Shown here piece by piece: positions 1 through 64,000 of a stretch of 64,000 nucleotides of DNA. A program made the position numbers and the translations under genes. The DNA lies in contig NZ_CP089985.1 of assembly GCF_021390155.1 (NCBI RefSeq), positions 1,499,001 through 1,563,000 of the forward strand, written 5' to 3'. Positions within the stretch are counted from its first letter, which is position 1, and every line of letters begins with the position of its first letter. The notes beneath the pieces are model-generated. The model was given only the letters and a program-made list of their open reading frames with translations. It had not been told where the DNA came from and made no database searches. The stretch comes from Pseudomonas sp. HN11. Lineage in GTDB: Bacteria; Pseudomonadota; Gammaproteobacteria; Pseudomonadales; Pseudomonadaceae.

Positions 1-610
1 GGTGCCGCACGATCGTGGCGTAGATGCGCCAGGCGCGGACCTGCGAGTCGACTTTCACCAGCGTAGGGAACGTCACCCTTTGCAACACCAGCATCAACCC
101 AACTGCGCCAATCGCCAACCCATAGAAGATCGCCTCCCAGCCGAAAACTACCTGTAACAGCGAACCAGCGAATTGCCCGATACCCAAGGCGACCACGAAG
201 GTCATGCCCAGCCACGACAAACCTTTCGCCAACAGCGCACTCCTGAAACTGTCGCGCACCAACACCCGCGCCATCACGGAAACGCCGCCCGCGCCCAAGC
301 CTTGAATCAGCCGCAATGACAGAAAGGTTTCAACGTTGAACGCCAGAGGGATTGCTGCACTGGCCAGCGCATACACGGCGAGTGCAGCCAGCAGAACGGG
401 CTTGCGCCCAAAACGCTCACCCAGGCTGCCCCACAGCAGCATCGGCAAAGCCATGCCGACCAAGTAGATCGCCAGAGCCAAGGCGACATGGTCTTCGGCG
501 GCGGGGAGGGCGCGCGCAATGGCTGGTACGGCTGGCAGGTAACTGCTGATGCCAACCTGGGCGAGGAAGGCGGCACTGCAGGCTATGACAAGAGTGGTCG
601 TATTTTTCAA
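1..610 (-). CDS. MFS drug-resistance transporter, Bcr/CflA type (5' part only)
   Basis: This is the N-terminal ~200 residues of a major facilitator superfamily exporter of the inner membrane; the rest lies beyond the window edge. The reading frame shows a first membrane segment (LVIACSAAFLAQVGIS), then the loop-2/3 signature GERFGRKPVL, the segment RLIQGLGAGGVSVMARVLVRD typical of the Bcr/CflA proton-driven exporters, and further hydrophobic helices. No ATG fits; a TTG at the 610 end (KNTTTLV...) is the most plausible start because it comes just before the first helix. The family is established; the substrate cannot be read from the sequence. The start choice is uncertain. Confidence 0.75.
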   Translation of the reverse strand, partial: MKNTTTLVIACSAAFLAQVGISSYLPAVPAIARALPAAEDHVALALAIYLVGMALPMLLWGSLGERFGRKPVLLAALAVYALASAAIPLAFNVETFLSLRLIQGLGAGGVSVMARVLVRDSFRSALLAKGLSWLGMTFVVALGIGQFAGSLLQVVFGWEAIFYGLAIGAVGLMLVLQRVTFPTLVKVDSQVRAWRIYATIVRH

Positions 611-709
611 GAAAAGGGATCCGCCAGCGCGAGTTCCGAACAAATCATCGAAAGTCGAGTTATATAAACCGTGTCGTTTCAAACTCTTGATTTTTGGAAA
701 GTCTGCAAC

Positions 710-1265
710 TCAATGGCAGCATTGGTTTTCTTCTATCAGACTCATGAGCCTTGAGCAAAATGAAAGTACTGTTTCATGGGACATGTCTGCTCGCAGCGTT
801 ATACGAATTGCCGCCTTTCCTATGGGCACAACAGGAAAAAATACGGCTGAAGTGAAGAAGCCACTGTCGGCGAGTTGTGCTGCGATCGTGTTCGCTTTTT
901 CCGCCTCTTCGCAGGGCACCAAACGGATTGCAGTGCTCGTGCCGTACTGCTCAGTTGCGATTAGTCTGTCAAATAACTGGATGTTTGCATCGGTTTTTTG
1001 AGTTTGCAACTCGAAGGGTCTTGGCCTTAAGTATTCCTTCAATGGCGCCATCCAATATTTGCTGGTTGTAATCAAGGCCAAGATATGAGGTGGTGCAAAA
1101 GTGTTGAAGTTGGCGGCCGTATTGATCGATAAGGAAGTTGGTGCTTTTAATAGTTACATTAAGTTCGCAAATTAGTCGTTCTTTGGCCGATTCCCAGTCT
1201 TCGTTAGAGGTTTGGATGGTTTTTTTATAGTTTGAGAATCTATTGGTCGACCTTGGGGTTTCCAT
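710..1265 (-). pseudogene. Remnant of a PLP-dependent aminotransferase / 8-amino-7-oxononanoate synthase-like enzyme
   Basis: Two minus-strand frames each carry one end of the same enzyme family. The first frame (ATG at 1265, Shine-Dalgarno AAGGA about 8 nt upstream) gives an N-terminal domain with the FCTTSYLGLDYNQQ signature of alpha-oxoamine synthases and class I/II aminotransferases, and reads to KTLRVANSKNR. The second frame, entered near 1000, gives the typical C-terminal domain (NIQLFDRLI, then SGFFTSAVFFPVV and AIRITLRADM). The roughly 250 central residues, including the PLP-binding lysine and the cofactor Asp/His motifs, are absent, and the two parts are out of frame. It cannot make an active enzyme. 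The exact substrate class of the parent is unknown. Confidence 0.75.
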
Positions 1266-1602
1266 TTTTCTGTCCTTGACGATGGAGAGCAAGAACATTA
1301 ATGGGAATATTTTTGAAAGTTAAGTCAGATCTTTCCTGTAGGGATGACACTCGGCGGATATTTTTTTTGTGTGAAACTTCCTGCGAGATTCAACTGAGAG
1401 TTGTCGGCCTTGCCGACTTCGCAATGAGATCAAGGCGCTTTTATCGTGGGATTTCGAGCTGCAACCAAGGGCGTTGTGTAATTCATTGAGGTCGCCTTTC
1501 ATTATATTGAGTAAGGTAGTAGCGCAGGGACCTAATGTGACGACAGCCCCCCAAGGCCAGTCTCTCAAGTAGTCAAAACCAGCGGGATGAAGGGAGTAGT
1601 TG
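1266..1602. other. Non-coding or decayed stretch
   Basis: No convincing intact gene. A minus-strand frame covering roughly 1435-1595 (encoding ...FDYLRDWPWGAVVTLGP...) reads like protein but has no start of its own and breaks off where the next gene begins, so it may be a second gene fragment from the same lost cluster as the PLP-enzyme remnant. The Shine-Dalgarno AAGGGAG of the following gene is at 1590-1596. Confidence 0.35.
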
Positions 1603-2277
1603 ATGAGAGTTCTGTTATTCGGTGCCACCGGCATGGTCGGCCAGGGCGTGCTGCGTGAGTGCCTGCTGGCTGCCGACGTGCAGGAAGTCGTCGCAGTCGG
1701 CCGCACGCCCCTGACCCAGGAACACGGCAAGCTGCACCAGGTGTTGCACAGCGACATGCTGGATTTCCAGCCGCTGGAAAACCTGCTGCAAGGCTTCGAT
1801 GCGTGTTTCTTCTGCCTTGGCGTCTCGTCGGCTGGGATGAATGAAGCCAAGTACACGCACCTCACTTATGATCTCACTCTGGTCGCCGCCAGCACCTTGG
1901 CGCGGCTCAATCCACAGATGACATTCATCTATGTGTCCGGCGCGGGCACCGACAGTTCCGAAGCGGGCAAGTCGATGTGGGCGCGGGTCAAGGGCAAGAC
2001 CGAGAACGCGTTGCTGCGCCTGCCGTTCAAGGCGGTGTATCTGTTTCGGCCGGGTGTGATTCAGCCATTGCATGGCGTGCGTTCGAAGACGCCGTTGTAC
2101 CAGTCCTTCTACTCTGTGCTTGGGCCGTTATTGTCGTGTGTGCGACGGCTGAAACCGGGCTGGGTAGTGAGTACCGAGACGGTGGGCCGAGCGATGTTGC
2201 AGGCGGCCAGCCACGGTGCGCCGCGGCCGGTGGTGGAGCAGGGCGAGATCAATCGATTGGCCAGCGAGCGTCGCTGA
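1603..2277 (+). CDS. NAD(P)-binding epimerase/dehydratase-family protein
   Basis: A 224-residue Rossmann-fold protein. The N-terminus carries the dinucleotide-binding signature FGATGMVGQGVL, followed by an acidic/polar strand end and FIYVSGAGTD, as in atypical short-chain dehydrogenases of the NAD(P)H-binding/NmrA-like group. Its short length means there is little substrate-binding domain. ATG 1603 is preferred over the TTG three bases upstream because AAGGGAG lies 6 nt before it. Its stop codon overlaps the start of the LysR gene (TGATG), so the two are probably co-translated. The substrate is unknown. Confidence 0.8.
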   Translation: MRVLLFGATGMVGQGVLRECLLAADVQEVVAVGRTPLTQEHGKLHQVLHSDMLDFQPLENLLQGFDACFFCLGVSSAGMNEAKYTHLTYDLTLVAASTLARLNPQMTFIYVSGAGTDSSEAGKSMWARVKGKTENALLRLPFKAVYLFRPGVIQPLHGVRSKTPLYQSFYSVLGPLLSCVRRLKPGWVVSTETVGRAMLQAASHGAPRPVVEQGEINRLASERR

Positions 2278-3185
2278 TGTTGCACAAGAGCCTGGTGCGT
2301 CGGCTGGACCTGATCACGCTGCAGTTGTTTGTTGCGGTGTTTGAGGAAGGCACGCTGACCCGTGCCGCCAACCGCGAAGCCATTGCCGTGTCGGCCGCCA
2401 GCAAGCGTTTGATGGAGCTGGAGCAGGTGTTGGGCGTCAGCCTGTTCGTGCGGCGAGCCAAGGGCATGGACCTGACGGCCGCTGGCGAAACCCTGTTGCA
2501 CCATGCGCGGCAGATGTTGTTCAACGTCGAGAAAATGGGCCTGGAGCTGGGCGAACACAGCCACGGTGTGCGTGGCTATGTGCGGATGCTGGCCAACCTG
2601 TCGGCAATCATTCAGTTTCTTCCGGAAGACCTGCGGGATTTTTCCGAGCTGCACCCTGAAGTGAAAACCGACCTGGAAGAGCGTCCCAGCAATGGCGTGG
2701 TGCAAGGCGTACTGGATGGTGTGGCGGACCTGGGCATCTGCTCCAGTGACACCGACACCAAAGGCCTGCCCAGCGTGACCTATCGCCACGACAAACTGGT
2801 GGTGCTGATGCCGGCGGATCATCCGCTGGCAGTGCGTGAAACCCTGGCCTTCAGCGAAACCCTGGGCAGCGACTACGTCGGCCTGCACGCCGCCAGTTCC
2901 ATCAACATGCGCACCCACGCCGCCGCGCGCGAGGCGGGCAAGGTGCTGCGCCTGCGCATTCATGTGCCGGGGTTTGATGCGATGTGCCGGATGGTCCAGG
3001 CCAATATGGGCATTGGAATCCTGCCGCAGAAGGCTTATGAACTATTTGGCCGCGCATTGGGTTTGCATGCCGTGCCACTGATAGATACATGGTCGGATCG
3101 CAGCCTGATCCTGGTCGTGCGCGATGAAACACAGCTGTCACCGGTTAGTCGGTTGCTGTTTGATCACCTAAGCGTTCGCGTTTAA
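2277..3185 (+). CDS. LysR-family transcriptional regulator
   Basis: A 302-residue LysR-type regulator. The winged helix-turn-helix covers about residues 10-70 (LQLFVAVFEEGTLTRAANRE...VSAASKRLMELEQVLGVSLFVR), followed by a linker helix and a type 2 periplasmic-binding-like effector domain (GVLDGVADLGICSSDT; MVQANMGIGILPQKA). Translation starts inside the stop codon of the preceding gene. It lies 89 bp upstream of the CoA-transferase gene on the same strand and is the obvious candidate regulator of that catabolic set. This is inferred from position; the effector may be the pathway substrate or its CoA ester. Confidence 0.9.
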   Translation: MLHKSLVRRLDLITLQLFVAVFEEGTLTRAANREAIAVSAASKRLMELEQVLGVSLFVRRAKGMDLTAAGETLLHHARQMLFNVEKMGLELGEHSHGVRGYVRMLANLSAIIQFLPEDLRDFSELHPEVKTDLEERPSNGVVQGVLDGVADLGICSSDTDTKGLPSVTYRHDKLVVLMPADHPLAVRETLAFSETLGSDYVGLHAASSINMRTHAAAREAGKVLRLRIHVPGFDAMCRMVQANMGIGILPQKAYELFGRALGLHAVPLIDTWSDRSLILVVRDETQLSPVSRLLFDHLSVRV

Positions 3186-3254
3186 CGAACGCTCCTTGCC
3201 AACTGACGGTTGGATTTCCCCTGCACCTGCCCTCTAGTCTTGGCATCACATTCC

Positions 3255-3262
3255 AAGAACAA
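3255..3262 (+). promoter_or_regulatory. A-rich Hfq/Crc-type site before the CoA-transferase gene
   Basis: AAGAACAA matches the AAnAANAA 'CA motif' bound by Hfq with Crc on pseudomonad mRNAs. It runs into the ribosome-binding site AGAGG of the gene starting at 3275, where binding would block initiation. The match is seen in sequence; the function is inferred. Confidence 0.5.
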
Positions 3263-3274
3263 GAGGTACACCCC

Positions 3275-4468
3275 ATGACGGCTCCCCTGAGCGGTATCAA
3301 GGTGATTGAGATCGGCACCCTGATTGCAGCGCCGTTCGCCGCCCGGCTGATGGCCGAGTTTGGCGCGGAGGTGATCAAGATCGAAGCCATGGGCCAGGGC
3401 GATCCGCTTCGCAAATGGCGAAAGCTGCACGAAGGCACGTCGTTGTGGTGGTACCTGCAATCGCGCAACAAGAAGTCCCTGGCGCTGGATCTCAAGTCGC
3501 CGCAAGGGCTGGACCTGATCAAGCAACTGCTCGGCGACGCCGACGTGCTCATTGAAAACCTGCGCCCCGGCGGCCTGGAAAAAATCGGTCTCGGCTGGGA
3601 CGTGCTGCACGCTCTCAACCCCAAGCTGACCCTGGTGCGTATCTCTGGCTATGGCCAGACTGGTCCCTATCGCGACCGCCCGGGCTTCGGTGCCATCGGC
3701 GAGGCCATGGGTGGCATCCGCTACACCACCGGCAACCCGGACTCACCACCTGCACGGGTTGGCGTGAGCCTGGGCGATTCTCTTGCTTCGTTGCACGGCG
3801 TGATCGGCGCGTTGATGTCGCTGCTGCGAGTCAAGACGGGACAGGGTGATGGGCAAGTTGTAGATGTGTCGCTGGCGGAAAGCGTGTTCAACCTGATGGA
3901 AAGCCTGGTGCCCGAATACGACATGCTTGGGCATGTGCGCGAACGCAGCGGCGGCGCCTTGCCGGGTATTGCACCGTCCAACACCTACCTGACCGCCGAT
4001 GGCGCCTATGTGGTGATCGCCGGCAACAGCGACCCGATCTACAAGCGCCTGATGCACACCATCGGCCGCGCCGACCTGGCCGAAGAGCCCGAGTTTGCCC
4101 ACAACGATGGGCGCGCCGCCAAAAGCGGTTTGCTCGACGCCGCGATCACCCACTGGACCAGCAGTCTGCCTATCGAGGAGGTGCTTAGCGCCTTGGAAGC
4201 TGCCGAAGTGCCGGCGGGGCGAATCTACTCCGTGGCCGATATCGTCAGTGACCCGCACTACCAGGCACGTGACATGCTGCTCAATGCCGAGTTGCCCGGC
4301 GGTGTGTCGGTGAAGATGCCGGGCATCGTGCCCAAGCTCTCGGAAACGCCTGGCGGCGTGAATTGGCAGGGCCCGACGCTCGGTCAGCACACCGACGATA
4401 TTCTCGGCAGCCTTGGCCTTACAGTTGCTGATATCCAACGCCTGAAAACCTCGGGAGTGGTGCAATGA
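3275..4468 (+). CDS. CaiB/BaiF-family CoA-transferase
   Basis: A 397-residue class III CoA-transferase, the usual length for the family. The N-terminus (GIKVIEIGTLIAAPFAARLMAEFGAEVIKIE) and the block GYGQTGPYRDRPGFGAIGEAMGG are diagnostic. Asp168 in VGVSLGDSLASLHG is at the position of the catalytic aspartate that forms the mixed anhydride. Such enzymes move CoA from a donor (often succinyl-CoA) to a carboxylic acid. The start overlaps a lyase gene by ATGA, so the likely role is to activate a C5-C6 hydroxy-dicarboxylate for cleavage by the downstream enzyme, as in mammalian SUGCT, which accepts glutarate and 3-hydroxy-3-methylglutarate. Substrate identity is inference. Confidence 0.88.
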   Translation: MTAPLSGIKVIEIGTLIAAPFAARLMAEFGAEVIKIEAMGQGDPLRKWRKLHEGTSLWWYLQSRNKKSLALDLKSPQGLDLIKQLLGDADVLIENLRPGGLEKIGLGWDVLHALNPKLTLVRISGYGQTGPYRDRPGFGAIGEAMGGIRYTTGNPDSPPARVGVSLGDSLASLHGVIGALMSLLRVKTGQGDGQVVDVSLAESVFNLMESLVPEYDMLGHVRERSGGALPGIAPSNTYLTADGAYVVIAGNSDPIYKRLMHTIGRADLAEEPEFAHNDGRAAKSGLLDAAITHWTSSLPIEEVLSALEAAEVPAGRIYSVADIVSDPHYQARDMLLNAELPGGVSVKMPGIVPKLSETPGGVNWQGPTLGQHTDDILGSLGLTVADIQRLKTSGVVQ

Positions 4469-5406
4469 TCACCGATTATTCCGACGCGCTGGTCGTGCAG
4501 GAAGTGTCCCCGCGCGATGGCTTGCAAATCGAACCGACCTGGGTTGAGACGGCCGACAAAATCGCCTTGATCGATCAGCTTTCTCTAGCCGGGTTTTCGC
4601 GCATCGAGGCCGGTTCATTTGTCTCGCCCAAAGCCATTCCTGCCTTGCGTGATGGCGAGCAAGTGTTCCAAGGCATCGAACGTAAAGCGGGTGTGATTTA
4701 CGTAGCGCTGATCCCCAACCTCAAAGGCGCGCAGCGCGCCATCGAGTCCCGCGCCGATGAATTGAACCTGGTGATGTCCGCCAGCCAGACCCACAATCTG
4801 GCCAATATGCGTATGCGTTGCGAGGCATCATTGGCGGCGTTTGACGATATCACACGCTTTGCCGCCGACCACCCGGTGAAGCTCAACGGCAGTATCGCCA
4901 CCACCTTCGGTTGCCCGTTTGAAGGCAAGATCGATGAAGACCGCGTGCTGCAGATTGTCGAGGCATATCAGGCACTGGGCATCCAGGGCATCAGCCTGGC
5001 CGACACCACGGGCATGGCCAATCCGCGTCAAGTAGAGCGCCTGGTCAGACGCGTACTGGAGCGCGTATCCGCCAACGATCTGACCCTGCACTTCCATAAC
5101 ACCCGCGGTTTGGGGTTGTGCAATGTGCTGGCCGCTTATGAGGCCGGCGCCCGTCGTTTTGACGCGGCGCTCGGTGGCTTGGGCGGTTGCCCGTTTGCAC
5201 CGGGGGCGTCGGGCAATATCTGCACCGAAGATTTGGTCAACCTGTGCGAAGAGGTCGGGATTCCCACCGGCATCGACCTGCCGCATTTGTTGCAGATGTC
5301 CCGCCGCTTGCCGGCGCTGTTAGGCCACGAACTGCCCGGCCAGGTGGCCAAGGCCGGGCGCAATGGCGACCTGCATCCGCCGCCGGCCTATATCGCCACG
5401 CTGTAG
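4465..5406 (+). CDS. Hydroxymethylglutaryl-CoA lyase family protein
   Basis: A 313-residue TIM-barrel lyase of the HMG-CoA lyase (HMGL-like) family. Visible active-site features are VQEVSPRDGLQIE (Arg-Asp for substrate and metal), LHFHNTRGLG (metal-binding His pair) and the catalytic-cysteine loop GGLGGCPFAPGASGN near the C-terminus. The enzyme cleaves 3-hydroxy-3-methylglutaryl-CoA to acetyl-CoA and acetoacetate; paralogues cleave related 3-hydroxyacyl-CoAs. It overlaps the CoA-transferase gene by 4 bp (ATGA) and is followed by an MFS importer. It is not accompanied by leucine-degradation genes (liuABCD), so it probably serves uptake of an external acid rather than leucine catabolism. Confidence 0.9.
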   Translation: MITDYSDALVVQEVSPRDGLQIEPTWVETADKIALIDQLSLAGFSRIEAGSFVSPKAIPALRDGEQVFQGIERKAGVIYVALIPNLKGAQRAIESRADELNLVMSASQTHNLANMRMRCEASLAAFDDITRFAADHPVKLNGSIATTFGCPFEGKIDEDRVLQIVEAYQALGIQGISLADTTGMANPRQVERLVRRVLERVSANDLTLHFHNTRGLGLCNVLAAYEAGARRFDAALGGLGGCPFAPGASGNICTEDLVNLCEEVGIPTGIDLPHLLQMSRRLPALLGHELPGQVAKAGRNGDLHPPPAYIATL

Positions 5407-5419
5407 CACCGTACCAGAC

Positions 5420-5430
5420 AACAAAAACAA
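5420..5430 (+). promoter_or_regulatory. A-rich Hfq/Crc-type site before the MFS importer gene
   Basis: AACAAAAACAA fits AAnAAnAAnAA. It lies in the 59-bp gap after the lyase gene, 35 nt before the MFS start codon. This is a candidate catabolite-repression site; distance from the ribosome-binding site makes it weaker than the one at 3255. Confidence 0.35.
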
Positions 5431-5465
5431 TCGGGCGCCTGTGAGCAGCCCGCTGGAGAGAAACC

Positions 5466-6797
5466 ATGAGCACTAATACGTTGGAGGTCGGCGCGCGCCC
5501 GGCCGCTGAAATCGATGCCGAAAAAGCCCTGGTCAGCAAGGTCGCCTGGCGCCTGATGCCGCTGATCATGGTGTGCTACCTGTTCGCGTTTTTTGACCGC
5601 ATCAACATCAGCTTCGCCAAGTTCCAACTGCAGGCGGACCTGAGCCTGAGCGACACCGCTTATGGCCTGGGTGCCGGGTTGTTTGTGGTGGGGTATGTGA
5701 TATTCGAAGTGCCGAGCAACATGATGTTGTACAAGGTCGGCGCGCGGCGGTGGATTGCGCGGATCATGATGTCATGGGGCCTGGCGACGGCGGCCATGGT
5801 GTTTGTCACCGCCGAATGGCAGTTCTATGGGCTGCGCTTCATCATCGGTGCGATGGAGGCTGGCTTTGCCCCTGGCGTGCTGTATTACCTGACGCTGTGG
5901 TTCCCGCAGCATTTCCGTGGGCGCATCACGTCGATGCTGTTCCTGGCGTCGGCCTTTGCCGGTCTGGTGGGCGCGCCGTTTTCCGGGTTGGTGCTGGAAC
6001 ACCTCGACGGTGTCTTGCAGATGCGCGGCTGGCATTGGCTTTTCCTGCTCGGCGGTTTGCCGTGTATTGGTCTGGGCTTTCTGGTGCTGACGTTGCTCAA
6101 AGACCGTATCGAAGACGCCCATTGGCTGACGGCGGCGGAGAAAACGTTGTTGTCGAGCCGCATCGCCAAGCATGAACCTAACCAGCACGGTGGGTCGCTG
6201 CTGTCGGCAATCCGTATTCCTGGGTTCCTGATGCTTGGCTTTATCTACTTCCTGATTCAGGTGGCGTCCTACGGGCTCAACTTCTGGGCGCCACAACTGA
6301 TCCGCAGTGCCGGCACCCAGAGCCCGGTGATGATCGGCCTGCTCACAGCGATTCCTTATGTGTGTGGCGCCATCAGCATGGTGGTGATCGGGCGGCTGTC
6401 GGACGCCACGGGTGAACGGCGCAAGTTTGTCTGCGGCCTGGTGGTGCTCGGGGCGGTGGGCTTCTTCAGTGCTGGCATTTTTGCCGACCACACCACCTTC
6501 CTGATCATCGCCCTGGGCATGTTGGGCGCGGGCATCATCGCCTCGATCCCGACCTTCTGGACCCTGCCGCCCAAGTTGCTGGCCGGTGCCGGTGCTGGCG
6601 CGGCGGGTGGTATTGCGGTGATCAATACCCTCGGTCAGTTCGGTGGCATCGTCAGCCCGGTGATGGTCGGGCGGATCAAGGACCTCACTGGCAGCACCAC
6701 GCCGGCGCTGTATGTGATCGGGGTGTGCGCATTGTTGGCGGCGGCGTTGCTGTTGTGGGGCTTGCCGCAAAAATTGCGCACCCTCGATAAGGGCTGA
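5466..6797 (+). CDS. MFS transporter, anion:cation symporter (ACS) family
   Basis: A 443-residue, 12-helix major facilitator transporter. The N-terminal half shows the ACS hallmark FAFFDRINISFAKFQLQADLSLSD and the GYVIFEVPSNMMLYKVGARRWIARIM block, and a soluble central loop separates the two six-helix bundles. ACS members import organic anions such as tartrate, phthalate or galactarate by proton symport. As the last gene after the CoA-transferase and lyase it most likely imports the acid they degrade. A good Shine-Dalgarno (GGAGAG) precedes ATG 5466. Substrate not determined. Confidence 0.9.
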   Translation: MSTNTLEVGARPAAEIDAEKALVSKVAWRLMPLIMVCYLFAFFDRINISFAKFQLQADLSLSDTAYGLGAGLFVVGYVIFEVPSNMMLYKVGARRWIARIMMSWGLATAAMVFVTAEWQFYGLRFIIGAMEAGFAPGVLYYLTLWFPQHFRGRITSMLFLASAFAGLVGAPFSGLVLEHLDGVLQMRGWHWLFLLGGLPCIGLGFLVLTLLKDRIEDAHWLTAAEKTLLSSRIAKHEPNQHGGSLLSAIRIPGFLMLGFIYFLIQVASYGLNFWAPQLIRSAGTQSPVMIGLLTAIPYVCGAISMVVIGRLSDATGERRKFVCGLVVLGAVGFFSAGIFADHTTFLIIALGMLGAGIIASIPTFWTLPPKLLAGAGAGAAGGIAVINTLGQFGGIVSPVMVGRIKDLTGSTTPALYVIGVCALLAAALLLWGLPQKLRTLDKG

Positions 6798-6841
6798 TCA
6801 GCCTGCGGTTGCCAACGCGCGGGCCCGAGTGGCGCTGAACT

Positions 6842-6940
6842 GAGGACAAATTCGTGTGCAGCTTTTGGATTTTCTTCGGCAATATAAGCGGCTTCATCGT
6901 CAAGGTTCCTGAGGGCTGCCTTCAGCCACTCAGCCTGCAC
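6842..6940 (-). pseudogene. Truncated ParE/RelE-family toxin
   Basis: Starting at GTG 6940, the first ~33 residues (QAEWLKAALRNLDDEAAYIAE then ENPKAA) are typical of the N-terminus of ParE/RelE toxins. After about residue 33 the similarity ends and the frame runs into unrelated sequence next to the 3' end of the MFS gene, so roughly two thirds of the toxin is deleted. The GTG overlaps the ancestral stop of the antitoxin, the normal antitoxin-first, overlapping layout. Confidence 0.75.
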
Positions 6941-7171
6941 GCGTGCGCCATTTGTCAGCGACAGCTTTTACCTCGGCAGCGGTAGCGAAATCACCCGCAT
7001 CCGCTTCTTTCAGTGCTTTTTTTGAATTTCCTCAATCTGCCAGGCTTCGCGCGTGAGGTATTCGCGTAATGCGTCAACCGCCAGAAAGGATTTGCTGCGC
7101 CCGGTGGCCTTGGCGAGACTGGCAAGCGTATCAGCGACATCTTCCGGCATACGTAGGGACATGACAGACAT
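6930..7171 (-). pseudogene. Frameshifted ParD/CopG-type ribbon-helix-helix antitoxin
   Basis: From ATG 7171 (GAGGT upstream) the protein begins SVMSLRMPEDVADTLASLA and continues TGRSKSFLAVDALREYL, a ribbon-helix-helix DNA-binding N-terminus. As written it stops early at about 7010. Removing one A from the run of seven A near 7020 restores a frame that continues KEADAGDFATAAEVKAVADKWR and stops at 6930, overlapping the toxin start. The antitoxin therefore probably carries a +1 homopolymer frameshift, though a sequencing error cannot be excluded. The DNA-binding half is intact and could still act as a repressor. Confidence 0.75.
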
Positions 7172-7186
7172 GACGACCTCGTTGTA

Positions 7187-7218
7187 GTGACATGTAGTGC
7201 AACATACTACATTGTCAC
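7187..7218. promoter_or_regulatory. Inverted-repeat operator of the decayed ParDE pair
   Basis: An imperfect palindrome (GTGACA-TGTAGT ... ACTACA-TTGTCAC) with perfect inner arms ATGTAGT (7192-7198) and ACTACAT (7206-7212). It lies 16 bp upstream of the antitoxin start, the expected place for an autoregulatory ribbon-helix-helix binding site. It also sits between the antitoxin and fosA, 57 bp before the fosA start. Confidence 0.6.
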
Positions 7219-7274
7219 CGCGTCCCTGGTTTCCCCCGTTCGTCTGGGGCGCTCTGATTGTGAAAGGAGTATCA

Positions 7275-7685
7275 ATGCTCACCGGTTTCAACCACCTGAC
7301 CCTGGCCGTCACCGACTTGCCGCGCAGCATCCACTTCTACCATGAGCAGCTGCAACTTCACCTCGACGCTACCTGGGATGCCGGCGCCTATCTCTCGCTG
7401 CCGGGGCTCTGGTTATGTTTATCGCTCGATCCACTGCGTGGCTCGAAGCCGGCGGCTGATTACACGCATTACGCATTTACAGTGGCTGGGACTGATTTCA
7501 TCGAGTTTGTAGAGCGTCTGCGAGCGGCAAAAGTAGAAGAGTGGCGCGACAACCGCAGTGAGGGTGCCTCGTTCTATTTTCTCGACCCCGATGGGCACAA
7601 GCTCGAAGCCCATGTCGGCGACCTGGACTCGCGGCTGCAAGCCTGTCGCGCCAAGCCCTATGCGGGAATGAAGTTTTACCCCTAG
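7275..7685 (+). CDS. fosA: Fosfomycin glutathione transferase FosA
   Basis: A 136-residue glyoxalase/vicinal-oxygen-chelate protein, the length of FosA. It matches the family throughout: [16 protein letters not shown] with metal ligand His7, ADYTHYAF with the second metal His, the potassium/fosfomycin loop [25 protein letters not shown] containing the metal Glu, and the C-terminal AGMKFYP. The enzyme adds glutathione to the epoxide of fosfomycin using Mn(II) and K+. ATG 7275 is chosen because AAAGGAGT lies 7 nt upstream and it coincides with the conserved family start. Intrinsic chromosomal fosA genes are common in pseudomonads; no mobile context is seen. Confidence 0.95.
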
Positions 7686-7738
7686 TGCGGGAACGTGCAG
7701 AATCCCTCCACCTCCAACCCTCAGTTTGAGTTGCGCCC

Positions 7739-8380
7739 ATGACCCCATCCTTGCTGCTCGCCGTCCTCGCTTCGGGTTTCATCTACGGTATTACACCCGG
7801 CCCGGGCGTACTGGCCGTGTTTGGCATCGGCGCCGCCCGTGGTCGCCGTGCGGGAGCGGGTTTCTTGTGCGGGCATCTGCTGGGGGATGTGGTGTGGTGC
7901 TCCACTGCACTGGTCGCCATCGTTGGCGCGCGGGAAGTGGGCAGCAGCGCCTTTGATGTGCTCGGCGTGCTCAGTGGCCTGTACCTGTTTTGGCTGGGCT
8001 GGCGCGCGATTCGTACCCAGCGTCGCAGCAGCGATGCGCCTCAGGGCGCGGCGCGGCATCCATTCTGGCACGGCATTCTGTTTGGCCTGACCAACCCCAA
8101 GGCGTACCCGGTCGCCGTGGCAACCTTTACGGCATTGTTGTCCAGTCGTGCCGAGTTGCTGACCTGGTCGATGCTGCCGTCTCTGATCCTCCTGAGCTTC
8201 GTCGGCGGCCTGCTGGCCTACGCAATTCTGATCGGGGTGGTGGGCGCCCAGCGGGTGCGCACGGTGTATCAGCGCCATGAAATCCTGATCACCAGACTCT
8301 GCGGCGTGATGTTTATCGGTTTCGCCATCAACGCGCTGGCGCACGCATTGCCTGGCTTGTTTGGCAGCAAATCCGCCTGA
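7739..8380 (+). CDS. LysE/RhtB-family amino-acid exporter
   Basis: A 213-residue inner-membrane protein with about six hydrophobic segments. The N-terminal block GFIYGITPGPGVLAVFGIGAARGRRAG and the later FGLTNPKAYPVAVATFTAL are LysE/RhtB signatures (the NPK motif in the loop before helix 4). Members export amino acids or related metabolites. It follows fosA by 53 bp on the same strand and may be read from the same promoter. The Shine-Dalgarno is weak (GAG only). Substrate unknown. Confidence 0.9.
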   Translation: MTPSLLLAVLASGFIYGITPGPGVLAVFGIGAARGRRAGAGFLCGHLLGDVVWCSTALVAIVGAREVGSSAFDVLGVLSGLYLFWLGWRAIRTQRRSSDAPQGAARHPFWHGILFGLTNPKAYPVAVATFTALLSSRAELLTWSMLPSLILLSFVGGLLAYAILIGVVGAQRVRTVYQRHEILITRLCGVMFIGFAINALAHALPGLFGSKSA

Positions 8381-8428
8381 TTTGATGATGACCGTTCGTC
8401 GCACTGGCGAGTTTTTTCTAAACCTTTG

Positions 8429-8481
8429 CCGCCCTGAAAATTCGAATTGAGGGCGGAGTGTGTTCTCCCGCCCTTATTTTT
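8429..8481 (+). terminator. Possible attenuator: competing GC hairpins with a T-run
   Basis: Three segments can pair in two exclusive ways. CCGCCCT (8429-8435) pairs with AGGGCGG (8450-8456). The same GGGCGG can instead pair with CCGCCC (8468-8473), which is followed by TTATTTTT like an intrinsic terminator. The Shine-Dalgarno GGAGGA of the next gene begins only 6 nt later. It may simply end lysE transcription, or attenuate the DUF4142 gene. Confidence 0.5.
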
Positions 8482-8499
8482 ACCCTGGAGGAACCCATC

Positions 8500-9027
8500 A
8501 TGAGCCGCATGGCTATCCGGTTACGCACCGCCAGTTTCGCGATGCTGCTGGGCCTCGGCGCCAGCAATGCTTTCGCCCAGTCGCCTGCTGAATTCATCGA
8601 GCAGGCTTCGGCTAAAGGTATGGCCGATATCGAAACCAGTCGCATGGCCCACGCCAAGACCTCGTCCCAGGAAATCAAGGACTACACCATTGAGGTGATC
8701 AACGAGCGAACCCTGGCCAATCAGCACCTGGCGGCCATCGCCAAGAAGCTCGACTTGCCGGTAGCACCACGCGAGAAAATCGTTGATAAGGCAGAAACCC
8801 TGATGCCTGAACTCAAGGATGGCGATTCATTCGATGCGGCCTACACCGCGCAGCAAGTGAAGGAAAACGAGGACGCCATTGCGCTGTTCAAACGCGAAGG
8901 TGCGGCCTCGGATGTGCCGGAAATAAAAGCGTTGGTGGATGAGACGCTGCCCAAGTTGGAAGAGCGTCTGCAGAAGGCCCGTGCATTGGCATCGAACTAT
9001 GCCAAAGGCCATCAAGGCGACGGTTGA
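8500..9027 (+). CDS. Periplasmic DUF4142-family protein
   Basis: A 175-residue protein with a signal peptide (about residues 1-27, ending ASNAFAQ) followed by an all-helical DUF4142 domain: QSPAEFIEQASAKGMADIETSRMA, then TSSQEIKDYTIEVINERT and NQHLAAIAKKLDLPV. DUF4142 proteins are ferritin-like four-helix bundles of the periplasm, often induced by stress; the biochemical role is not established. ATG 8500 is supported by GGAGGA 8 nt upstream. A GC-rich possible attenuator lies directly before the ribosome-binding site. Confidence 0.88.
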   Translation: MSRMAIRLRTASFAMLLGLGASNAFAQSPAEFIEQASAKGMADIETSRMAHAKTSSQEIKDYTIEVINERTLANQHLAAIAKKLDLPVAPREKIVDKAETLMPELKDGDSFDAAYTAQQVKENEDAIALFKREGAASDVPEIKALVDETLPKLEERLQKARALASNYAKGHQGDG

Positions 9028-9049
9028 TTGCTTCATTTGAAATGAACAG

Positions 9050-9083
9050 CGGCGGTTGGATGCCCTCCAACCGCCGTTTTTTT
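9050..9083. terminator. Bidirectional intrinsic terminator between convergent genes
   Basis: An 11-bp stem (CGGCGGTTGGA / TCCAACCGCCG) with loop TGCCC, followed by seven T. It ends the DUF4142 gene on the + strand; the minus-strand iron-permease gene ends against it. Confidence 0.9.
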
Positions 9084-9507
9084 ACGCCTGGTTCAAATCG
9101 GTTTTGGTCGGCGCCGCATCGTCGGCAGCCTGGCCACAGCTGCTGTTCAAACTGACGGTCCCCGTGTTGCCGAGGCTGCGGTATTCCTGGCGCAGTTTTT
9201 CCAGTTCTTTGCGGTCCAGGCCATCCAGGCTGAGCACAGCATTTTGGGCGTCCTTGGACACACGCAGCAGTTCATCGATCTTGATGTGCAAGATGTCGTT
9301 GTCGCGGTTCTGCGTGTTCTGGATCAGGAACACCATCAGGAAGGTGATGATGGTGGTCGAGGTGTTGATGATCAGTTGCCAGGTGTCGTTGTAATGGAAA
9401 TACGGCCCGCTCAGGCTCCACGCCAGGATCAACGCCACCGCCGCGTAGAACGTGCGTGGGCTGCCGGCCCAGCGGGACAGGGATTGGGAGACTGCGGAGA
9501 ATTTCAT
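9082..9507 (-). CDS. Low-affinity iron permease family protein
   Basis: A 141-residue membrane protein of the bacterial low-affinity iron permease family (FET4-like Pfam Iron_permease). Two membrane segments (FYAAVALILAWSLSGPYF and QLIINTSTTIITFLMVFLIQNTQNRD) precede the family signature QNTQNRDNDILHIKIDELLR and a cytoplasmic helical tail. Such proteins are annotated for metal import, but the short bacterial versions are poorly tested and may be regulatory. AAGGAAAA lies upstream of ATG 9507. Monocistronic, convergent with the DUF4142 gene. Confidence 0.85.
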   Translation of the reverse strand: MKFSAVSQSLSRWAGSPRTFYAAVALILAWSLSGPYFHYNDTWQLIINTSTTIITFLMVFLIQNTQNRDNDILHIKIDELLRVSKDAQNAVLSLDGLDRKELEKLRQEYRSLGNTGTVSLNSSCGQAADDAAPTKTDLNQA

Positions 9508-9589
9508 GACCGTTTTCCTTGGAAGGGGGTGATGAAGTAATGGACCGCAGGGATTCTTTGAAATTTCTTTTTACATTTGATTTGCGTTG

Positions 9590-10090
9590 TTAGAACGTCA
9601 GTTCGACCTGGCCAGTACCTTCCAAAGCCAGCAAATACTGCTTGGCTTGCAATCCACCTGCAAAGCCGGTCAGTCCGCCCGATGCGCCGATCACCCGATG
9701 GCACGGCGCAATGATCGAGATGGGGTTGCGCCCGTTGGCCGCGCCCACCGCGCGCACGGCTTTCGGGTTGCCGATCTGCTGGGCGATCTGGCTGTAGCTG
9801 CGGGTTTCGCCAAAGGGAATGGTCAGCAAGGCCTGCCAGACTTGTTTCTGGAAGTCAGTGCCGGCGAAGTCCAGTTCCAGATCGAATTGGTTGCGAGTAC
9901 CGGCGAAGTACTCCTGCAACTGACGTTCGGTTTCCCGCAGCACCGGGTTTTCAGGCGCTTCATACAATTCGCCCAGGCGCACACGGTTGGCGCGCTCCGT
10001 TTCCCACAGGATGGCGCTGAGTTTGCCGTTACGCGCCACCAGGGTCAGTTGGCCGACAGGGGAGGGCATGAGCGTGTATTCGTAGGGCAT
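9590..10090 (-). CDS. ogt: Methylated-DNA--protein-cysteine methyltransferase
   Basis: A 166-residue O6-alkylguanine-DNA alkyltransferase of the Ogt/MGMT type. The suicide cysteine is in IIAPCHRVIGASGGLTGFAGG; the helix-turn-helix with the arginine finger is RAVGAANGRNPISI. It transfers O6-alkyl groups from guanine to its own cysteine, repairing DNA directly. Length and domain order (short N-terminal domain plus catalytic domain) match Ogt rather than the Ada fusion. CAGGAG precedes ATG 10090. Confidence 0.95.
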   Translation of the reverse strand: MPYEYTLMPSPVGQLTLVARNGKLSAILWETERANRVRLGELYEAPENPVLRETERQLQEYFAGTRNQFDLELDFAGTDFQKQVWQALLTIPFGETRSYSQIAQQIGNPKAVRAVGAANGRNPISIIAPCHRVIGASGGLTGFAGGLQAKQYLLALEGTGQVELTF

Positions 10091-10169
10091 GAGCGGGCTC
10101 CTGAAGGTGGGTGTGGTGGGAGTTTAGAGCGGCGAGCCTATGGGTAAACCACGTTTCTTGCGGTCAAAT

Positions 10170-10490
10170 TCAACGCTGCCAGTAAAGCCACTCCGAGAGC
10201 GCTGGATAAGCGTATAACCACGCGATGTAACCGAGGGCCATCAACACCGAGGGGGTTGATAGCAACACCGTCGCGAGGAGATTGAGCAACGTGACCAGTA
10301 CCGCCGTCACCTTCAGCCTTGTACTGGCGTACCGAACTGCGAACCAGGCGCCATAGGCTGAAGTCGCAAGGGCTAATAGCACACCCGTCCCCCCCAGCCT
10401 CATCAACGAGATCATCAGCGGCAGGATCAGTACCAGGCCGATCACCTTGTAGGTGGGGTGCCTTGAGTAGCTGGGTTTGACTATGAGCAT
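10170..10490 (-). CDS. Small membrane protein of unknown function
   Basis: A 106-residue hydrophobic protein with about three membrane segments (KVIGLVLILPLMISLMRL, GVLLALATSAYGAWFAV, VTAVLVTLLNLLATVLL) and an aromatic C-terminal end (WLYAYPALSEWLYWQR). I do not recognise the family. AGGAAC lies 9 nt before ATG 10490. It starts 32 bp from the end of a LysR gene on the same strand and could be co-transcribed with it. Confidence 0.7.
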   Translation of the reverse strand: MLIVKPSYSRHPTYKVIGLVLILPLMISLMRLGGTGVLLALATSAYGAWFAVRYASTRLKVTAVLVTLLNLLATVLLSTPSVLMALGYIAWLYAYPALSEWLYWQR

Positions 10491-10522
10491 CTGAGGCGTT
10501 CCTGAGTGAGCATTAGATGGCT

Positions 10523-11440
10523 TTACAATCCGTTATCCGTTTGTGGATATGCAGTCGGCATTTGCTTAATCACTGACGTAAACGCGTCCACTAACGGGCT
10601 ACGCCGCTCTGGGGGGCGAATCAGTAACAACAATTGCGCACGCGCATCCACTTCCGCCAGCGGCCGGTACGTCACACCTTTATTCATCAGACTCTGCGTA
10701 CATTCCGGCACCAATGCCACACCTTGCCCGGCGGCCACCAGCGCAATGATAGACGTGATCTGCCGCCCGGTCGGGCCCGGGCGTAAAGGCTGGCCATGGT
10801 GTCGGTAAAGCTGCTCGATGGACTGGTTGAGCCCCGACCCATAATCCGCCGGAAACAGGATCAACGGGTAGGTACTGAGTTGCGCCAGGTTGACGCTTGG
10901 CTGACCCGCCAATGGGCTCTCACTGGGCACGGCGGCCACCAGCCTTTCTTCGCCCAGGGACAGTGCTTGCACCGCTTCGTCTTGCGGCAACAGGCGACTC
11001 AAGCCGATATCCAGCCGCCCATCCGCCACCTGCGCGCCCAGACTGCCGGAGGAGCATTCCACCAGGGTCAACTGCACATCAGGGAAGCGCTGGGCAAATG
11101 CCTGGATCGCCTGGCTGAACAGGTCCGACAGCGCGATCGAACTCACATACCCCAACGTCAGTTGTCCTGCGGTGCCCGCCGCCAGTTTGCCGGCGATCAC
11201 TTGTGCCAACTCCACCTGTTCCAGCACACCACGGGCGTAGGGCAGGAACGACCGGCCTTGCGCGGTGAGGGTGACCGTACGGCTGGTGCGATCGAACAAC
11301 TTGAAGCCCAGCTCGGTTTCCAGCGCCGATATTTGCCGGGTCAGCGGTGGCTGCGCGAGGTGCAGGCGAATGGCCGCGCGGCCGAAGTGCAGTTCTTCGG
11401 CGACCGTCAGAAAGTAACGCAGCTTGCGTAGGTCGAACAT
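10523..11440 (-). CDS. LysR-family transcriptional regulator
   Basis: A 305-residue LysR regulator of the BenM/CatM/AlsR-like branch. The DNA-binding domain (LRYFLTVAEELHFGRAAIRLHLAQPPLTRQISALE) occupies about residues 1-65, followed by a type 2 periplasmic-binding effector domain (LGYVSSIALSDLFSQAI; GQGVALVPECTQ). It is divergent from two MFS exporter genes across a 95-bp gap, the classic arrangement for a LysR regulator and its target, so it probably controls them in response to an aromatic or antibiotic-like ligand (inference). Confidence 0.92.
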   Translation of the reverse strand: MFDLRKLRYFLTVAEELHFGRAAIRLHLAQPPLTRQISALETELGFKLFDRTSRTVTLTAQGRSFLPYARGVLEQVELAQVIAGKLAAGTAGQLTLGYVSSIALSDLFSQAIQAFAQRFPDVQLTLVECSSGSLGAQVADGRLDIGLSRLLPQDEAVQALSLGEERLVAAVPSESPLAGQPSVNLAQLSTYPLILFPADYGSGLNQSIEQLYRHHGQPLRPGPTGRQITSIIALVAAGQGVALVPECTQSLMNKGVTYRPLAEVDARAQLLLLIRPPERRSPLVDAFTSVIKQMPTAYPQTDNGL

Positions 11441-11535
11441 CCTGGTCCTTGGGTATTGATCGGTCCGAAATCGGTATTGGTTTTAGACCTGCCGGCCATT
11501 CTATAAAGACCTCACAAAATAAAACGAGAGGTTTC

Positions 11536-12699
11536 ATGAAACCGCGCCTGCATTGTGCCCGTCTTGCCCTGTTCCTGTGTGGTTGCGCGGCGTTTCTCAA
11601 CCTGTACGCCACCCAGAGCATCCTGCAGACCTTTGCTGCGCAGTTTCAGATCAGCGCCAAGGCAGCGGGGTGGAGTATTACGGTGACGACCTTGGCCGTG
11701 GCGATCACTGCGCCCTTTGTCAGCCGACTGACCGGACGCTTCGAGCAACGCACGGTGATCAGCGTGGCGGCGTTGTTGCTGGCGGTGCCGGCGTTGATGA
11801 CCGCCTATGCCGACAGCTTTGCCGAGGTGCTGGTGTGGCGGTTTGTCGAAGGCATGTTGATTCCGATGGTGTTTGCCACCAGCGTGGCGTATATCGGCGA
11901 CCGCTGGAGCGGCGGAACGGTCACGGAGGTCACCAGCCTTTACGTGGCTGGGACGGTGTTGGGTGGGTTTGCCGGGCGCTTCGTCACGGGTGTGATCACG
12001 GAGTACGTGGGCTGGCGCGAATCCTTTGAATTGCTCGCGGTGCTGAGTCTGATGGTGGGTGGTTTTATTCAGTTCTTGTTGCCGGTCAGCCGCGCACGAC
12101 CCGTAAGGGTAGAGACTTCGTTCTCGACGGTTTTTCGCAAACCTTTATTGGCCGCCTATGCGGTAGGCTTTTGCGTGCTGTTTTCCCAGGTAGCGGTGTT
12201 TACCTACGCAGGTTTGTATCTCGGATTACCGCCTTTCAGCATGGGGCCTGCTGCGTTGGGCACGCTGTACATGGTGTTCCTGCTGGCGCTGATCGTGATC
12301 CCTATCGCTGGCCGCCTCAGCAAGGCCCGGCCACATGCTGAACTGCTGAGCGTGGCTGCGGTGCTGGGTATTGCCGGTTCCGCGCTGACGCTGTTGCCCT
12401 CTTTGTGGTGCATTGTTGCAGGCCTTTCGCTCAGTTCGACTGGCGTGTTCCTGGCCCAGGCGGCGGCCAACGCATTCACCACCGCGACCGCAGGTGACAA
12501 CAAAGCAGGCGCCGTGGGCGTGTACCTCACCTGTTACTACCTGGGCGGCAGTTGCGGTGCGATTGTCCCTGCGTTGATCTGGGAGCGTTGGGGCTGGGCC
12601 GGGTGTGTGGTGCTGATTATCGCCTTACAGGTGTTGACCTTGTTTATCGCGCTCACTGGCTGGAAGCCCGTTAAACCTCAACTGATCCCGACGTCATGA
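11536..12699 (+). CDS. MFS transporter (YnfM/AraJ-like exporter)
   Basis: A 387-residue, 12-helix MFS protein. The N-terminus CGCAAFLNLYATQSILQTFAAQF is typical of the YnfM-type drug:H+ exporters, with SRLTGRFEQRTVI as loop 2/3. ATG 11536 is supported by GAGAGG upstream; longer upstream in-frame starts would run through the divergent promoter. The stop overlaps the next start (ATGA), so it is translationally coupled to a second, unrelated MFS gene. Probable target of the divergent LysR regulator. Substrate unknown. Confidence 0.88.
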   Translation: MKPRLHCARLALFLCGCAAFLNLYATQSILQTFAAQFQISAKAAGWSITVTTLAVAITAPFVSRLTGRFEQRTVISVAALLLAVPALMTAYADSFAEVLVWRFVEGMLIPMVFATSVAYIGDRWSGGTVTEVTSLYVAGTVLGGFAGRFVTGVITEYVGWRESFELLAVLSLMVGGFIQFLLPVSRARPVRVETSFSTVFRKPLLAAYAVGFCVLFSQVAVFTYAGLYLGLPPFSMGPAALGTLYMVFLLALIVIPIAGRLSKARPHAELLSVAAVLGIAGSALTLLPSLWCIVAGLSLSSTGVFLAQAAANAFTTATAGDNKAGAVGVYLTCYYLGGSCGAIVPALIWERWGWAGCVVLIIALQVLTLFIALTGWKPVKPQLIPTS

Positions 12700-13862
12700 A
12701 CGACACCTCAAACCGCCGCCGTACCTTGATCGCCGGCTGCAGCGCCCATGCCGTGCATGATGGTCTTACCGATGTCATCTACGTGTTATTGCCGATCTGG
12801 CAGGCGCAGTTCGCGCTGTCCTACGCCCAGCTCGGACTGTTACGCGGTGCTTATTCCGGGATGATGGCAGTGTTCCAACTCATAGCCAGTCGCGCCGCGA
12901 AACGCTGGGGCCGTGTATCGATGCTGGTGGGCGGCACAGCACTTGCCGGTATGGCGTTCTTGCTGGTGGGCCAAGCCACTGGGCTGTTGATGTTACTGCT
13001 GGGACTTCTGTTAGGTGGCTTGGGCGCCAGCACCCAGCACCCGCTGGCCTCTTCGATGATCAGCGACGCCTACGAGGGCGGTGGCGGAATCAAGCAGGCA
13101 CTGTCCCAGTACAACTTTTCCGGCGATATCGGCAAAACCCTGATTCCGGGTTTGGTTGGTCTGCTGCTCACCGTCATCAGCTGGCGTGCCAGCGCGACGT
13201 TGCTGGGGTTGCTCGGCTTGGCGGCGGCGGGGCTGCTGTGGTGGTTGGTTCCCACGCAGGTGTCCAAATCCACCTCTACAAAAAACACCAAATCCTTCGG
13301 CGGAAGTGGCTCTGTCACCGGCCTGCGCGCCTTGATTCTCACCGGCACCCTCGACAGTGCCGTGCGTATGGGTTTTCTGACCTTCCTGCCATTTCTGCTG
13401 CAAGCGAAAGGCGCGGGCACTGCCGGTATCGGCCTGGCCCTGACGCTGTTGTTTATCGGTGGCGCATTCGGCAAATTGCTCTGCGGTTACCTGGGGGCGC
13501 GCATCGGCATGATGAAAACCGTGTGGCTGACGGAAACCAGCACCGCGTTGCTGATTGTTGCCGCCGTGTATTTGTCACTGAGCGGGTTGATGGCGATGCT
13601 GCCGTTACTGGGCCTGGTGCTCAACGGTACGTCTTCGGTGCTGTACGGTGCCGTGCCTGAACTGGCGGGCGCGGGGAAGCGAGAGCAGGCGTTTGCGGTG
13701 TTCTACACTGGCACCATCGGTGGTGGTGCGCTGGCGCCGGTGGTGTTCGGCGGGGTGGGGGATGCGTTGGGCGTGTCGGTGGCGGTGATGGTATTGGCGG
13801 GGGTGTTGCTAGTGACGTTGCCGTTGGCGTGGGTGGTGCGGCGGGGCTTCGAGCTCAAATAA
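12696..13862 (+). CDS. MFS transporter, fosmidomycin-resistance (Fsr)-like
   Basis: A 388-residue MFS protein whose start AHAVHDGLTDVIYVLLPIWQAQF and the block GGLGASTQHPLASSMISDAYEGG resemble the Fsr group of exporters. It is coupled by a 4-bp overlap to the preceding MFS gene; two different MFS proteins in one operon is unusual. Its last 8 bp overlap the end of the convergent antitoxin gene. The Fsr-like label rests on motif resemblance; substrate unproven. Confidence 0.82.
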   Translation: MNDTSNRRRTLIAGCSAHAVHDGLTDVIYVLLPIWQAQFALSYAQLGLLRGAYSGMMAVFQLIASRAAKRWGRVSMLVGGTALAGMAFLLVGQATGLLMLLLGLLLGGLGASTQHPLASSMISDAYEGGGGIKQALSQYNFSGDIGKTLIPGLVGLLLTVISWRASATLLGLLGLAAAGLLWWLVPTQVSKSTSTKNTKSFGGSGSVTGLRALILTGTLDSAVRMGFLTFLPFLLQAKGAGTAGIGLALTLLFIGGAFGKLLCGYLGARIGMMKTVWLTETSTALLIVAAVYLSLSGLMAMLPLLGLVLNGTSSVLYGAVPELAGAGKREQAFAVFYTGTIGGGALAPVVFGGVGDALGVSVAVMVLAGVLLVTLPLAWVVRRGFELK

Positions 13863-14163
13863 TCGAGCGGTCGACCGGATGTCCAGCCCGCGCAAATAGA
13901 TCGATACCGAGGGAGTGGAGTACTTTGAGTACAGTTTCGAAGCGAGGTTTTGCGCCAGGGGCGAATGCCTTGTAAAGGCTCTCACGACCCATGCCCGCTT
14001 CGGCAGCGATCTTTGTCATTCCTCGGGCTTTAGCCACGTAGCCGATGGCGCGAAGAAATTCTTGATTGTCGCCGTCGGCCAGAACCTGAGAGAGGTATTC
14101 ACTGATGGCCTCGTCGCTGTCGAGCAGTTCGGCCATATCAAATGTCGTCAGCGTTTGTTTCAT
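13855..14163 (-). CDS. HigA-type antitoxin (addiction-module antidote)
   Basis: A 102-residue helix-turn-helix antitoxin of the addiction-module antidote family. It begins MKQTLTTFDMAELLDSDEAI, contains the family block FLRAIGYVAKARGMTKIA with AEAGMGRESLYKAF as the DNA-recognition helices, and ends with VLKVLHSLGIDLFAR. ATG 14163 lies 2 bp after the toxin stop and has AAAGAGGT upstream, so it is preferred over a TTG two codons earlier. It neutralises the toxin encoded just upstream and should autorepress the operon. Confidence 0.9.
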   Translation of the reverse strand: MKQTLTTFDMAELLDSDEAISEYLSQVLADGDNQEFLRAIGYVAKARGMTKIAAEAGMGRESLYKAFAPGAKPRFETVLKVLHSLGIDLFARAGHPVDRSII

Positions 14164-14165
14164 GA

Positions 14166-14459
14166 TCAAACCTCTTTTGCCAATTTTTTTGCTCTACGGA
14201 TATCAGTGTCCTGGGAAGACTTGTCACCGCCTACCAGCAAGATGACGATCACCTTACCTCGCAAAGTGAAATAAATTCGATAACCCGAACCAACGTCTAT
14301 CCGCATTTCTGAGATGCCGTTACCTAGTGTCTTGATATCGCCCAGGTTACCCATGCTGGCTCTTTCGATACGTCGACCTATTGCGATCTTTGCTCGTAGG
14401 TCGCGTACTTCTGAACGCCAGTTAATGAAGGCTTGGGTTTGCTGGATCAAATAGCTCAC
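14166..14459 (-). CDS. HigB/RelE-superfamily toxin (addiction-module killer protein)
   Basis: A 97-residue toxin starting at GTG 14459 with GAGG upstream. The compact RelE-like fold signature is visible as DLRAKIAIGRRIERASMGN, GISEMRIDVGSGYRIYF and VIVILLVGGDKSSQDTDI, ending in a lysine-rich helix. Family members cut mRNA, usually on the ribosome. It precedes its antitoxin (toxin-first order). Both partners look intact, unlike the ParDE pair at 6.9 kb. Confidence 0.9.
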   Translation of the reverse strand: MSYLIQQTQAFINWRSEVRDLRAKIAIGRRIERASMGNLGDIKTLGNGISEMRIDVGSGYRIYFTLRGKVIVILLVGGDKSSQDTDIRRAKKLAKEV

Positions 14460-14480
14460 AGGACCTCGCGTGGCCTAACT

Positions 14481-14496
14481 GTATCCAAGTGGATAC
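14481..14496. promoter_or_regulatory. Palindromic operator candidate of the HigBA module
   Basis: The perfect inverted repeat GTATCC-AAGT-GGATAC lies 22 bp upstream of the toxin start, in the position of the autoregulatory operator bound by HigA-type antitoxins. Sequence observed, function inferred. Confidence 0.55.
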
Positions 14497-14699
14497 TTGC
14501 TGGCAATAGGAATGGCAGATGGCGAAGGCTGGGGAGGATGCGTGGGGAGCGCTTCGGTTTCAAACGTTCTTGAAGGTTTTCCTGTTGCCAAAATTTGCAG
14601 TGGCAGTTCGGGGATAGAGGCTGTATTCGAACCTTGCGGCATTGCCTACACAACCATCAGAATCGTCCGAGTTGTGCGTCTTGGGCGACCTCTTTAAGG

Positions 14700-14910
14700 T
14701 TCGTCTGCCGCTGCCCATCAGCGGTCGGGTTTAGTAGCCCGTTGAAAATTTATCCGGCGTACGGCTGTCCTTACCGTCAGGCACTTTCATGCCTGTGCTT
14801 ATTGGTAGCTGTACGTAGGGCGTCTTCGGGCGCGCCGGTTTTTTCGGATGAATTTTCCCGGTCTACTAACCTGCGTACAGCTGCCACCCTAACCCATTGG
14901 GTGGTGGTCC
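14700..14910 (+). ncRNA. Structured leader RNA with a possible pseudoknot, upstream of a DUF6124 gene
   Basis: A dense set of complementary segments. GGTTTAGTAG (14728-14737) pairs with CTACTAACC (14863-14871, one bulge). AGCTGTACG (14807-14815) pairs perfectly with CGTACAGCT (14874-14882). The second helix crosses the first, so together they form a pseudoknot or exclude each other. Inside are AGGCA/TGCCT around 14779-14794 and a UUCG-capped GC hairpin at about 14818-14837. CCACCC/GGGTGG (14885-14904) closes the 3' side, followed by the ribosome-binding site. I believe related leaders occur before other small DUF genes in pseudomonads, but cannot check. Likely a cis-regulatory RNA. Confidence 0.55.
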
Positions 14911-14927
14911 TTACCGAGGATCAACAG

Positions 14928-15167
14928 ATGTGTAATGACTCATGTAATCCATCCGTAAAACTGTTCAGCGTCCGTCCCGAAGCCAACACCGAAGCACTGC
15001 TCGCCAACGCCTACGAAACCATCGCCGGCGCGGGAGCCATGACCAATGAGTTCGCCGAAACCCTGCCTTCCCAACAGCGCTACCTGGCCCTTGCGATTCA
15101 GCAAATGATCGAGTTGGGGCTGATGCTGGTGGAGGCGGCGCAGGACCGCGTGGATCAAGTCGCCTAG
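14928..15167 (+). CDS. DUF6124-family small protein
   Basis: A 79-residue soluble protein. The body (SVRPEANTEALLANAYETIA, then NEFAETLPSQQRYLALAI and QQMIELGLMLVEAA) is the helical DUF6124/DUF3077-like module common in Pseudomonas, with no known function. ATG 14928 has GAGGA 8-9 nt upstream; the N-terminus (MCNDSCNPS) is cysteine-rich. It lies directly behind the structured leader, which probably controls its expression. Confidence 0.75.
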   Translation: MCNDSCNPSVKLFSVRPEANTEALLANAYETIAGAGAMTNEFAETLPSQQRYLALAIQQMIELGLMLVEAAQDRVDQVA

Positions 15168-15316
15168 GTCACTTGGCGCACTGAATAGGCTTGCCTTCCC
15201 AGGCCGCCCATACCAAGGGGGAGGGGAGCCAAAAAATTCCAGATGCTACAGGGACGAGGCCAGCGTAAACGGAATGCGCAATGCGCCGATCGGTCCTTCC
15301 CGCACATCGCAGCCAT

Positions 15317-15347
15317 AAAAAAACCGGCCATCAAGGACCGGTTTTTT
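15317..15347. terminator. Bidirectional intrinsic terminator
   Basis: AAAACCGG / CCGGTTTT arms with A7 and T6 runs on either side. Lies 48 bp downstream of the minus-strand tRNA gene and 150 bp after the plus-strand DUF6124 gene, so it can end both. Confidence 0.85.
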
Positions 15348-15394
15348 AGGCATTTCCCGTCAAAAGCCAACCTGACGCGAAACGAGAATTTAAG

Positions 15395-15468
15395 TGGAGC
15401 GGGTAGAGGGAATCGAACCCTCGTCGGAAGCTTGGGAAGCTACTGTTCTACCATTAAACTATACCCGC
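15395..15468 (-). tRNA. tRNA-Gly (anticodon CCC)
   Basis: A 74-nt tRNA with encoded CCA. The acceptor stem GCGGGTA/TACCCGC, D-loop AATGGTAGA, anticodon stem-loop GTAGC-TTCCCAA-GCTTC with CCC at the anticodon, and T-arm GAGGGTTCGATTCCCTC are all complete. It reads GGG codons. It closely resembles the E. coli CCC glycine tRNA. No integrase or attachment-site duplication is seen next to it. Confidence 0.97.
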
Positions 15469-15539
15469 TCAGAGCGGCTGACTTTGTACCAGATGTTCGC
15501 TGGGATTTGAAGTTTTTCTTCAAAAATGTGTGGCTTACA

Positions 15540-15565
15540 TGTGGCGAGCAAGCTTGCTCGCCACA
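15540..15565. repeat. Perfect 26-bp palindrome of the pseudomonad REP type
   Basis: TGTGGCGAGCAAG joined to its exact complement. The same core (GTGGCGAG ... CTCGCCAC) recurs at 60885-60914. Such GTGGCGAG palindromes are abundant between genes in fluorescent pseudomonads. It sits 14 bp past the phaG stop and may stabilise or end that transcript. Confidence 0.85.
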
Positions 15566-15578
15566 ATAAATCTTCATT

Positions 15579-16463
15579 TCAAATCGCAAAGGCATGCTGT
15601 GTCTGGCCCTGGTGATAGCGCGGCCGGCTGACCTGTCGCTCCGGTTTCAAGAAGCCCACCACCGCATCCCGGCTGTCCCGGCACGCCGCCTTGTGTTCCA
15701 TGTCCAGGAAATGCCCTGTCGCCTGGATGGTACTGAAGCTGCTGTTCGCCACATGCTGGCTAAATAGCTTGGCGTCTTGGGCGCTGGTGTATTCGTCCCA
15801 TTCGCCGTTGAGGAATAACACCGGAATGTCGATCTGCCTGGCCGCCTTGAGGTAGCACAGGCGATCACTGTTGAGCACATGGCTGATGTGAAAGTGCATC
15901 TGCCCATACTCATGTTCGGCCAGGCTGCTCACGTGCTTGTAGTTGAAGCGCTTGAACAGTGATGGCAGGTGTTTGCCGAGGGTGCTGTTGACCAGGTGGC
16001 CGACGCGGTCGCGGTCGAGGTTGCCGAGGTAGTCGACACCGCGTTCGAGGTAGTCGCGCATCGGTGCGTTGATCACTGGCGAGAACGAACTGATCACGGC
16101 CTTTTCCACGCGGCGGGGGCGGTGGGCGAGGGCGACCAGCGCAGCGGCACCGCCCCAGGAAAAAGACAGTACGTGTTCGGCGGCGAAGTGATCGATGAGC
16201 TCCAGCAGGATCTGGCCTTCGACTTCCTTCGTCAGCATCTGCTCATGGCGGTTATGGATTTTGGAGCGGCCAGCGTAGGGCTGGTCGTACAAAACCACAT
16301 TGAATTGCGGGTACAGGCTTTTCACGGTTTGGGCGAAGGATGCCGTGGTGGCCATGGAGCCGTTGACCAGGATGATGGTCTTTGCAGCAGCATCCGCGCG
16401 ATAGAACTCCGTGTAAACCCGATACTGACCCTGTATATCCAACACAGCGATTTCTGGCCTCAT
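15579..16463 (-). CDS. phaG: PhaG: (R)-3-hydroxyacyl-ACP:CoA transacylase / thioesterase
   Basis: A 294-residue alpha/beta-hydrolase that matches P. putida PhaG almost end to end (MRPEIAVLDIQGQYRVYTEF ... terminal QHAFAI). It is related to RhlA. The nucleophile serine lies in LSFSWGGAAA, the acid in NGEWDEYTS and the catalytic His in ATGHFLDME. It releases 3-hydroxydecanoyl units from acyl carrier protein, linking fatty-acid synthesis to medium-chain polyhydroxyalkanoate from sugars. ATG 16463 is chosen for its CAGGAG ribosome-binding site and exact family start. It stands alone, as usual, away from phaC. Confidence 0.95.
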   Translation of the reverse strand: MRPEIAVLDIQGQYRVYTEFYRADAAAKTIILVNGSMATTASFAQTVKSLYPQFNVVLYDQPYAGRSKIHNRHEQMLTKEVEGQILLELIDHFAAEHVLSFSWGGAAALVALAHRPRRVEKAVISSFSPVINAPMRDYLERGVDYLGNLDRDRVGHLVNSTLGKHLPSLFKRFNYKHVSSLAEHEYGQMHFHISHVLNSDRLCYLKAARQIDIPVLFLNGEWDEYTSAQDAKLFSQHVANSSFSTIQATGHFLDMEHKAACRDSRDAVVGFLKPERQVSRPRYHQGQTQHAFAI

Positions 16464-16768
16464 GTCGTAAGACTCCTGGCAAGCGGGTAGGGCGCGCAGA
16501 TCACTCTGCACGAGCTTTGTGACAGGTAGGCATACGCCTGGAAAGGGAGGGCCCATGTCGGCCCGATGACGGCTGGCCGATGGGTGTCGTTATGGTGGGC
16601 TGTATGCCTGAGAGGCCCGTAGATCAAGAGCGGGCGGGGCAAGTTGTTTCTTGGAGGTTATAGGCGACTCGCCAGTCATATTTAAACGGGTGATCCTGAG
16701 TCAAGCAGCAGAGGTGCGACCCTGCAAGGCGGTGAGGCGGTTTTTTGCCATCACCGGCTGAACGGTCG
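16464..16768. other. Intergenic region upstream of phaG
   Basis: 305 bp without a gene. It holds the phaG promoter region (minus strand) and, at its other end, the 3' trailer of rsuA with a weak CGGTGA/TCACCG hairpin near 16729-16755. No clear promoter consensus, tRNA or repeat is visible. Confidence 0.5.
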
Positions 16769-17461
16769 TCAGACCATTCGGATTTCATCGTCGGTCAGCG
16801 CCCGGTACTGGCCCGGCGTAAGGGCCGCATCCAGCACTAAAGGGCCCATTCGCTCGCGATGCAGGCCGATCACCTTGTTATCAAAGTGCCCGAACATGCG
16901 TTTCACCTGGTGGTAGCGGCCTTCGACGATGCTCAGCCGTGCGGTGGTCGGCCCCAGCAATTGCAGTTCGGCGGGTTGGGTGGTGAGGTCTTCGAAGGCG
17001 AAATACAGGCCTTTGGCAAAGGTCGTCGCATATTCGGGGCCAATGACCTGTTCGGTCTCCACAAGGTAGACCTTGGGGAGTTTGGTCTGTGGCTGCGTCA
17101 GTCGCCGCGACCATTGGCCGTCATTGGTGATCAGCATCAGACCGGTGGTGTTGAAGTCCAGACGACCGGCAATGTGCAGCTCATGTCTGTCCGGCTCATC
17201 GAGTAAATCCAGCACGGTTGGATGCTGCATGTCCGCCGTGGCGCTCACGTACCCCTGGGGTTTGTGCAACATGAAGTAGCGGGCCGGTTTGCCCGCCTGC
17301 AGCACTTCATCGTCAACACACACGCGACTGAACTCCCGCACCTCATAATGGGGATCGCTGATGGCCATGCCATTCACCGACACGCGCCGCTCAACCAGTA
17401 GCAGGCGCACTTGCTTACGATTGAAACGTGGCAGGTTACTGAGGAAGCGATCAACTCGCAT
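16769..17461 (-). CDS. rsuA: 16S rRNA pseudouridine(516) synthase RsuA
   Basis: A 230-residue pseudouridine synthase of the RsuA family. An N-terminal S4 RNA-binding domain (RVDRFLSNLPRFNRKQVRLL) is followed by the catalytic domain with the nucleophilic aspartate in GRLDFNTTGLMLITNDG and the family motif YHQVKRMFG. It isomerises U516 of 16S rRNA. Its ATG overlaps the stop of the preceding cysteine-rich ORF (TAATG), so the two form a coupled pair. Confidence 0.95.
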   Translation of the reverse strand: MRVDRFLSNLPRFNRKQVRLLLVERRVSVNGMAISDPHYEVREFSRVCVDDEVLQAGKPARYFMLHKPQGYVSATADMQHPTVLDLLDEPDRHELHIAGRLDFNTTGLMLITNDGQWSRRLTQPQTKLPKVYLVETEQVIGPEYATTFAKGLYFAFEDLTTQPAELQLLGPTTARLSIVEGRYHQVKRMFGHFDNKVIGLHRERMGPLVLDAALTPGQYRALTDDEIRMV

Positions 17462-17673
17462 TACTTCAGCTCAGCCCCGCGCAATTGCTCATCCACCTGA
17501 GCGCAGCGTGGACACAGACAAGCCTTGTTGCGCACTTCCAAAGGCAGGGCCTCAAGCACGGCCGGGTCGATGGTGACGCCGTAGCACCAGCATGCATGGT
17601 CGACAGTACGTGGGTCTGCCAGTGTGCAATCGTTGCGGGCGCCGCAGGCAGGGCAAAGGGTTGGCGTGGTCAT
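17461..17673 (-). CDS. Cysteine-rich CWC family protein
   Basis: A 70-residue protein with conserved cysteine clusters: CPACGARNDC near the start, DHACWCYG in the centre and ACLCPRCA near the end. This is the CWC (cysteine-rich) domain, presumably metal-binding, of unknown function. Start at ATG 17673 (TTPTLCPACG); an upstream start would add a region without family match. It is directly upstream of rsuA with a 1-bp overlap, a conserved arrangement in pseudomonads. Confidence 0.85.
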   Translation of the reverse strand: MTTPTLCPACGARNDCTLADPRTVDHACWCYGVTIDPAVLEALPLEVRNKACLCPRCAQVDEQLRGAELK

Positions 17674-17737
17674 GGGCAGGTTCGGGCAAGGTTCCGGTGT
17701 GCCCTGCACGATACAGGGCCCACCAGGTGCAGGCTAC

Positions 17738-19360
17738 TTAGAGCTGGAACTTGCTGACCAGTACGTTGAACGAAGTGGCCAAACGCGACAGGTCCTGGCT
17801 GGACGCATTGGTCTGGTGAGCACCGGCGGCCGTTTGGGTAGACAAATCCTGGATGTTCAGCAGGTTGCGGTCCACTTCGCGGGCCACCTGTGCCTGCTCT
17901 TCCGAGGCGGACGCGATGACCAGGTTGCGTTCATTGATCTTCGCCACGCTGGCGGTGATCCGTTGCAGCGCTTCACCAGCGTTCTGCGCCAGGGTTTGGG
18001 TGTTGTTGGCCCAGGTCAGGCTCTTGTTCATTGCCGCGACCGCATCATCGGCGCCGGTCTGGACTTCGCCAATCATCTTTTCAATATCGACGGTCGAGAT
18101 TTGAGTGCGGTGGGCCAGTGCCCGCACTTCATCGGCGACCACTGCGAAGCCACGACCTTGCTCACCCGCACGAGCCGCCTCGATGGCCGCATTCAGGGCC
18201 AGCAGGTTGGTCTGGTCGGCGATCCCACGGATCACATCGATCACCTTGCCGATTTCCCGTACCTGGCCGGCAAGGTCTGCAACCGACTGAGTGGAATCGT
18301 TGATCTCACCCACCATCGAACGCATGCCGGACACGGCTTGTTCGACTTGTTGGCGTCCGTCCTCGGCCTCGGTGGTGGCTTGGCGCGAAGCTTCCGAGGT
18401 GGAGACGGCATTGCTCGCGACTTCGTCCACGGCGGCGGTCATCTGGTTGACGGCGGTGGCGGCTTGTTGAATTTCATCATTTTGCCGGGTCAGGCCACGG
18501 CTGCTTTCATCGGTGACGGCGCTCAGTTCTTCGGCGGCCGAAGCCAGCTGGTCGGAGGCGTTGGCGATTTCCACCAGGGTGCTTTTCAAACCGCCCTGCA
18601 TGTCCGACAGCGCCATCAGCAGTTGTCCGGCTTCGTCGGTGCGTTCGGTGACGATAGCCTGGGTCAGATCGCCCTTGGCAATGCGTTGCGCGCTCTCCAC
18701 GGCCTGGGCGATGGGGCGGGTGATCAGGCGGGTGATCAATACACCCACCGTGATCGCAATGATGAACGCCAGGACAATACCGCTGATCATCCAGGCCAAC
18801 GCGCTGGCACGCAGCTCATCGGCGGCGACGGCACCTTCCTTGATCTGGCGGTTATTGGACTCGATCATCACGCGGATCAACTCGCGCGCCTGGCGGAACA
18901 GTTCATTGTTGGTGGTGTTCAGTTGAGTGCGGGCCTGCTCGACCTGACCGCCGTCAAGCAGCGCCATGATGTGTTCGGAACTGCTGATGTAGGTGGGCCA
19001 GATCTGGTCCAGCTTGTCTCCTGCTGCCCGTTCGTCATCTTCCAACGGCGTCGCGCGATAGGTCGCGTAGGCGCCCTGACTGCGCTTGAGTTCCTGGGCG
19101 ATGTCCTGACGCACGCGATCGCGGTCTTGTTGGGCCACGTTGCCGTTGCTTGCATCCATCAACCGGTACAGTCCGCGGTTATGGGCGACAAGACCGTTGA
19201 GAGTGGCGGCTGTATTGCTCACGGAAACAAGGTTGTTGGAGAACGTCAGCTCCAGTGCCGTAGAGAGGCGAACCACCCCTTTGATCCCCAACAGGCCGAC
19301 CCCGAGGGTGACCAACGCACACATTAAGAATGAAAGCAGCAGCTTGGTTGATATTTTCAT
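17738..19360 (-). CDS. Methyl-accepting chemotaxis protein
   Basis: A 540-residue transmembrane chemoreceptor. A membrane segment at residues 7-27 is followed by a ~155-residue periplasmic four-helix-bundle sensor domain, a second membrane segment ([20 protein letters not shown]), a HAMP domain ([20 protein letters not shown]) and the signalling coiled coil. Its conserved hairpin tip reads [19 protein letters not shown], where it contacts CheA and CheW. ATG 19360 just before the first membrane helix fits better than an upstream in-frame ATG, although its ribosome-binding site is weak. Ligand unknown. Confidence 0.93.
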
Positions 19361-19622
19361 GGCTCGAATCCGACGATAGTAGCGAAGGGCGCACGCAAGA
19401 GACTCTTTAGCGTGGTGTAATGTCATAGTGACATCATCGCAATTGGAAAGGTTGCGAGCCAGAGAAATTTACTGAATCGATAAAGCTCGAACAGATGTAT
19501 CAAGTCGTTACGAAAGCGCACCAGATTCAGTTTTTGATGTCAGATATTTCGTCATTCGGTGAAAGCCGAATGCCGCCCTCCAGCGTCGCTGGAGGTGCTC
19601 TTCCGCGGTCCAGGAGGCCGCC

Positions 19623-19985
19623 ATGTATCGACGACTGCTGCTCAGCGCTTTACTCGGTCTGACCCTTTCCGCTTGTGTGCCCTATTACGATGGCGGCCAG
19701 AGTTATTACCGTTCGCAGGTCTACACCTCACCGGCGCCGGTTTACTACTACGGTGGGGGCTCGGCGTACCCGTACCGCCGCGACTATTACCCCGCGCCGC
19801 GCTATTACGCGCCACAACCGCGTTATTACCCGGCGCCGCGTTATTACCAGCCGGCCCCGCGTTACTATGGGCCGCGTGCCGGTTACCGGCCTTATCCGAA
19901 CCAAGGCTGGGGTGGCGAGCGTTGGGGGAATGGTGGGCATGGACGCGGCTCGGACCACGGAGGTGGCCGCGGCGGTCACCGTTGA
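19623..19985 (+). CDS. Tyrosine/proline-rich lipoprotein
   Basis: A 120-residue protein with a lipoprotein signal peptide (MYRRLLLSALLGLTLSAC, lipobox LSAC, lipidated Cys18). The mature part is low complexity: repeated PRYY/PAPRYY units (six or so) and a Gly/His/Arg-rich tail. Predicted to be an outer-membrane-anchored, unfolded envelope protein; similar Tyr-rich lipoproteins of pseudomonads have no defined role. Its leader has a perfect 9-bp-arm hairpin (19577-19595) and a strong AGGAGG ribosome-binding site. Confidence 0.85.
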   Translation: MYRRLLLSALLGLTLSACVPYYDGGQSYYRSQVYTSPAPVYYYGGGSAYPYRRDYYPAPRYYAPQPRYYPAPRYYQPAPRYYGPRAGYRPYPNQGWGGERWGNGGHGRGSDHGGGRGGHR

Positions 19986-20000
19986 CAGGCCTGTATTGCC

Positions 20001-20025
20001 AGCGGCGCATGAAGCGCCGCTTTTT
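20001..20025 (+). terminator. Intrinsic terminator after the lipoprotein gene
   Basis: AGCGGCGC / GCGCCGCT stem with loop ATGAA and five T. It ends the lipoprotein transcript just before the convergent acyl-CoA hydrolase gene. Confidence 0.88.
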
Positions 20026-20032
20026 ATGGGCG

Positions 20033-21145
20033 TTAGTAATCCGACAAGTCGGCCAACGGATGACGGCCTTCCCACGCCTTGTTGAAATGCGCCTGCACCA
20101 CCGCCTCTGGGATCGTATTGATATCGGGCCAATGCCAATGCGGCGACTGATCCTTGTCGATCAACCGCGCGCGTACCCCTTCGCTGAATTCCGGGTGACG
20201 GCAGCAATTGAGGCTCAGGGTGTATTCCATCTGGAACACCTGCGCCAGGGACAGATGCCGGGCGCGCTGGATCTGTTCCCACACCAGATGGGCAGTCAGC
20301 GGGCAGCCTTCGCTCAGCGTCTTGCCGGCACGGCTGAAGAGGGGATCGGCGTGCTCACGCAGTTGGCTTAACGCGCGCCAGGCACACCGCACATCACCCA
20401 CATCCAGCCATTCATCGATCTGTGCCCGTCGCGGCAGCCACTGCGCTTCGGGTCGCTGGTCGACGGCTTCCTGGGCCAGCGCTTTGAGCAGGCTGTTGAG
20501 TTGCATCGCGGTCTGCTCCTGCCAGTTCAATTGCAGCAAGCCATCGAGCAGTTCGTCTTGTTGATCGTCGCGCAGGAAGCGGTCGGCCAGGCCCAGGTCC
20601 AGAGCATCGCGGCCATTGATATGGGCGCCGGTAAGGCCCAGGAACAGCCCCAGTTTGCCCGGCAGGCGCGACAGGAACCAACTGGCGCCAACGTCCGGGT
20701 ACAAGCCGATGCTGACCTCCGGCATGGCCAACCGGCTGCTGGGTGTCACGATACGCACTGCGGCACTTTGCAGCAGGCCCATGCCGCCACCCAGCACATA
20801 GCCGTGGCCCCAGCAAATCACTGGTTTCGGGTAGGTGTGCAGGCGATAATCCAAACGGTATTCCGCCGCAAAAAATTGCGCCGCCAGGGCTGGCACTGCG
20901 CCTGGCTGTTCCCGACAGGCCTGTGCCAGGCTGCGCACTTCACCGCCGGCGCAGAATGCCTTGGGTCCGTTGCCACGCAGTAGCACGCAGACGATGTTCG
21001 GGTCTTTGGCCCAGGCGTCCAGGCGTTCGGACAGGGCCAGGATCATCGGCAGGGAAAGGGCATTGAGGGATTTTTCAGCGTCGAGGCTGGCGATGCCGAT
21101 GCGGGCACCGTTGCTGCCGGTCAGCTCTTCGAAGTGCAGGTTCAT
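20033..21145 (-). CDS. 3-hydroxyisobutyryl-CoA hydrolase-like enoyl-CoA hydratase/isomerase family protein
   Basis: A 370-residue crotonase-fold protein. The oxyanion-hole blocks GNGPKAFCAGGEVRSL and HGYVLGGGMGL and the family-specific MPEVSIGLYPDVGASWFLSRLPGKLGLFL mark the 3-hydroxyisobutyryl-CoA hydrolase (HIBCH) branch, which also has the long C-terminal domain seen here. HIBCH acts in valine degradation. No other valine genes are adjacent, so the substrate is inferred. Start ATG 21145 is the conserved family start; a longer upstream start would enter the divergent ung promoter. Confidence 0.88.
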   Translation of the reverse strand: MNLHFEELTGSNGARIGIASLDAEKSLNALSLPMILALSERLDAWAKDPNIVCVLLRGNGPKAFCAGGEVRSLAQACREQPGAVPALAAQFFAAEYRLDYRLHTYPKPVICWGHGYVLGGGMGLLQSAAVRIVTPSSRLAMPEVSIGLYPDVGASWFLSRLPGKLGLFLGLTGAHINGRDALDLGLADRFLRDDQQDELLDGLLQLNWQEQTAMQLNSLLKALAQEAVDQRPEAQWLPRRAQIDEWLDVGDVRCAWRALSQLREHADPLFSRAGKTLSEGCPLTAHLVWEQIQRARHLSLAQVFQMEYTLSLNCCRHPEFSEGVRARLIDKDQSPHWHWPDINTIPEAVVQAHFNKAWEGRHPLADLSDY

Positions 21146-21282
21146 CGTGACCTCAATCGATAAGGTGAAGGATGAGTATGATCCCTTCGTGGGGAAGTGC
21201 CGGTGGTGTGTCAGATCAATTGACAAGCAGGGTCGGCTTTCCTAGGGTTCGCCTCATTCTTTTTTTACAAGACAATTCAACT

Positions 21283-21975
21283 ATGACCGACAGCGACCGT
21301 ATCAAACTCGAACCCAGCTGGAAACACGCCCTGCGCGATGAGTTCGAGAAGCCCTACATGGCTCAGTTGCGCGAGTTCCTGCGCCAGGAACATGCCGCCG
21401 GCAAAGAGATCTATCCGCCCGGCCCGCTGATTTTCAACGCGCTCAACTCCACACCGTTGGATAAGGTCAAAGTGGTCATCCTCGGCCAGGACCCGTACCA
21501 CGGCCCCGGCCAGGCCCACGGGCTGTGCTTTTCGGTACAGCCCGGCGTGCCGGCGCCGCCGTCGCTGGTCAATATCTATAAAGAGCTCAAGCGCGACTTG
21601 AACATCGACATCCCCAACCACGGTTACCTGCAAAGCTGGGCCGACCAAGGCGTGTTGATGCTCAACACCACCATGACCGTGGAGCGTGCCAACGCCAACG
21701 CCCATGCGGGCAAGGGCTGGCAGTTCTTTACCGATCGGATTATCGAGGTGGTCAGCGAGCATCAGCCGCACCTGGTGTTTCTGCTGTGGGGCGCCCATGC
21801 CCAGGGCAAGCAGAAGCTGATCGATGCCACCAAGCACCTGGTGCTGACGTCGGTACATCCGTCGCCGTTGTCGGCGTATCGCGGGTTTCTGGGGTGTGGG
21901 CATTTCAGCCGGGCCAACAAGTTTCTTGAGCAGAATGGCGAGACGCCGATCGAGTGGCGTTTGCCGCCGCTTTAA
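21283..21975 (+). CDS. ung: Uracil-DNA glycosylase
   Basis: A 230-residue family 1 uracil-DNA glycosylase. The water-activating loop [18 protein letters not shown] and the leucine-intercalation loop [18 protein letters not shown] are complete, as is the uracil-binding [13 protein letters not shown] block. It removes uracil from DNA in base-excision repair. ATG 21283 matches the family start ([12 protein letters not shown]); the ribosome-binding site is poor. Confidence 0.97.
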
Positions 21976-22018
21976 GCACGCTTGGATACACCGCAAGCAA
22001 GGTTTGCGCCATACAGCC

Positions 22019-22034
22019 CTGTGAGTTCTGACAG
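22019..22034. promoter_or_regulatory. Shared operator, copy 1 (CTGTSA-N4-TGACAG)
   Basis: CTGTGA-GTTC-TGACAG, an imperfect palindrome 110 bp upstream of the first Ig-repeat gene. The same 16-bp pattern stands before all five Ig-repeat genes in this window. Confidence 0.6.
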
Positions 22035-22144
22035 TATCCACTCAGGCAATTTACGCTTTAACTGTTCTCCTGACCGTAGGCGGCGGGTTCGTGCCAGCGC
22101 AGTAGTCCATGGTCGCCATATCTTGGTTGCGTGGGGAGAATGAG

Positions 22145-24148
22145 ATGACTGACTCAAAGGTACGCCAACAGAAAAAAACCATCGGCAAAAAAGCCCGCCC
22201 CAACAAAAGAAAACAGAAGCCACCTGCGGTAGGGCCTGTCGCTTCAACACTTGCGGTGGCGGGCCCACTGCCGGAAGACGGCCTTCCAGTGTTATGGGAT
22301 GAAGCCGCTCGCAAAATCCCCCTGTCAGTCCGGGGCCAGCCTTTCAAAGTCACCATTCCAACCGTGTGGACGCCCAATAACGCAGCCACTAACGTGCGCA
22401 CCACCATTCGATACTTCTGGAAGGGCGACCATGTGTGGACTGAGGATATCCTCGGCCCCTATGATCCCGGCGCCCTGTTCCCGTTCACCAGAGCGCTACC
22501 GGCGTGGTTGCTGGATACGCCCGGTATCAGCCAGATGTATTACGAGATCAGTGGGGTATTGTTGCCGACGGGAGAGTCGGACCGAACGCTGATTGATGTC
22601 GACGATATCCCCCCCAACCTGGACAACCCAGGCGCCGAATTGATATTCAGCGCCGATACGCTTGACGGTGTGAGTGATGCCGAACTCTCCGCTGACGCAG
22701 GTATCCCCAGTGAAGTTCCACGTTACCTGGTCATGCGCACTGAGGACGTGGTCATGTTTTACTTTGGGCCGCTCCCCAATATCAATTATGTCGGCAGCTT
22801 GATCGTTGAACGGCGCCACATTGAAGACGGTGACCCACTGCTGTACCTGATTCCCGAGGAGTTTGTTCGCAACGGTGGTGGTGGTGAAAGGTGGGCGTCC
22901 TATAGGTTTATGGACCGTGTCGGCAACATCGGGCCTTATTCCGATCCGGTCAAACTCGATATCAATCTGATTTCCTTGCCAGACTTGCTCCGGCCTTTGG
23001 TGCCTAGGGCAGAAACCGATGGGCTGATTGACCTGGATGATATCCGCCAAGGGGTGAGCGTCTCTATCCGCGAAATAGTAGGGGCGCTTGCTGGAGATAT
23101 CATTACTCTGCGTTGGAACACCCGTGTTCTGGCGACGATTACGGTAGGCGCGACACAGATCTGGCCCATTCCCGTGGATGTAACGTGGATGGTATTCCTG
23201 GTCGGCGGGTTTGACGCTCGATACCCGGTAAGGGTCTGGTACGAGTTTGCGCGGGGATCGCTCACCAAAAACTCACCGGACACCTTCATTGAAGTCGATG
23301 CTACGGTGGCAGGTGAGCCCCCGGTCAGCCCCGATCCGATCAACCCGGTGTTGGCGTCTGTAACGGTCAAAGGGGTCACTGAGGATAACGTTGTTACACC
23401 GGCAGATTCACCCGGCCCTGTTTTGGTCGAGGTGCCTTTGTTCTTTAATCCGGAGGTGGGGGAAAACCTGCGCCTTTTCTGGGGCAATGACGCCGCATTT
23501 GCCGATATCAAAGTGGTTGATCCCGGGGATGTCGCCGGGCAGACCGTGCAGTTGTACGTGCCGTGGGCCTTGATCGTCGCGGGTGGTGGGCTGGTAGAGG
23601 TTTATTACTGGACCTATAACGGCGTCAATTATCAACGTAGCCCTGCCACCCAAGTGCGGGTTGAGTTGGACACGTTAACGGGGCTGCTTGCCCCCAACCT
23701 ACTGAACAATCACCCGAGCAAGTGGATCACTTGCGATACCGTCCCCCAGCCTTATGAGGCGGTCATCATGGCGATTCCATGGAGCACGACTCATTTTGAA
23801 GTCGGGGATACGGTCAGGTTGTTCTGGAGCAGTCACAGCACCACCAATGGTGGCGGACCGCCTATTCCGGGGTCTCAGGTCTGGTTTGAAGTGGAGCTGA
23901 TGGAGGCCCACAGAACTGCCGGCGTGGTAGAGGTCTACATCGAACCTTTCGATCCGTTGATCACGGTGCCTGGGCTGATTCCAAGCAATGGTTCAGGGTT
24001 GACTTACTACCGTCTGTACAAAGCGTCGGGCCCAACTGGCAAGTCAGCATTCACAGCGTCGCGGATTGATCTTATCCGGCCTGGTGGGTCGACGTGTCTC
24101 GCTCCGCCGGCAGGTAAGCAGTCGAAGCCTGGAAAATCAAAATCCTAA
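22145..24148 (+). CDS. Large Ig-like-repeat protein without propeller (paralogue 1)
   Basis: A 667-residue protein I cannot assign to a named family. After a lysine-rich, probably disordered N-terminus (KKTIGKKARPNKRKQKPP) come about five beta-rich modules of ~110 residues. Each runs roughly as proline-rich linker, strand, (V/A)GDxIxLxW or FEVGDTVRLFW, an aromatic strand such as VEVYYWTYNG, and SPATQVRVELD. The pattern resembles bacterial Ig-like domains. There is no signal peptide or membrane segment. The tail has GGSTC, then a basic end. ATG 22145 has GGGGAG 6 nt upstream. It shares module style and operator with four other genes in this cluster. Confidence 0.8.
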   Translation: MTDSKVRQQKKTIGKKARPNKRKQKPPAVGPVASTLAVAGPLPEDGLPVLWDEAARKIPLSVRGQPFKVTIPTVWTPNNAATNVRTTIRYFWKGDHVWTEDILGPYDPGALFPFTRALPAWLLDTPGISQMYYEISGVLLPTGESDRTLIDVDDIPPNLDNPGAELIFSADTLDGVSDAELSADAGIPSEVPRYLVMRTEDVVMFYFGPLPNINYVGSLIVERRHIEDGDPLLYLIPEEFVRNGGGGERWASYRFMDRVGNIGPYSDPVKLDINLISLPDLLRPLVPRAETDGLIDLDDIRQGVSVSIREIVGALAGDIITLRWNTRVLATITVGATQIWPIPVDVTWMVFLVGGFDARYPVRVWYEFARGSLTKNSPDTFIEVDATVAGEPPVSPDPINPVLASVTVKGVTEDNVVTPADSPGPVLVEVPLFFNPEVGENLRLFWGNDAAFADIKVVDPGDVAGQTVQLYVPWALIVAGGGLVEVYYWTYNGVNYQRSPATQVRVELDTLTGLLAPNLLNNHPSKWITCDTVPQPYEAVIMAIPWSTTHFEVGDTVRLFWSSHSTTNGGGPPIPGSQVWFEVELMEAHRTAGVVEVYIEPFDPLITVPGLIPSNGSGLTYYRLYKASGPTGKSAFTASRIDLIRPGGSTCLAPPAGKQSKPGKSKS

Positions 24149-24169
24149 TAGAAAACAGGTTGAATGAAA

Positions 24170-24190
24170 GGGGGGCTTAGGCCCCCTTGT
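24170..24190 (+). terminator. GC-rich hairpin after Ig-repeat gene 1
   Basis: GGGGGGC-TTA-GGCCCCC immediately 3' of the gene; only a short T-rich stretch follows, so termination strength is uncertain. Confidence 0.55.
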
Positions 24191-24316
24191 TGGTTTACAT
24201 CAGGGCCGGCAAATGCAGCATTAGCGCCAATCAAAGTAATCGCGCACATTCTTATTGTGTTCGGCGATTTGCGTATGTGTGCGGAAATACAACTAACGAA
24301 GATTCATTGGTTAAAC

Positions 24317-24346
24317 CGCACACCTGTCAATGTTGACAGGTGTGCG
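24317..24346. promoter_or_regulatory. Shared operator, copy 2, inside a perfect 30-bp palindrome
   Basis: CGCACACCTGTCAA-TG-TTGACAGGTGTGCG has 14-bp perfect arms. Its centre CTGTCA-ATGT-TGACAG (24324-24339) is the fully symmetrical form of the motif found before the other Ig-repeat genes. A run of six T follows at 24351, so as RNA it could also act as a terminator or attenuator ahead of Ig-repeat gene 2. Confidence 0.65.
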
Positions 24347-24431
24347 AATGTTTTTTGGAGCGCTTAATACAAATGGCCTTATGTCTGTTTTTGAAGCGGA
24401 CGAGTTATATACACTTCCGGAGTCAACCAAG

Positions 24432-26420
24432 ATGGCAAGTTTAAAGAAAACCAAAAGCCCCAAAGAGCCCAAAGCTGCCGAGAAAGCCAAGAAAAAAGCC
24501 AAGACGGCTGTTCGCTCGGTTTTGACAGAGCCTCGATCCACGCGCAAGGCGCCACGGGCAGGTACGCTTGACCCAATCCAAGGGTTGAATACGCTGCCTC
24601 CCATACCCGATGGTCAGCCCAATCTGATGAGTATCGAGACGCTTTACTTGGACGGATTGCAGTTCGCGGTCCCCAGATGGAACATAGGGGGAGGCGGCCC
24701 GGCAGCGCGTCACGAACTGGAAATCAGGCTCAATAATGTGCTCATCATGCCCCGTGAAGACCTCGGTCCTAACCTGGATGCTCCCGGCCTGGTGTGGCCT
24801 CGCCCTTATACCCTCACTCAAGCCCAAGTGGGAGATCACGGTGTCAAAAGCCTGACCTATGAAGTGTTTTTTAACCCGGCGACCAATAGTTCGAGAGAGC
24901 CGGTGAACTTTACAATCGACCGTTACGACACACACGCCAGGACTCGGCCTGCGAAGGTAGCGCTTCCGTCCTGGGTGGTCGATGGCAAAGTAACAGTGGA
25001 GTTGCTCGCAGTGCCGGGCAACATGTTCACCGTTACCTGCAGCGGTCGGCTCGATCCTCAGGTGGGTGATGAACTGTTGCTTTTCTGGCATTACACGGAT
25101 CCGACCCCGGTTGTCACTGTCAGCAATTTGCCCGTCAATAATTCACCGGTAGACGTTACCGTGCCCCTTGCGGATATTTTGAGCAAGCCCTCAGGCATCT
25201 ATCAAATGGCGTACATCTATAAAGACCGAGCGGGTAATGAAACCAGCTTTCCCCCCTATCTGACGGACATAACGCTTTCCGTTGACCCCAGCCCTTCAAA
25301 CCTGCAGCCGCCTGTCGTGCCTGAAGCGCCGCTGGATCGGGAAGATGCTCAGTTGAATCGCGCTTATGTTCGAATCACGGGCTTCGATAATGCTGAAGTT
25401 GGCGATGAAATCGTTGTCAGCTTTAACGGGCGACTGCTCTATCACAAGCTAACCAACTTCATATTCCCTAAAGACATTCCAATACCATGGCTCGATTTGG
25501 CGTTTGGAGGCGAGGCTGCACCCTATACTGCCCCGGTCTTTTACAATGTTGTTCGAAGCGGTAGTCCCTCCCCGAATTCCGCCACAATCGACGTACCAGT
25601 GGATCTTTCAGCACCGGGCCTGATACCTGATCCGGGCGGTCCTGGGCCGGTCAACCCTAACCTCGGCCTGCTTACACTCACCTCGGCTGGCGGCCTGACC
25701 AACGAAATCGGCCCGGGTGATATGGGTAATGCCACGGTTACTTTTGATGTGTATACCGGCGCAGCGGCGGGTCATCGAATTCAGATTTACTTGAAAGGCA
25801 TGCCCATGCTGACACCGCCTTACACCGTCACCGTGGCGGACGAGACGGCTACACAGTTCAGTATTACGGTTCCCGCAGCAGGCATTGCCCTGGCCGGTAA
25901 CGGTGTGCACGATGCCTATTACAGCCTCAATAACGGAACCAACAATAACTTCATCGACTCCTTGCCAACCGCGATCGATGTGAAAGCATTCGTGATTGGA
26001 GATTTGGCTGCGCTTGAATACCCAGATTCGATAGATTCCGGTATTGGCGACGGCTCCCGCTTCATGAATTGCGATCATGGCGTTGCATCAGGTATCAAAA
26101 CCAGAATCATCAGCCCAGGCAAGTTGAAGATCGGTGACAAAGTGAGCCTGGTGTGGGTGTTCTATGGGCCTGATGACTTCTACTCGACCGTTGAAGTGCT
26201 CAACCATGAGTTCCCTCCCGTGACCGTCACCCTCGATCACTTTGCCGGGCACCCTGGCGAAGAGTTTACGGTGCCCTTCACCACCTATATCTCTCCCGTC
26301 ACCGAGGGGCGTGTCGAGGCTTACTACAAAGTGCTCGGAGCGGGCGGTACTCCGGGACAGTCCGATCCTTCCATTTTGTACGTCACCCGCAAGCGCCTGG
26401 GCGGTGGTACTTGTGGCTGA
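24432..26420 (+). CDS. Large Ig-like-repeat protein without propeller (paralogue 2)
   Basis: A 662-residue relative of the preceding gene: lysine-rich N-terminus (MASLKKTKSPKEPKAAEKAK), about five Ig-like beta modules (for example VGDELLLFWHYTD, VGDEIVVSFNGRLLYHK, IGDKVSLVWVFYG), and a C-terminal VTRKRLGGGTCG that parallels the GGSTC of paralogue 1. ATG 24432 is preferred because CCGGAG lies 9 nt upstream and the basic N-terminus then matches paralogue 1; ATGs at 24330 and 24381 are alternatives. No signal peptide is seen. Function unknown. Confidence 0.75.
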   Translation: MASLKKTKSPKEPKAAEKAKKKAKTAVRSVLTEPRSTRKAPRAGTLDPIQGLNTLPPIPDGQPNLMSIETLYLDGLQFAVPRWNIGGGGPAARHELEIRLNNVLIMPREDLGPNLDAPGLVWPRPYTLTQAQVGDHGVKSLTYEVFFNPATNSSREPVNFTIDRYDTHARTRPAKVALPSWVVDGKVTVELLAVPGNMFTVTCSGRLDPQVGDELLLFWHYTDPTPVVTVSNLPVNNSPVDVTVPLADILSKPSGIYQMAYIYKDRAGNETSFPPYLTDITLSVDPSPSNLQPPVVPEAPLDREDAQLNRAYVRITGFDNAEVGDEIVVSFNGRLLYHKLTNFIFPKDIPIPWLDLAFGGEAAPYTAPVFYNVVRSGSPSPNSATIDVPVDLSAPGLIPDPGGPGPVNPNLGLLTLTSAGGLTNEIGPGDMGNATVTFDVYTGAAAGHRIQIYLKGMPMLTPPYTVTVADETATQFSITVPAAGIALAGNGVHDAYYSLNNGTNNNFIDSLPTAIDVKAFVIGDLAALEYPDSIDSGIGDGSRFMNCDHGVASGIKTRIISPGKLKIGDKVSLVWVFYGPDDFYSTVEVLNHEFPPVTVTLDHFAGHPGEEFTVPFTTYISPVTEGRVEAYYKVLGAGGTPGQSDPSILYVTRKRLGGGTCG

Positions 26421-26450
26421 AACGCTGTTCCGGATGCACTGAGTCGTTCC

Positions 26451-26490
26451 CGATAACCCTTGAGGTCAATGCCTCAAGGGTTATCGGTTT
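26451..26490 (+). terminator. Intrinsic terminator after Ig-repeat gene 2
   Basis: A perfect 15-bp stem (CGATAACCCTTGAGG and complement) with a six-base loop, followed by GTTTT. Confidence 0.82.
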
Positions 26491-26671
26491 TGCCCTGACG
26501 GTTCGCGTCAACGCTGTGCCCATCCATCATTAAGGAAAGTCCTACAAGGTCGTAGATTCGGCCTACATGAAGTTCCTCTGCGGGTACGTAATCTCTGCGC
26601 CTCTGAAGCCCGAGTCGATGAGTCCTGTAATCGATTGGCTTGTTCAGTCATCCGACTAGAGGTTCTACCCA
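26491..26671 (+). promoter_or_regulatory. Leader and promoter region of the autotransporter gene
   Basis: No gene. An inverted repeat CTAC-N6-GTAG lies at 26542-26555, with a further GCCTAC just after, reminiscent of sites for LuxR/FixJ-type response regulators. The CTGTSA-N4-TGACAG operator of the Ig-repeat genes is not present here. An AGAGG ribosome-binding site precedes the ATG. Confidence 0.35.
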
Positions 26672-28930
26672 ATGAATACCAACGTACTTTTCAAACGTTC
26701 GCGCTTGTCTGCCGCGATCAAAATCATGGCGATCGCTCCTTTTTCGCTGGCGGCAACTCACGTGTACGCCGTAGACCTGGGCGCAGATCAGCAGCTTGTC
26801 ATTGATGCAGGTAGCCCCTTTGATCGCTACACCCTGAAGGATGGTGCCAAACTGACCTCCAACGGTGGTTCGATTCTCAGCATCCTGTCGCAGAATTCGA
26901 CCTTTGAAATGAATGGCGGCGAGGTTGTGGCGGGCTCCGAACACGGCGTCCGGTTGTACGGCAGCCAGGCAACCATTCGCGATGCTCAAATTTCCAGCGC
27001 CAGCGGCATTGGGATGATCGTGGGCGAGCAAGATGGTGTAGGCAGTCACGCCCAGGTGTCCAACAGCCGGATAGAAGGCGCCACCTATGGCGTCAATCTG
27101 GGGCGGGAAAGTACGCTGCAGATGACGAACACGGATGTCATTGGCGGCGAGTTTGGCATGCTGGCAATCGACGGCAACCTGACCGCCCAAGGCGGCAGCA
27201 TCACCGGCGGCACCAATGGTCTCTATGTGTTTCGCACTGCTGATGGGACTACACCCGCCGGCTTTCACCTTGAGGGCACCCGGGTAGTTGGGGAAACCGG
27301 TGCCGCCATCGTGGTGGATTCACCGGGGGTTGGTACTACGCCAATCACGCTCGTCAATGGCACCACGCTGGAGGGTGGCAACGGCAACATGTTGGAGGTG
27401 ATCAACGGCGGCTCCGCTGACGTATTGGTCAACAACAGCAACCTGGCCGGCAACATTCAGGTAGGCGCCGGCAGTGCGCTGGACCTGAACCTGGATTTCG
27501 CCTCCATGACTGGCGATATCATTAACAGCGGCGGCACCGCCAACGTGGGTCTGAACAACGGTGCGGTACTCACCGGCCGCCTGGAAAACGTCGACAAGCT
27601 GGCCGTCAACAGTGATGCCACTTGGGTGCTGGTCGATGGCCAGGAGGAGCTTAAGGAGCTGTCGATGAATGGCGGTTACGTTAAGTTCGGTGATTCAGAG
27701 GCGTTTCATCAGTTGGATGTGACCAACCTGAATGGCACTGGCGGTACCTTCATGATGAAGGCGGATTTCTCTACGTTGACTGGCGACTTCCTCAATGTGA
27801 CCGGCACTTCGTCTGGCGCCCACAAGTTGCTGATCGCCAGTACCGGAGCCGACCCTTTGTCTGATGATCGTCTGCATGTGGTTCACACTGCCGACGGCGG
27901 CGCCACCTTCAGCCTTCTGGGTGATCGTGTTGATGTGGGCACTTATTCCTACGGCCTGATCGGCGACAATGCCGACCACGACTGGTACCTGGACCCGGAC
28001 AACAAAGTGATCAGCCCGAGTACCAACTCCGTGCTGTCGCTATTCAATGCGGCACCGAGTGTTTTGCTGGGTGAAATGACCAACCTGCGTACCCGCATGG
28101 GTGAACTTCGCTTCAGCGAGGGCCAGTCCGCTGGCTTGTGGACCCGCGCCTACGGCAACAAGTACGAGGTGTCCAACGACAAGACTGGCCTGGGCTACAA
28201 CCAGTCCCAGCGCGGTTTTACCATCGGTGCCGATGCTCCGGTGCAAGCAGGTGACGGCCAGTGGCTGATCGGCGCCATGGCCGGTCACAGCACCTCGGAT
28301 CTGGACCTGGATCGCGGCAGCAAGGCCGATATCAAGAGCTACTACGTAGGTGGCTACGCGACCTGGCTGGATAGCGAGAGCGGCTTCTACTTTGATGGCG
28401 TGCTCAAGTTCAACCGCTTGCACAATGAGTCCAGCGTGGCCATGAGCGACGGCAAGAAAGCCAAGGGCAACTACACGCAAAATGCTGTGGGTGCTTCCGC
28501 TGAAGTGGGTCGCCATATCACGCTGGATGACGGCTTCTTCGTTGAGCCATACGGCCAGATGGCTGCGGTAATCACTCAGGCGCAGAGCTACACCCTCGAC
28601 AATGGCCTGCACGCCAAGGGTGATCGTTCGAGTTCGGTGATCGGTGAACTGGGTGTAACCGCTGGCCGCAACTTCCAGCTGGAAAGCGGCAGTGTGGTGC
28701 AGCCGTACCTGAAAGCCGCCGTGGCCCATGAGTTTGACCAGAGCAATAAGGTGTTTGTCAACGACAATGCGTTCAACAATGACCTGTCGGGTTCGCGCTT
28801 GAAACTGGGTGCGGGTGTGGCGATGTCGGTGTCGCAGAACCTGAAGCTGCATGCGGATCTGGAGCACAGCACCGGGAAGAATATCAAGCAGCCGCTGGGG
28901 GTGAATGTGGGGTTGCGGTATGACTTTTAA
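26672..28930 (+). CDS. Autotransporter with pertactin-like passenger and C-terminal beta-barrel
   Basis: A 752-residue type Va secreted protein. The long signal peptide (residues 1 to ~33, ending THVYA) is followed by a right-handed beta-helix passenger (repeated Gly-Asn strands, e.g. LQMTNTDVIGGEFGMLAIDG) to about residue 440. A pertactin-like stabilising region (GTYSYGLIGDNADHDWYLDP) comes next, then the autotransporter barrel from about residue 480. The barrel starts GLWTRAYGNKYEV and ends in the classic outer-membrane signature GVNVGLRYDF. The passenger is presumably surface-exposed or released; no protease or adhesin motif is evident. It lies inside the Ig-repeat cluster, and its 3' end is duplicated at 34035-34318. 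Confidence 0.93.
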   Translation: MNTNVLFKRSRLSAAIKIMAIAPFSLAATHVYAVDLGADQQLVIDAGSPFDRYTLKDGAKLTSNGGSILSILSQNSTFEMNGGEVVAGSEHGVRLYGSQATIRDAQISSASGIGMIVGEQDGVGSHAQVSNSRIEGATYGVNLGRESTLQMTNTDVIGGEFGMLAIDGNLTAQGGSITGGTNGLYVFRTADGTTPAGFHLEGTRVVGETGAAIVVDSPGVGTTPITLVNGTTLEGGNGNMLEVINGGSADVLVNNSNLAGNIQVGAGSALDLNLDFASMTGDIINSGGTANVGLNNGAVLTGRLENVDKLAVNSDATWVLVDGQEELKELSMNGGYVKFGDSEAFHQLDVTNLNGTGGTFMMKADFSTLTGDFLNVTGTSSGAHKLLIASTGADPLSDDRLHVVHTADGGATFSLLGDRVDVGTYSYGLIGDNADHDWYLDPDNKVISPSTNSVLSLFNAAPSVLLGEMTNLRTRMGELRFSEGQSAGLWTRAYGNKYEVSNDKTGLGYNQSQRGFTIGADAPVQAGDGQWLIGAMAGHSTSDLDLDRGSKADIKSYYVGGYATWLDSESGFYFDGVLKFNRLHNESSVAMSDGKKAKGNYTQNAVGASAEVGRHITLDDGFFVEPYGQMAAVITQAQSYTLDNGLHAKGDRSSSVIGELGVTAGRNFQLESGSVVQPYLKAAVAHEFDQSNKVFVNDNAFNNDLSGSRLKLGAGVAMSVSQNLKLHADLEHSTGKNIKQPLGVNVGLRYDF

Positions 28931-28937
28931 CGCGTAG

Positions 28938-28975
28938 AAAAAAGCCCCGTACTGAATTAAGTACGGGGCTTTTTT
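28938..28975. terminator. Bidirectional intrinsic terminator after the autotransporter
   Basis: AAAAAAGCCCCGTAC / GTACGGGGCTTTTTT, usable on both strands. The IS3 element inserted 9 bp further on separates it from the convergent Ig/propeller gene it may once have served. Confidence 0.92.
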
Positions 28976-29036
28976 GCACTGGCTGTCCCGTCCTGAATAA
29001 GGTTTACACCTTCTGACCTATCTTCAGGAGGAGCCA

Positions 29037-29438
29037 ATGGATGCGGGCAAAAGGCGAAGCCAGCGTGACTACACGCTAGCCTTTAAATTATCGGTCGTAG
29101 ACCAGGTCGAAAAGGGCGAGTTGAGTTATAAAGAGGCTCAACGGCGCTACGGCATTCAGGGCCGGTCCACGGTACTGGTCTGGCTGCGCAAGCACGGCCG
29201 GCAGGACTGGAGTCAGGGCGCCTCAATTCGAGAACCGAGGAGCAGGTCCATGACTGAGCCACCCCTCCCGCTAACACCCGAGCAGCGGATCAAAGAGCTC
29301 GAAGAGCAGTTGGCGCTAAGCAACCAGAAAGCGCAGTTCTTCGAAGCCGTCGTGAATGTTCTGAAGAATGACTACGGTGTTTCTGTCGTAAAAAAGCGAC
29401 CCGGCAAGTCCTCTCGCAAGGGCAAATCCAAGACCTGA
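29037..29438 (+). CDS. IS3-family transposase OrfA
   Basis: A 133-residue DNA-binding subunit. The helix-turn-helix (YTLAFKLSVVDQVEKGELSYKEAQRRYGI) recognises the inverted repeats, and a leucine-zipper-like coiled coil (ELEEQLALSNQKAQFFEAVVNVL) mediates dimerisation. Near its end it carries the slippery heptamer that allows ribosomes to shift into the OrfB frame. ATG 29037 follows AGGAGG. Confidence 0.92.
   Translation: MDAGKRRSQRDYTLAFKLSVVDQVEKGELSYKEAQRRYGIQGRSTVLVWLRKHGRQDWSQGASIREPRSRSMTEPPLPLTPEQRIKELEEQLALSNQKAQFFEAVVNVLKNDYGVSVVKKRPGKSSRKGKSKT
29390..29396 (+). other. Programmed -1 frameshift site (A AAA AAG)
   Basis: The heptamer is aligned with the OrfA frame (GTA AAA AAG). After a -1 slip the frame is open from 29396 straight through to the OrfB stop at 30259, giving a full OrfAB transposase. 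This is the standard IS3-family mechanism. Confidence 0.85.
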
Positions 29439-29461
29439 GCATCACCAGGGCTTGCCTGTTC

Positions 29462-30259
29462 ATGGGCATTTCGCGCCAAGCATATTACCAACGAAATCGG
29501 GCTTTCGACGCGAGGGCTCGCCAAGATCAAGAGGTGATGGACTTTGTTCTTGAAAAGCGCCGACGCCAGCCACGGATCGGCACGCGCAAGCTGCATTACC
29601 TGATGAGCGTCGAATTTGGCGCATCAGTGCAGGTCGGCAGAGACCGCCTGTTCAGCATCCTGCGCAACGCTCGAGAACTGGTTGTGCGCAAACGGGCTTA
29701 CCACAAAACGACGGACAGCCATCACCGCTTTCGCCGCCATCCTAACCTGCTCAAAGCGGGCCAGAAGCAGATCGTACCCAACAGGCCAGAGCAGGTGTGG
29801 GTTGCAGACATAACCTACCTGCCGACACAGGAAAGCGTGGCTTATGTGAGCCTGGTGACAGACGCTTACTCGCGCAAGATCGTAGGCCATCATGTGCATG
29901 CGAGTTTGCATACCGAGTCGGTGATCAAAGCGATGGAAAAGGCAGTTGGTGAACGCCAAACCACGCTTCCACTAATCCATCATTCAGACCGCGGAGCCCA
30001 ATACTGCTCTGAGCTTTATCAGCGCTTGCACGCCAGTCATGGCATCAGATGCTCGATGACCGACGGCTATGACTGCTACCAGAATGCTCTGGCGGAACGG
30101 ATAAACGGCATTTTGAAGACCGAGTTTCTGCTGTATCGCCCTAAAAATCTGGCGGATGCAGTGAAGATGGTGGGTGAGTCGGTGCTGATCTACAACGGGG
30201 AAAGGCCACACATGTCCCTGAAATACAAAACGCCCGATGCGGTGCATCGAGCGTTTTGA
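29462..30259 (+). CDS. IS3-family transposase OrfB (DDE catalytic domain)
   Basis: A 265-residue integrase-core protein counted from ATG 29462, but normally made as the C-terminal part of the OrfAB fusion. The N-terminal HTH_21 region (RQPRIGTRKLHYLMS) precedes the rve domain, with catalytic residues in WVADITYLP (Asp), IHHSDRGAQYCS (Asp) and NALAERINGILKTE (Glu). It performs strand transfer of the excised circle. The frame is intact. Confidence 0.95.
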   Translation: MGISRQAYYQRNRAFDARARQDQEVMDFVLEKRRRQPRIGTRKLHYLMSVEFGASVQVGRDRLFSILRNARELVVRKRAYHKTTDSHHRFRRHPNLLKAGQKQIVPNRPEQVWVADITYLPTQESVAYVSLVTDAYSRKIVGHHVHASLHTESVIKAMEKAVGERQTTLPLIHHSDRGAQYCSELYQRLHASHGIRCSMTDGYDCYQNALAERINGILKTEFLLYRPKNLADAVKMVGESVLIYNGERPHMSLKYKTPDAVHRAF

Positions 30260-30329
30260 GACTGAAACAGGTGTAAACCTATTTCAGGACTAGACAGGCT
30301 ATCCTCGAGGAGTGCAGCCAGGGAGTGGA

Positions 30330-33300
30330 TTAAAGATCAACCAGCGTAACGACGTTTGCCCTATCGCTTGAGACTAACAGGTGCTGGCCATTGGGCGTCA
30401 CTTTTAGCGCCCTGGGACCGTTGAACCCTCGCAGCGTGGCCACGTCTTTTAGTTCGTTGGTGGAGGCATCCAAAACTCTGACTGTATCGGTACCGAAGTC
30501 CGCCACATAAAGTTGTTCCTGAGACGGATGCGTTGCCACTCCCAAAGCATTGGTAAAGCCTGATTTCAAGTGCGTCATGTTGTTGAGCAGGCGATTAAAC
30601 ATACCCACGTTAGTAACGGCTGCAAAGAAGGCTTTTTCACTTTTATTAGAAAAGGCAATGTCGTTAACGGGATTGCTAAAGGGCGCCCCGGTTATGTACG
30701 TGTCCGACGCCGTATCCAGTCGGCGTATGCCGCTTGTGCCTGAGTTGATGTAAAGGACATTTTCGGGCGATGTGTAGAGTCGTCCTGCGGAAGATACTGA
30801 AGAGATGTATGTGAGGATAGCATGGGTCAAAGTGTTGACTTTAAGCAGGTAGTAGGTGTATCTGGAGTTATAATAATAATAGCCTGTAGCATAAGCTGAA
30901 GTGTTCGTTCCGTTAGTTGCGGTAATGTTTTGGGCGTAGTAATAACTGGTATTGCTATAACCAACGTAGCCGAAGGTGGCCGCGTCGTAAAAATAAAAGG
31001 AATGTGGGTAGGCCCTGCTGACTATTAGTTTTTTGCCGTCATTGCTTAAAGCGATTCCACTGGAGTACGACAAGACTATGGTCGTTACGACGGCGGCTGT
31101 GTTTATATCAATAACACTGATGGTTTTTGAACCTGCGTTATACACAAACGCCGTCACGCTGTTCTGCGTTATAACAATCTGGTGCGGGCCCGCACCCACA
31201 GGAATATGTTTAGAAATTACGGGCTGCCGATCCACCACGTACTCAACCGGTTTCAGCTTGATCGCGCTGCTTTCCACGCCCAGTTCATCCATCGAAACAC
31301 TCGCTTCGACGGTCAGCACACTGCCTTGGGGCAGACTTTGCCTATAGGCCTCAGGTATAAGGTCAAGCGTGCGCTTGGCCGCAAACTCAGCAGCGCTTAC
31401 CTTGATGCCTTGTCGCAGGAACAGATCGGAAGAACTCCTCAGGCGAATGAAAACCGCTTGCTGCCGATTGAAGAATGGCCACTCGTCGATCCTGACGTTG
31501 GCGGACTGGCTCGCATCAATAACCCCATCTTTCTCTTCTGGCACACTCACCACGTCCAGCGTTTGATTCGATAATGCCAGCACGTTAACGGTGAGTGGAG
31601 GTGACTCTAAGGGTTGTCCATTGCGAAGCACTTCAAAATAAGCTGTGAACGATCCACCCAGGTACGCAGCCACCAATGAACTACTCCACGTAAATGTGAT
31701 GTAGGTGTGGCCCGTATCCGGGATGCCAGGTTTGCTCGGAATGTTCGGCGTTCCAAGTCCCGGTTTGCCGAGTATGAACAGTGTTACAAGGTCTTGGGGC
31801 TGCGTATCATATTCCACCCGGAATGTGAGAATCCTCGGACGTGGCGGTAGTACATCGTTTGTATCGAGCTGCACCACGCCGGGTGATAAGTACGTCGATT
31901 CCAGAAGGGTTGGGTGCTTGTTCAACTGCAACATTGCCCCTACGTTAACGATCAGCGGCAGAGACTTGAGCGGAATGTCCGTGGGCCTTTTCCTGACTTC
32001 CCAATGCAGTGTCATGGTTCCATTTTTATTGTTCAGGACAATATTGCGCGCAATGGTGAAAGGCAGCACAGTGCCAAACCAAACCGATGTTACTTTCAGC
32101 CAGTCGGTGGTAATGCTGCCGCCCGGCTTGCTGCCCGTGGCAACTACTCGAACCTCGTCGTCCAAGGCAATAGCGGAATGCGGGTCGACAAGGGCTCTGA
32201 GATTGCCTTTACTCACAAGCTCGTCAAATACATGGTCTGGCGGTGGTGCTTCTTGTGACCTGGGGGCGGGTAACAGGATTTGAATGCTACCGACTCGTAC
32301 GATCACCGATTGTGAAGGGCGGGCGGCGTCGTTGTCGACGATGTAAAACGCCTCGAACGAGGAACCTTCCAATTCGCTGAATGGCCAGTAGTCCAAGAAG
32401 AAATGGGTGTCTCCGGCGCCTGCGATCTCCGTGTACCGCAAATACACGGGGACGCCGACGAGGCTTCTGCCTTCGATGATCAAGTCGATTCTGGTTCCGG
32501 GAGCCTGTCCGAAACCGCGTACGGTTATTTCTACCGGGTTGGTATCTACCGGCAGTACACCGCCCACGGTGCCATGTACAACAGGCGGCAAGCGACGGTT
32601 GTCAACCGGCGTGCCCCTCATGCCGTAAATTACGGCCTGGGAAGGCGTATCAGTCGTTCCCGACCGAATGCGCTTATAGGCGGCCAGCAAACGGCCCCCT
32701 GTCAGTTTTTGGACGAAGCCCAATGGCAGAGCAATGTTGGCGCGGATCAGGGTGGGCTGCAGCACTGTATAGGGTTCGGTGTGCGTCAGCGTATCACCGG
32801 TCGAGGTAAGCCCAGTGTAGGTGACAAGTAGTTCGTCATTGGCGAGCCAGCCATGGTTTCTAATCGGTACCTCGAAGTTCAAATCCTTCGTTTGTGCATC
32901 GACATTGATAAACTCTTCATTTAACTCATCATCGTAATCGGACTCAGTGACATGCCCCTCAATCAGGTAAGGGTTGGATCCACCACCTGCATTGTTTTGT
33001 ATGAATCTTGGAACGGAAAAACCGATGGACTGATTACCTGCCTTATCCCTTACATACCATTCCAAAATGTTCACGCCGGGTGTCACTTGCTGCCAGGTGC
33101 CGTCATAGATGGTTATAGCAATGGGCGTGGTACCGGAAGCTTCAAGGCTGCTCACCGTGTGAGGCACGATCCTCCCGCCGATACTCACGTAGATCACATC
33201 GCCTTCTTTGCGGTGGTACACCTGATCCACCAGCGGATTCAACGGATATTTATCAATGAGGATCTCGACACCTAATTGGGCAGCTGCCTGGCTGATGATC

Positions 33301-33896
33301 CCAAAGGCTTCGATGCTTGGATCTACAAACCTGATGACCCCCATGTTTTCATTAATGATGGGGGTGCTTACCTGAGGGTCCAGGCCTGCGGGTTCTTTTG
33401 TATCTACCCAGATACTCAATGCCCGAGTCTCGTCAGTGGTGCCGCTCAGGCGTTTGACGAACGCTTGAAGTTTATTATTCGCCTGGTCGATAAATCTAAC
33501 GCTGTCTATCGTGAGGAAAACGTCTTTGCCGATCTCGGCGTCTTCTTTGCTGACGGTATAGTGAGCCACCTCTGTATCGTTGAGATTCACCCAGACGTAG
33601 TCACCTTCGGCCTGTGCAACCCAGGCATAAAGAATGTAAATGACGCCCAGCGAGCTGACCGTCAGTGCTGCCTTGTTGAGGGCGCCATCGGTGTCAGGTA
33701 TAGGGGTGAGGTTTGGAATGTACGGAGTCAATTCAGCAAAGGGGTATCGACCGTCAGTCCCGCTTGGTGGGGCGCATCCGTCTGGAGCAGGTTTGTCAGG
33801 TAAGCGTCCCAACGATGACTTGCTACGTTTAATGCGCGCGACCGTTGGTTCGCAGCCGTCGTGTAGAGAAGATTCGGGAGATTGAGAGTCGGTCAT
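30330..33896 (-). CDS. Ig-like-repeat protein with C-terminal YVTN beta-propeller (paralogue A)
   Basis: A 1188-residue protein of unknown function. The N-terminal ~50 residues are charged and proline-rich (RIKRSKSSLGRLPDKPAPDG) with no signal peptide. About seven ~110-residue Ig-like modules follow, with conserved starts such as GGVLPVDTNPVEITVRGFG and APPPDHVFDELVSKGNL. From about residue 905 comes a YVTN/YncE-type propeller (HIPVGAGPHQIVI; NAGSKTISVIDINTAAVV; QLYVADFGTDTVRVLDAS). One propeller stretch is very rich in Tyr, Asn, Ser and Thr, and its DNA is unusually AT-rich. It is a tandem paralogue of the 34437-38087 gene. Its downstream side was hit by the IS3 element. Confidence 0.82.
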   Translation of the reverse strand: MTDSQSPESSLHDGCEPTVARIKRSKSSLGRLPDKPAPDGCAPPSGTDGRYPFAELTPYIPNLTPIPDTDGALNKAALTVSSLGVIYILYAWVAQAEGDYVWVNLNDTEVAHYTVSKEDAEIGKDVFLTIDSVRFIDQANNKLQAFVKRLSGTTDETRALSIWVDTKEPAGLDPQVSTPIINENMGVIRFVDPSIEAFGIISQAAAQLGVEILIDKYPLNPLVDQVYHRKEGDVIYVSIGGRIVPHTVSSLEASGTTPIAITIYDGTWQQVTPGVNILEWYVRDKAGNQSIGFSVPRFIQNNAGGGSNPYLIEGHVTESDYDDELNEEFINVDAQTKDLNFEVPIRNHGWLANDELLVTYTGLTSTGDTLTHTEPYTVLQPTLIRANIALPLGFVQKLTGGRLLAAYKRIRSGTTDTPSQAVIYGMRGTPVDNRRLPPVVHGTVGGVLPVDTNPVEITVRGFGQAPGTRIDLIIEGRSLVGVPVYLRYTEIAGAGDTHFFLDYWPFSELEGSSFEAFYIVDNDAARPSQSVIVRVGSIQILLPAPRSQEAPPPDHVFDELVSKGNLRALVDPHSAIALDDEVRVVATGSKPGGSITTDWLKVTSVWFGTVLPFTIARNIVLNNKNGTMTLHWEVRKRPTDIPLKSLPLIVNVGAMLQLNKHPTLLESTYLSPGVVQLDTNDVLPPRPRILTFRVEYDTQPQDLVTLFILGKPGLGTPNIPSKPGIPDTGHTYITFTWSSSLVAAYLGGSFTAYFEVLRNGQPLESPPLTVNVLALSNQTLDVVSVPEEKDGVIDASQSANVRIDEWPFFNRQQAVFIRLRSSSDLFLRQGIKVSAAEFAAKRTLDLIPEAYRQSLPQGSVLTVEASVSMDELGVESSAIKLKPVEYVVDRQPVISKHIPVGAGPHQIVITQNSVTAFVYNAGSKTISVIDINTAAVVTTIVLSYSSGIALSNDGKKLIVSRAYPHSFYFYDAATFGYVGYSNTSYYYAQNITATNGTNTSAYATGYYYYNSRYTYYLLKVNTLTHAILTYISSVSSAGRLYTSPENVLYINSGTSGIRRLDTASDTYITGAPFSNPVNDIAFSNKSEKAFFAAVTNVGMFNRLLNNMTHLKSGFTNALGVATHPSQEQLYVADFGTDTVRVLDASTNELKDVATLRGFNGPRALKVTPNGQHLLVSSDRANVVTLVDL

Positions 33897-33996
33897 GGTG
33901 GGATACCTGTCTGAGTCTTAATTAAGGACACGACTCGTATCACCCCTGCGTTGAGTCGCAGCCTAAATTCAATGCCCTGCCTCTCACTCTGCCTAG

Positions 33997-34012
33997 CTGT
34001 GAGAAATGACAG
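33997..34012. promoter_or_regulatory. Shared operator, copy 3 (CTGTSA-N4-TGACAG)
   Basis: CTGTGA-GAAA-TGACAG, 101 bp upstream of paralogue A. The surrounding leader (33899-34027) is closely similar to that of paralogue B (38091-38219), including the stretch CTCTGCCTAGCTGTGAGAAA. Confidence 0.6.
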
Positions 34013-34034
34013 TGCCGACAGACGGTAACGACCC

Positions 34035-34318
34035 AACTGGGTGTAACCGGTGGCGGCAACTTCCAGCTGGAAAGCGGCAGTGTGGTGCAGCCGTACCTGA
34101 AAGCCGCAGTGGCCCATGAGTTCGACCAGAGCAACAAGGTGCTCGTCAACGACAATGCGTTCAACAATGACCTCTCGGGTTCGCGCTTGAAACTGGGTGC
34201 GGGTGTGGCGATGTCGGTATCGCAGAACCTGAAGCTGCATGCGGATCTGGAGCGCAGCGTTGGGCAGAATATCAAGCAGCCGCTGGGGGTGAATGTGGGG
34301 TTGCGCTTCGACTTCTAA
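34035..34318 (+). pseudogene. Truncated copy of the autotransporter beta-barrel 3' end
   Basis: About 284 bp closely matching 28651-28930 of the intact autotransporter, ending in the same GVNVGLRFDF outer-membrane signature and stop. Differences are scattered and mostly synonymous (roughly 90% identity by eye). There is no signal peptide, passenger or start; the 5' break falls directly at the promoter leader of paralogue A. It is a duplication scar. Confidence 0.88.
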
Positions 34319-34348
34319 GGTGATGCAGTTGCACGCCTGATGATGCAT

Positions 34349-34378
34349 AAAAAAACCGTACGCCAGTACGGTTTTTTT
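34349..34378. terminator. Bidirectional intrinsic terminator after the autotransporter remnant
   Basis: AAAAAAACCGTAC / GTACGGTTTTTTT. It corresponds in position to the terminator at 28938 behind the intact autotransporter, with a similar core (GTAC). It also faces the 3' end of paralogue B. Confidence 0.9.
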
Positions 34379-34436
34379 CCATCTCCTTGAATACCTCGTG
34401 AAAGAACAAGCGCCCCCTCAGAGGCGCGTGCGTGAC

Positions 34437-37400
34437 TTACAACTTGACCAGTGTCGCGAAGTCGGCCTTACCGTTTGCTACCAGCATATGTTTGCCATCG
34501 GATGCGACTTCAGCATCCATAGGGCCGTGGAATCCCTGCAACACACTGATGGGTTCAGGCTTGTCGTTTGTGGTGTCGAGAATGGTGACTTCATCGCTAT
34601 CAAAATCACCGACATAAATCTTCTCGGCGATGGGGTGCGTAGCAACCATCCTTGCGTTGTCGAATGTCGTCACCTTAAGAAGCAGGGTATTGAGTTTTCG
34701 ATTGAAAACCCCCAATTCGGTACCTTTGACATAAAAGCCTTTTTCGCCGGTTTGCGAAAAAGCAAGATCGGCGACGGCCCCGGGAAACGGTGCTGAAGTG
34801 ATCCATGAATCGGAGGCAGTATCGTACCGACGCATCCCGAATGCCCCAAAGTCAGCAAATAGGATATTCTCGGGGGTCATGAAAACCCTCGAGATTTGCG
34901 ATGGAGCAGTGGGGGAAACTGCTTGGACCGTATGGTTTTGCAGGTTGAGTTTTACGAGCCGATGTTCGTAATAGGAATTGATCCACTCAGCAATTGCAGC
35001 GTACCCCCAGGAGGGTTGCCCAGAGGTTGTCGTGATATCCTGAGGTAACCGACGACCCAGTTGGATATGGGCAAGCAGTGTATAGGTATGGGCGTCAAAT
35101 ACACGGATGTAACTCCCTGGGACCAAGATCTCGTGGTAATAACTTGCCAGCAGTTTTGTTCCGTCGGCACTCAAAGCAATCCCCCAGCACCTGGGCACTG
35201 CAAGCGTATGAACGACATTGGCGGCTTGAATATCAATGACGCTGATTGAACCCGAGCCAATGTTCAATACAAATGCGATTTGGCTATCGGGCCTTATGAC
35301 GATCCGGTGTGGACCCAGCCCAACCGGGATGTGTTTGACAATGGAAGCCTTGCGCTGAATGCCGTACGACACTGGTTTCAGCGCGATAGCGTTGCTTTCA
35401 AGCCCTGTCTCATCCATGGATACGCTGGCAAGCACCCTCAGGGTGCCACCATCATTGAGTTTGTCGAGATAGTCCTGCGGGATCAGATCAAGCGTGCGCC
35501 TGGCTGTGAACTCTGCTGCGCTGACTTTGATGCCTTGACGCAAAAACAGACTCTCCACGCACTGCAGGTGAATGAAGACAGGTTGCTGCTGTTTGAAGAA
35601 GGGCCAGGCTTTCGCTTCGACGTGGTTAGGCTGGCTGGTATCGATCAGCCCTCCTAGCGCTTCAGGAACGCTCACCAAATCAAGTGTTTGTTCTGACAGC
35701 GCATCCACGTTAACGGTCAGTTTGGCAGACTCAATAATATCGTTGTTGCGCTTCACTTCAAAATGCGCGGTGAAGGACTCACCCACGTAAGCCGCGACAA
35801 AATCACTGATATAGGCAAACGTGATGTAGTCATGGCCGGCATCCGGGATACCGGGTTTGGGAGGAATTGCGGGCATGCCTACGCCTGGCTTGTTCTGTAC
35901 CACCAGCGTCACAAGGTCTGCGGGGTTCATCGGGTACTTGACCCTGAACGTGACAATACGAGGCGAAGGCGTCCAGACGTGCAGCGCGTTAAGTTGCGCG
36001 ACACAAGGCGCCACGTAAGTGCTTTCGAGCAGGCTGGGGCACTCGGTCAATTGCAATCTCGCGCCTACATTGACGACCAATGGCAGGGATTTAAGCGGTG
36101 TATCGGTAGGCAGCGTCCTGACTTCCCAGTGCAGTGTCATGGTGCTTTCTTTGTTCGCCAACACAACCAAGCGTGCAATCGTGAAGGGCAGCGATGAGTT
36201 ATGCCAGGCGGGCGTCACTTTCAGCCACGCGGTGGTTGTACTGCCACCTGGTTTGCTGCCAGTGGCAACAATTCTGACCTCATCGTTCAGGGCAATGCTC
36301 GAATGTGGATGGACGAGTGCCTTCAGGTTGCCTTTGCTGACGAGCTCGTCAAACACATGGTCAGGCGGTGGTGCTTCTGCTGATGTGGGAGGGGGCAGCG
36401 TCACCGTAATGTCACCCACCTGGACGGTCACTGATTTCGAGGGGCGGGTGAAGTCGCCATTGACCACGTAATACGCCGTGAAGGTGGATCCCTCCAGGAC
36501 GGCGAAGACGCTGGCATAGTCCAGGAAGTAGTCGATCGGTCCAGTGCCCGCGATCTCAGTGTATTTCGCATAAACAGGCGTACTATCGAGGGCTTTGCCT
36601 TCGATGATCAGGTCGACCTTGTCACTGGGATCTTGCCCGAAGAAAGGCACGGTAATTTCTACTGGATCGGTATCTACCGGCAAGACTCCGCCCACGAGTC
36701 CTTTGACTATAGGGGCCGGCCGACTGTTGTCGACAGGTGTGCCGCGCATACTGTAAACGACGGCATTGGAGGGCGTATTCGCTTCACCCGCCCGCACGCG
36801 TTCATAAGTAATCAGCAAGCGGCCGCCCGCAAGCTTTTTGGCAAACATCAACGGCAGAGGAACGTAAATTCGCAGCGCATTTGGCTGTGGAACGTTAACT
36901 GTTTCGGTGTGTTTTGAGGTCTCGCCTGTTGCGGTCAGCCCGAGATAGGTGACGAGTGCCTCGTCGTTGGCAACCCAACCATGATTTCTGATTTGTATTT
37001 CAAAGTTCAGGTCGCTCGATTGTGAATCTGTGTCAATGAAGTCTTCGTCTGAACCTGCGTCGTAATCAGATTCAACCACCAGTCCCTCAGGCAGCAACGG
37101 ACCGGTACCCCCGCCCACATTGTTTTGTATGAGCCTTGGAACTGAAAAGCCGATGGACTGATTACCGGCCTTATCCCTTGCAAACCATTCAAGAATGTTT
37201 ACCCCGGGCGTCACCTGTAGCCAAATGCCGTAGTTGATGGTGATAACGATGGGCGCGTTGCCGGAGGCCTCAAAATTGCTGACTATGTGGGTGTCGATCA
37301 CACCGCCAATACTGATGAAGATCACATCACCTTCTTTGCGGTGGTAGACCTGATCCACCAGCGGGTTCACCGGGTATTTATCAATGATCACCTTGATGCC

Positions 37401-38087
37401 CAGTTGAGCGGCCGTTGAGGTGATGATGCCGAAGGCTTCGATGGTTGGATCTTCGAAGCGCACACGCGCCAGGTTTTCATTGATGGTGGGTGTACTGGCC
37501 TGTGGGTCGAGGCCCCCTGGCTCCTTTTGGTCCACCCAGACGCTCAAGGCGTCGGTCTGATCCGTGGTGCCACTAAGGCGCCTGACGAAGCCTTGCAACG
37601 TGTTGTTCGTCTGATCGATAAACCGGACGGACTCAATGTTCAGGGTAACGTCCTTGCCGATGGCTGCATCAGTATCGGAGACGGTGTAGCTGGCGACCTG
37701 CAAACCATTGAGCTCAACCCAGACAAAGTCATTCTCAGCCTGTCCAAACCACGCTTGGAGGGTGTAGATGACGCCGAGGGCGCTGACCGTCAGGGCGGCT
37801 TTATTGAGGGCGCCGTCAGTGCCAGGTATGGGGGTCAGGTTAGGAATATAAGGGTATAGATCCGCGAATGGCAGCCGTGTTGAAGGGGGCCTGTGAAAAC
37901 CTGGTGGGCAGCCTCCGACATCTGGCCGGTCAGGCAGGCGACCTCCAGCTTTTTTGCTCGGTCTTCTGCGCTGCACTGTGGGCACGCAACCATGCGGCAG
38001 GGCTGGCAGCGTAGTTTGAACGGGTGCAGGCTCCGTAGATGTGCAGTCACAGGTCAGGGCTGGCGGGAGATTTTGATCATGTGTCAT
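34437..38087 (-). CDS. Ig-like-repeat protein with C-terminal YVTN beta-propeller (paralogue B)
   Basis: A 1216-residue tandem paralogue of the 30330-33896 product, collinear over its whole length. The N-terminal region has several cysteines (TCDCTST, HGCVPT, GGCPPGF) and a basic patch (RRRPSKKAGG), again without signal peptide. About seven Ig-like modules follow (for example FADLYPYIPNLTPIPGTDGALNKAALTV; APPPDHVFDELVSKGNLKAL), then a propeller from about residue 935 (HIPVGLGPHRIVIRPDSQIAFVLNIGSGSISVIDI). The propeller here is of normal composition, unlike the Tyr-rich stretch in paralogue A. Role unknown; propellers usually serve in binding. Confidence 0.82.
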   Translation of the reverse strand: MTHDQNLPPALTCDCTSTEPAPVQTTLPALPHGCVPTVQRRRPSKKAGGRLPDRPDVGGCPPGFHRPPSTRLPFADLYPYIPNLTPIPGTDGALNKAALTVSALGVIYTLQAWFGQAENDFVWVELNGLQVASYTVSDTDAAIGKDVTLNIESVRFIDQTNNTLQGFVRRLSGTTDQTDALSVWVDQKEPGGLDPQASTPTINENLARVRFEDPTIEAFGIITSTAAQLGIKVIIDKYPVNPLVDQVYHRKEGDVIFISIGGVIDTHIVSNFEASGNAPIVITINYGIWLQVTPGVNILEWFARDKAGNQSIGFSVPRLIQNNVGGGTGPLLPEGLVVESDYDAGSDEDFIDTDSQSSDLNFEIQIRNHGWVANDEALVTYLGLTATGETSKHTETVNVPQPNALRIYVPLPLMFAKKLAGGRLLITYERVRAGEANTPSNAVVYSMRGTPVDNSRPAPIVKGLVGGVLPVDTDPVEITVPFFGQDPSDKVDLIIEGKALDSTPVYAKYTEIAGTGPIDYFLDYASVFAVLEGSTFTAYYVVNGDFTRPSKSVTVQVGDITVTLPPPTSAEAPPPDHVFDELVSKGNLKALVHPHSSIALNDEVRIVATGSKPGGSTTTAWLKVTPAWHNSSLPFTIARLVVLANKESTMTLHWEVRTLPTDTPLKSLPLVVNVGARLQLTECPSLLESTYVAPCVAQLNALHVWTPSPRIVTFRVKYPMNPADLVTLVVQNKPGVGMPAIPPKPGIPDAGHDYITFAYISDFVAAYVGESFTAHFEVKRNNDIIESAKLTVNVDALSEQTLDLVSVPEALGGLIDTSQPNHVEAKAWPFFKQQQPVFIHLQCVESLFLRQGIKVSAAEFTARRTLDLIPQDYLDKLNDGGTLRVLASVSMDETGLESNAIALKPVSYGIQRKASIVKHIPVGLGPHRIVIRPDSQIAFVLNIGSGSISVIDIQAANVVHTLAVPRCWGIALSADGTKLLASYYHEILVPGSYIRVFDAHTYTLLAHIQLGRRLPQDITTTSGQPSWGYAAIAEWINSYYEHRLVKLNLQNHTVQAVSPTAPSQISRVFMTPENILFADFGAFGMRRYDTASDSWITSAPFPGAVADLAFSQTGEKGFYVKGTELGVFNRKLNTLLLKVTTFDNARMVATHPIAEKIYVGDFDSDEVTILDTTNDKPEPISVLQGFHGPMDAEVASDGKHMLVANGKADFATLVKL

Positions 38088-38189
38088 GACGGGATACCTG
38101 TCTGAGTGTTAATCAAGAGCACGACCCGTAATCCATCGTTGAATTGAGTCGCAGCCTCGATTCAACGCCTCCCCTGCCACTCTGCCTAG

Positions 38190-38205
38190 CTGTGAGAAAT
38201 GACAG
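38190..38205. promoter_or_regulatory. Shared operator, copy 4 (CTGTSA-N4-TGACAG)
   Basis: CTGTGA-GAAA-TGACAG, 103 bp upstream of paralogue B, identical to copy 3 and at the same distance from the start codon. Confidence 0.6.
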
Positions 38206-38228
38206 TGCCGACCAACGGCTCTCTCGGT

Positions 38229-41200
38229 TCATAGCACGACTACCGACACAGTGTTATTACGTGCATTTGCCACATAGGCATAGACGCCGTCCGGTGATAC
38301 CACCACGCCTCGTGGCTGGCTGAATCCAGCATAAGTGCCGATCACGCTCTGCGCTCGTGTATCCACGAGGGTCAGCAAGTCGGCGCCGCTTTGGGTGATA
38401 TAGGCGCGCTCCAGTTTCGGGTGAAAGGCTACGCCGTATGGGCGATTCAGACCGCTCAAGGTCTGGCTGATCTGCAGCGTTGCGGTATTGCCGATCAACA
38501 CGGTACCTCGGTCGGGCTGGTTGATATAGACGCGTTGCAGCACCGGGCTGTGGGCGATTTGCCGGGGTGCCGAGACGGTGTTGACTTGGCTGAGCTGGGC
38601 GTTGTTCGCCAGGTTGAAGGCCCGCCAATCAAACACGCCGGCGATATGCGCACGGGTTCCGTCCGGGCTCAGCGCGATGGCACTGGGTCGGGGGGTGGGC
38701 ACGCGGCTGACCACATTGTGGCTGATCGTGTCGATAATCACCATCTCTGACGCGCCGTAGTCCGCCACATAAAGGCGCGTGCCCGCCTTGTTCAGCGTGA
38801 GTCCGTGTACGGTGGAGAAGCCTGTGAGTGTGTGGATCGTCGAGTAGTTCAGCGTGCTGATCACGCGAACCGGTGTATTGGCAGCGGTGCTGTTATCCGG
38901 CACATACAGGCGGCTGCCGTCGGGGTGCAAGGCCAACCAGAGCGGTGAGCCTATGCCTGTAATCGTGTGGATGACCCGGTAGTTTTGTGTGTCGATCACC
39001 GCCACGGATCGGGGTGTGGTGGCTTGGGTCAGGTATAGCCGCGTGCCGTCGGCACTGAGTGCCAGGTTTGTGGGAGTGCCGGCTGCGCGGATATTGGCCA
39101 TGACCCCTTTGGTGTTCTCGATCCGGTAGCTGACCGTGCCCAGCTTGACCGCGAAGTCTTTGTGGGAGCTGCCATTGAGTGAGATGCGGGTTTCCACGGT
39201 GAGCGTACTGCGGTTGGGCAGGGAACGCAGATAGCTCGCAGGCAGGCTATGTTCCACGCGCGTGGCCGCGAATTCTGCCGCAGTCAGTGGCGTGCCTTCG
39301 CGCAAAGGCAGGTTGGCGGCGCCTTTGATGTCTATCCACACCGGTTGCCCGTTGCGCATGAAGGGCCACTCCAACACCTGCACGCTGTGAGCTTTGCTGA
39401 CATCAATCACACCCGCCAGCGCCTGCGGCACGCTGACCCGGTCGAGGAGTTGAGCGGGCAGTTTTTCTACTGTGAGGCTCAAGATTTGCGACGACGTGCT
39501 CGCGCCGCCCCGCGTGACGATATAGGACACCCCGACTAGCTGGCCGAGATTGGCGGCAATCACCTGGTTGGAGAATGAGAAGTCGACATAACCCAACGCC
39601 GGGTCGGCGGGTTTTGGCGCGATCTGCGGAGTGCCCAGGCCGAATGTGCCCTTGAAGAACGGCTGAATATCATCCCCCGCCAGCATGGGATAGCGAACGC
39701 GCAGAGTGACCACCGGTGCAGCCGGCGGCAGCACATGCAAGGGGTTGAGCGTTGCCGTCGCGGGGCCGGTGACCGTGCTTTGCAGGATCAGTGGCACGTC
39801 CAGTTGCAACGCGCTCCCTACCTTCATCACCAGCGATTGTGAATACAGTGTGCGTAGCCCGGGCCGTTCGACGTTGTAGTAGATCCGGGCCGAACGGTTG
39901 AGGTTGGCCAGCACATAGACGCGCGGGACCACAAACTTCAAATCCTCGCCGAACCCAGCGTCGGTGATCAGCCGCCGCATGGGTGGCGCACTGCCGCCCA
40001 GTGCGCTGCCTTCGAAGTACAGCACCACCGTTGCGCCCAGCACAAATGCGACGTGCCACCTGACAGTGACATTGGCATTGGTGCGGGAAATGTCTGGGTC
40101 AAAGGTCAGGTCGGGTTCCGGCGCCTGGAGCACCTGGACCTTGGGTAACGCCTCCATTGGCTCGCCGATCAGCAGGTTCAGGTCCTTTGAGGGCGGACGC
40201 TGTCCGGGCAGGTTGATGTAGTAATAGAGGCGTAGCGTGCCGCTTTCCAACTGGCGAATATCACCGTCCTGGCCGTTGGCGAGGTCGAAAATGATGTCGT
40301 CCGTGCCCGCCGGTAGGCGATGTTCCTGATAAAACCCATGGCCATTGGCATACTTGCCGTCCAATACCAGTGTCACGCAATCATCAGGGTGCTGGCCCAT
40401 GTAGGAAATGACTATGACTCTGACGGGATCGATCAGCGGGTTGAGCACACCACCGTTGGCTGCCGGCACCTGAGGCGCGTCCAGCCCGGTATCAACCGGC
40501 GTACCCGTTACCTGGATGAAGGCGTTTTCCGAAGGCACGCCAGGTTGATTTGAGCGAAGGCGCTCGTAACTGAGCCGAGCCTGGGCGCCAATCAGTAGAC
40601 TCAGGTCTGCGTTTGGCCATGCAATATCGAGGTACTGAACGGCGGTTGAACCAACAGGGGCGCTGTAGATTTTTTCCACATCCACCCCGGCCAGGGTGCG
40701 CCCCCTGAGGCTGGCCCGCAGTGTGTCGCCGCTTGCCCAGCCTTTACCGGCAATGGGGAACCGCAACGTTGCGCTTTTACCTGCAAGCTTGTCGGCATCC
40801 AGTGTGCCGCCGGGCGCCTCGACGATATGTCCTGGGTCCAGCAATTGCTCGTTTGGATTCAGACGTACCTCAATTATTTCTAACGGCGAGCGACCGGGCG
40901 TGTAATTGCCCACTTCGTCCAATACGTCATAAGCGCAGGCATGCCGGCCGCTGCCGATCTTCAGCCAGGTGCTGTAATTCACCATCACCGTGATCGGGTT
41001 TCGATTGCCGGTCTGGCCTTCGGTGACGAGATGCTCGACGATTTCACTGCCGATGATCAGCCGGATCCGGTCACGCACTGCGCGGTGGGTATTGGTGGGC
41101 AAGGTGGTATCGACTGGGTAAAAACCGATGCTCACGGCAACACCCCGCTGGGCTGCCGCTGAATCGATGAGGGTCTGGGCGGGTTGCGGGCGCGGCAGGC

Positions 41201-41636
41201 GCTCGTTGACCCAGGGCGGTGCCACGATGGGGTCGTTACCGGTCGGTGCCACCCGGTCTGTTTTGAGGGTAAGGCGCTGGGTTTCTTCGCTGCGCGAATC
41301 CAGGTGCGTGACGACCATGTAAACCGGGCCTGCCGTGCCATCCGACAGGCGTGCCAAAGGAATGCGCAAGACAATCGCTTTTTCCTCGCGGGCTTCCTGT
41401 TCCGTGACTGTATGGGAATCGACCGGTATGTCGGGGTTGGCGCAGATCAGCGCAATGAAGTCACCTTCCGCCTGGCTGGCATAGCTTCTCAGGATGCAGA
41501 TAAGCCCGTCGTCGCCATGGGACTCAAGCAAGGCTCTGTTGACGCCGCCGCCGAAGCCGACCACCGGGACTTTCAAACCGGGGATATACGGAGCCAGTAG
41601 CGCGACGGGAGGGCGGGCATTTCGCGTTGGGCGCAT
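38229..41636 (-). CDS. Ig-like-repeat protein with C-terminal YVTN beta-propeller (paralogue C)
   Basis: A 1135-residue, more diverged member of the A/B family. It lacks the longer N-terminal tail and starts with MRPTRNARPPVALLAPYIPGLKVP, equivalent to the PYIPNLTPIP block of A and B. About seven Ig-like modules precede a well-formed propeller with regular YVTN units (LYLTQATTPRSVAVIDTQNY; LYVADYGASEMVIIDTISHNV; AYVANARNNTVSVVVL at the very end). ATG 41636 is chosen since GGAG stands 9 nt upstream; an ATG three codons earlier abuts that GGAG. No signal peptide. Higher G+C than paralogue A suggests a longer residence or different origin. Confidence 0.82.
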   Translation of the reverse strand: MRPTRNARPPVALLAPYIPGLKVPVVGFGGGVNRALLESHGDDGLICILRSYASQAEGDFIALICANPDIPVDSHTVTEQEAREEKAIVLRIPLARLSDGTAGPVYMVVTHLDSRSEETQRLTLKTDRVAPTGNDPIVAPPWVNERLPRPQPAQTLIDSAAAQRGVAVSIGFYPVDTTLPTNTHRAVRDRIRLIIGSEIVEHLVTEGQTGNRNPITVMVNYSTWLKIGSGRHACAYDVLDEVGNYTPGRSPLEIIEVRLNPNEQLLDPGHIVEAPGGTLDADKLAGKSATLRFPIAGKGWASGDTLRASLRGRTLAGVDVEKIYSAPVGSTAVQYLDIAWPNADLSLLIGAQARLSYERLRSNQPGVPSENAFIQVTGTPVDTGLDAPQVPAANGGVLNPLIDPVRVIVISYMGQHPDDCVTLVLDGKYANGHGFYQEHRLPAGTDDIIFDLANGQDGDIRQLESGTLRLYYYINLPGQRPPSKDLNLLIGEPMEALPKVQVLQAPEPDLTFDPDISRTNANVTVRWHVAFVLGATVVLYFEGSALGGSAPPMRRLITDAGFGEDLKFVVPRVYVLANLNRSARIYYNVERPGLRTLYSQSLVMKVGSALQLDVPLILQSTVTGPATATLNPLHVLPPAAPVVTLRVRYPMLAGDDIQPFFKGTFGLGTPQIAPKPADPALGYVDFSFSNQVIAANLGQLVGVSYIVTRGGASTSSQILSLTVEKLPAQLLDRVSVPQALAGVIDVSKAHSVQVLEWPFMRNGQPVWIDIKGAANLPLREGTPLTAAEFAATRVEHSLPASYLRSLPNRSTLTVETRISLNGSSHKDFAVKLGTVSYRIENTKGVMANIRAAGTPTNLALSADGTRLYLTQATTPRSVAVIDTQNYRVIHTITGIGSPLWLALHPDGSRLYVPDNSTAANTPVRVISTLNYSTIHTLTGFSTVHGLTLNKAGTRLYVADYGASEMVIIDTISHNVVSRVPTPRPSAIALSPDGTRAHIAGVFDWRAFNLANNAQLSQVNTVSAPRQIAHSPVLQRVYINQPDRGTVLIGNTATLQISQTLSGLNRPYGVAFHPKLERAYITQSGADLLTLVDTRAQSVIGTYAGFSQPRGVVVSPDGVYAYVANARNNTVSVVVL

Positions 41637-41700
41637 GATGATCATCTCCGGAGGGTGAGGCGCGAGACGATTTAGAACACTTGGAGAGGGGGCGGAACAA

Positions 41701-41716
41701 CTGTGAGATTTGACAG
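41701..41716. promoter_or_regulatory. Shared operator, copy 5 (CTGTSA-N4-TGACAG)
   Basis: CTGTGA-GATT-TGACAG, 65 bp upstream of the paralogue C start. Lies in the 125-bp gap before the AbrB-family gene, whose 3' end faces it. Confidence 0.6.
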
Positions 41717-41761
41717 TTCAGACTGACGGTCGCGGCTCGTTGCGAGCCGCGCCAGCCTCGG

Positions 41762-42790
41762 TCAGGGCTGCCTGTTCCAGTGTCTGAACAACGGCTCCGC
41801 CAAAAACAACACAAACAACAACCGCATCACCTGCATCGCCGTCACCAACGGCACCGACAGTTGCAGGGTTTCTGCCGTAAGACTCATCTCGGCAATGCCG
41901 CCGGGCATCATGCCCAGGGTCAGCGAGCGCAAATCCAGATGGGTCAGCGCACTCAACCCCACCGCAGCCAACGTCGCCAGCGCCATGGTCAACGCCGTAC
42001 CAATCAACGTGCGTCCCATGAACGAAGGCGCGCGGCGAAAGAACTGCCGGTTGAAGTGGCAGCCCAAGCCGCTGCCGATCAGCCATTGGCCGATCTGGCT
42101 GCCACCGTCGGGCAGGCCGATATGCAAATTCCACACGACACTGGCCGTCGCACTCACCAGCAACGGCCCGAACAACCAAGGGTTCGGCTGACGCAAGCGC
42201 TGCCAGCCCAAGGCAACCAGCGCACCCAGCGGAAACAGCGCTAGCAACCAAGGCCAGCTTACGGGCGCGGGATGAAACTGCGGCGCACCGCCTTCCAGCA
42301 GATACTTGAAGATCGCCGGCACACACAAGACCACTACCAGCACCCGCAGACTCTGCCCTGCCGCGACACGGCTGAGCACTGCGCCATTGCGCGCGCCGAG
42401 ATTGACCATCTCACCGGAACCGCCCGGCATGCTGGAGAAAAACGCCGTGGCGCGGTCTTCACCGCTGCGCCGCATCAACCACACGCCAACCACGCTCGAC
42501 AAACTGGTGACCAGCGCGCCGAAGAAGATCAGCCCGAAGTGGCTCATCACCTGTTCGATCACCACCGGGGTGAAGTGCAGCCCGATCCCAATCCCAATGA
42601 CCCATTGGCCGCATTTACGCCCGCCGGGAATCTCCGCCAATTGCCACGGCGTAAGGCAACGCACCAGGATGATCGCCAGCAATGAGCCGACCATGTACGG
42701 CAAAGGCCAGCCGATCAGGCTGGCCAGGTAGCCGCCGGCCAGGCCGACCAGCGGTGTTCCCCACCAATGTTTAAAGGTGACCTCAGACAT
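41762..42790 (-). CDS. AbrB-family integral membrane protein (COG3180)
   Basis: A 342-residue protein with about ten membrane segments in two similar halves. Each half carries the PGG signature of the family: SSMPGGSGEMVNLGA and LGMMPGGIAEMSLTAETLQ. It is the 'AbrB family transcriptional regulator / ammonia monooxygenase' annotation class, but it is plainly a membrane protein, not a DNA-binding AbrB; a transport role is more likely. Its ATG at 42790 overlaps the tctA stop by 8 bp (ATGTCTGA), so it is translated with the tripartite tricarboxylate transporter and may be an accessory component. Confidence 0.85.
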   Translation of the reverse strand: MSEVTFKHWWGTPLVGLAGGYLASLIGWPLPYMVGSLLAIILVRCLTPWQLAEIPGGRKCGQWVIGIGIGLHFTPVVIEQVMSHFGLIFFGALVTSLSSVVGVWLMRRSGEDRATAFFSSMPGGSGEMVNLGARNGAVLSRVAAGQSLRVLVVVLCVPAIFKYLLEGGAPQFHPAPVSWPWLLALFPLGALVALGWQRLRQPNPWLFGPLLVSATASVVWNLHIGLPDGGSQIGQWLIGSGLGCHFNRQFFRRAPSFMGRTLIGTALTMALATLAAVGLSALTHLDLRSLTLGMMPGGIAEMSLTAETLQLSVPLVTAMQVMRLLFVLFLAEPLFRHWNRQP

Positions 42791-44297
42791 CGGCCACGGC
42801 ACGACGCTGCAGGGCACGTTTACGGTAGATGCGGATCAGCGGGAAGGCCAGCATCAGCGCGGTCAGTACCCACACACCAAAGGTGATCGGGCTCGACCAG
42901 AGGATCTGCAGGTCACCGTTGGAGATCGACAGCGCACGGCGCAGGTTCTGCTCCATCAAGCCGCCGAGGATAAAGCCCAGCAGCACCGGCGACAGCGGGA
43001 AGTCGAGCTTGCGCAGGATGTAGCCGAAGATGCCGATACCGACCATCAGGAACAGGTCGAAGGTGGTGGCGTGAACCGCGTACACACCAATCGCCGTAAT
43101 GATCGCGATCACCGGCACCAGCGCCCAGTTCGGCACGGCGAGGATGCGCGTGAAGATGCGGATCATCGGGATGTTGAGGATCACCAGCATGATGTTGGCG
43201 ATGAACAACGAGGCGATCAGGCCCCAGACGATGTCGGGTTGCTGTTGGAACAGCAGCGGACCCGGGGTGATGTTGTACAGCGACAGCGCGCCGATCATCA
43301 CCGCCGTGGTGCCCGAACCGGGTACGCCGAGGGTCAGCATGGGCACCAGGGCACCGCAGGCGGACGCGCCGATGGCGGTTTCCGGCGCCGCCAGGCCGCG
43401 CATGTCGCCTTGGCCGAATTTACCGCTGGCACCGGCCAAGCGTTTTTCGGTCATGTAGGCAACGGCCGAGGCCAAGGTCGCGCCAGCACCCGGCAACACG
43501 CCCATGATGAAACCCAGCAGGCCGCAACGGATATTCACGACGAACACCGCGCCAGCTTCCTTCAGGTTAAACATCATGCGTCCGGTGGCTTTTACCGCTT
43601 CCTGGCCACGGTGGGTTTTTTCCAGCAGCAACAGGATTTCGCTGATGGAGAACAGGCCCAGCACCAACACCACAAACTGGATGCCGTCGGTGAGGTGGAT
43701 GTTGTCGCCGGTAAAGCGGTACACGCCGCTGTTGGCGTCGATGCCGACCGCCGACAGGAACAGACCGATCAGCGCTGCAACAAAGGTCTTCAACGGCTTG
43801 TCACCGGCCATACCGCCGAGACAGACAATCGCGAACACCATCAATACGAAATATTCCGCCGGGCCGAAGGCAATCGCCCATTTGGCCAGCAACGGCGCAA
43901 ACAGCACCATGCCACAGGTGGCGATAAACGCGCCGATGAACGAGCTCCATGCCGACAACGACAGTGCCACACCGGCCAGGCCTTTGCGGGCCATTGGGTA
44001 GCCATCAAGGGTGGTCATCACGGTGGAGGCTTCGCCCGGGATGTTCAGCAGGATCGAGCTGATACGGCCGCCGTATTCGCAACCCAGGTACACGGCTGCC
44101 AGCAGGATCAGCGCCGATTCCGGCGGCAGGCCGAGGGCGAACGCGATGGGGATCAACAGCGCAACGCCGTTGATCGGGCCCAGGCCTGGCAACAGGCCGA
44201 CCACGGTGCCGATCAGTGTGCCGCACAACGCGGTCACCAGGTTGTAAGGGGACAGTGCAACGCCGAAGCCCTGGCCCAAGTAGCCGAAAGTATCCAT
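42783..44297 (-). CDS. tctA: Tripartite tricarboxylate transporter, large permease subunit TctA
   Basis: A 504-residue, 11-12-helix permease. The TctA signature GLLPGLGPINGVALLIPIAF and the duplicated GVLPGAGATLASAVAYMTEKR are present, along with the conserved YLGCEYGGRISSILLNIPGEAS. It forms the channel through which the TctC-bound tricarboxylate (citrate-like) is imported with sodium or protons. ATG 44297 is the family start (DTFGYLGQGFGVAL) and lies 1 bp after the tctB stop. Confidence 0.95.
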   Translation of the reverse strand: MDTFGYLGQGFGVALSPYNLVTALCGTLIGTVVGLLPGLGPINGVALLIPIAFALGLPPESALILLAAVYLGCEYGGRISSILLNIPGEASTVMTTLDGYPMARKGLAGVALSLSAWSSFIGAFIATCGMVLFAPLLAKWAIAFGPAEYFVLMVFAIVCLGGMAGDKPLKTFVAALIGLFLSAVGIDANSGVYRFTGDNIHLTDGIQFVVLVLGLFSISEILLLLEKTHRGQEAVKATGRMMFNLKEAGAVFVVNIRCGLLGFIMGVLPGAGATLASAVAYMTEKRLAGASGKFGQGDMRGLAAPETAIGASACGALVPMLTLGVPGSGTTAVMIGALSLYNITPGPLLFQQQPDIVWGLIASLFIANIMLVILNIPMIRIFTRILAVPNWALVPVIAIITAIGVYAVHATTFDLFLMVGIGIFGYILRKLDFPLSPVLLGFILGGLMEQNLRRALSISNGDLQILWSSPITFGVWVLTALMLAFPLIRIYRKRALQRRAVADV

Positions 44298-44298
44298 G

Positions 44299-44757
44299 TC
44301 AGTTCTCCAGAACGTCGAGCAGGCCGAGGGGCAGCGGTACATCCATGGCTTTGTCGAATAGCAGGTACAAGCCGATGGCCATCAACGTGACGATCACCAC
44401 GCTCGGCAACCAGCGACCACCGTACAAGCGCGCCATCGGGATGCCGATCAGCATGCTGCTGAGGATGAAACCCAGGGGTTCAAAGGTGCCGGCGAAGACG
44501 ATCAACAGGCCGACGCACACGCCAATCTTGATCAGGGTTTCGCGGTCCAGCGCGGGTTCTTCCTGGGTGTGCTTGGTCGGCTGTGGGCGGAACAGCATGT
44601 AGATCAGTGCCAGGCTCATCAGCCCGAGCATCAGCAGCGGGTAGGCGCGAGGCCCCACCGGCTCGTAGGAAAACGACGCCTGATACGGCCAGGCCATCAG
44701 TGCCAAGCCGGCACAGGCCAACAGCAGCACGGCGGCAAAAATGCGTTGTAAGAGCAT
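44299..44757 (-). CDS. tctB: Tripartite tricarboxylate transporter, small subunit TctB
   Basis: A 152-residue protein with four membrane segments (QRIFAAVLLLACAGLALM, AYPLLMLGLMSLALIYML, IKIGVCVGLLIVFAGTF, VVIVTLMAIGLYLLF), the size and layout of TctB. It assists TctA. ATG 44757 follows CAGGAG; an earlier ATG six codons upstream is too close to that site. Confidence 0.92.
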   Translation of the reverse strand: MLLQRIFAAVLLLACAGLALMAWPYQASFSYEPVGPRAYPLLMLGLMSLALIYMLFRPQPTKHTQEEPALDRETLIKIGVCVGLLIVFAGTFEPLGFILSSMLIGIPMARLYGGRWLPSVVIVTLMAIGLYLLFDKAMDVPLPLGLLDVLEN

Positions 44758-44816
44758 GTAGAACTCCTGGGCCACGCCCCTCGTTCAAAAGGGCGCGGCC
44801 GCGCGACAGGGGACGA

Positions 44817-45800
44817 TTACTGGATCAGGCCGAACTCTTTGGCCAGCACTTTGTAGTCAGCCACCTGTTTCTTCACATAGGTGTCGAGCTCCGGGCCGGT
44901 CATGGCGAACGGGAACAGCTCGCGCTGGTCACGCAGCTTGGCGAACTCGTCGGAGGCCAGCAGTTTGTCGAACGCCTCTTTCCACCAGGCATAGTCGGCA
45001 TCGCTGACTTTTGGCCCGAGGTAGAAGCCACGCACCACTGGCCAGACGATGTCGTAGCCTTGCTCTTTGGCGGTCGGAATGTCCTTCATTTCCGGCTCAT
45101 CCAGGCGCTGTTCGGAGAACACCGCCAGCAGGCGCATGTCGCCGCTGAGGATGTGCGGCATGGAGTCGGAGATGTCGGTACTGCCCACCTGGATATGGCC
45201 GCCGAGCAGGGCGGTGGCGATTTCGCCGCCGCCTTCAAGGGCCACGTAACGCAGTTCACGCGGGTTGATCCCGGCGGCCTTGGCGATCAGGGCGGTTTGC
45301 ATCCAGTCCTGGCTGCCGACGGTGCCGCCGGAACCAATTACCACGCTGCCCGGATCTTTCTTCAGGGCTTTGACCAGATCGTCGAGGGTCTTGTAGGGCG
45401 AGTCGGCTTTCACCGCGATGGCACCGTAGCTGGTGCCGACCGCTGCCAGCCAACGCACGGCGCTTTCATCGAAGCGACCGAACTTGCCCTGGGCCAGGTT
45501 CAACAGCGAACCGCTGGACCAGGCCACCAGCGTGCCGGCATCGGCAGGACGCTGGGCGACCACGGCGTTGTAGGCCACCGCGCCCACGCCACCGGGCATG
45601 TAGGTCACGCGCATCGGCTTGCTCAGCAGCTTCTCGTTGACCAGCGCGCTCTGCGCCAGTTTGCAGGTCAGGTCAAAACCACCGCCAGGCGAAGCCGGGG
45701 CGATGCATTCCGGGCGCTTGGGTTCGTCGGCGGCCAGCAGTTGGCCGGCGAACAGCATGCAGCCGGCGGTGAGAGCCAATTTACGCAGTGAAAGGGTCAT
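44817..45800 (-). CDS. tctC: Tripartite tricarboxylate transporter substrate-binding protein TctC
   Basis: A 327-residue periplasmic binding protein with a signal peptide (residues 1-23, MLFAGQLLAA) and the Bug/TctC fold: CIAPASPGGGFDLTCKLAQ at the ligand pocket, then MRVTYMPGGVGAVAYN and VIGSGGTVGSQDW. It delivers tricarboxylates to TctAB. Its ribosome-binding site is overlapped upstream by an A-rich Hfq/Crc motif. Gene order opdH-tctC-tctB-tctA matches other pseudomonads. Confidence 0.95.
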   Translation of the reverse strand: MTLSLRKLALTAGCMLFAGQLLAADEPKRPECIAPASPGGGFDLTCKLAQSALVNEKLLSKPMRVTYMPGGVGAVAYNAVVAQRPADAGTLVAWSSGSLLNLAQGKFGRFDESAVRWLAAVGTSYGAIAVKADSPYKTLDDLVKALKKDPGSVVIGSGGTVGSQDWMQTALIAKAAGINPRELRYVALEGGGEIATALLGGHIQVGSTDISDSMPHILSGDMRLLAVFSEQRLDEPEMKDIPTAKEQGYDIVWPVVRGFYLGPKVSDADYAWWKEAFDKLLASDEFAKLRDQRELFPFAMTGPELDTYVKKQVADYKVLAKEFGLIQ

Positions 45801-45813
45801 GGTGATCTCCGTC

Positions 45814-45822
45814 TTTGTTGTT
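45814..45822 (-). promoter_or_regulatory. A-rich Hfq/Crc-type site before tctC
   Basis: On the coding strand the sequence is AACAACAAA, fitting AAnAANAA, directly followed by the tctC ribosome-binding site ACGGAGA. A catabolite-repression target site by consensus and position. Confidence 0.6.
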
Positions 45823-45833
45823 ATGGGTGACTA

Positions 45834-47126
45834 CTACCAGAGCGCGATGCTGTAGCTGACCAGCAGGCGCATTTCATCCGCATCACGGGCTGAATAGTTG
45901 GAACGGTAGGTGGCGTTGCGCAGGCGCACGGCCACATCTTTGAAGGTGCCGGTCTGCACCACGTACTTGATCTCGGTGTTGCGCTCCCACTCCTTGCCAG
46001 TCTCGCCGTTCTTGAGCTTGATGTTGTCACCCGACAGGTAACGGCTCATGAAACTCAGGCCGGGAATGCCCAGCTTGGCGAAGTCGTAGTCATAGCGCGC
46101 TTGCCAGGAACGCTCCTCGGCACCGGCAAAGTCGTTGATCTGCACGAAGTTGACCAGGTACGGGTCGCTGCCATCCACATACGGGAAAGCACTGTCGCCG
46201 GACATGTGCTGGTAACCGGCGCTGAGCTTGTGGCCATTGAGGGCATAGCTGAACAGGCCGTTGAGGGAGGTGTTGTCGATCTTGCCGCCACGGGCTGCGC
46301 CTGCGTCATCACTGATGGCCAGGCGCAGGTCGGTGGCGAAGGTGCCGGGGCCCATCGGGCGCGCGGCCACCAGACCGAGGAAATGTTGGCGGTATACGTC
46401 ATCGAGTTGGGCGAAGTGGTAGCTGCCGGTGATCTTGTCGGCGAACTTGTAGTCGGCGCCACCGAAGTTGAAGTGCCTGCCGGTGGCGCCGCTGACGAAA
46501 CGGCTGTTCTTGTTGTTGAGGGCGATGTCTTCGTAATTGCTGTCGTCGCGGTCCTTGGCTTTGTCCAGACGGCCCCCGGTGAACACCAGGTTCTTGAATT
46601 CCTTGGAGGTGATCAGGCCGCCGTTGAAGGTCTGCGGCAGGATGCGGCCGTCATTGGGCTTGAGGATCGGCAATTCGGGGATCAGTGAGCCGATTTTCAA
46701 CTCAGTGGCCGAGATCTTTACTTTGCCGGTCAGGCCCAGCTTGGAGTACTCGTCGGCGGCGCGGCCGTCGTCATGGGTGGGCAGCAGGCCGGTGCCGGTG
46801 CGGTCGGGGCTGGAGTCGAGCTTGACCCCGAGCATGCCCAGCGCATCCACGCCAAAGCCGACGGTGCCGTCGGTGTAGCCCGATTGCAGGTTGAGCATGA
46901 AGCCTTGGGCCCACTCGTCGCGCTTGGATTGCTGGGCACTGGTGCCATCGCGGAAGTCGCGGTTGAAGTACATGTTGCGGGTTTCCAGAGTCGCGCTACT
47001 GTCTTCGAAGAAGGCAGCCTGGCTAAGCGGCGAAAAGCCGGCAAGGGTAGCGGCACTGGCGAGGGCGGTCCGGGTCAGACGAGAAAAACGAACAGGCGAG
47101 AGGGCCTGTGGCTGTGTCGACAGCAT
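45834..47126 (-). CDS. opdH: OprD-family porin, OpdH-like (tricarboxylate-specific)
   Basis: A 430-residue outer-membrane porin. The signal peptide ends near FSPLSQA, followed by the OprD family start FFEDSSATLETRNMYFNRDFRD and an 18-strand barrel ending in VSYSIALW with the C-terminal aromatic needed for assembly. Basic-ladder arginines are present along the barrel (e.g. YATYRSN-type strands). Linkage to tctCBA and tctDE points to the cis-aconitate/citrate porin OpdH. An Hfq/Crc-type A-rich stretch abuts its ribosome-binding site. Confidence 0.92.
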   Translation of the reverse strand: MLSTQPQALSPVRFSRLTRTALASAATLAGFSPLSQAAFFEDSSATLETRNMYFNRDFRDGTSAQQSKRDEWAQGFMLNLQSGYTDGTVGFGVDALGMLGVKLDSSPDRTGTGLLPTHDDGRAADEYSKLGLTGKVKISATELKIGSLIPELPILKPNDGRILPQTFNGGLITSKEFKNLVFTGGRLDKAKDRDDSNYEDIALNNKNSRFVSGATGRHFNFGGADYKFADKITGSYHFAQLDDVYRQHFLGLVAARPMGPGTFATDLRLAISDDAGAARGGKIDNTSLNGLFSYALNGHKLSAGYQHMSGDSAFPYVDGSDPYLVNFVQINDFAGAEERSWQARYDYDFAKLGIPGLSFMSRYLSGDNIKLKNGETGKEWERNTEIKYVVQTGTFKDVAVRLRNATYRSNYSARDADEMRLLVSYSIALW

Positions 47127-47140
47127 CGTTGTGTACTCCG

Positions 47141-47151
47141 TTATTGTTCTT
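47141..47151 (-). promoter_or_regulatory. A-rich Hfq/Crc-type site before opdH
   Basis: On the coding strand, AAGAACAATAA fits AAnAAnAAnAA exactly and is contiguous with the opdH ribosome-binding site CGGAG. The strongest such match in the window. Confidence 0.65.
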
Positions 47152-47360
47152 ATTTTGTCGAAAACGCTTCAAGGCGTTTTTCGCGCGCGACACTGAGGCC
47201 GCTCGGCGGTCATAGACCACCGTAGCTGGATGCTAAAGGGCGAAGCTTTCACTAACCTTTCAGTCGCCTTTCAATGTTTTCGGGCTTCACAGGGCAGGCG
47301 GCGCCTGTAAACTGCCCGGCAAAGCGTGGCGCCGACCACCCCTGAATGAGGTAGAAATCC

Positions 47361-48032
47361 ATGCGTGTCCTGCTGGTTGAAGACCATCTGCAACTCGCCG
47401 AAAGTGTCGCGCAAGCGCTCAAGAGCACGGGTTTGACCGTCGACGTGCTGCACGATGGCGTGGCGGCGGACCTGGCCCTCGGCAGCGAGGAATATGCGGC
47501 GGCGATCCTCGATGTGGGGCTGCCCCGCATGGATGGTTTTGAGGTGCTCGCACGTTTACGCGCCCGTGGGAAAAACTTGCCGGTGCTGATGCTAACGGCG
47601 CGCAGTGATGTGAAGGACCGCGTGCACGGCCTGAATCTGGGGGCTGATGACTATCTCGCCAAACCTTTCGAGTTGACGGAGCTGGAAGCGCGGGTCAAGG
47701 CCTTGCTACGACGTAGCGTGCTGGGCGGTGAGCGTCAGCAGGCCTGTGGCGTGTTGGTCTATGACCTCGACACCCGACGTTTCACCGTGGGCGGCGAGCT
47801 GATGACGCTCACCTCCCGTGAACAAGCGGTGCTGGAAGCGCTGATCGCCCGGCCAGGTCGGGTCATGAGTAAGGAACAGTTGGCCTCCCAGGTATTCGGC
47901 CTGGACGAAGAGGCCAGCCCGGACGCTATTGAAATCTACGTGCACCGCCTGCGCAAAAAGCTCGATGGCCAGCCCATCGCCATCGTGACGTTCCGTGGCC
48001 TCGGCTACTTGCTGGAAGCCCGTGATGCATAA
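47361..48032 (+). CDS. tctD: Response regulator TctD (OmpR family)
   Basis: A 223-residue two-component regulator. The receiver domain has the acidic pair VEDH, the phosphoacceptor Asp in AAILDVGLPRMDG, the conserved Thr (LMLTARSD) and Lys (YLAKPFE). The C-terminal winged helix (ALIARPGRVMSKEQLASQVFG...IEIYVHRLRKKL) binds DNA. It is divergent from opdH-tctCBA across a 234-bp gap and should activate that operon when tricarboxylates are sensed. Its end overlaps tctE by 8 bp. Confidence 0.95.
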   Translation: MRVLLVEDHLQLAESVAQALKSTGLTVDVLHDGVAADLALGSEEYAAAILDVGLPRMDGFEVLARLRARGKNLPVLMLTARSDVKDRVHGLNLGADDYLAKPFELTELEARVKALLRRSVLGGERQQACGVLVYDLDTRRFTVGGELMTLTSREQAVLEALIARPGRVMSKEQLASQVFGLDEEASPDAIEIYVHRLRKKLDGQPIAIVTFRGLGYLLEARDA

Positions 48033-49416
48033 GCCCAGCAGTCTGCGCTGGCGCCTGCTGTGGAACCTGGCGTTGTTGCTGGTGTTATTGATGTTGGCCA
48101 GCGGCATGAGCGCCTACTGGAATGGGCGCGAGGCCGCCGACACCGCCTACGACCGCACGCTGCTGGCCTCGGCGCGTACTATCGCCGCCGGCTTGACCCA
48201 GGTGGACGGCACCTTGAGCGCCAACGTGCCCTACGTTGCCCTTGATACCTTCGCCTACGACAGTGCCGGGCGTATTTATTACCAGGTCAATGACATCGAT
48301 CAGAAGTTGATCTCTGGCTACGAAAACCTGCCCGGCCCACCGCCAGGCACGCCGCGTACCGATGACTATCCGGCACTGGCGCGCTTCTATGACGCCGTGT
48401 ATCAGGGTCAGGAAGTGCGTGTGGTGAGTTTGCTCAAGGCCGTTTCCGAACCGAACATGAACGGTATGGCGGAAATCCGCGTGGCCGAAACCGATGAAGC
48501 GCGTGTGAGCATGGCGCGCAGCTTGATGGCCGACACCTTGCTGCGTTTAGGGATGCTCGCCATCGGTGCGTTGTTGCTGGTTTGGTTTGCCGTGAGTGCG
48601 GCATTGCGGCCGCTGGAGCGTCTGCGCACGGCTGTTGAAGAGCGTCAGCCTGACGACTTGCGCCCGCTGCCTTTGGTAGAAGTGCAGCATGAGTTCGGGC
48701 CGCTGGTGCGCTCCCTCAACCACTTCACCGAACGCCTGCGCGGCCAGTTCGAACGGCAGGCGCAGTTTATTGCCGATGCAGCCCATGAATTGCGCACGCC
48801 ACTGGCAGCGCTCAAGGCACGATTGGAACTGGGTTTGCGCGCCGAGGATCCCGCAACCTGGCGCAGCACTCTGGAAACGGCGGCCCAGGGGACTGACCGC
48901 CTGACTCATCTGGCTAATCAACTGTTATCACTGGCACGTATCGAAAACGGTGCCCGTGCCATTGCCGAGGGTGGCGCGCAGTTACTTGACCTCAGCCAGT
49001 TGGCCCGGGAGCTGGGCATGGCGATGGCGCCACTGGCCCACGCACGCGGCGTAGCGCTGGCGCTGGAAGCCGACGAGCCGGTGTGGTTGCGTGGTGAGCC
49101 AACCCTGTTGAATGAGTTGCTGAGCAACCTGGTGGACAATGCCCTGGCCCACACGCCACCGGGGGGCAATGTGATCCTGCGGGTGACCGCGCCGGCGGTG
49201 CTGGAAGTGGAAGATGATGGTCCAGGCATCCCGCAGGACGAACGAGACCGGGTGTTCGAACGTTTCTACCGCCGCAGTCAGCAGGGCATGGGTTCGGGGC
49301 TGGGGTTGGCAATTGTCGGTGAAATCTGCCGGGCACACCTGGCGCAGATCAGCCTGCACGATGGCGAACAGGCTGGACTGAAGGTGCGGGTGAGTTTTAT
49401 CGCGGGTGATCAGTAG
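48025..49416 (+). CDS. tctE: Sensor histidine kinase TctE
   Basis: A 463-residue membrane kinase. Two membrane segments (LLWNLALLLVLLMLASGMSAY and LGMLAIGALLLVWFAVSAAL) flank a ~140-residue periplasmic sensor, followed by a HAMP-like region, the phosphorylated His in FIADAAHELRTPLAALKARL, and the ATPase domain (N box NLVDNALAHTPPGG, G1 VEDDGPGIP, G2 GSGLGLAIVGEI). It phosphorylates TctD. ATG 48025 overlaps the tctD stop; its 3' end overlaps the convergent HDOD gene by 7 bp. Confidence 0.94.
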   Translation: MHKPSSLRWRLLWNLALLLVLLMLASGMSAYWNGREAADTAYDRTLLASARTIAAGLTQVDGTLSANVPYVALDTFAYDSAGRIYYQVNDIDQKLISGYENLPGPPPGTPRTDDYPALARFYDAVYQGQEVRVVSLLKAVSEPNMNGMAEIRVAETDEARVSMARSLMADTLLRLGMLAIGALLLVWFAVSAALRPLERLRTAVEERQPDDLRPLPLVEVQHEFGPLVRSLNHFTERLRGQFERQAQFIADAAHELRTPLAALKARLELGLRAEDPATWRSTLETAAQGTDRLTHLANQLLSLARIENGARAIAEGGAQLLDLSQLARELGMAMAPLAHARGVALALEADEPVWLRGEPTLLNELLSNLVDNALAHTPPGGNVILRVTAPAVLEVEDDGPGIPQDERDRVFERFYRRSQQGMGSGLGLAIVGEICRAHLAQISLHDGEQAGLKVRVSFIAGDQ

Positions 49417-50231
49417 AACATCGAGCGCGCTTCATCCAGCTCGGCACGCAGTACGTCGCTGTAGGGGTCGACCCGCAGTTTCTTGATCGCCGGCAAGGTG
49501 GAGACTGGAACGCTCGCCAGAGGGTGATCGGTGCCGCGATGACAATACAGCACGGCGACCTGCACCAGATCGATGTAGTCGAGGCTCGCCGAATCGCGCT
49601 CCAGGTCCAGGTATTGACCGGGCAGTTTGGCCAGCATTTCCGGAAAGTCCCAGCCACTCAGCAGTTTGTCACCCAGTAGTGGATGGATGCTTTCGATCAC
49701 GTGGTTGAGGCTGACCGGATCCGCGAGCAGCTCGTAGTGATCTTCTGCGTACGTCAGGATCGGCAATACGCCGATCTGGTGCACCAGGCCGCCGAGGGCC
49801 GCCTGGTCTGGCTTGAGCTGGCTGTGGCTGCGACACAAGGCGTAACTCACGCCCGCCACTTCCAGGCTGCGACGCCATACCTCACGCATCTTTTGTTCGA
49901 CCACATCGGAGCGGGCATGGAAGATCTGTTCCATCACCAAGCCGATCGCCAAGTTGCTGCTGTAGTTGGTGCCCAGCCGGGTGATGGCGGTGTGCAGGTC
50001 GGTGACTTCCTGGGTGGCGCGCAACAACGGGCTGTTGACCACTTTGATCAGGCGCGCCGACAGCGCGGTATCGCGACCGATCACCTTGCTCAAGTGGCTG
50101 ATGCTGATTTCCGGATCCTCAGCGGCCTGACGAATGTTCAGGGCCACTTCCGGCAATGTCGGCAGAACCAGGTCATCGTTATCGATGGCCCTCACTAAAG
50201 CCTGTTGGACTTTTTCCGCCAGCTTGTTCAT
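49410..50231 (-). CDS. HDOD-domain protein
   Basis: A 273-residue cytoplasmic protein with a single HDOD domain over most of its length (LPTLPEVALNIRQAAEDPEISISHLSKVIGRDTALSARLIKVVNSPLL ... GLVHQIGVL). HDOD domains are degenerate HD phosphohydrolases lacking the metal residues; they act in signalling scaffolds. No partner domain is attached. The start is ATG 50231. Confidence 0.9.
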   Translation of the reverse strand: MNKLAEKVQQALVRAIDNDDLVLPTLPEVALNIRQAAEDPEISISHLSKVIGRDTALSARLIKVVNSPLLRATQEVTDLHTAITRLGTNYSSNLAIGLVMEQIFHARSDVVEQKMREVWRRSLEVAGVSYALCRSHSQLKPDQAALGGLVHQIGVLPILTYAEDHYELLADPVSLNHVIESIHPLLGDKLLSGWDFPEMLAKLPGQYLDLERDSASLDYIDLVQVAVLYCHRGTDHPLASVPVSTLPAIKKLRVDPYSDVLRAELDEARSMFY

Positions 50232-50267
50232 TCATGCTCTCTAGGGTGTTGCAAAAAGGTACGGCGA

Positions 50268-51209
50268 TCAGCGCTGGATCTCTCGATCACGATCGAGCGT
50301 GTAAGGCAGGTCAAGCAAGTGCAAACCGGGGCCTTCCAACGTGCCTACATGCACATCGCCACTATCGGCAGCTTCGGCTTGCAATACGGCCAGAAGTTCA
50401 ACGCTACGATCAGCTTTTGCCGCAATCACCACTTCGCCGATTGAACTGTTATGGCTGGGGGAAAACAGCGGTGTGCCTGGCTCGGGCATTTCAAGCCCAT
50501 CAAGGCTCAAGTGGTACAACCGACGTTTCAGTTTGCCCAGGTACTGCATGCGCGCGACGATTTCCTGGCCGGTGTAGCAACCTTTCTTGAAACTCACGCC
50601 GCCCACGGCCTGCAGGTTGAGCATCTGCGGGATGAACAGTTCGCGGGTCTGTGGCATGACCTGACCGATGCCTGCGCGGATTTGACCCAGCAGCCATTCA
50701 TTCAAGTCGGCTTGTTGTAGCTGTCCAGCCAGTTGGCTGCGCACAGCGTCGGCCCGCTCGGCGGGCACCCAGAGTTCGGCACGGCCAGGGGACACGCGCA
50801 CGGCGATCAAGGCACCGTCGCGGACGACGCTGTCAGTCTCGGCTGGCAGCTCCAGGCCAAGGCCGGACAGCGCCTTGTCGGCATTTGCCAGGCCGAAACG
50901 AACCCAGGCGGCGCTTTCATCGGCGAGTTTGGATTTGGAGAACACAGCGTATTTTTTCAGGTCTGCCAGTTGCGGCTCCAGCAGCTCGATGGCCATAGCC
51001 AGCAACACGCCGTCACTTTGCAGCAGAATGCGAAAGCTCGATTGCATGCGCCCTTTTTGCGTGCAGCGCGCACCGAGGCTGGCCTGGGTGTCGCTCAGGT
51101 AATTGAGGTTGCAGGTGAGTTGGCCTTGAAGGAATTTGGCCGCGTCGGCGCCGCGGACGGCAAGAACGCCTTCGTGGGACAGGGGGCAGAAGAAAGCAGA
51201 GTCAGCCAT
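50268..51209 (-). CDS. ygfZ: Folate-binding protein YgfZ
   Basis: A 313-residue GcvT-like protein. The diagnostic motif KGCYTGQEIVARMQYLGKLKRRLY is complete, including the conserved cysteine. YgfZ uses tetrahydrofolate to help assemble or repair iron-sulfur clusters. It is divergent from sdhE, matching the conserved ygfZ-sdhE-ygfX-nadB neighbourhood of gammaproteobacteria. Confidence 0.95.
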   Translation of the reverse strand: MADSAFFCPLSHEGVLAVRGADAAKFLQGQLTCNLNYLSDTQASLGARCTQKGRMQSSFRILLQSDGVLLAMAIELLEPQLADLKKYAVFSKSKLADESAAWVRFGLANADKALSGLGLELPAETDSVVRDGALIAVRVSPGRAELWVPAERADAVRSQLAGQLQQADLNEWLLGQIRAGIGQVMPQTRELFIPQMLNLQAVGGVSFKKGCYTGQEIVARMQYLGKLKRRLYHLSLDGLEMPEPGTPLFSPSHNSSIGEVVIAAKADRSVELLAVLQAEAADSGDVHVGTLEGPGLHLLDLPYTLDRDREIQR

Positions 51210-51349
51210 GGGTCATCGCAGGTCAAAAAGTCATAGGTGCATCATAGAGGGGCGCCCGGCAAATGGATAGTTTCCGTATGGGGCGACCAAAGCCGACTGT
51301 TCCGGTGCCGTCGGGCCTGTATACTTGTCGCCTATTTGAGGAGTGCTCC

Positions 51350-51604
51350 ATGGTCGAAGATGTAGAAATCAATCGCCTCTACTGGCACAGCCGTCGTGGC
51401 ATGCTGGAGTTGGATGTGTTGCTGGTACCTTTCACCAAAGAGGTCTACGCAACGCTCGATCAGGTGGACCGCGACCTCTACGTCAGACTGCTGACCTGCG
51501 AAGACCAGGACATGTTCGGCTGGTTCATGGAGCGCGCGGAGTCAGAAGATCCGGAGTTGCAGCGCATGGTCCGGATGATTCTGGATCGTGTCCAACCCAA
51601 GTAG
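51350..51604 (+). CDS. sdhE: FAD assembly factor SdhE
   Basis: An 84-residue SdhE/YgfY protein. The [13 protein letters not shown] motif contains the conserved Arg-Gly region needed to attach FAD covalently to succinate dehydrogenase. ATG 51350 follows GAGGAG; upstream in-frame extensions lack conservation. The next gene starts inside its 3' end. Confidence 0.95.
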
Positions 51605-52037
51605 CCCTTCATTCGAATGCCGCTGGCGGGCCTCACGGCTGTTGCTGGCGGCGTATCTGCTTGCCCAGGTGTTCGCGCTGGGTGCGCTTTTGTTTCTTGA
51701 TCTGTCTGGTTCGAGCCTCGGCATGTTGTTGTGCCTGGCGCATGCCGCCTGGGTTTTACCGCGCCATATCTTGCTGACTCACCGTTCGTCGATTCGTGGC
51801 CTGCGTCGCGATGCGGATGGCTGGCAGTTGTACAGTGCTGAGCGGGGTTGGCACAGTGTGCAGCTGCGTCCCGACAGCCTTGCGCTGCCGCTGATCGTGG
51901 TGCTGCGCTATCGGGTGCCGGGGACGTGGTGGGTACGTTCGATCTGTGTGCCGACGGATGCGCAGGCAGCCGATGTGCATCGGCGCCTGCGGGTGCGCCT
52001 GAAGTTCAGCCGCCGTAGGTGGTTGGCGCCAGGATAG
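51588..52037 (+). CDS. ygfX: YgfX-family membrane protein
   Basis: A 149-residue protein starting at GTG 51588, overlapping sdhE by 17 bp. Two membrane segments near the N-terminus ([20 protein letters not shown] and [15 protein letters not shown]) and a C-terminal soluble part ([23 protein letters not shown]) match YgfX, which is encoded with sdhE in many gammaproteobacteria. In E. coli it has been linked to cytoskeleton inhibition as CptA, though that role is debated. Its end overlaps convergent nadB by 32 bp. Confidence 0.85.
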
Positions 52038-53622
52038 TGTCGCGCGCCTCGGGCAGCATCTGCGGGTAGTCGAGGGTGTAATGCAGGCCGCGACTTTCCT
52101 TGCGCTCCATGGCTGAACGAATCATCAGTTCGGCAACCTGGGCCAGGTTGCGCAGTTCGATCAGATCGCGGCTGACCTTATAGTTACTGTAGAACTCGTC
52201 GATCTCATCCAGTAGCAAGCGCACCCGATGCTGTGCGCGCTGCAGGCGTTTATTAGTGCGCACGATCCCCACATAGTCCCACATGAAACGGCGCAGCTCG
52301 TCCCAGTTGTGGGCAATGATCACGTCTTCATCCGAATCGGTCACTTGGCTGGCGTCCCAGCGGGGCAGGGCGGCCGGCACCGGGATGCGTGACAATTGTT
52401 CGAGAATGTCCGTCGCCGCCGAGCGCGCATAGACGAAGCATTCGAGTAACGAATTGCTGGCCATGCGGTTGGCGCCGTGCAGGCCGGTGAAACTGGTCTC
52501 GCCAATGGCATACAGGCCCGGTACATCGGTGCGGCCGTGCCTGTCGACCATCACGCCGCCGCAGGTGTAGTGCGCAGCCGGCACCACGGGAATCGGGCCT
52601 TTGGTGATGTCGATGTTGAACGCCAGGCAGCGCTCATAGACGGTCGGGAAATGGGTCTTGATGAAAGCTTCGGGCTTGTGGCTGATGTCCAGGTAGACAC
52701 AGTCGATGCCCAGGCGTTTCATTTCATGGTCTATGGCGCGGGCGACGATATCGCGCGGGGCCAGTTCGGCGCGCGGGTCGAAGCGTTGCATGAAGCGTTC
52801 GCCGTTGGGCAGTTTCAGATGGGCGCCTTCACCACGCAGGGCTTCGGTGATCAGGAAACTCTTGGCTTGCGGGTGATACAGGCAAGTAGGGTGGAACTGG
52901 TTGAACTCCAGGTTCGCCACCCGGCAGCCCGAGCGCCAGGCCATGGCGATGCCGTCGCCACAGGCGCCGTCGGGGTTGCTGGTATAGAGGTAGACCTTGG
53001 CCGCGCCGCCGGAAGCGAGAATAGTGAAGCGCGCGCCGTAGGTGTCGACTTCGCCGCTGGCGCGGTTGAGCACATAAGCGCCGAGGCAGCGCTCGCCGTC
53101 CAGGCCCAGGCGTTTTTCGGTGATCAGGTCGACGGCGACGCGCTGTTCCAGTAATTCGATATTGGGGCGCTGGCGTGCTTGGTCGAGCAGGGTCCTGAAG
53201 ATGGCGGCGCCGGTGGCGTCTGCGGCGTGGATGATGCGGCGGTGGCTGTGGCCGCCTTCGCGGGTCAGGTGAAATTCAAAACCGCCGTCGTCGCTGCCGG
53301 CGTGGTCGTCGCGGGTAAAGGGCACGCCTTGATCGATCAGCCATTGGATGGCTTCGCGGCTGTGCTCGACGGTGAAGCGCACCGCCTCTTCATTGCACAG
53401 GCCACCACCGGCGTTGAGGGTGTCTTCGACGTGGGATTGCACCGTGTCGGCGTCGTCCAGCACGGCGGCGACACCGCCCTGGGCCCAGAATGTCGAGCCG
53501 TTGGCCAGGTCGCCCTTGCTCAGTACCGCAATGCGCAGGTGGCTGGGGAGGGTCAGCGCAAGGCTCAAACCTGCCGCGCCGCTGCCGATCACCAGGACAT
53601 CGTGTTGAAACTGTTGGCTCAT
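52006..53622 (-). CDS. nadB: L-aspartate oxidase
   Basis: A 538-residue FAD enzyme of NAD biosynthesis that oxidises aspartate to iminoaspartate. The FAD-binding start [16 protein letters not shown], the succinate-dehydrogenase-like catalytic block [19 protein letters not shown] and the [19 protein letters not shown] motif are intact, as is the C-terminal helical domain with [23 protein letters not shown]. Divergent from algU, the usual pseudomonad order. Confidence 0.97.
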
Positions 53623-53999
53623 TTGAGGGATTCCGCAAAAAGCGATCCGAAGAGGTGGCGCAAACAGGACGCCTGGATCGGCGAATCAAAGGGTCACACG
53701 GGCCACTAGTATATAGAGGGGTGGAACGGCACAATAGCCGGGCATTCGTGGCAATGTGAGATTACGGTGCACAGCTGGGGTAAAATCGCCAGGTTATTGA
53801 GATGGGAACTTTTTGCATAAGCCCCGACTCAATAGCAGGTTGCCCGAAAGCTGGGAAAACGTTGAGTTTATTGGCCCGTCGGGAGCATTGGACGCGTCAG
53901 AAAACCGACGACAAGATTATTCGCGCAGTCGGCCATGCCCGTACTGCGTTTTTCGTGTGTGCCAAATCAGTGCGTGCCGGAAACTTGCTTGAAGGGGGA
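53623..53999. other. nadB-algU intergenic region
   Basis: The distal part of the long divergent spacer. No real gene; a short open frame from 53802 toward algU has no family features and overlaps the promoter. The nadB promoter and additional algU promoters are expected here. Confidence 0.5.
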
Positions 54000-54026
54000 G
54001 AACTTTTGCGAAAAGACCGAGTCTAT
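54000..54026 (+). promoter_or_regulatory. AlgU (sigma-E type) promoter of algU
   Basis: GAACTT (54000-54005), a 16-bp spacer and TCTAT (54022-54026) match the AlgU consensus GAACTT-N16/17-TCTGA closely. It lies about 60 bp upstream of the algU start and supports positive autoregulation of the operon. Confidence 0.8.
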
Positions 54027-54085
54027 GTTTGCAAGCCTGATCGTTTAGTTATGCAAGCCTCCTTTCAGTACAACGAGGAGTGTTC

Positions 54086-54667
54086 ATGCTAACCCAGGAA
54101 GAGGATCAGCAGCTGGTCGAGCGCGTTCAACGCGGCGATAAGCGAGCTTTTGATCTGCTAGTGCTGAAATACCAGCACAAAATTCTCGGGTTGATCGTGC
54201 GGTTTGTGCACGACACCCATGAAGCGCAGGACGTTGCACAGGAAGCCTTTATCAAGGCTTACCGTGCACTTGGTAACTTTCGCGGTGACAGTGCGTTTTA
54301 CACGTGGCTATACCGAATCGCCATTAACACGGCGAAGAACTATCTGGTGTCTCGCGGACGCCGCCCACCGGATAGCGATGTAAGTTCAGAAGATGCAGAA
54401 TTTTACGATGGTGATCACGGCCTCAAGGATCTCGAGTCGCCGGAGCGTGCATTGCTGCGCGACGAGATCGAAGGCACCGTCCATCGCACAATTCAGCAAC
54501 TGCCAGAAGATTTGCGTACGGCGTTAACTTTACGTGAATTCGATGGTCTGAGTTACGAAGACATTGCGAGCGTCATGCAGTGTCCGGTGGGGACTGTAAG
54601 GTCACGGATTTTCCGGGCCCGGGAAGCCATCGATAAAGCCTTGCAACCGTTGTTGCAAGAGAACTAA
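54086..54667 (+). CDS. algU: RNA polymerase sigma factor AlgU (RpoE)
   Basis: A 193-residue extracytoplasmic-function sigma factor. Region 2 (FDLLVLKYQHKILGLIVRFV...AQDVAQEAFIKAYRALGNFRGDSAFYTWLYRIA) and region 4 (LPEDLRTALTLREFDGLSYEDIASVMQCPVGTVRSRIFRARE) are complete. It directs the envelope-stress and alginate regulon. ATG 54086 (LTQEEDQQL) follows GAGGAG; it is the first gene of algU-mucA-mucB. Confidence 0.98.
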   Translation: MLTQEEDQQLVERVQRGDKRAFDLLVLKYQHKILGLIVRFVHDTHEAQDVAQEAFIKAYRALGNFRGDSAFYTWLYRIAINTAKNYLVSRGRRPPDSDVSSEDAEFYDGDHGLKDLESPERALLRDEIEGTVHRTIQQLPEDLRTALTLREFDGLSYEDIASVMQCPVGTVRSRIFRAREAIDKALQPLLQEN

Positions 54668-54699
54668 AGACAGCGGCGACAGCCAAGAGAGGAACCGCC

Positions 54700-55287
54700 A
54701 TGAGTCGTGATGCCCTGCAGGAATCGCTGTCCGCAGTGATGGATAACGAAGCGGATGAACTGGAACTTCGTCGAGTGCTCAACGCATTTGATGACGCCGA
54801 AACCCGTGATACCTGGTCTCGTTACCAAGTCGCTCGGGCGGTGATGCACAAGGATCTTCTAATCCCTCGTCTGGATATTGCTGCGGCCGTTTCTGCCGCG
54901 CTGGCTGATGAAGCCGTTCCGGCAAAAGCTGCTCGTGGTCCATGGCGTAGCCTGGGTCGCCTGGCAGTGGCTGCCTCGGTGACTGTTGCCGTGTTGGCCG
55001 GTGTTCGCCTGTACAACCAGGATGAAATCGCCGGTGCCGAACTGGCCCAGCAGACTCAGCAGCCGGTGATGGCTGGACCTCAAGTCAAAGGCCCAGCGGT
55101 ACTGGCCGGCTACAAGGAAAGCTCTGATACCACCGGTCCGATGGCCAATGGTGTACTGCAGGGGCAATCCGGCTGGCAGGACCAGCGTCTTCCGGGCTAC
55201 CTGCGCCAGCATGCACAGGAATCTGCTCTGAAAGGCACTGAAACCGCTTTGCCATACGCTCGCGCGGCCAGTCTGGAAAACCGCTAA
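54700..55287 (+). CDS. mucA: Anti-sigma factor MucA
   Basis: A 195-residue single-pass inner-membrane protein. The cytoplasmic N-terminal part (LQESLSAVMDNEADELELRRVLNAF) binds AlgU; the membrane segment is about residues 85-104 (LAVAASVTVAVLAGVRLY); the periplasmic tail binds MucB and is cut by AlgW/MucP when stress is sensed. The gene is full length with no mucoidy-type truncation. Confidence 0.97.
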   Translation: MSRDALQESLSAVMDNEADELELRRVLNAFDDAETRDTWSRYQVARAVMHKDLLIPRLDIAAAVSAALADEAVPAKAARGPWRSLGRLAVAASVTVAVLAGVRLYNQDEIAGAELAQQTQQPVMAGPQVKGPAVLAGYKESSDTTGPMANGVLQGQSGWQDQRLPGYLRQHAQESALKGTETALPYARAASLENR

Positions 55288-55302
55288 TCCGTAAGGAGCT
55301 CT

Positions 55303-56265
55303 ATGCGAGCCATACCGCTCCTTACGCTTTTGCTCAGTGGTTGGTTTGCACTCCCCGCCCATGCCGATGAAGCCCAAGACTGGCTGACTCGACTTGGGCG
55401 TGCAGAGCAGCAGCAAAGCTTTCAAGGTACGTTTGTCTACGAACGTAACGGCAGTTTCTCTACCCATGACATCTGGCATCGTGCCCGGAATGGTCAGGTC
55501 CGTGAGCGGCTCTTGCAGCTCGATGGTTCTGCCCAGGAAGTCGTGCGGTTGGATGGCCGGGCCCAATGTGTCAGCGGCACCCTTGTCGCAGGCCTCGGCA
55601 ACTCGCGTGATGCACCGTCCCGTGCGCTTGATCCGCAAAAACTCAATCAATTCTATGAACTGGCCGTCATCGGCAAATCTCGCGTGGCCGGGCGTAATGC
55701 GGTGATCGTCTCGATCACGCCGCGTGACCAGTACCGCTACGGTTTTGAACTGCATCTGGATCGTGAAACGGCGCTGCCGCTCAAATCCCTTTTGCTCAAC
55801 GACCAAGGGCAGTTGCTGGAGCGCTTCCAGTTCACGCGACTCAATACATCGGTCGTGCCGGATGATCGCGATCTGCAACCCAGCAGCGAATGCACACCTA
55901 TATCTGTCGCCAATGACAAAGCCCCCGAGGTGCAGTCGACCCAGGCCTGGCATTTGGAGTGGTTGCCGCCGGGCTTTCAATTGATAAATACCAGCGCCCG
56001 CAAAGACATCCAGACCAAGGCCACAGTCGACAGCCTTATGTATGGGGACGGTCTGGCGCGCTTTTCGATATTCCTCGAACCGATCAGCGATGCAAGCGTC
56101 ACGGAAACCCGCACTCAGCTGGGCCCAACGGTTGCTGTGTCCCGTCGCCTTAATACGGTGGATGGCGAAATGATGGTGACCGTTGTGGGCGAACTCCCTA
56201 TTGGCACCGCAGAACGTATCGCGTTGTCGGTGCGCGGCGAAAAAAAGCCAGCCGCCCAGCCGTGA
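55303..56265 (+). CDS. mucB: Periplasmic sigma-factor regulator MucB (RseB)
   Basis: A 320-residue periplasmic protein with a cleavable signal peptide (ending LPAHA). The MucB/RseB domains follow: the lipoprotein-like fold start SFQGTFVYERNGSFSTHDIWHR, and a C-terminal MucA-binding domain (GDGLARFSIFLEP ... VTVVGELPIGTAERIALSV). It shields MucA from proteolysis. In P. aeruginosa mucC follows; here the 234 bp to mucD hold no mucC frame. Confidence 0.96.
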   Translation: MRAIPLLTLLLSGWFALPAHADEAQDWLTRLGRAEQQQSFQGTFVYERNGSFSTHDIWHRARNGQVRERLLQLDGSAQEVVRLDGRAQCVSGTLVAGLGNSRDAPSRALDPQKLNQFYELAVIGKSRVAGRNAVIVSITPRDQYRYGFELHLDRETALPLKSLLLNDQGQLLERFQFTRLNTSVVPDDRDLQPSSECTPISVANDKAPEVQSTQAWHLEWLPPGFQLINTSARKDIQTKATVDSLMYGDGLARFSIFLEPISDASVTETRTQLGPTVAVSRRLNTVDGEMMVTVVGELPIGTAERIALSVRGEKKPAAQP

Positions 56266-56499
56266 GTCGTTAATCCTATGTTCATCCTGACGTTTCACTG
56301 TATTTGCATGCCAGGTTGGCTGCCGAGAGCATGAAATGTCTGGATCAGCATTTTCACTTGCAAAAATCTCTTATGTTTTTTATAGGTCAGGGCTTGTTGG
56401 CTCTGGCCTTGTTTTGTTCACGGAACAAAGATGTCGGTCGCAGTTTTCGGCGTTTCTTGAACCTTGTCGCTCAACCCTGCTCGTCGTAACGGGAGCTGT
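56266..56499 (+). other. mucB-mucD spacer without mucC
   Basis: 234 bp. The only frames are short and lack the RseC/MucC membrane signature, so mucC is absent. The region may hold a separate mucD promoter. A GGGAG ribosome-binding site precedes mucD. Confidence 0.6.
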
Positions 56500-57939
56500 A
56501 TGTCGATACCACGTTTGAAGTCTTACCTATCCATAGTCGCCACGGTGTTGGTGCTGGGTCAGGCCGTGCCCGCGCAAGCGGTCGAGCTGCCTGACTTCAC
56601 CCAATTGGTTGAGCAAGCCTCGCCGGCCGTGGTGAACATTAGTACCACGCAAAAACTGCCGGATCGCAAAGTCTCCAACCAGCAGATGCCGGACCTGGAA
56701 GGCCTGCCGCCGATGCTGCGCGAGTTCTTCGAGCGCGGCATGCCGCAGCCACGCGCACCCCGTGGAGGCGGTGGTGGCCAGCGTGAGGCTCAGTCTCTGG
56801 GCTCGGGCTTCATCATCTCGCCGGATGGCTACATCCTCACCAACAACCACGTGATTGCAGACGCTGACGAAATTCTCGTGCGCCTGGCTGACCGTAGTGA
56901 GTTGAAAGCCAAACTGGTGGGCACCGATCCGCGTTCCGACGTGGCGCTGCTGAAAATTGAAGGCAAAGACCTGCCGGTGTTGAAACTGGGTAAATCCCAG
57001 GACCTCAAAGCCGGACAGTGGGTCGTTGCCATCGGTTCGCCGTTTGGTTTTGACCACACCGTGACCCAAGGCATCGTCAGCGCCATCGGTCGCAGCCTGC
57101 CGAACGAAAATTACGTCCCGTTCATCCAGACCGATGTGCCGATCAACCCGGGTAACTCGGGTGGTCCGCTGTTCAACCTGGCGGGTGAAGTGGTGGGGAT
57201 CAACTCGCAGATATACACCCGTTCCGGCGGTTTCATGGGCGTGTCGTTCGCTATCCCGATCGACGTGGCCATGGACGTTTCCAATCAGCTGAAAAGCGGC
57301 GGGAAGGTCAGTCGTGGCTGGTTGGGGGTGGTGATCCAGGAAGTGAACAAAGACCTGGCTGAATCGTTCGGCCTCGACAAGCCGGCCGGTGCGCTGGTCG
57401 CGCAGATCCAGGACGACGGCCCGGCAGCCAAAGGCGGCCTGCAAGTCGGCGACGTGATCCTGAGCATGAACGGCCAGCCGATTGTCATGTCGGCCGACCT
57501 GCCGCACTTGGTGGGCGCACTCAAGGCTGGCAGCAAAGCCAAGCTGGAAGTGATCCGTGAAGGCAAGCGCCAGACCGTTGAGCTGACGGTCGGTGCCATC
57601 CCTGAAGAGGGCGCAACCCTGGATGCCCTGGGCAACGCCAAGCCAGGAGCGGAGCGCAGCAGCAACCGCCTGGGTATTGCCGTGGCCGAGCTGACCGATG
57701 AGCAGAAGAAAACCTTCGACCTCAAGAGTGGCGTGGTAATCAAGGAAGTGCAGGACGGTCCTGCGTCCCTTATTGGCCTGCAGCCGGGTGATGTCATCAC
57801 CCACCTGAACAACCAGGCCATTGACAGCACCAAGCAATTCACCGACATCGCCAAGGCGTTGCCAAAGAATCGTACGGTATCGATGCGCGTGCTGCGTCAG
57901 GGGCGTGCAAGCTTCATCACGTTCAAGCTCGCCGAGTAA
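56500..57939 (+). CDS. mucD: Periplasmic serine protease MucD (DegP/HtrA family)
   Basis: A 479-residue HtrA protease. The signal peptide ends near AVPAQA. The catalytic triad is visible as NNHVIADADE (His), RSDVALLKIEG (Asp) and NPGNSGGPLFNLAG (Ser). Two PDZ domains follow (SRGWLGVVIQEV and RLGIAVAEL). It degrades misfolded periplasmic proteins and dampens AlgU signalling. ATG 56500 is chosen for the signal peptide and GGGAG upstream. Confidence 0.97.
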   Translation: MSIPRLKSYLSIVATVLVLGQAVPAQAVELPDFTQLVEQASPAVVNISTTQKLPDRKVSNQQMPDLEGLPPMLREFFERGMPQPRAPRGGGGGQREAQSLGSGFIISPDGYILTNNHVIADADEILVRLADRSELKAKLVGTDPRSDVALLKIEGKDLPVLKLGKSQDLKAGQWVVAIGSPFGFDHTVTQGIVSAIGRSLPNENYVPFIQTDVPINPGNSGGPLFNLAGEVVGINSQIYTRSGGFMGVSFAIPIDVAMDVSNQLKSGGKVSRGWLGVVIQEVNKDLAESFGLDKPAGALVAQIQDDGPAAKGGLQVGDVILSMNGQPIVMSADLPHLVGALKAGSKAKLEVIREGKRQTVELTVGAIPEEGATLDALGNAKPGAERSSNRLGIAVAELTDEQKKTFDLKSGVVIKEVQDGPASLIGLQPGDVITHLNNQAIDSTKQFTDIAKALPKNRTVSMRVLRQGRASFITFKLAE

Positions 57940-57951
57940 GTCGTTGGAAAC

Positions 57952-57992
57952 AAAAAGCCCCGCCTTCGTTGAATGAAGGCGGGGCTTTTTTT
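57952..57992. terminator. Bidirectional intrinsic terminator after mucD
   Basis: AAAAAGCCCCGCCTTC / GAAGGCGGGGCTTTTTTT. It separates convergent mucD and the M48 protease gene. Confidence 0.95.
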
Positions 57993-58003
57993 GGGCGAGC
58001 GGT

Positions 58004-59437
58004 TTAGCTCATCATCCCTTTGACCAGGCGTTCCTGTTCGATCAGCTCTCGCTGGCGGGCATCGATGCGTGACGACAATGGGAAGTTGTTGCCGGCACGA
58101 CGCTTGGCAAAATCCAACTGCTGGATGGCCTGCTGGAAGTCACCTACCAACGCAAAGTATTCGGCGCGGGCTTGGTGCAGGCCGATGATATTGCCGGAGA
58201 GTCCGCGTGTCTCAGCGACTTGATACCAGACGTCGGGGTCGTCAGGGCGGGATTTGAGCAAGCCATCCAGGGCTTTCTCTGCCTCAGCGGTGCGGTTCTG
58301 TTTGAGCAGCAGGTCGACCCGGATCTGATTCAGGGGATAGTTGCCGGGGTACTGGATCAGCATTCGATCTGTACGTTGCTGGGCATCAGGCAGATGGTTG
58401 TTGTCTATCTCAAGCTGGATCAGCGCCAAATTGTAGGTAATGTCATTCGGCGCCTTGGCCAGTAATGCTGTGAGATTCTCCCGCGCTTGCTTGAACTGAG
58501 AACCTTTGATCTGGGCAATAGCCAGGCCATAGCGCGCCACATCGTTCTTCGGGTTCTCGTCCAACTGTGCCTGGAAGCGTTTGGCGGCCAGGCCTGAGGT
58601 GTCTTCGTACTGCAACTGCACCCGCGCGCGGATCAGTTGATAGCGCAGGCTGTCTTCCTTGCCGCCGGGCTTGGCTTGCTCGGCGCGGTTGCGGGTGTCG
58701 GCGATCCGTGATTCGGTGACCGGGTGCGTCAGCAGGAATTCCGGTGGCTTGGCATCGAACCGATACTGGCGCATCAGGCGTTCGAACATGGTTGGCATCG
58801 AGCGCGGGTCGTAACCGGCTTTTTCCAGGTTGAGGATGCCGATACGGTCCGCCTCTTGTTCGTTCTGGCGCGAGAAGCGGCGCTGCTCCTGGATCGCTGC
58901 AGCCTGGGTGCCGGCGATTGCGGCAATACCTGCATCACCCGCGCCCGCTGCGGCGGCAATGATGCCGCCCAGCAGGGCAGCCATCATCGGGAGCTGCATG
59001 CGTTGCTGCGCTTCCACGCCACGGGCGAAGTGGCGTTGGGACAAGTGCGCCAATTCGTGGGCCAGTACCGAGGCGTATTCTCCTTCGGTCTGGGCATTGA
59101 GAAACAGGCCGCCGTTGACCCCGACAATCCCGCCAGGCGCAGCAAAGGCGTTCAATTGCGGGCTGTTTATCAGGATGAATTCCAGGCGCCGGTCGTTGAC
59201 CTGGCTGGTCTCCACCAGCTTGTAGACGCTGGTTTCGACGTAATCCTTGAGCTGTGGATCGTTGAGTTGCGAGACCTGGCTCCGCAGGTAGGCCAGCCAG
59301 GCGCGACCCAACTGGTATTCCTGTTGTGGCGAGACAATGGCAGAACTGGCGTCGCCGAGTGACGGCAGGTCGTCAGCGAAGCCTGGGGAGGCCAGCAGGC
59401 AAGCCAGCGTCAGCAGGGTAGGGCGCAAAAAAGTCAT
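58004..59437 (-). CDS. Periplasmic M48 metalloprotease with TPR domain (BepA-like)
   Basis: A 477-residue protein with signal peptide (ending SPGFA). The zinc motif is SVLAHELAHLSQRHFARG (HExxH) with the third ligand Glu in NEQEADRIGI. The C-terminal ~200 residues form TPR helices (e.g. DPDVWYQVAETRGLSGN). This is the BepA architecture, which assists LptD and outer-membrane protein assembly and degrades failures. Located next to the AlgU envelope-stress cluster, consistent with that job. Confidence 0.92.
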   Translation of the reverse strand: MTFLRPTLLTLACLLASPGFADDLPSLGDASSAIVSPQQEYQLGRAWLAYLRSQVSQLNDPQLKDYVETSVYKLVETSQVNDRRLEFILINSPQLNAFAAPGGIVGVNGGLFLNAQTEGEYASVLAHELAHLSQRHFARGVEAQQRMQLPMMAALLGGIIAAAAGAGDAGIAAIAGTQAAAIQEQRRFSRQNEQEADRIGILNLEKAGYDPRSMPTMFERLMRQYRFDAKPPEFLLTHPVTESRIADTRNRAEQAKPGGKEDSLRYQLIRARVQLQYEDTSGLAAKRFQAQLDENPKNDVARYGLAIAQIKGSQFKQARENLTALLAKAPNDITYNLALIQLEIDNNHLPDAQQRTDRMLIQYPGNYPLNQIRVDLLLKQNRTAEAEKALDGLLKSRPDDPDVWYQVAETRGLSGNIIGLHQARAEYFALVGDFQQAIQQLDFAKRRAGNNFPLSSRIDARQRELIEQERLVKGMMS

Positions 59438-59531
59438 GCACAGGGCCTTTCGACAAAGAGCTTACTGTAGCCGGACACTGAGCTTCGGACCAGATATTCT
59501 AAGCATCCCCAATGCTTGTCCGGAGTAAGCC

Positions 59532-59771
59532 ATGACCGACGCTGTCGCCTTTGATGCCGAACTCGATGCCAGCGGCCTCAATTGCCCGCTGCCCTTGCTC
59601 AAGGCCAAGTTGGAGCTCAATCGTCTGGCCAGTGGCGCAGTGCTCAAAGTGATCGCCACAGACGCGGGCTCCCAGCGTGACTTCCGCACCTTTGCCAAGC
59701 TGGCCGGCCATACTTTGTTGCATGAAGAAGACGCCGCCGGCGTATACCGTTACTGGTTGCGCAAGGCCTGA
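59532..59771 (+). CDS. TusA/SirA-family sulfur carrier-like protein
   Basis: A 79-residue TusA-fold protein. The motif LDASGLNCPLPLLKAKLEL contains the CPxP cysteine that carries persulfide. It is a paralogue type (YeeD/SirA-like) rather than certain TusA; the acceptor is unknown. Divergent from the M48 protease gene and 31 bp upstream of the AI-2E-family gene on the same strand. Confidence 0.9.
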   Translation: MTDAVAFDAELDASGLNCPLPLLKAKLELNRLASGAVLKVIATDAGSQRDFRTFAKLAGHTLLHEEDAAGVYRYWLRKA

Positions 59772-59802
59772 ACCGTTTGCACCCACCCTCCGAGGTTGAT
59801 TG

Positions 59803-60873
59803 ATGTTCAAAGTGTTACGAGACTGGATTCAGCGCTACTTCTCCGATGAGGAGGCCGTGGTGCTGGCGGTCCTGCTGTTTCTGGCCTTTACGGCTGTGCT
59901 CACCTTGGGCGGCATGCTGGCGCCGGTATTGGCGGGGATGGTGCTGGCGTACCTGATGCAGGGACTGGTCACAACGCTGGAACGTCTGCGCTTGCCAGGC
60001 GCGGCCGCCGTGGGGCTGGTATTCGCCTTGTTCATGGGCCTGCTGGTGCTGTTTGTCGTGGTGGTATTGCCGTTGCTTTGGCATCAACTGATCACGCTGT
60101 TCAACGAGCTGCCCGGCATGCTCGCCAAATGGCAGTCACTGTTGCTGCTGTTGCCGGAACGCTATCCGCACCTGGTGTCGGACGAGCAGGTGTTGCAGGC
60201 CATCGAAGCGGCGCGCGGCGAGATCGGAAAGTTCGGGCAATGGGCGCTGACTTTTTCCCTGTCCAGCCTGCCGCTGCTGGTCAACATCATGATCTATCTG
60301 GTGCTGGTGCCGATCCTGGTGTTTTTCTTCCTCAAGGATCGCGCCATGATCGGCCGCTGGGTGCGTGGCTACCTGCCGCGCGAACGGGCGCTGATTACCC
60401 GGGTGGCCGAGGAAATGAACCGGCAGATCGCCAACTACATTCGCGGCAAGGTCATAGAGATCATTATCTGCGGGGGCGTGACCTACATCGCCTTTATTGC
60501 ACTGGACCTGAACTATGCCGCTTTGCTGGCGTTACTGGTGGGTATTTCGGTGGTGGTGCCCTATGTCGGCGCCGTGGTAGTGACCGTGCCGGTGGCCTTG
60601 ATCGCGCTGTTCCAGTGGGGCTGGAGCGACCAGTTCATCTATTTGATGGCAGTGTACGGAATCATTCAGACCCTGGATGGCAACGTGCTGGTGCCGCTGC
60701 TGTTCTCGGAGGCCGTCAACCTGCACCCGGTCGCAATCATCTGCGCGGTGCTGTTGTTTGGTGGGCTGTGGGGGTTCTGGGGCGTGTTCTTTGCAATCCC
60801 GCTGGCCACGCTGTTCAAGGCGGTGCTGGATGCGTGGCCACGGCAGGAGCCTGTCGTCGCACCGCTGTTGTAA
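59803..60873 (+). CDS. AI-2E/PerM-family membrane protein
   Basis: A 356-residue protein with about eight membrane segments. It shows the AI-2E transporter/PerM pattern: a central soluble region after helix 3, RGYLPRERALITRVAEEMNRQIANYIRGKVIEIII, and the C-terminal GNVLVPLLFSEAVNLHPVAIICAVLLFGGLWGFWGVFFAIPLA. Family members export small molecules or act as Na+/H+ antiporters; the quorum-signal label is historical. It is probably co-transcribed with the TusA-like gene. ATG 59803 follows CGAGG. Confidence 0.9.
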   Translation: MFKVLRDWIQRYFSDEEAVVLAVLLFLAFTAVLTLGGMLAPVLAGMVLAYLMQGLVTTLERLRLPGAAAVGLVFALFMGLLVLFVVVVLPLLWHQLITLFNELPGMLAKWQSLLLLLPERYPHLVSDEQVLQAIEAARGEIGKFGQWALTFSLSSLPLLVNIMIYLVLVPILVFFFLKDRAMIGRWVRGYLPRERALITRVAEEMNRQIANYIRGKVIEIIICGGVTYIAFIALDLNYAALLALLVGISVVVPYVGAVVVTVPVALIALFQWGWSDQFIYLMAVYGIIQTLDGNVLVPLLFSEAVNLHPVAIICAVLLFGGLWGFWGVFFAIPLATLFKAVLDAWPRQEPVVAPLL

Positions 60874-60884
60874 CGGTGAGGCTT

Positions 60885-60914
60885 CCTGTGGCGAGGGAGC
60901 TTGCTCGCCACAGG
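60885..60914. repeat. REP-type palindrome, second copy
   Basis: CCTGTGGCGAG and its complement around an 8-bp centre (GGAGCTTG). It has the same core as the palindrome at 15540 and sits between convergent genes. Confidence 0.85.
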
Positions 60915-60920
60915 GTGAAT

Positions 60921-61394
60921 TCAGGCTTTGTTCAACGCTTGCGCCGCCGCCAGAACAGCATCCACATGCCCCGGCACCTTCACGCCACGCCATTCCTGAC
61001 GCAACACGCCATCCTTGTCGATCAGGAAGGTGCTGCGATCCACACCCAGGTATTCCTTGCCATACAGCTTCTTCAACTTGATCACATCAAACAGCTGGCA
61101 GACCGCTTCATCCTTGTCGCTGATCAGCTCGAAGGGGAATTCCTGCTTGCCCTTGAAGTTCTCGTGGGACTTCACGCTGTCCCGCGACACGCCGAATACT
61201 TCGGTATTGGCCGCTTTGAACGCTGCGTACTGGTCACGGAAACCCTGGCCTTCGGTGGTGCAACCCGGTGTGCTGTCCTTCGGGTAGAAATAGATTACCA
61301 CTTGCCTGCCCTTGAGGGCTGCAAGGCTGAAGGTCTGGCCGCTGGTGGCCTGGGCTTCGAAATCGGCTACGGGTTTGTCGATGACTACCGCCAT
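60921..61394 (-). CDS. bcp: Thioredoxin-dependent peroxiredoxin Bcp
   Basis: A 157-residue peroxiredoxin of the BCP/PrxQ family. The peroxidatic cysteine lies in FYPKDSTPGCTTEG with the conserved Pro/Thr context, and the active-site Arg is in YLGVDRSTFLIDKDG. The resolving cysteine five residues after the peroxidatic one, found in many PrxQ enzymes (PGCTxxxC), is replaced (GCTTEGQG), so it should work as a 1-Cys type or resolve elsewhere (one other Cys, AVCQLFDV). It lies 10 bp after gcvR. Confidence 0.94.
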   Translation of the reverse strand: MAVVIDKPVADFEAQATSGQTFSLAALKGRQVVIYFYPKDSTPGCTTEGQGFRDQYAAFKAANTEVFGVSRDSVKSHENFKGKQEFPFELISDKDEAVCQLFDVIKLKKLYGKEYLGVDRSTFLIDKDGVLRQEWRGVKVPGHVDAVLAAAQALNKA

Positions 61395-61404
61395 GAAAAC
61401 TTCC

Positions 61405-61965
61405 TTACATTGGGTTCTGTGGGCGCCATGGCTCGATCAGCGCGTCGAGGTTCAGGGCATCGGCGAAGTCCAGGAATTGATCGCGCAGCCAACTGATCTG
61501 CACGCCGGCCGGCAAGGTCACGGTAAACGTGGCGTTCAGCATGGTGCCGCCGGTTTGCGGGGCCTGGTAGGTGTCGCAGGTCAGGTTCTCCAGCTCGACG
61601 TTGTGGTCGATGAAGAACTGGCACAGCTCGTTGACGATGTCCGAACGATAGGCCGAACTGACATACGCCACATAAGGCAGGGCCTGTGGACGATTCTCCA
61701 GGGCAGCGCTGCGCACCACATTGACGGTGAAGTCATGCTTCTTGGCCAGGCCCGGCAGGCCGGTTTCCAGGCGCGCCAGGGCATCCCAGGTGCCGGAGAT
61801 CTGCAGGACCAGCGCGCTGCACTCGCCGTGGCGGGTGAGTCGTGAGGTCACGACGGCGCAGCGGTTTTCATGGCTGGCGCGGCACAGGACGTTGGTCAGC
61901 TCCATGGGGTTGGCGCCGAGGGCACTGATAACAAGGAATTGTTCGCGAACTGTGGGGGTGGACAT
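61405..61965 (-). CDS. gcvR: Glycine cleavage system transcriptional repressor-like protein GcvR
   Basis: A 186-residue protein of two tandem ACT domains (about residues 8-85 and 95-175; start EQFLVISALGANPMELTNVLC). GcvR-type proteins sense glycine and restrain GcvA in enterobacteria; in pseudomonads the target is less clear. It is encoded between dapA and bcp, the conserved position in Pseudomonas, and is probably co-transcribed with bcp. Confidence 0.92.
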   Translation of the reverse strand: MSTPTVREQFLVISALGANPMELTNVLCRASHENRCAVVTSRLTRHGECSALVLQISGTWDALARLETGLPGLAKKHDFTVNVVRSAALENRPQALPYVAYVSSAYRSDIVNELCQFFIDHNVELENLTCDTYQAPQTGGTMLNATFTVTLPAGVQISWLRDQFLDFADALNLDALIEPWRPQNPM

Positions 61966-62238
61966 GCAGCCTTCCTAAAACGATGAGCGGTCGATACTGT
62001 GCAGGCTGTATCGATCAAAGGATGAAGGGTAGCGAAAACCGTCGCCAAGGGATAGGAGGTGGTGTTTTCATTGCGAGATCGACTCGTTTTCATCGGGCTT
62101 CAGGGCGGGCTTTGGCCCAATGATGGCATTGCCCGTCGTTTAGTTGCGCCATAACGCGTCCTCAGGCGGTACTTTGCTTGTGCAAGCATCTTGGCGCCAG
62201 TACCATTACGGCTCTCTTTTTCCGGCAGGAGCGGTTGC

Positions 62239-63117
62239 ATGATTGCGGGCAGTATGGTGGCACTGGTCACACCCATGGATGCACAGGGTCATCTCGACTG
62301 GGACAGCCTGGGCAAACTGGTGGACTTCCACCTGCAAGAAGGCACCAATGCCATCGTGGCGGTCGGCACCACCGGTGAATCGGCCACCCTTGATGTGGAA
62401 GAACACATCCAGGTCATCGAATTCGTGGTCAAGCGCGTCGCGGGCCGTATTGCCGTGATCGCCGGTACGGGCGCCAACTCGACGCGTGAAGCGATCGAGT
62501 TGACCAACAACGCCAAGAAAGCCGGCGCCGATGCGTGCCTGCTGGTAACTCCGTACTACAACAAGCCGACCCAGGAAGGCCTGTACCAGCACTTCCGCGC
62601 CATTGCCGAAGCGGTCGACATCCCGCAGATCCTCTATAACGTGCCCGGTCGCACCGCGTGCGATATGAAGGCCGAGACCGTGATCCGCCTGTCCACCGTG
62701 CCGAATATCATCGGTATCAAGGAAGCCACCGGAGACCTGCAGCGCGCCAAGGACATCCTGGCCGGCGTGAGCAGCGATTTCCTGCTGTATTCCGGTGACG
62801 ACGCCACCGCCGTAGAGCTCATCCTGTTGGGCGGCAAGGGCAACATTTCCGTGACTGCCAACGTAGCCCCGCGTGCCATGAGTGAAATGTGCGCCGCCGC
62901 CATCGCCGGCGACGCCGTGACCGCCCGCGCGATCCACGAGAAGCTGATGCCGCTCAACAAGACACTGTTTATCGAATCCAACCCTATTCCCGTGAAGTGG
63001 GCGCTGACTGAAATGGGCATGATGCCGGACGGTATCCGTCTGCCGCTCACCCGTCTCAGCGAAGCCTGTCACGAACCGCTGCGACAGGCCCTGCGCCAGT
63101 CCGGCGTCCTGGTTTAA
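62239..63117 (+). CDS. dapA: 4-hydroxy-tetrahydrodipicolinate synthase
   Basis: A 292-residue TIM-barrel aldolase. The pyruvate-binding GTTGESATL, the catalytic tyrosine in ILYNVPGRTACD and the Schiff-base lysine in IGIKEATGDL are present. It condenses pyruvate with aspartate semialdehyde, the first committed step to diaminopimelate and lysine. ATG 62239 follows AGGAG; upstream extension is unconserved. The gene is followed 17 bp later by bamC. Confidence 0.98.
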   Translation: MIAGSMVALVTPMDAQGHLDWDSLGKLVDFHLQEGTNAIVAVGTTGESATLDVEEHIQVIEFVVKRVAGRIAVIAGTGANSTREAIELTNNAKKAGADACLLVTPYYNKPTQEGLYQHFRAIAEAVDIPQILYNVPGRTACDMKAETVIRLSTVPNIIGIKEATGDLQRAKDILAGVSSDFLLYSGDDATAVELILLGGKGNISVTANVAPRAMSEMCAAAIAGDAVTARAIHEKLMPLNKTLFIESNPIPVKWALTEMGMMPDGIRLPLTRLSEACHEPLRQALRQSGVLV

Positions 63118-63134
63118 TTGAGGAAGCACTACGC

Positions 63135-64000
63135 ATGAAGCGATTGGCCGGACTTTCCGCACTTGCCTTGATTATCTCCAGCACCAGTGGCTGCGGTTGG
63201 ATCTGGGGCCCGGAAGGCTACTTCCGTGACCGCGGTAGCGATTACCTGGAAGCCCAACCTACCAAACCGATGGAATTGCCGCCGGGCGTCAACGTCGCCA
63301 AGCGTCTTGACCCGTTGCTGCCGATTCCGCGCAATGTCGCCGACGACACCACCAAGGGCGAGTACGTAGTGCCACGTCCACAGCCGATCTCGGCCGTGGC
63401 GGATGCCAGCGACTACAGCCTGCAGAAGAGCGGCGACTCCCGCTGGATCGTGGCTCAGCGCCCACCTGCCGAAGTCTGGCCAGTGGCCGTGCAGTTCTTC
63501 CAGGACAATGGCTTTCGCATCGACGAGCAGCGCCCACAGACGGGTGAATTCACCACTGCATGGCAGCAGGGCAGCGAACTGTCCGCTACCATGGCCAAGC
63601 GCCTTCAAGCTGGTGGTGTAGCCGCCGACAGCGAAGCCCGTGTGCGTGTACGCATCGAGCCAGGCGTGCAGCGTAATACCAGTGAAGTCTATGTGGTCAG
63701 CGCCGAGCGTCCTGCCGGCAGCACCGCAAACGTTGACTTCACCAACCGCTCGGTCAACACCGGCGTCGACTCGGCATTGGTCGACGAGATGCTGGCCAGC
63801 ATGAGCCGTATCTCCGAGAAGGGCGGTTCCGTTTCCCTGCTCGCCGCACGTGATTACGACACCCCGAGCCGCGTCAGCCTCACCGAAGACGGCAGTGGTA
63901 ACGTGGTGCTGAACCTGGGGGAAGACCTTGACCGTGCCTGGGCCAGTGTTGGCCGCGCATTGGAGCAGGGCCCCTGGCGTGTAGAAGACATCAACCGCAG
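63135..64000 (+). CDS. bamC: Outer-membrane assembly lipoprotein BamC (3' end outside window)
   Basis: The first 288 residues of BamC/NlpB. The lipoprotein signal peptide has lipobox TSGC with Cys20; it is followed by the unstructured, proline-rich BamD-binding segment (YLEAQPTKPMELPPGV) and the first helix-grip domain (RWIVAQRPPAEVWPVAVQFFQDNGF), then the start of the second. BamC is an accessory of the beta-barrel assembly machine. The frame is open to the window edge. Confidence 0.95.
   Translation, partial: MKRLAGLSALALIISSTSGCGWIWGPEGYFRDRGSDYLEAQPTKPMELPPGVNVAKRLDPLLPIPRNVADDTTKGEYVVPRPQPISAVADASDYSLQKSGDSRWIVAQRPPAEVWPVAVQFFQDNGFRIDEQRPQTGEFTTAWQQGSELSATMAKRLQAGGVAADSEARVRVRIEPGVQRNTSEVYVVSAERPAGSTANVDFTNRSVNTGVDSALVDEMLASMSRISEKGGSVSLLAARDYDTPSRVSLTEDGSGNVVLNLGEDLDRAWASVGRALEQGPWRVEDINR

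Follow-up and report, generated by a model that had tools for sequence, protein, structure and literature searches.

Five large genes lying within 20 kb of each other in the genome of Pseudomonas sp. HN11 encode repeat proteins, and each of them is preceded by the same short palindrome. This raises the question of what the palindrome is, how far its use extends and which protein could act on it. The window analysed here is the whole 64-kb stretch of DNA surrounding these genes.

The Repeat-Protein Genes and Their Shared Palindrome

The five genes of the cluster are as follows:

22145–24148, plus strand: Ig-type repeat protein (667 aa), without a Pfam match; alternative start at 22109
24432–26420, plus strand: Ig-type repeat protein (662 aa), without a Pfam match
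30330–33896, minus strand: 1188-aa protein, C-terminal part weakly similar to a YNCE/lactonase beta-propeller (YVTN)
34437–38087, minus strand: 1216-aa paralogue, without a Pfam match
38229–41645, minus strand: 1138-aa paralogue, C-terminal part beta-propeller-like

The N-terminal part of the 1188-aa protein is common to the products of the two genes listed after it. For the 662-aa protein 18 homologues were found, and those carrying a species or genus name all belong to Pseudomonas. The motif CTGTCA-N4-TGACAG (outline CTGT-N8-ACAG) lies upstream of the five genes:

22019–22034, plus strand: operator copy 1, CTGTGAGTTCTGACAG, upstream of the Ig-repeat gene 22145–24148
24324–24339, plus strand: operator copy 2, CTGTCAATGTTGACAG, with the 20-bp core ACCTGTCAATGTTGACAGGT
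33997–34012, minus strand: operator copy 3, coding strand CTGTCATTTCTCACAG, upstream of gene 33896–30330
38190–38205, minus strand: operator copy 4, coding strand CTGTCATTTCTCACAG, upstream of gene 38087–34437, in a leader common with copy 3
41701–41716, minus strand: operator copy 5, coding strand CTGTCAAATCTCACAG, upstream of gene 41645–38229

All five copies located in a preliminary description of this DNA are thus present, and its observation that the motif precedes no other gene of the window was borne out: the pattern CTGTSANNNNTGACAG occurs at exactly five places in the window (copy 2 being found on both strands) and is absent from 100 dinucleotide shuffles of it. The sites do precede all five genes, as described, at roughly 55–110 bp from plausible start codons. 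Copy 2 had been placed in a perfect 30-bp palindrome; its surroundings (24317–24346) consist of 14-bp arms around a TG centre and are symmetric at only 28 of the 30 positions.

The leaders of copies 3 and 4 are duplicated, as had been noted (83% identity over 122 aligned columns), and on this ground the motif could be read as functionless baggage copied together with duplicated genes. The remaining evidence makes such an origin highly improbable. When homologues of one Ig-repeat gene were collected solely by protein sequence, the site lay upstream at 48 of 55 loci (38 exact, 10 with one mismatch). These 55, one being the window gene itself, were examined out of 59 matches, the omitted ones being two other window genes, a match lying at the end of a contig and the second piece of one gene. 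The baggage reading is contradicted by the Ig homologues of site-poor genomes, none of which has the site (0/5). Furthermore, in an alignment of 64 rows (with one promoter entered twice) the 16-mer is conspicuous against flanks of low conservation, and inspection of the sites of 18 genomes showed it before unrelated genes. The earlier suggestion of a selected, shared operator, conserved in front of homologous genes in other genomes, is therefore supported.

Distribution of the Site

The HN11 genome contains 17 sites, compared with none for the reversed pattern. Five of them lie in the cluster and 12 elsewhere: (i) ten before genes for short proteins, only one of which passes a Pfam cut-off, (ii) one before an amidohydrolase gene and (iii) one at a distance of 344 bp before a gene for a 314-aa protein. 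Since 12 of the 17 sites are found elsewhere, the motif marks a genome-wide regulon, and not the Ig-gene device that had been proposed. The site before the amidohydrolase gene (CTGTCACCGATGACAG; locus L023, same in L108 and L120), counted among the 17, probably belongs to another regulator.

Across 298 Pseudomonas genomes the pattern was found 2262 times, and a control pattern 84 times. At least four sites are present in 164 genomes (range 4–36 per genome; hereafter site-rich), and 123 genomes have 0–2.

A Predicted Promoter Element at Fixed Spacing

Behind each of the five window copies a -10-like hexamer of a predicted promoter was distinguished (offsets counted from the start of the site):

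22057–22062, plus strand: TTTAAC, copy 1, offset 39
24363–24368, plus strand: CTTAAT, copy 2, offset 40
33967–33972, minus strand: TTGAAT, copy 3, offset 41
38160–38165, minus strand: TTGAAT, copy 4, offset 41
41671–41676, minus strand: TCTAAA, copy 5, offset 41

In the 48 Ig promoters such hexamers peak at offset 41, where 17 promoters have at least four of six matches; in 200 shuffles no offset exceeded a count of 7. In 11 non-Ig promoters of the HN11 genome the mean -10 match peaks at offset 40, with at least four matches in 3 of the 11. With an element at this spacing, the palindrome would be centred near -44 and would abut the -35 position with its 3' edge. The fixed -10 spacing, with a predicted start site, puts the palindrome upstream of a sigma-70 promoter, as in class II activation from a lux box; LuxR-activated promoters likewise have a -10-like element at fixed spacing.

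The Palindrome as a Probable Lux-Box Type Operator

The preliminary description could not assign the motif to a known regulator. In outline it corresponds to the lux box, and the genome has genes for LuxR-type proteins outside the cluster. We class it as a lux-box type operator, a dyad of about 20 bp whose CTG and CAG ends are 10 bases apart, which a LuxR-type, quorum-sensing regulator is predicted to bind. With the published lux box of Vibrio fischeri LuxR (ACCTGTAGGATCGTACAGGT) it shares the 16-bp core CTGT-N8-ACAG and a probable position beside -35, and copy 2 additionally shares the 20-bp dyad with ACCTGT...ACAGGT arms. HN11 differs from the V. fischeri system in the inner bases (CA-N4-TG), in having more than 12 scattered sites in one genome, and in that LuxI was not found. 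A literature text search for six of the site sequences, in exact form, retrieved no paper.

The box of the E. coli SOS repressor LexA has the outline CTGT-N8-ACAG too. This likeness, and the fact that neither LuxR candidate described below covers all site-rich genomes alone, could indicate that the palindrome is bound by a non-LuxR regulator common to all of them. The HN11 motif, however, lacks the alternating, AT-rich core of the SOS box; it lies upstream of the predicted -35, an activator-like position, and not over the promoter, and none of the scanned target genes is a DNA-repair gene. LexA and other palindrome-binding proteins were set aside on site position and target genes. Moreover, every one of the 164 site-rich genomes has a LuxR-type candidate: a match to PpoR (147 genomes, counted by match, with linkage to rlmG read in a minority), a full-length LuxR-type protein linked to mtn (14), a short rlmG-linked frame (2) or, in G222, a match to the helix-turn-helix (HTH) domain of the mtn-linked protein. 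A regulator of another family is thus quite unlikely.

A PpoR-Type LuxR Solo as Candidate Regulator

The HN11 genome encodes two LuxR solos and one bare LuxR-type DNA-binding domain. All lie outside the cluster, in line with the earlier proposal that the regulator acts from elsewhere. The best candidate is:

G000:5410966-5411673: PpoR-type (subgroup A) LuxR solo, between the fpr gene and rlmG

This solo has both the autoinducer-binding and the LuxR HTH domain, and its flanking genes, fpr (ferredoxin-NADP reductase) and rlmG, match those of subgroup A in PMC8546723. It shares the neighbourhood (fpr-ppoR-rlmG) and both domains with P. putida PpoR. Among 50 solo loci of site-rich genomes, both flanks are kept in 48 and fpr alone in two. 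A search for the LuxI family found no member in HN11 and none in any control genome either; with no LuxI found, the signal would be made by others.

The solo and the sites co-occur. At least four sites were found in 51 of 51 genomes with a solo match at exponent -60 or better, and in 1 of 42 genomes without a match. At exponent -30 or better, the match is present in 147 of the 164 site-rich genomes and missing in 17; of the 200 genomes that reach this threshold, 53 do not have as many as four sites. The recognition helix of the solo has an arginine before T-V in all 50 site-rich genomes sampled (of 147), while among 30 site-poor genomes sampled (of 45) 26 have S or N at this position. This split follows clades, so it may reflect shared ancestry instead of function. 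In G116, G224 and G231 the rlmG-linked solo keeps the arginine, yet only 1–2 sites are present. Inspection by eye gave no support for a correlation of Gly/Asn in the helix with base 5 or 12 of the operator. Two species that we take to belong to the P. putida group differ from HN11 in having a solo of the serine type, with the arginine replaced.

According to the accessible text of PMC8546723, the subgroup A solo is the most widespread one in the P. fluorescens species, and for the solo tested there is no direct evidence of gene targets. Its own and the flanking promoters showed no dependence on it in the same text, which leaves room for targets elsewhere. The array data for P. putida in the available portion of PMC2703642 point to genes of amino-acid catabolism, ribosomal and sulfur genes, and count against PpoR, although the two P. 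putida-group species mentioned above have the serine type. The parts seen of PMC8546723, PMC10134790 and PMC2703642 report no operator or direct target of PpoR, nor did titles and abstract beginnings in a search of openly accessible literature yield an operator of a subgroup A solo.

The absolute claim that PpoR is the sole regulator was ruled out by the 17 exception genomes. Fourteen of them have another LuxR-type protein beside mtnD, two have only the short rlmG-linked frame, and one is the 73%-complete genome G222.

The mtn-Linked LuxR-Type Protein

In HN11 the mtn locus carries a short form of this second protein:

L270:4929-5198, minus strand: bare LuxR-type DNA-binding domain (89 aa), mtn locus of the HN11 genome

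The full-length form (about 240 aa) occurs in the PpoR-less lineage; the mini form, a natural gene, recurs at one locus across many genomes. That the mtn-linked protein binds the palindrome, with PpoR as a bystander, would agree with several observations. In 9 of the 17 exception genomes no other protein matched the autoinducer-binding family (in one of the nine its own match was below the curated cut-off); Ig homologues of the PpoR-less lineage keep the site at six of eight loci (G020, G085, G151, G183, G194 and G249), the two site-less ones both being from G018; and the HTH domains of the mini and full forms share 51–70% identity (61% for the mini form of HN11). Against it, no LuxR gene lies within about 1.5 kb of mtnD in any of 18 site-rich genomes examined (11–34 sites); 19 better-scoring loci were inspected, one being from G203 (3 sites), and 11 mtn loci of site-poor genomes have no LuxR there either. 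In addition, the recognition helix of the mtn-linked protein reads EATV, EATI, ESTV or QATV in 26 rows and never contains the arginine, and the site count is just 0–3 in 9 of the 23 genomes that carry the full form. We consider this assignment unlikely; as sole regulator, the mtn-linked LuxR was ruled out by the mtn loci of the 18 site-rich genomes.

The 1991 work of Choi and Greenberg reportedly presents, by its title, LuxR cut to its C-terminal domain as an inducer-independent activator. The 89-aa protein is likewise a bare LuxR-type DNA-binding domain, but differs from truncated LuxR in being a natural gene. We tentatively raise the possibility of one operator network with two LuxR-type regulators, PpoR and the full mtn-linked protein, replacing each other by lineage, so that PpoR would serve the sites in genomes devoid of the mtn-linked LuxR and the full mtn-linked protein in those devoid of PpoR; in genomes like HN11, PpoR would be joined by the 89-aa domain, which may act on the same sites free of signal, either by constitutive activation or by competition.

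Proposed Regulon and Its Meaning

We favour, with some confidence, a lux-box operator working by class II activation, with the PpoR-type solo as the most likely activator. The operator would lie immediately before a weak sigma-70 promoter, and a bound LuxR-type dimer may touch RNA polymerase and so turn the gene on. In HN11 the putative activator is the solo between fpr and rlmG, with an acyl-homoserine lactone or a similar signal as its presumed ligand. The five Ig-repeat genes would belong to a regulon spread over the genome, with about 16 sites, most other predicted members being short proteins without a known domain.

A predicted operator with 4–36 sites in each of 164 of the 298 genomes hands the subgroup A solo a testable regulon. 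If the proposal is true, giant proteins with Ig/YVTN repeats, proteins with RHS repeats and many functionally uncharacterised short proteins would be linked to cell-cell signalling, a link that suggests when such proteins are produced.

Operator sites in the window

All five palindromic sites (outline CTGT-N8-ACAG; copies 1-5) that the preliminary description had placed each before one giant Ig/YVTN-repeat gene were found where it put them and nowhere else in the window, with none in 100 shuffled versions. Allowing up to two mismatches gave 10 matches against 9.1 expected by chance, so the signal resides in the exact sites. Plausible start codons lie approximately 55-110 bp downstream of the five sites. 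The leader described as duplicated is common to copies 3 and 4; the 30-bp palindrome at copy 2, said to be perfect, is symmetric at only 28 of 30 positions, its inner 20 bp being ACCTGTCAATGTTGACAGGT. Copy 2 has extended arms, comparable to an operator elsewhere in the HN11 genome (L018:5025-5068), which lies within longer inverted repeats followed by a T run and, read on the plus strand, resembles an intrinsic terminator.

Other features of the window include an insertion-sequence element or remnant (29037-30259) that separates the autotransporter gene from the three Ig genes on the minus strand, and the following:

14694-14891, C4 antisense RNA with a1b1 target element
14928-15167, DUF6124 gene, near the C4 antisense RNA
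15395-15468, tRNA-Gly(ccc), near the C4 antisense RNA
29462-30259, rve integrase-core transposase (265 aa), part of the insertion-sequence element or remnant
33893-34348, minus strand, reading frame beside copy 3
34082-34318, plus strand, reading frame beside copy 3

By eye, the plus-strand frame resembles the C terminus of an autotransporter beta-domain; the duplication that gave rise to copies 3 and 4 may have cut through an autotransporter gene.

Distribution of the sites in HN11 and other Pseudomonas genomes

Over the 6.27 Mb of the HN11 genome there are 17 instances of the symmetric pattern CTGTSANNNNTSACAG and none of its reversed control. The regulon of Ig-repeat genes proposed earlier is therefore right in kind but too narrow in scope, as only five of the 17 sites lie in the Ig cluster. 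The other twelve precede (i) an amidohydrolase gene (L023), (ii) a gene encoding a 314-aa protein, 344 bp downstream of its site (L020), and (iii) ten genes encoding short proteins (72-174 aa). A Pfam scan of all ten short proteins placed one above the cut-off (thioredoxin) and two below it (DUF6252 and DUF3757), with no match for the remaining seven; by eye, one short protein is SET-domain-like, one carries a signal peptide, and beta-type sequence is abundant in several. The sole short protein searched for relatives gave five others, with every named one from Pseudomonas. By our own codon score these genes score low against their neighbors, which is like the behavior of recent or fast-changing genes. 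The sequence CTGTCACCGATGACAG is identical in three genomes (L023:5091, L108:2001 and L120:2001), each time before an amidohydrolase gene, and probably serves a different regulator; in L023 a permease-like gene runs divergently from the amidohydrolase gene.

Across 298 Pseudomonas genomes the pattern was found 2262 times, compared with 84 for the control; 164 genomes have at least four sites, 11 have three and 123 have 0-2. Sites at L094:2001 and L114:2001 lie 52 and 102 bp upstream of NarL-type response-regulator-like genes (two genomes; family assigned by eye), from which the regulon may include regulators of its own.

A protein search of these 298 genomes with the N-terminal 299 aa of the Ig gene at 33896-30330, made without regard to the motif, returned 59 matches in 38 genomes. 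The site is conserved before homologous genes in other genomes: of the 55 start regions examined, 38 carry it exactly, 10 with a single mismatch and seven not at all. Five site-less loci belong to genomes with 0-2 sites (G007, G089, G096, G110 and G169) and two to G018, which has six, a split that is partly circular because a promoter site itself adds to its genome's count. The site-to-start distance is 63-113 bp where a start is assignable (46 of 48 Ig loci), save one at 182 bp, whose locus also has a one-mismatch site at 95 bp. Along the gene strand the 48 sites read CTGTCATTTCT[C/G]ACAG. The outer bases were fixed by how sites were picked; positions 9 (T in 47/48) and 10 (C in 42/48) were not, so conservation of the center is independent of that selection and the site is directional.

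Promoter layout

When the 48 Ig promoters are lined up by their sites, a -10-like hexamer is most frequent at offset 41: at least four positions agree with TATAAT in 17 of them, the maximum at any offset in 200 shuffles being 7. Three of the window's own five promoters reach at least four matches at this hexamer, and for 11 non-Ig promoters of HN11 the average match is highest at offset 40 (3/11 with at least four). If the hexamer is taken as -12 to -7, the palindrome would lie at about -52 to -37, centered near -44, which is about the position of the lux box at activated promoters. The lux box of luxI is at -42.5. One published lux box is ACCTGTAGGATCGTACAGGT (PMC4444344), and others are given in PMC8553950 and PMC6064868. 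A literature text search found the exact letters of our sites in none of the papers it covered. The sites are real and conserved, and form a predicted operator of an ordinary kind, the lux box.

Candidate regulators

Two loci in HN11 match the autoinducer-binding family: (i) one adjoining two proline iminopeptidase genes, which is the plant-responsive kind, and (ii) one between fpr and rlmG, the neighborhood of PpoR and of subgroup A LuxR solos (PMC8546723). In searches scoring only the best first-look candidates per genome, at least four sites were present in 51/51 genomes with a solo match exponent of -60 or better, in 147/200 with -30 or better versus 17/98 others, and in 1/42 without a match to the rlmG-linked solo. 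Position 12 of the Ig-homologue sites is C in 17/48, and these cases are confined to genomes with a PpoR match exponent of -95 or better and to G262, where the match to the solo is split in two.

The recognition helix was compared, ignoring kinship, at 80 loci taken best matches first: the residue before T-V is arginine in each of the 50 site-rich genomes (at least six sites; sample of 50 from 147). Of the 30 site-poor genomes (0-2 sites; sample of 30 from 45), 26 have serine or asparagine there. Both fpr and rlmG flank the solo in 48/50 and 28/30 loci, respectively, the two site-rich remainders having fpr alone at contig ends. Arginine also occupies this position in 76 of the best 80 of 250 named relatives; the solos of P. 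donghuensis and P. wadenswilerensis, which we take to belong to the P. putida group, have serine. The best LuxR match has an internal stop in five genomes (G074, G090, G185, G189 and G230), four of them site-rich; strains that keep its sites may occasionally lose the solo.

Seventeen genomes have at least four sites but no PpoR match of exponent -30. Those looked at look like carriers of the same regulon, since Ig-type, RHS-repeat, thioredoxin, DUF2599 and histidine-kinase genes are among those preceded by their sites. Fourteen of the 17 encode a LuxR-type protein of approximately 240 aa adjoining mtnD; for G088 and G177 there is just a short LuxR frame linked to rlmG (G088 with two other LuxR-type proteins), and G222 is 73% complete. 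In a different lineage of Pseudomonas the mtn locus encodes full-length relatives (~240 aa) of a mini form that HN11 carries there:

L270:4929-5198 (G000:C1:4376928-4377197), minus strand, LuxR-type DNA-binding domain alone (89 aa), beside the acireductone-dioxygenase gene (mtnD)

No LuxR was found at the mtnD locus in the 18 site-rich genomes examined there. Together the two candidates cover 161 of the 164 genomes with at least four sites, and neither alone explains all genomes. For this reason we regard the PpoR-type solo as a somewhat probable regulator of the sites, not more, and propose, as a rather doubtful extension, that the two proteins replace each other between lineages on the same sites.

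Of the literature consulted, PMC8546723 gives no direct evidence that the subgroup A solo it tested controls any target; PMC2703642 describes an over-expression array in P. putida with a single biological sample per strain; PMC10134790 lists PpoR with 3-oxo-C6-AHL; and PMC3909224 treats three solos of one plant pathogen. A predicted lux-box operator is now on offer for a class of regulators whose targets had been open.
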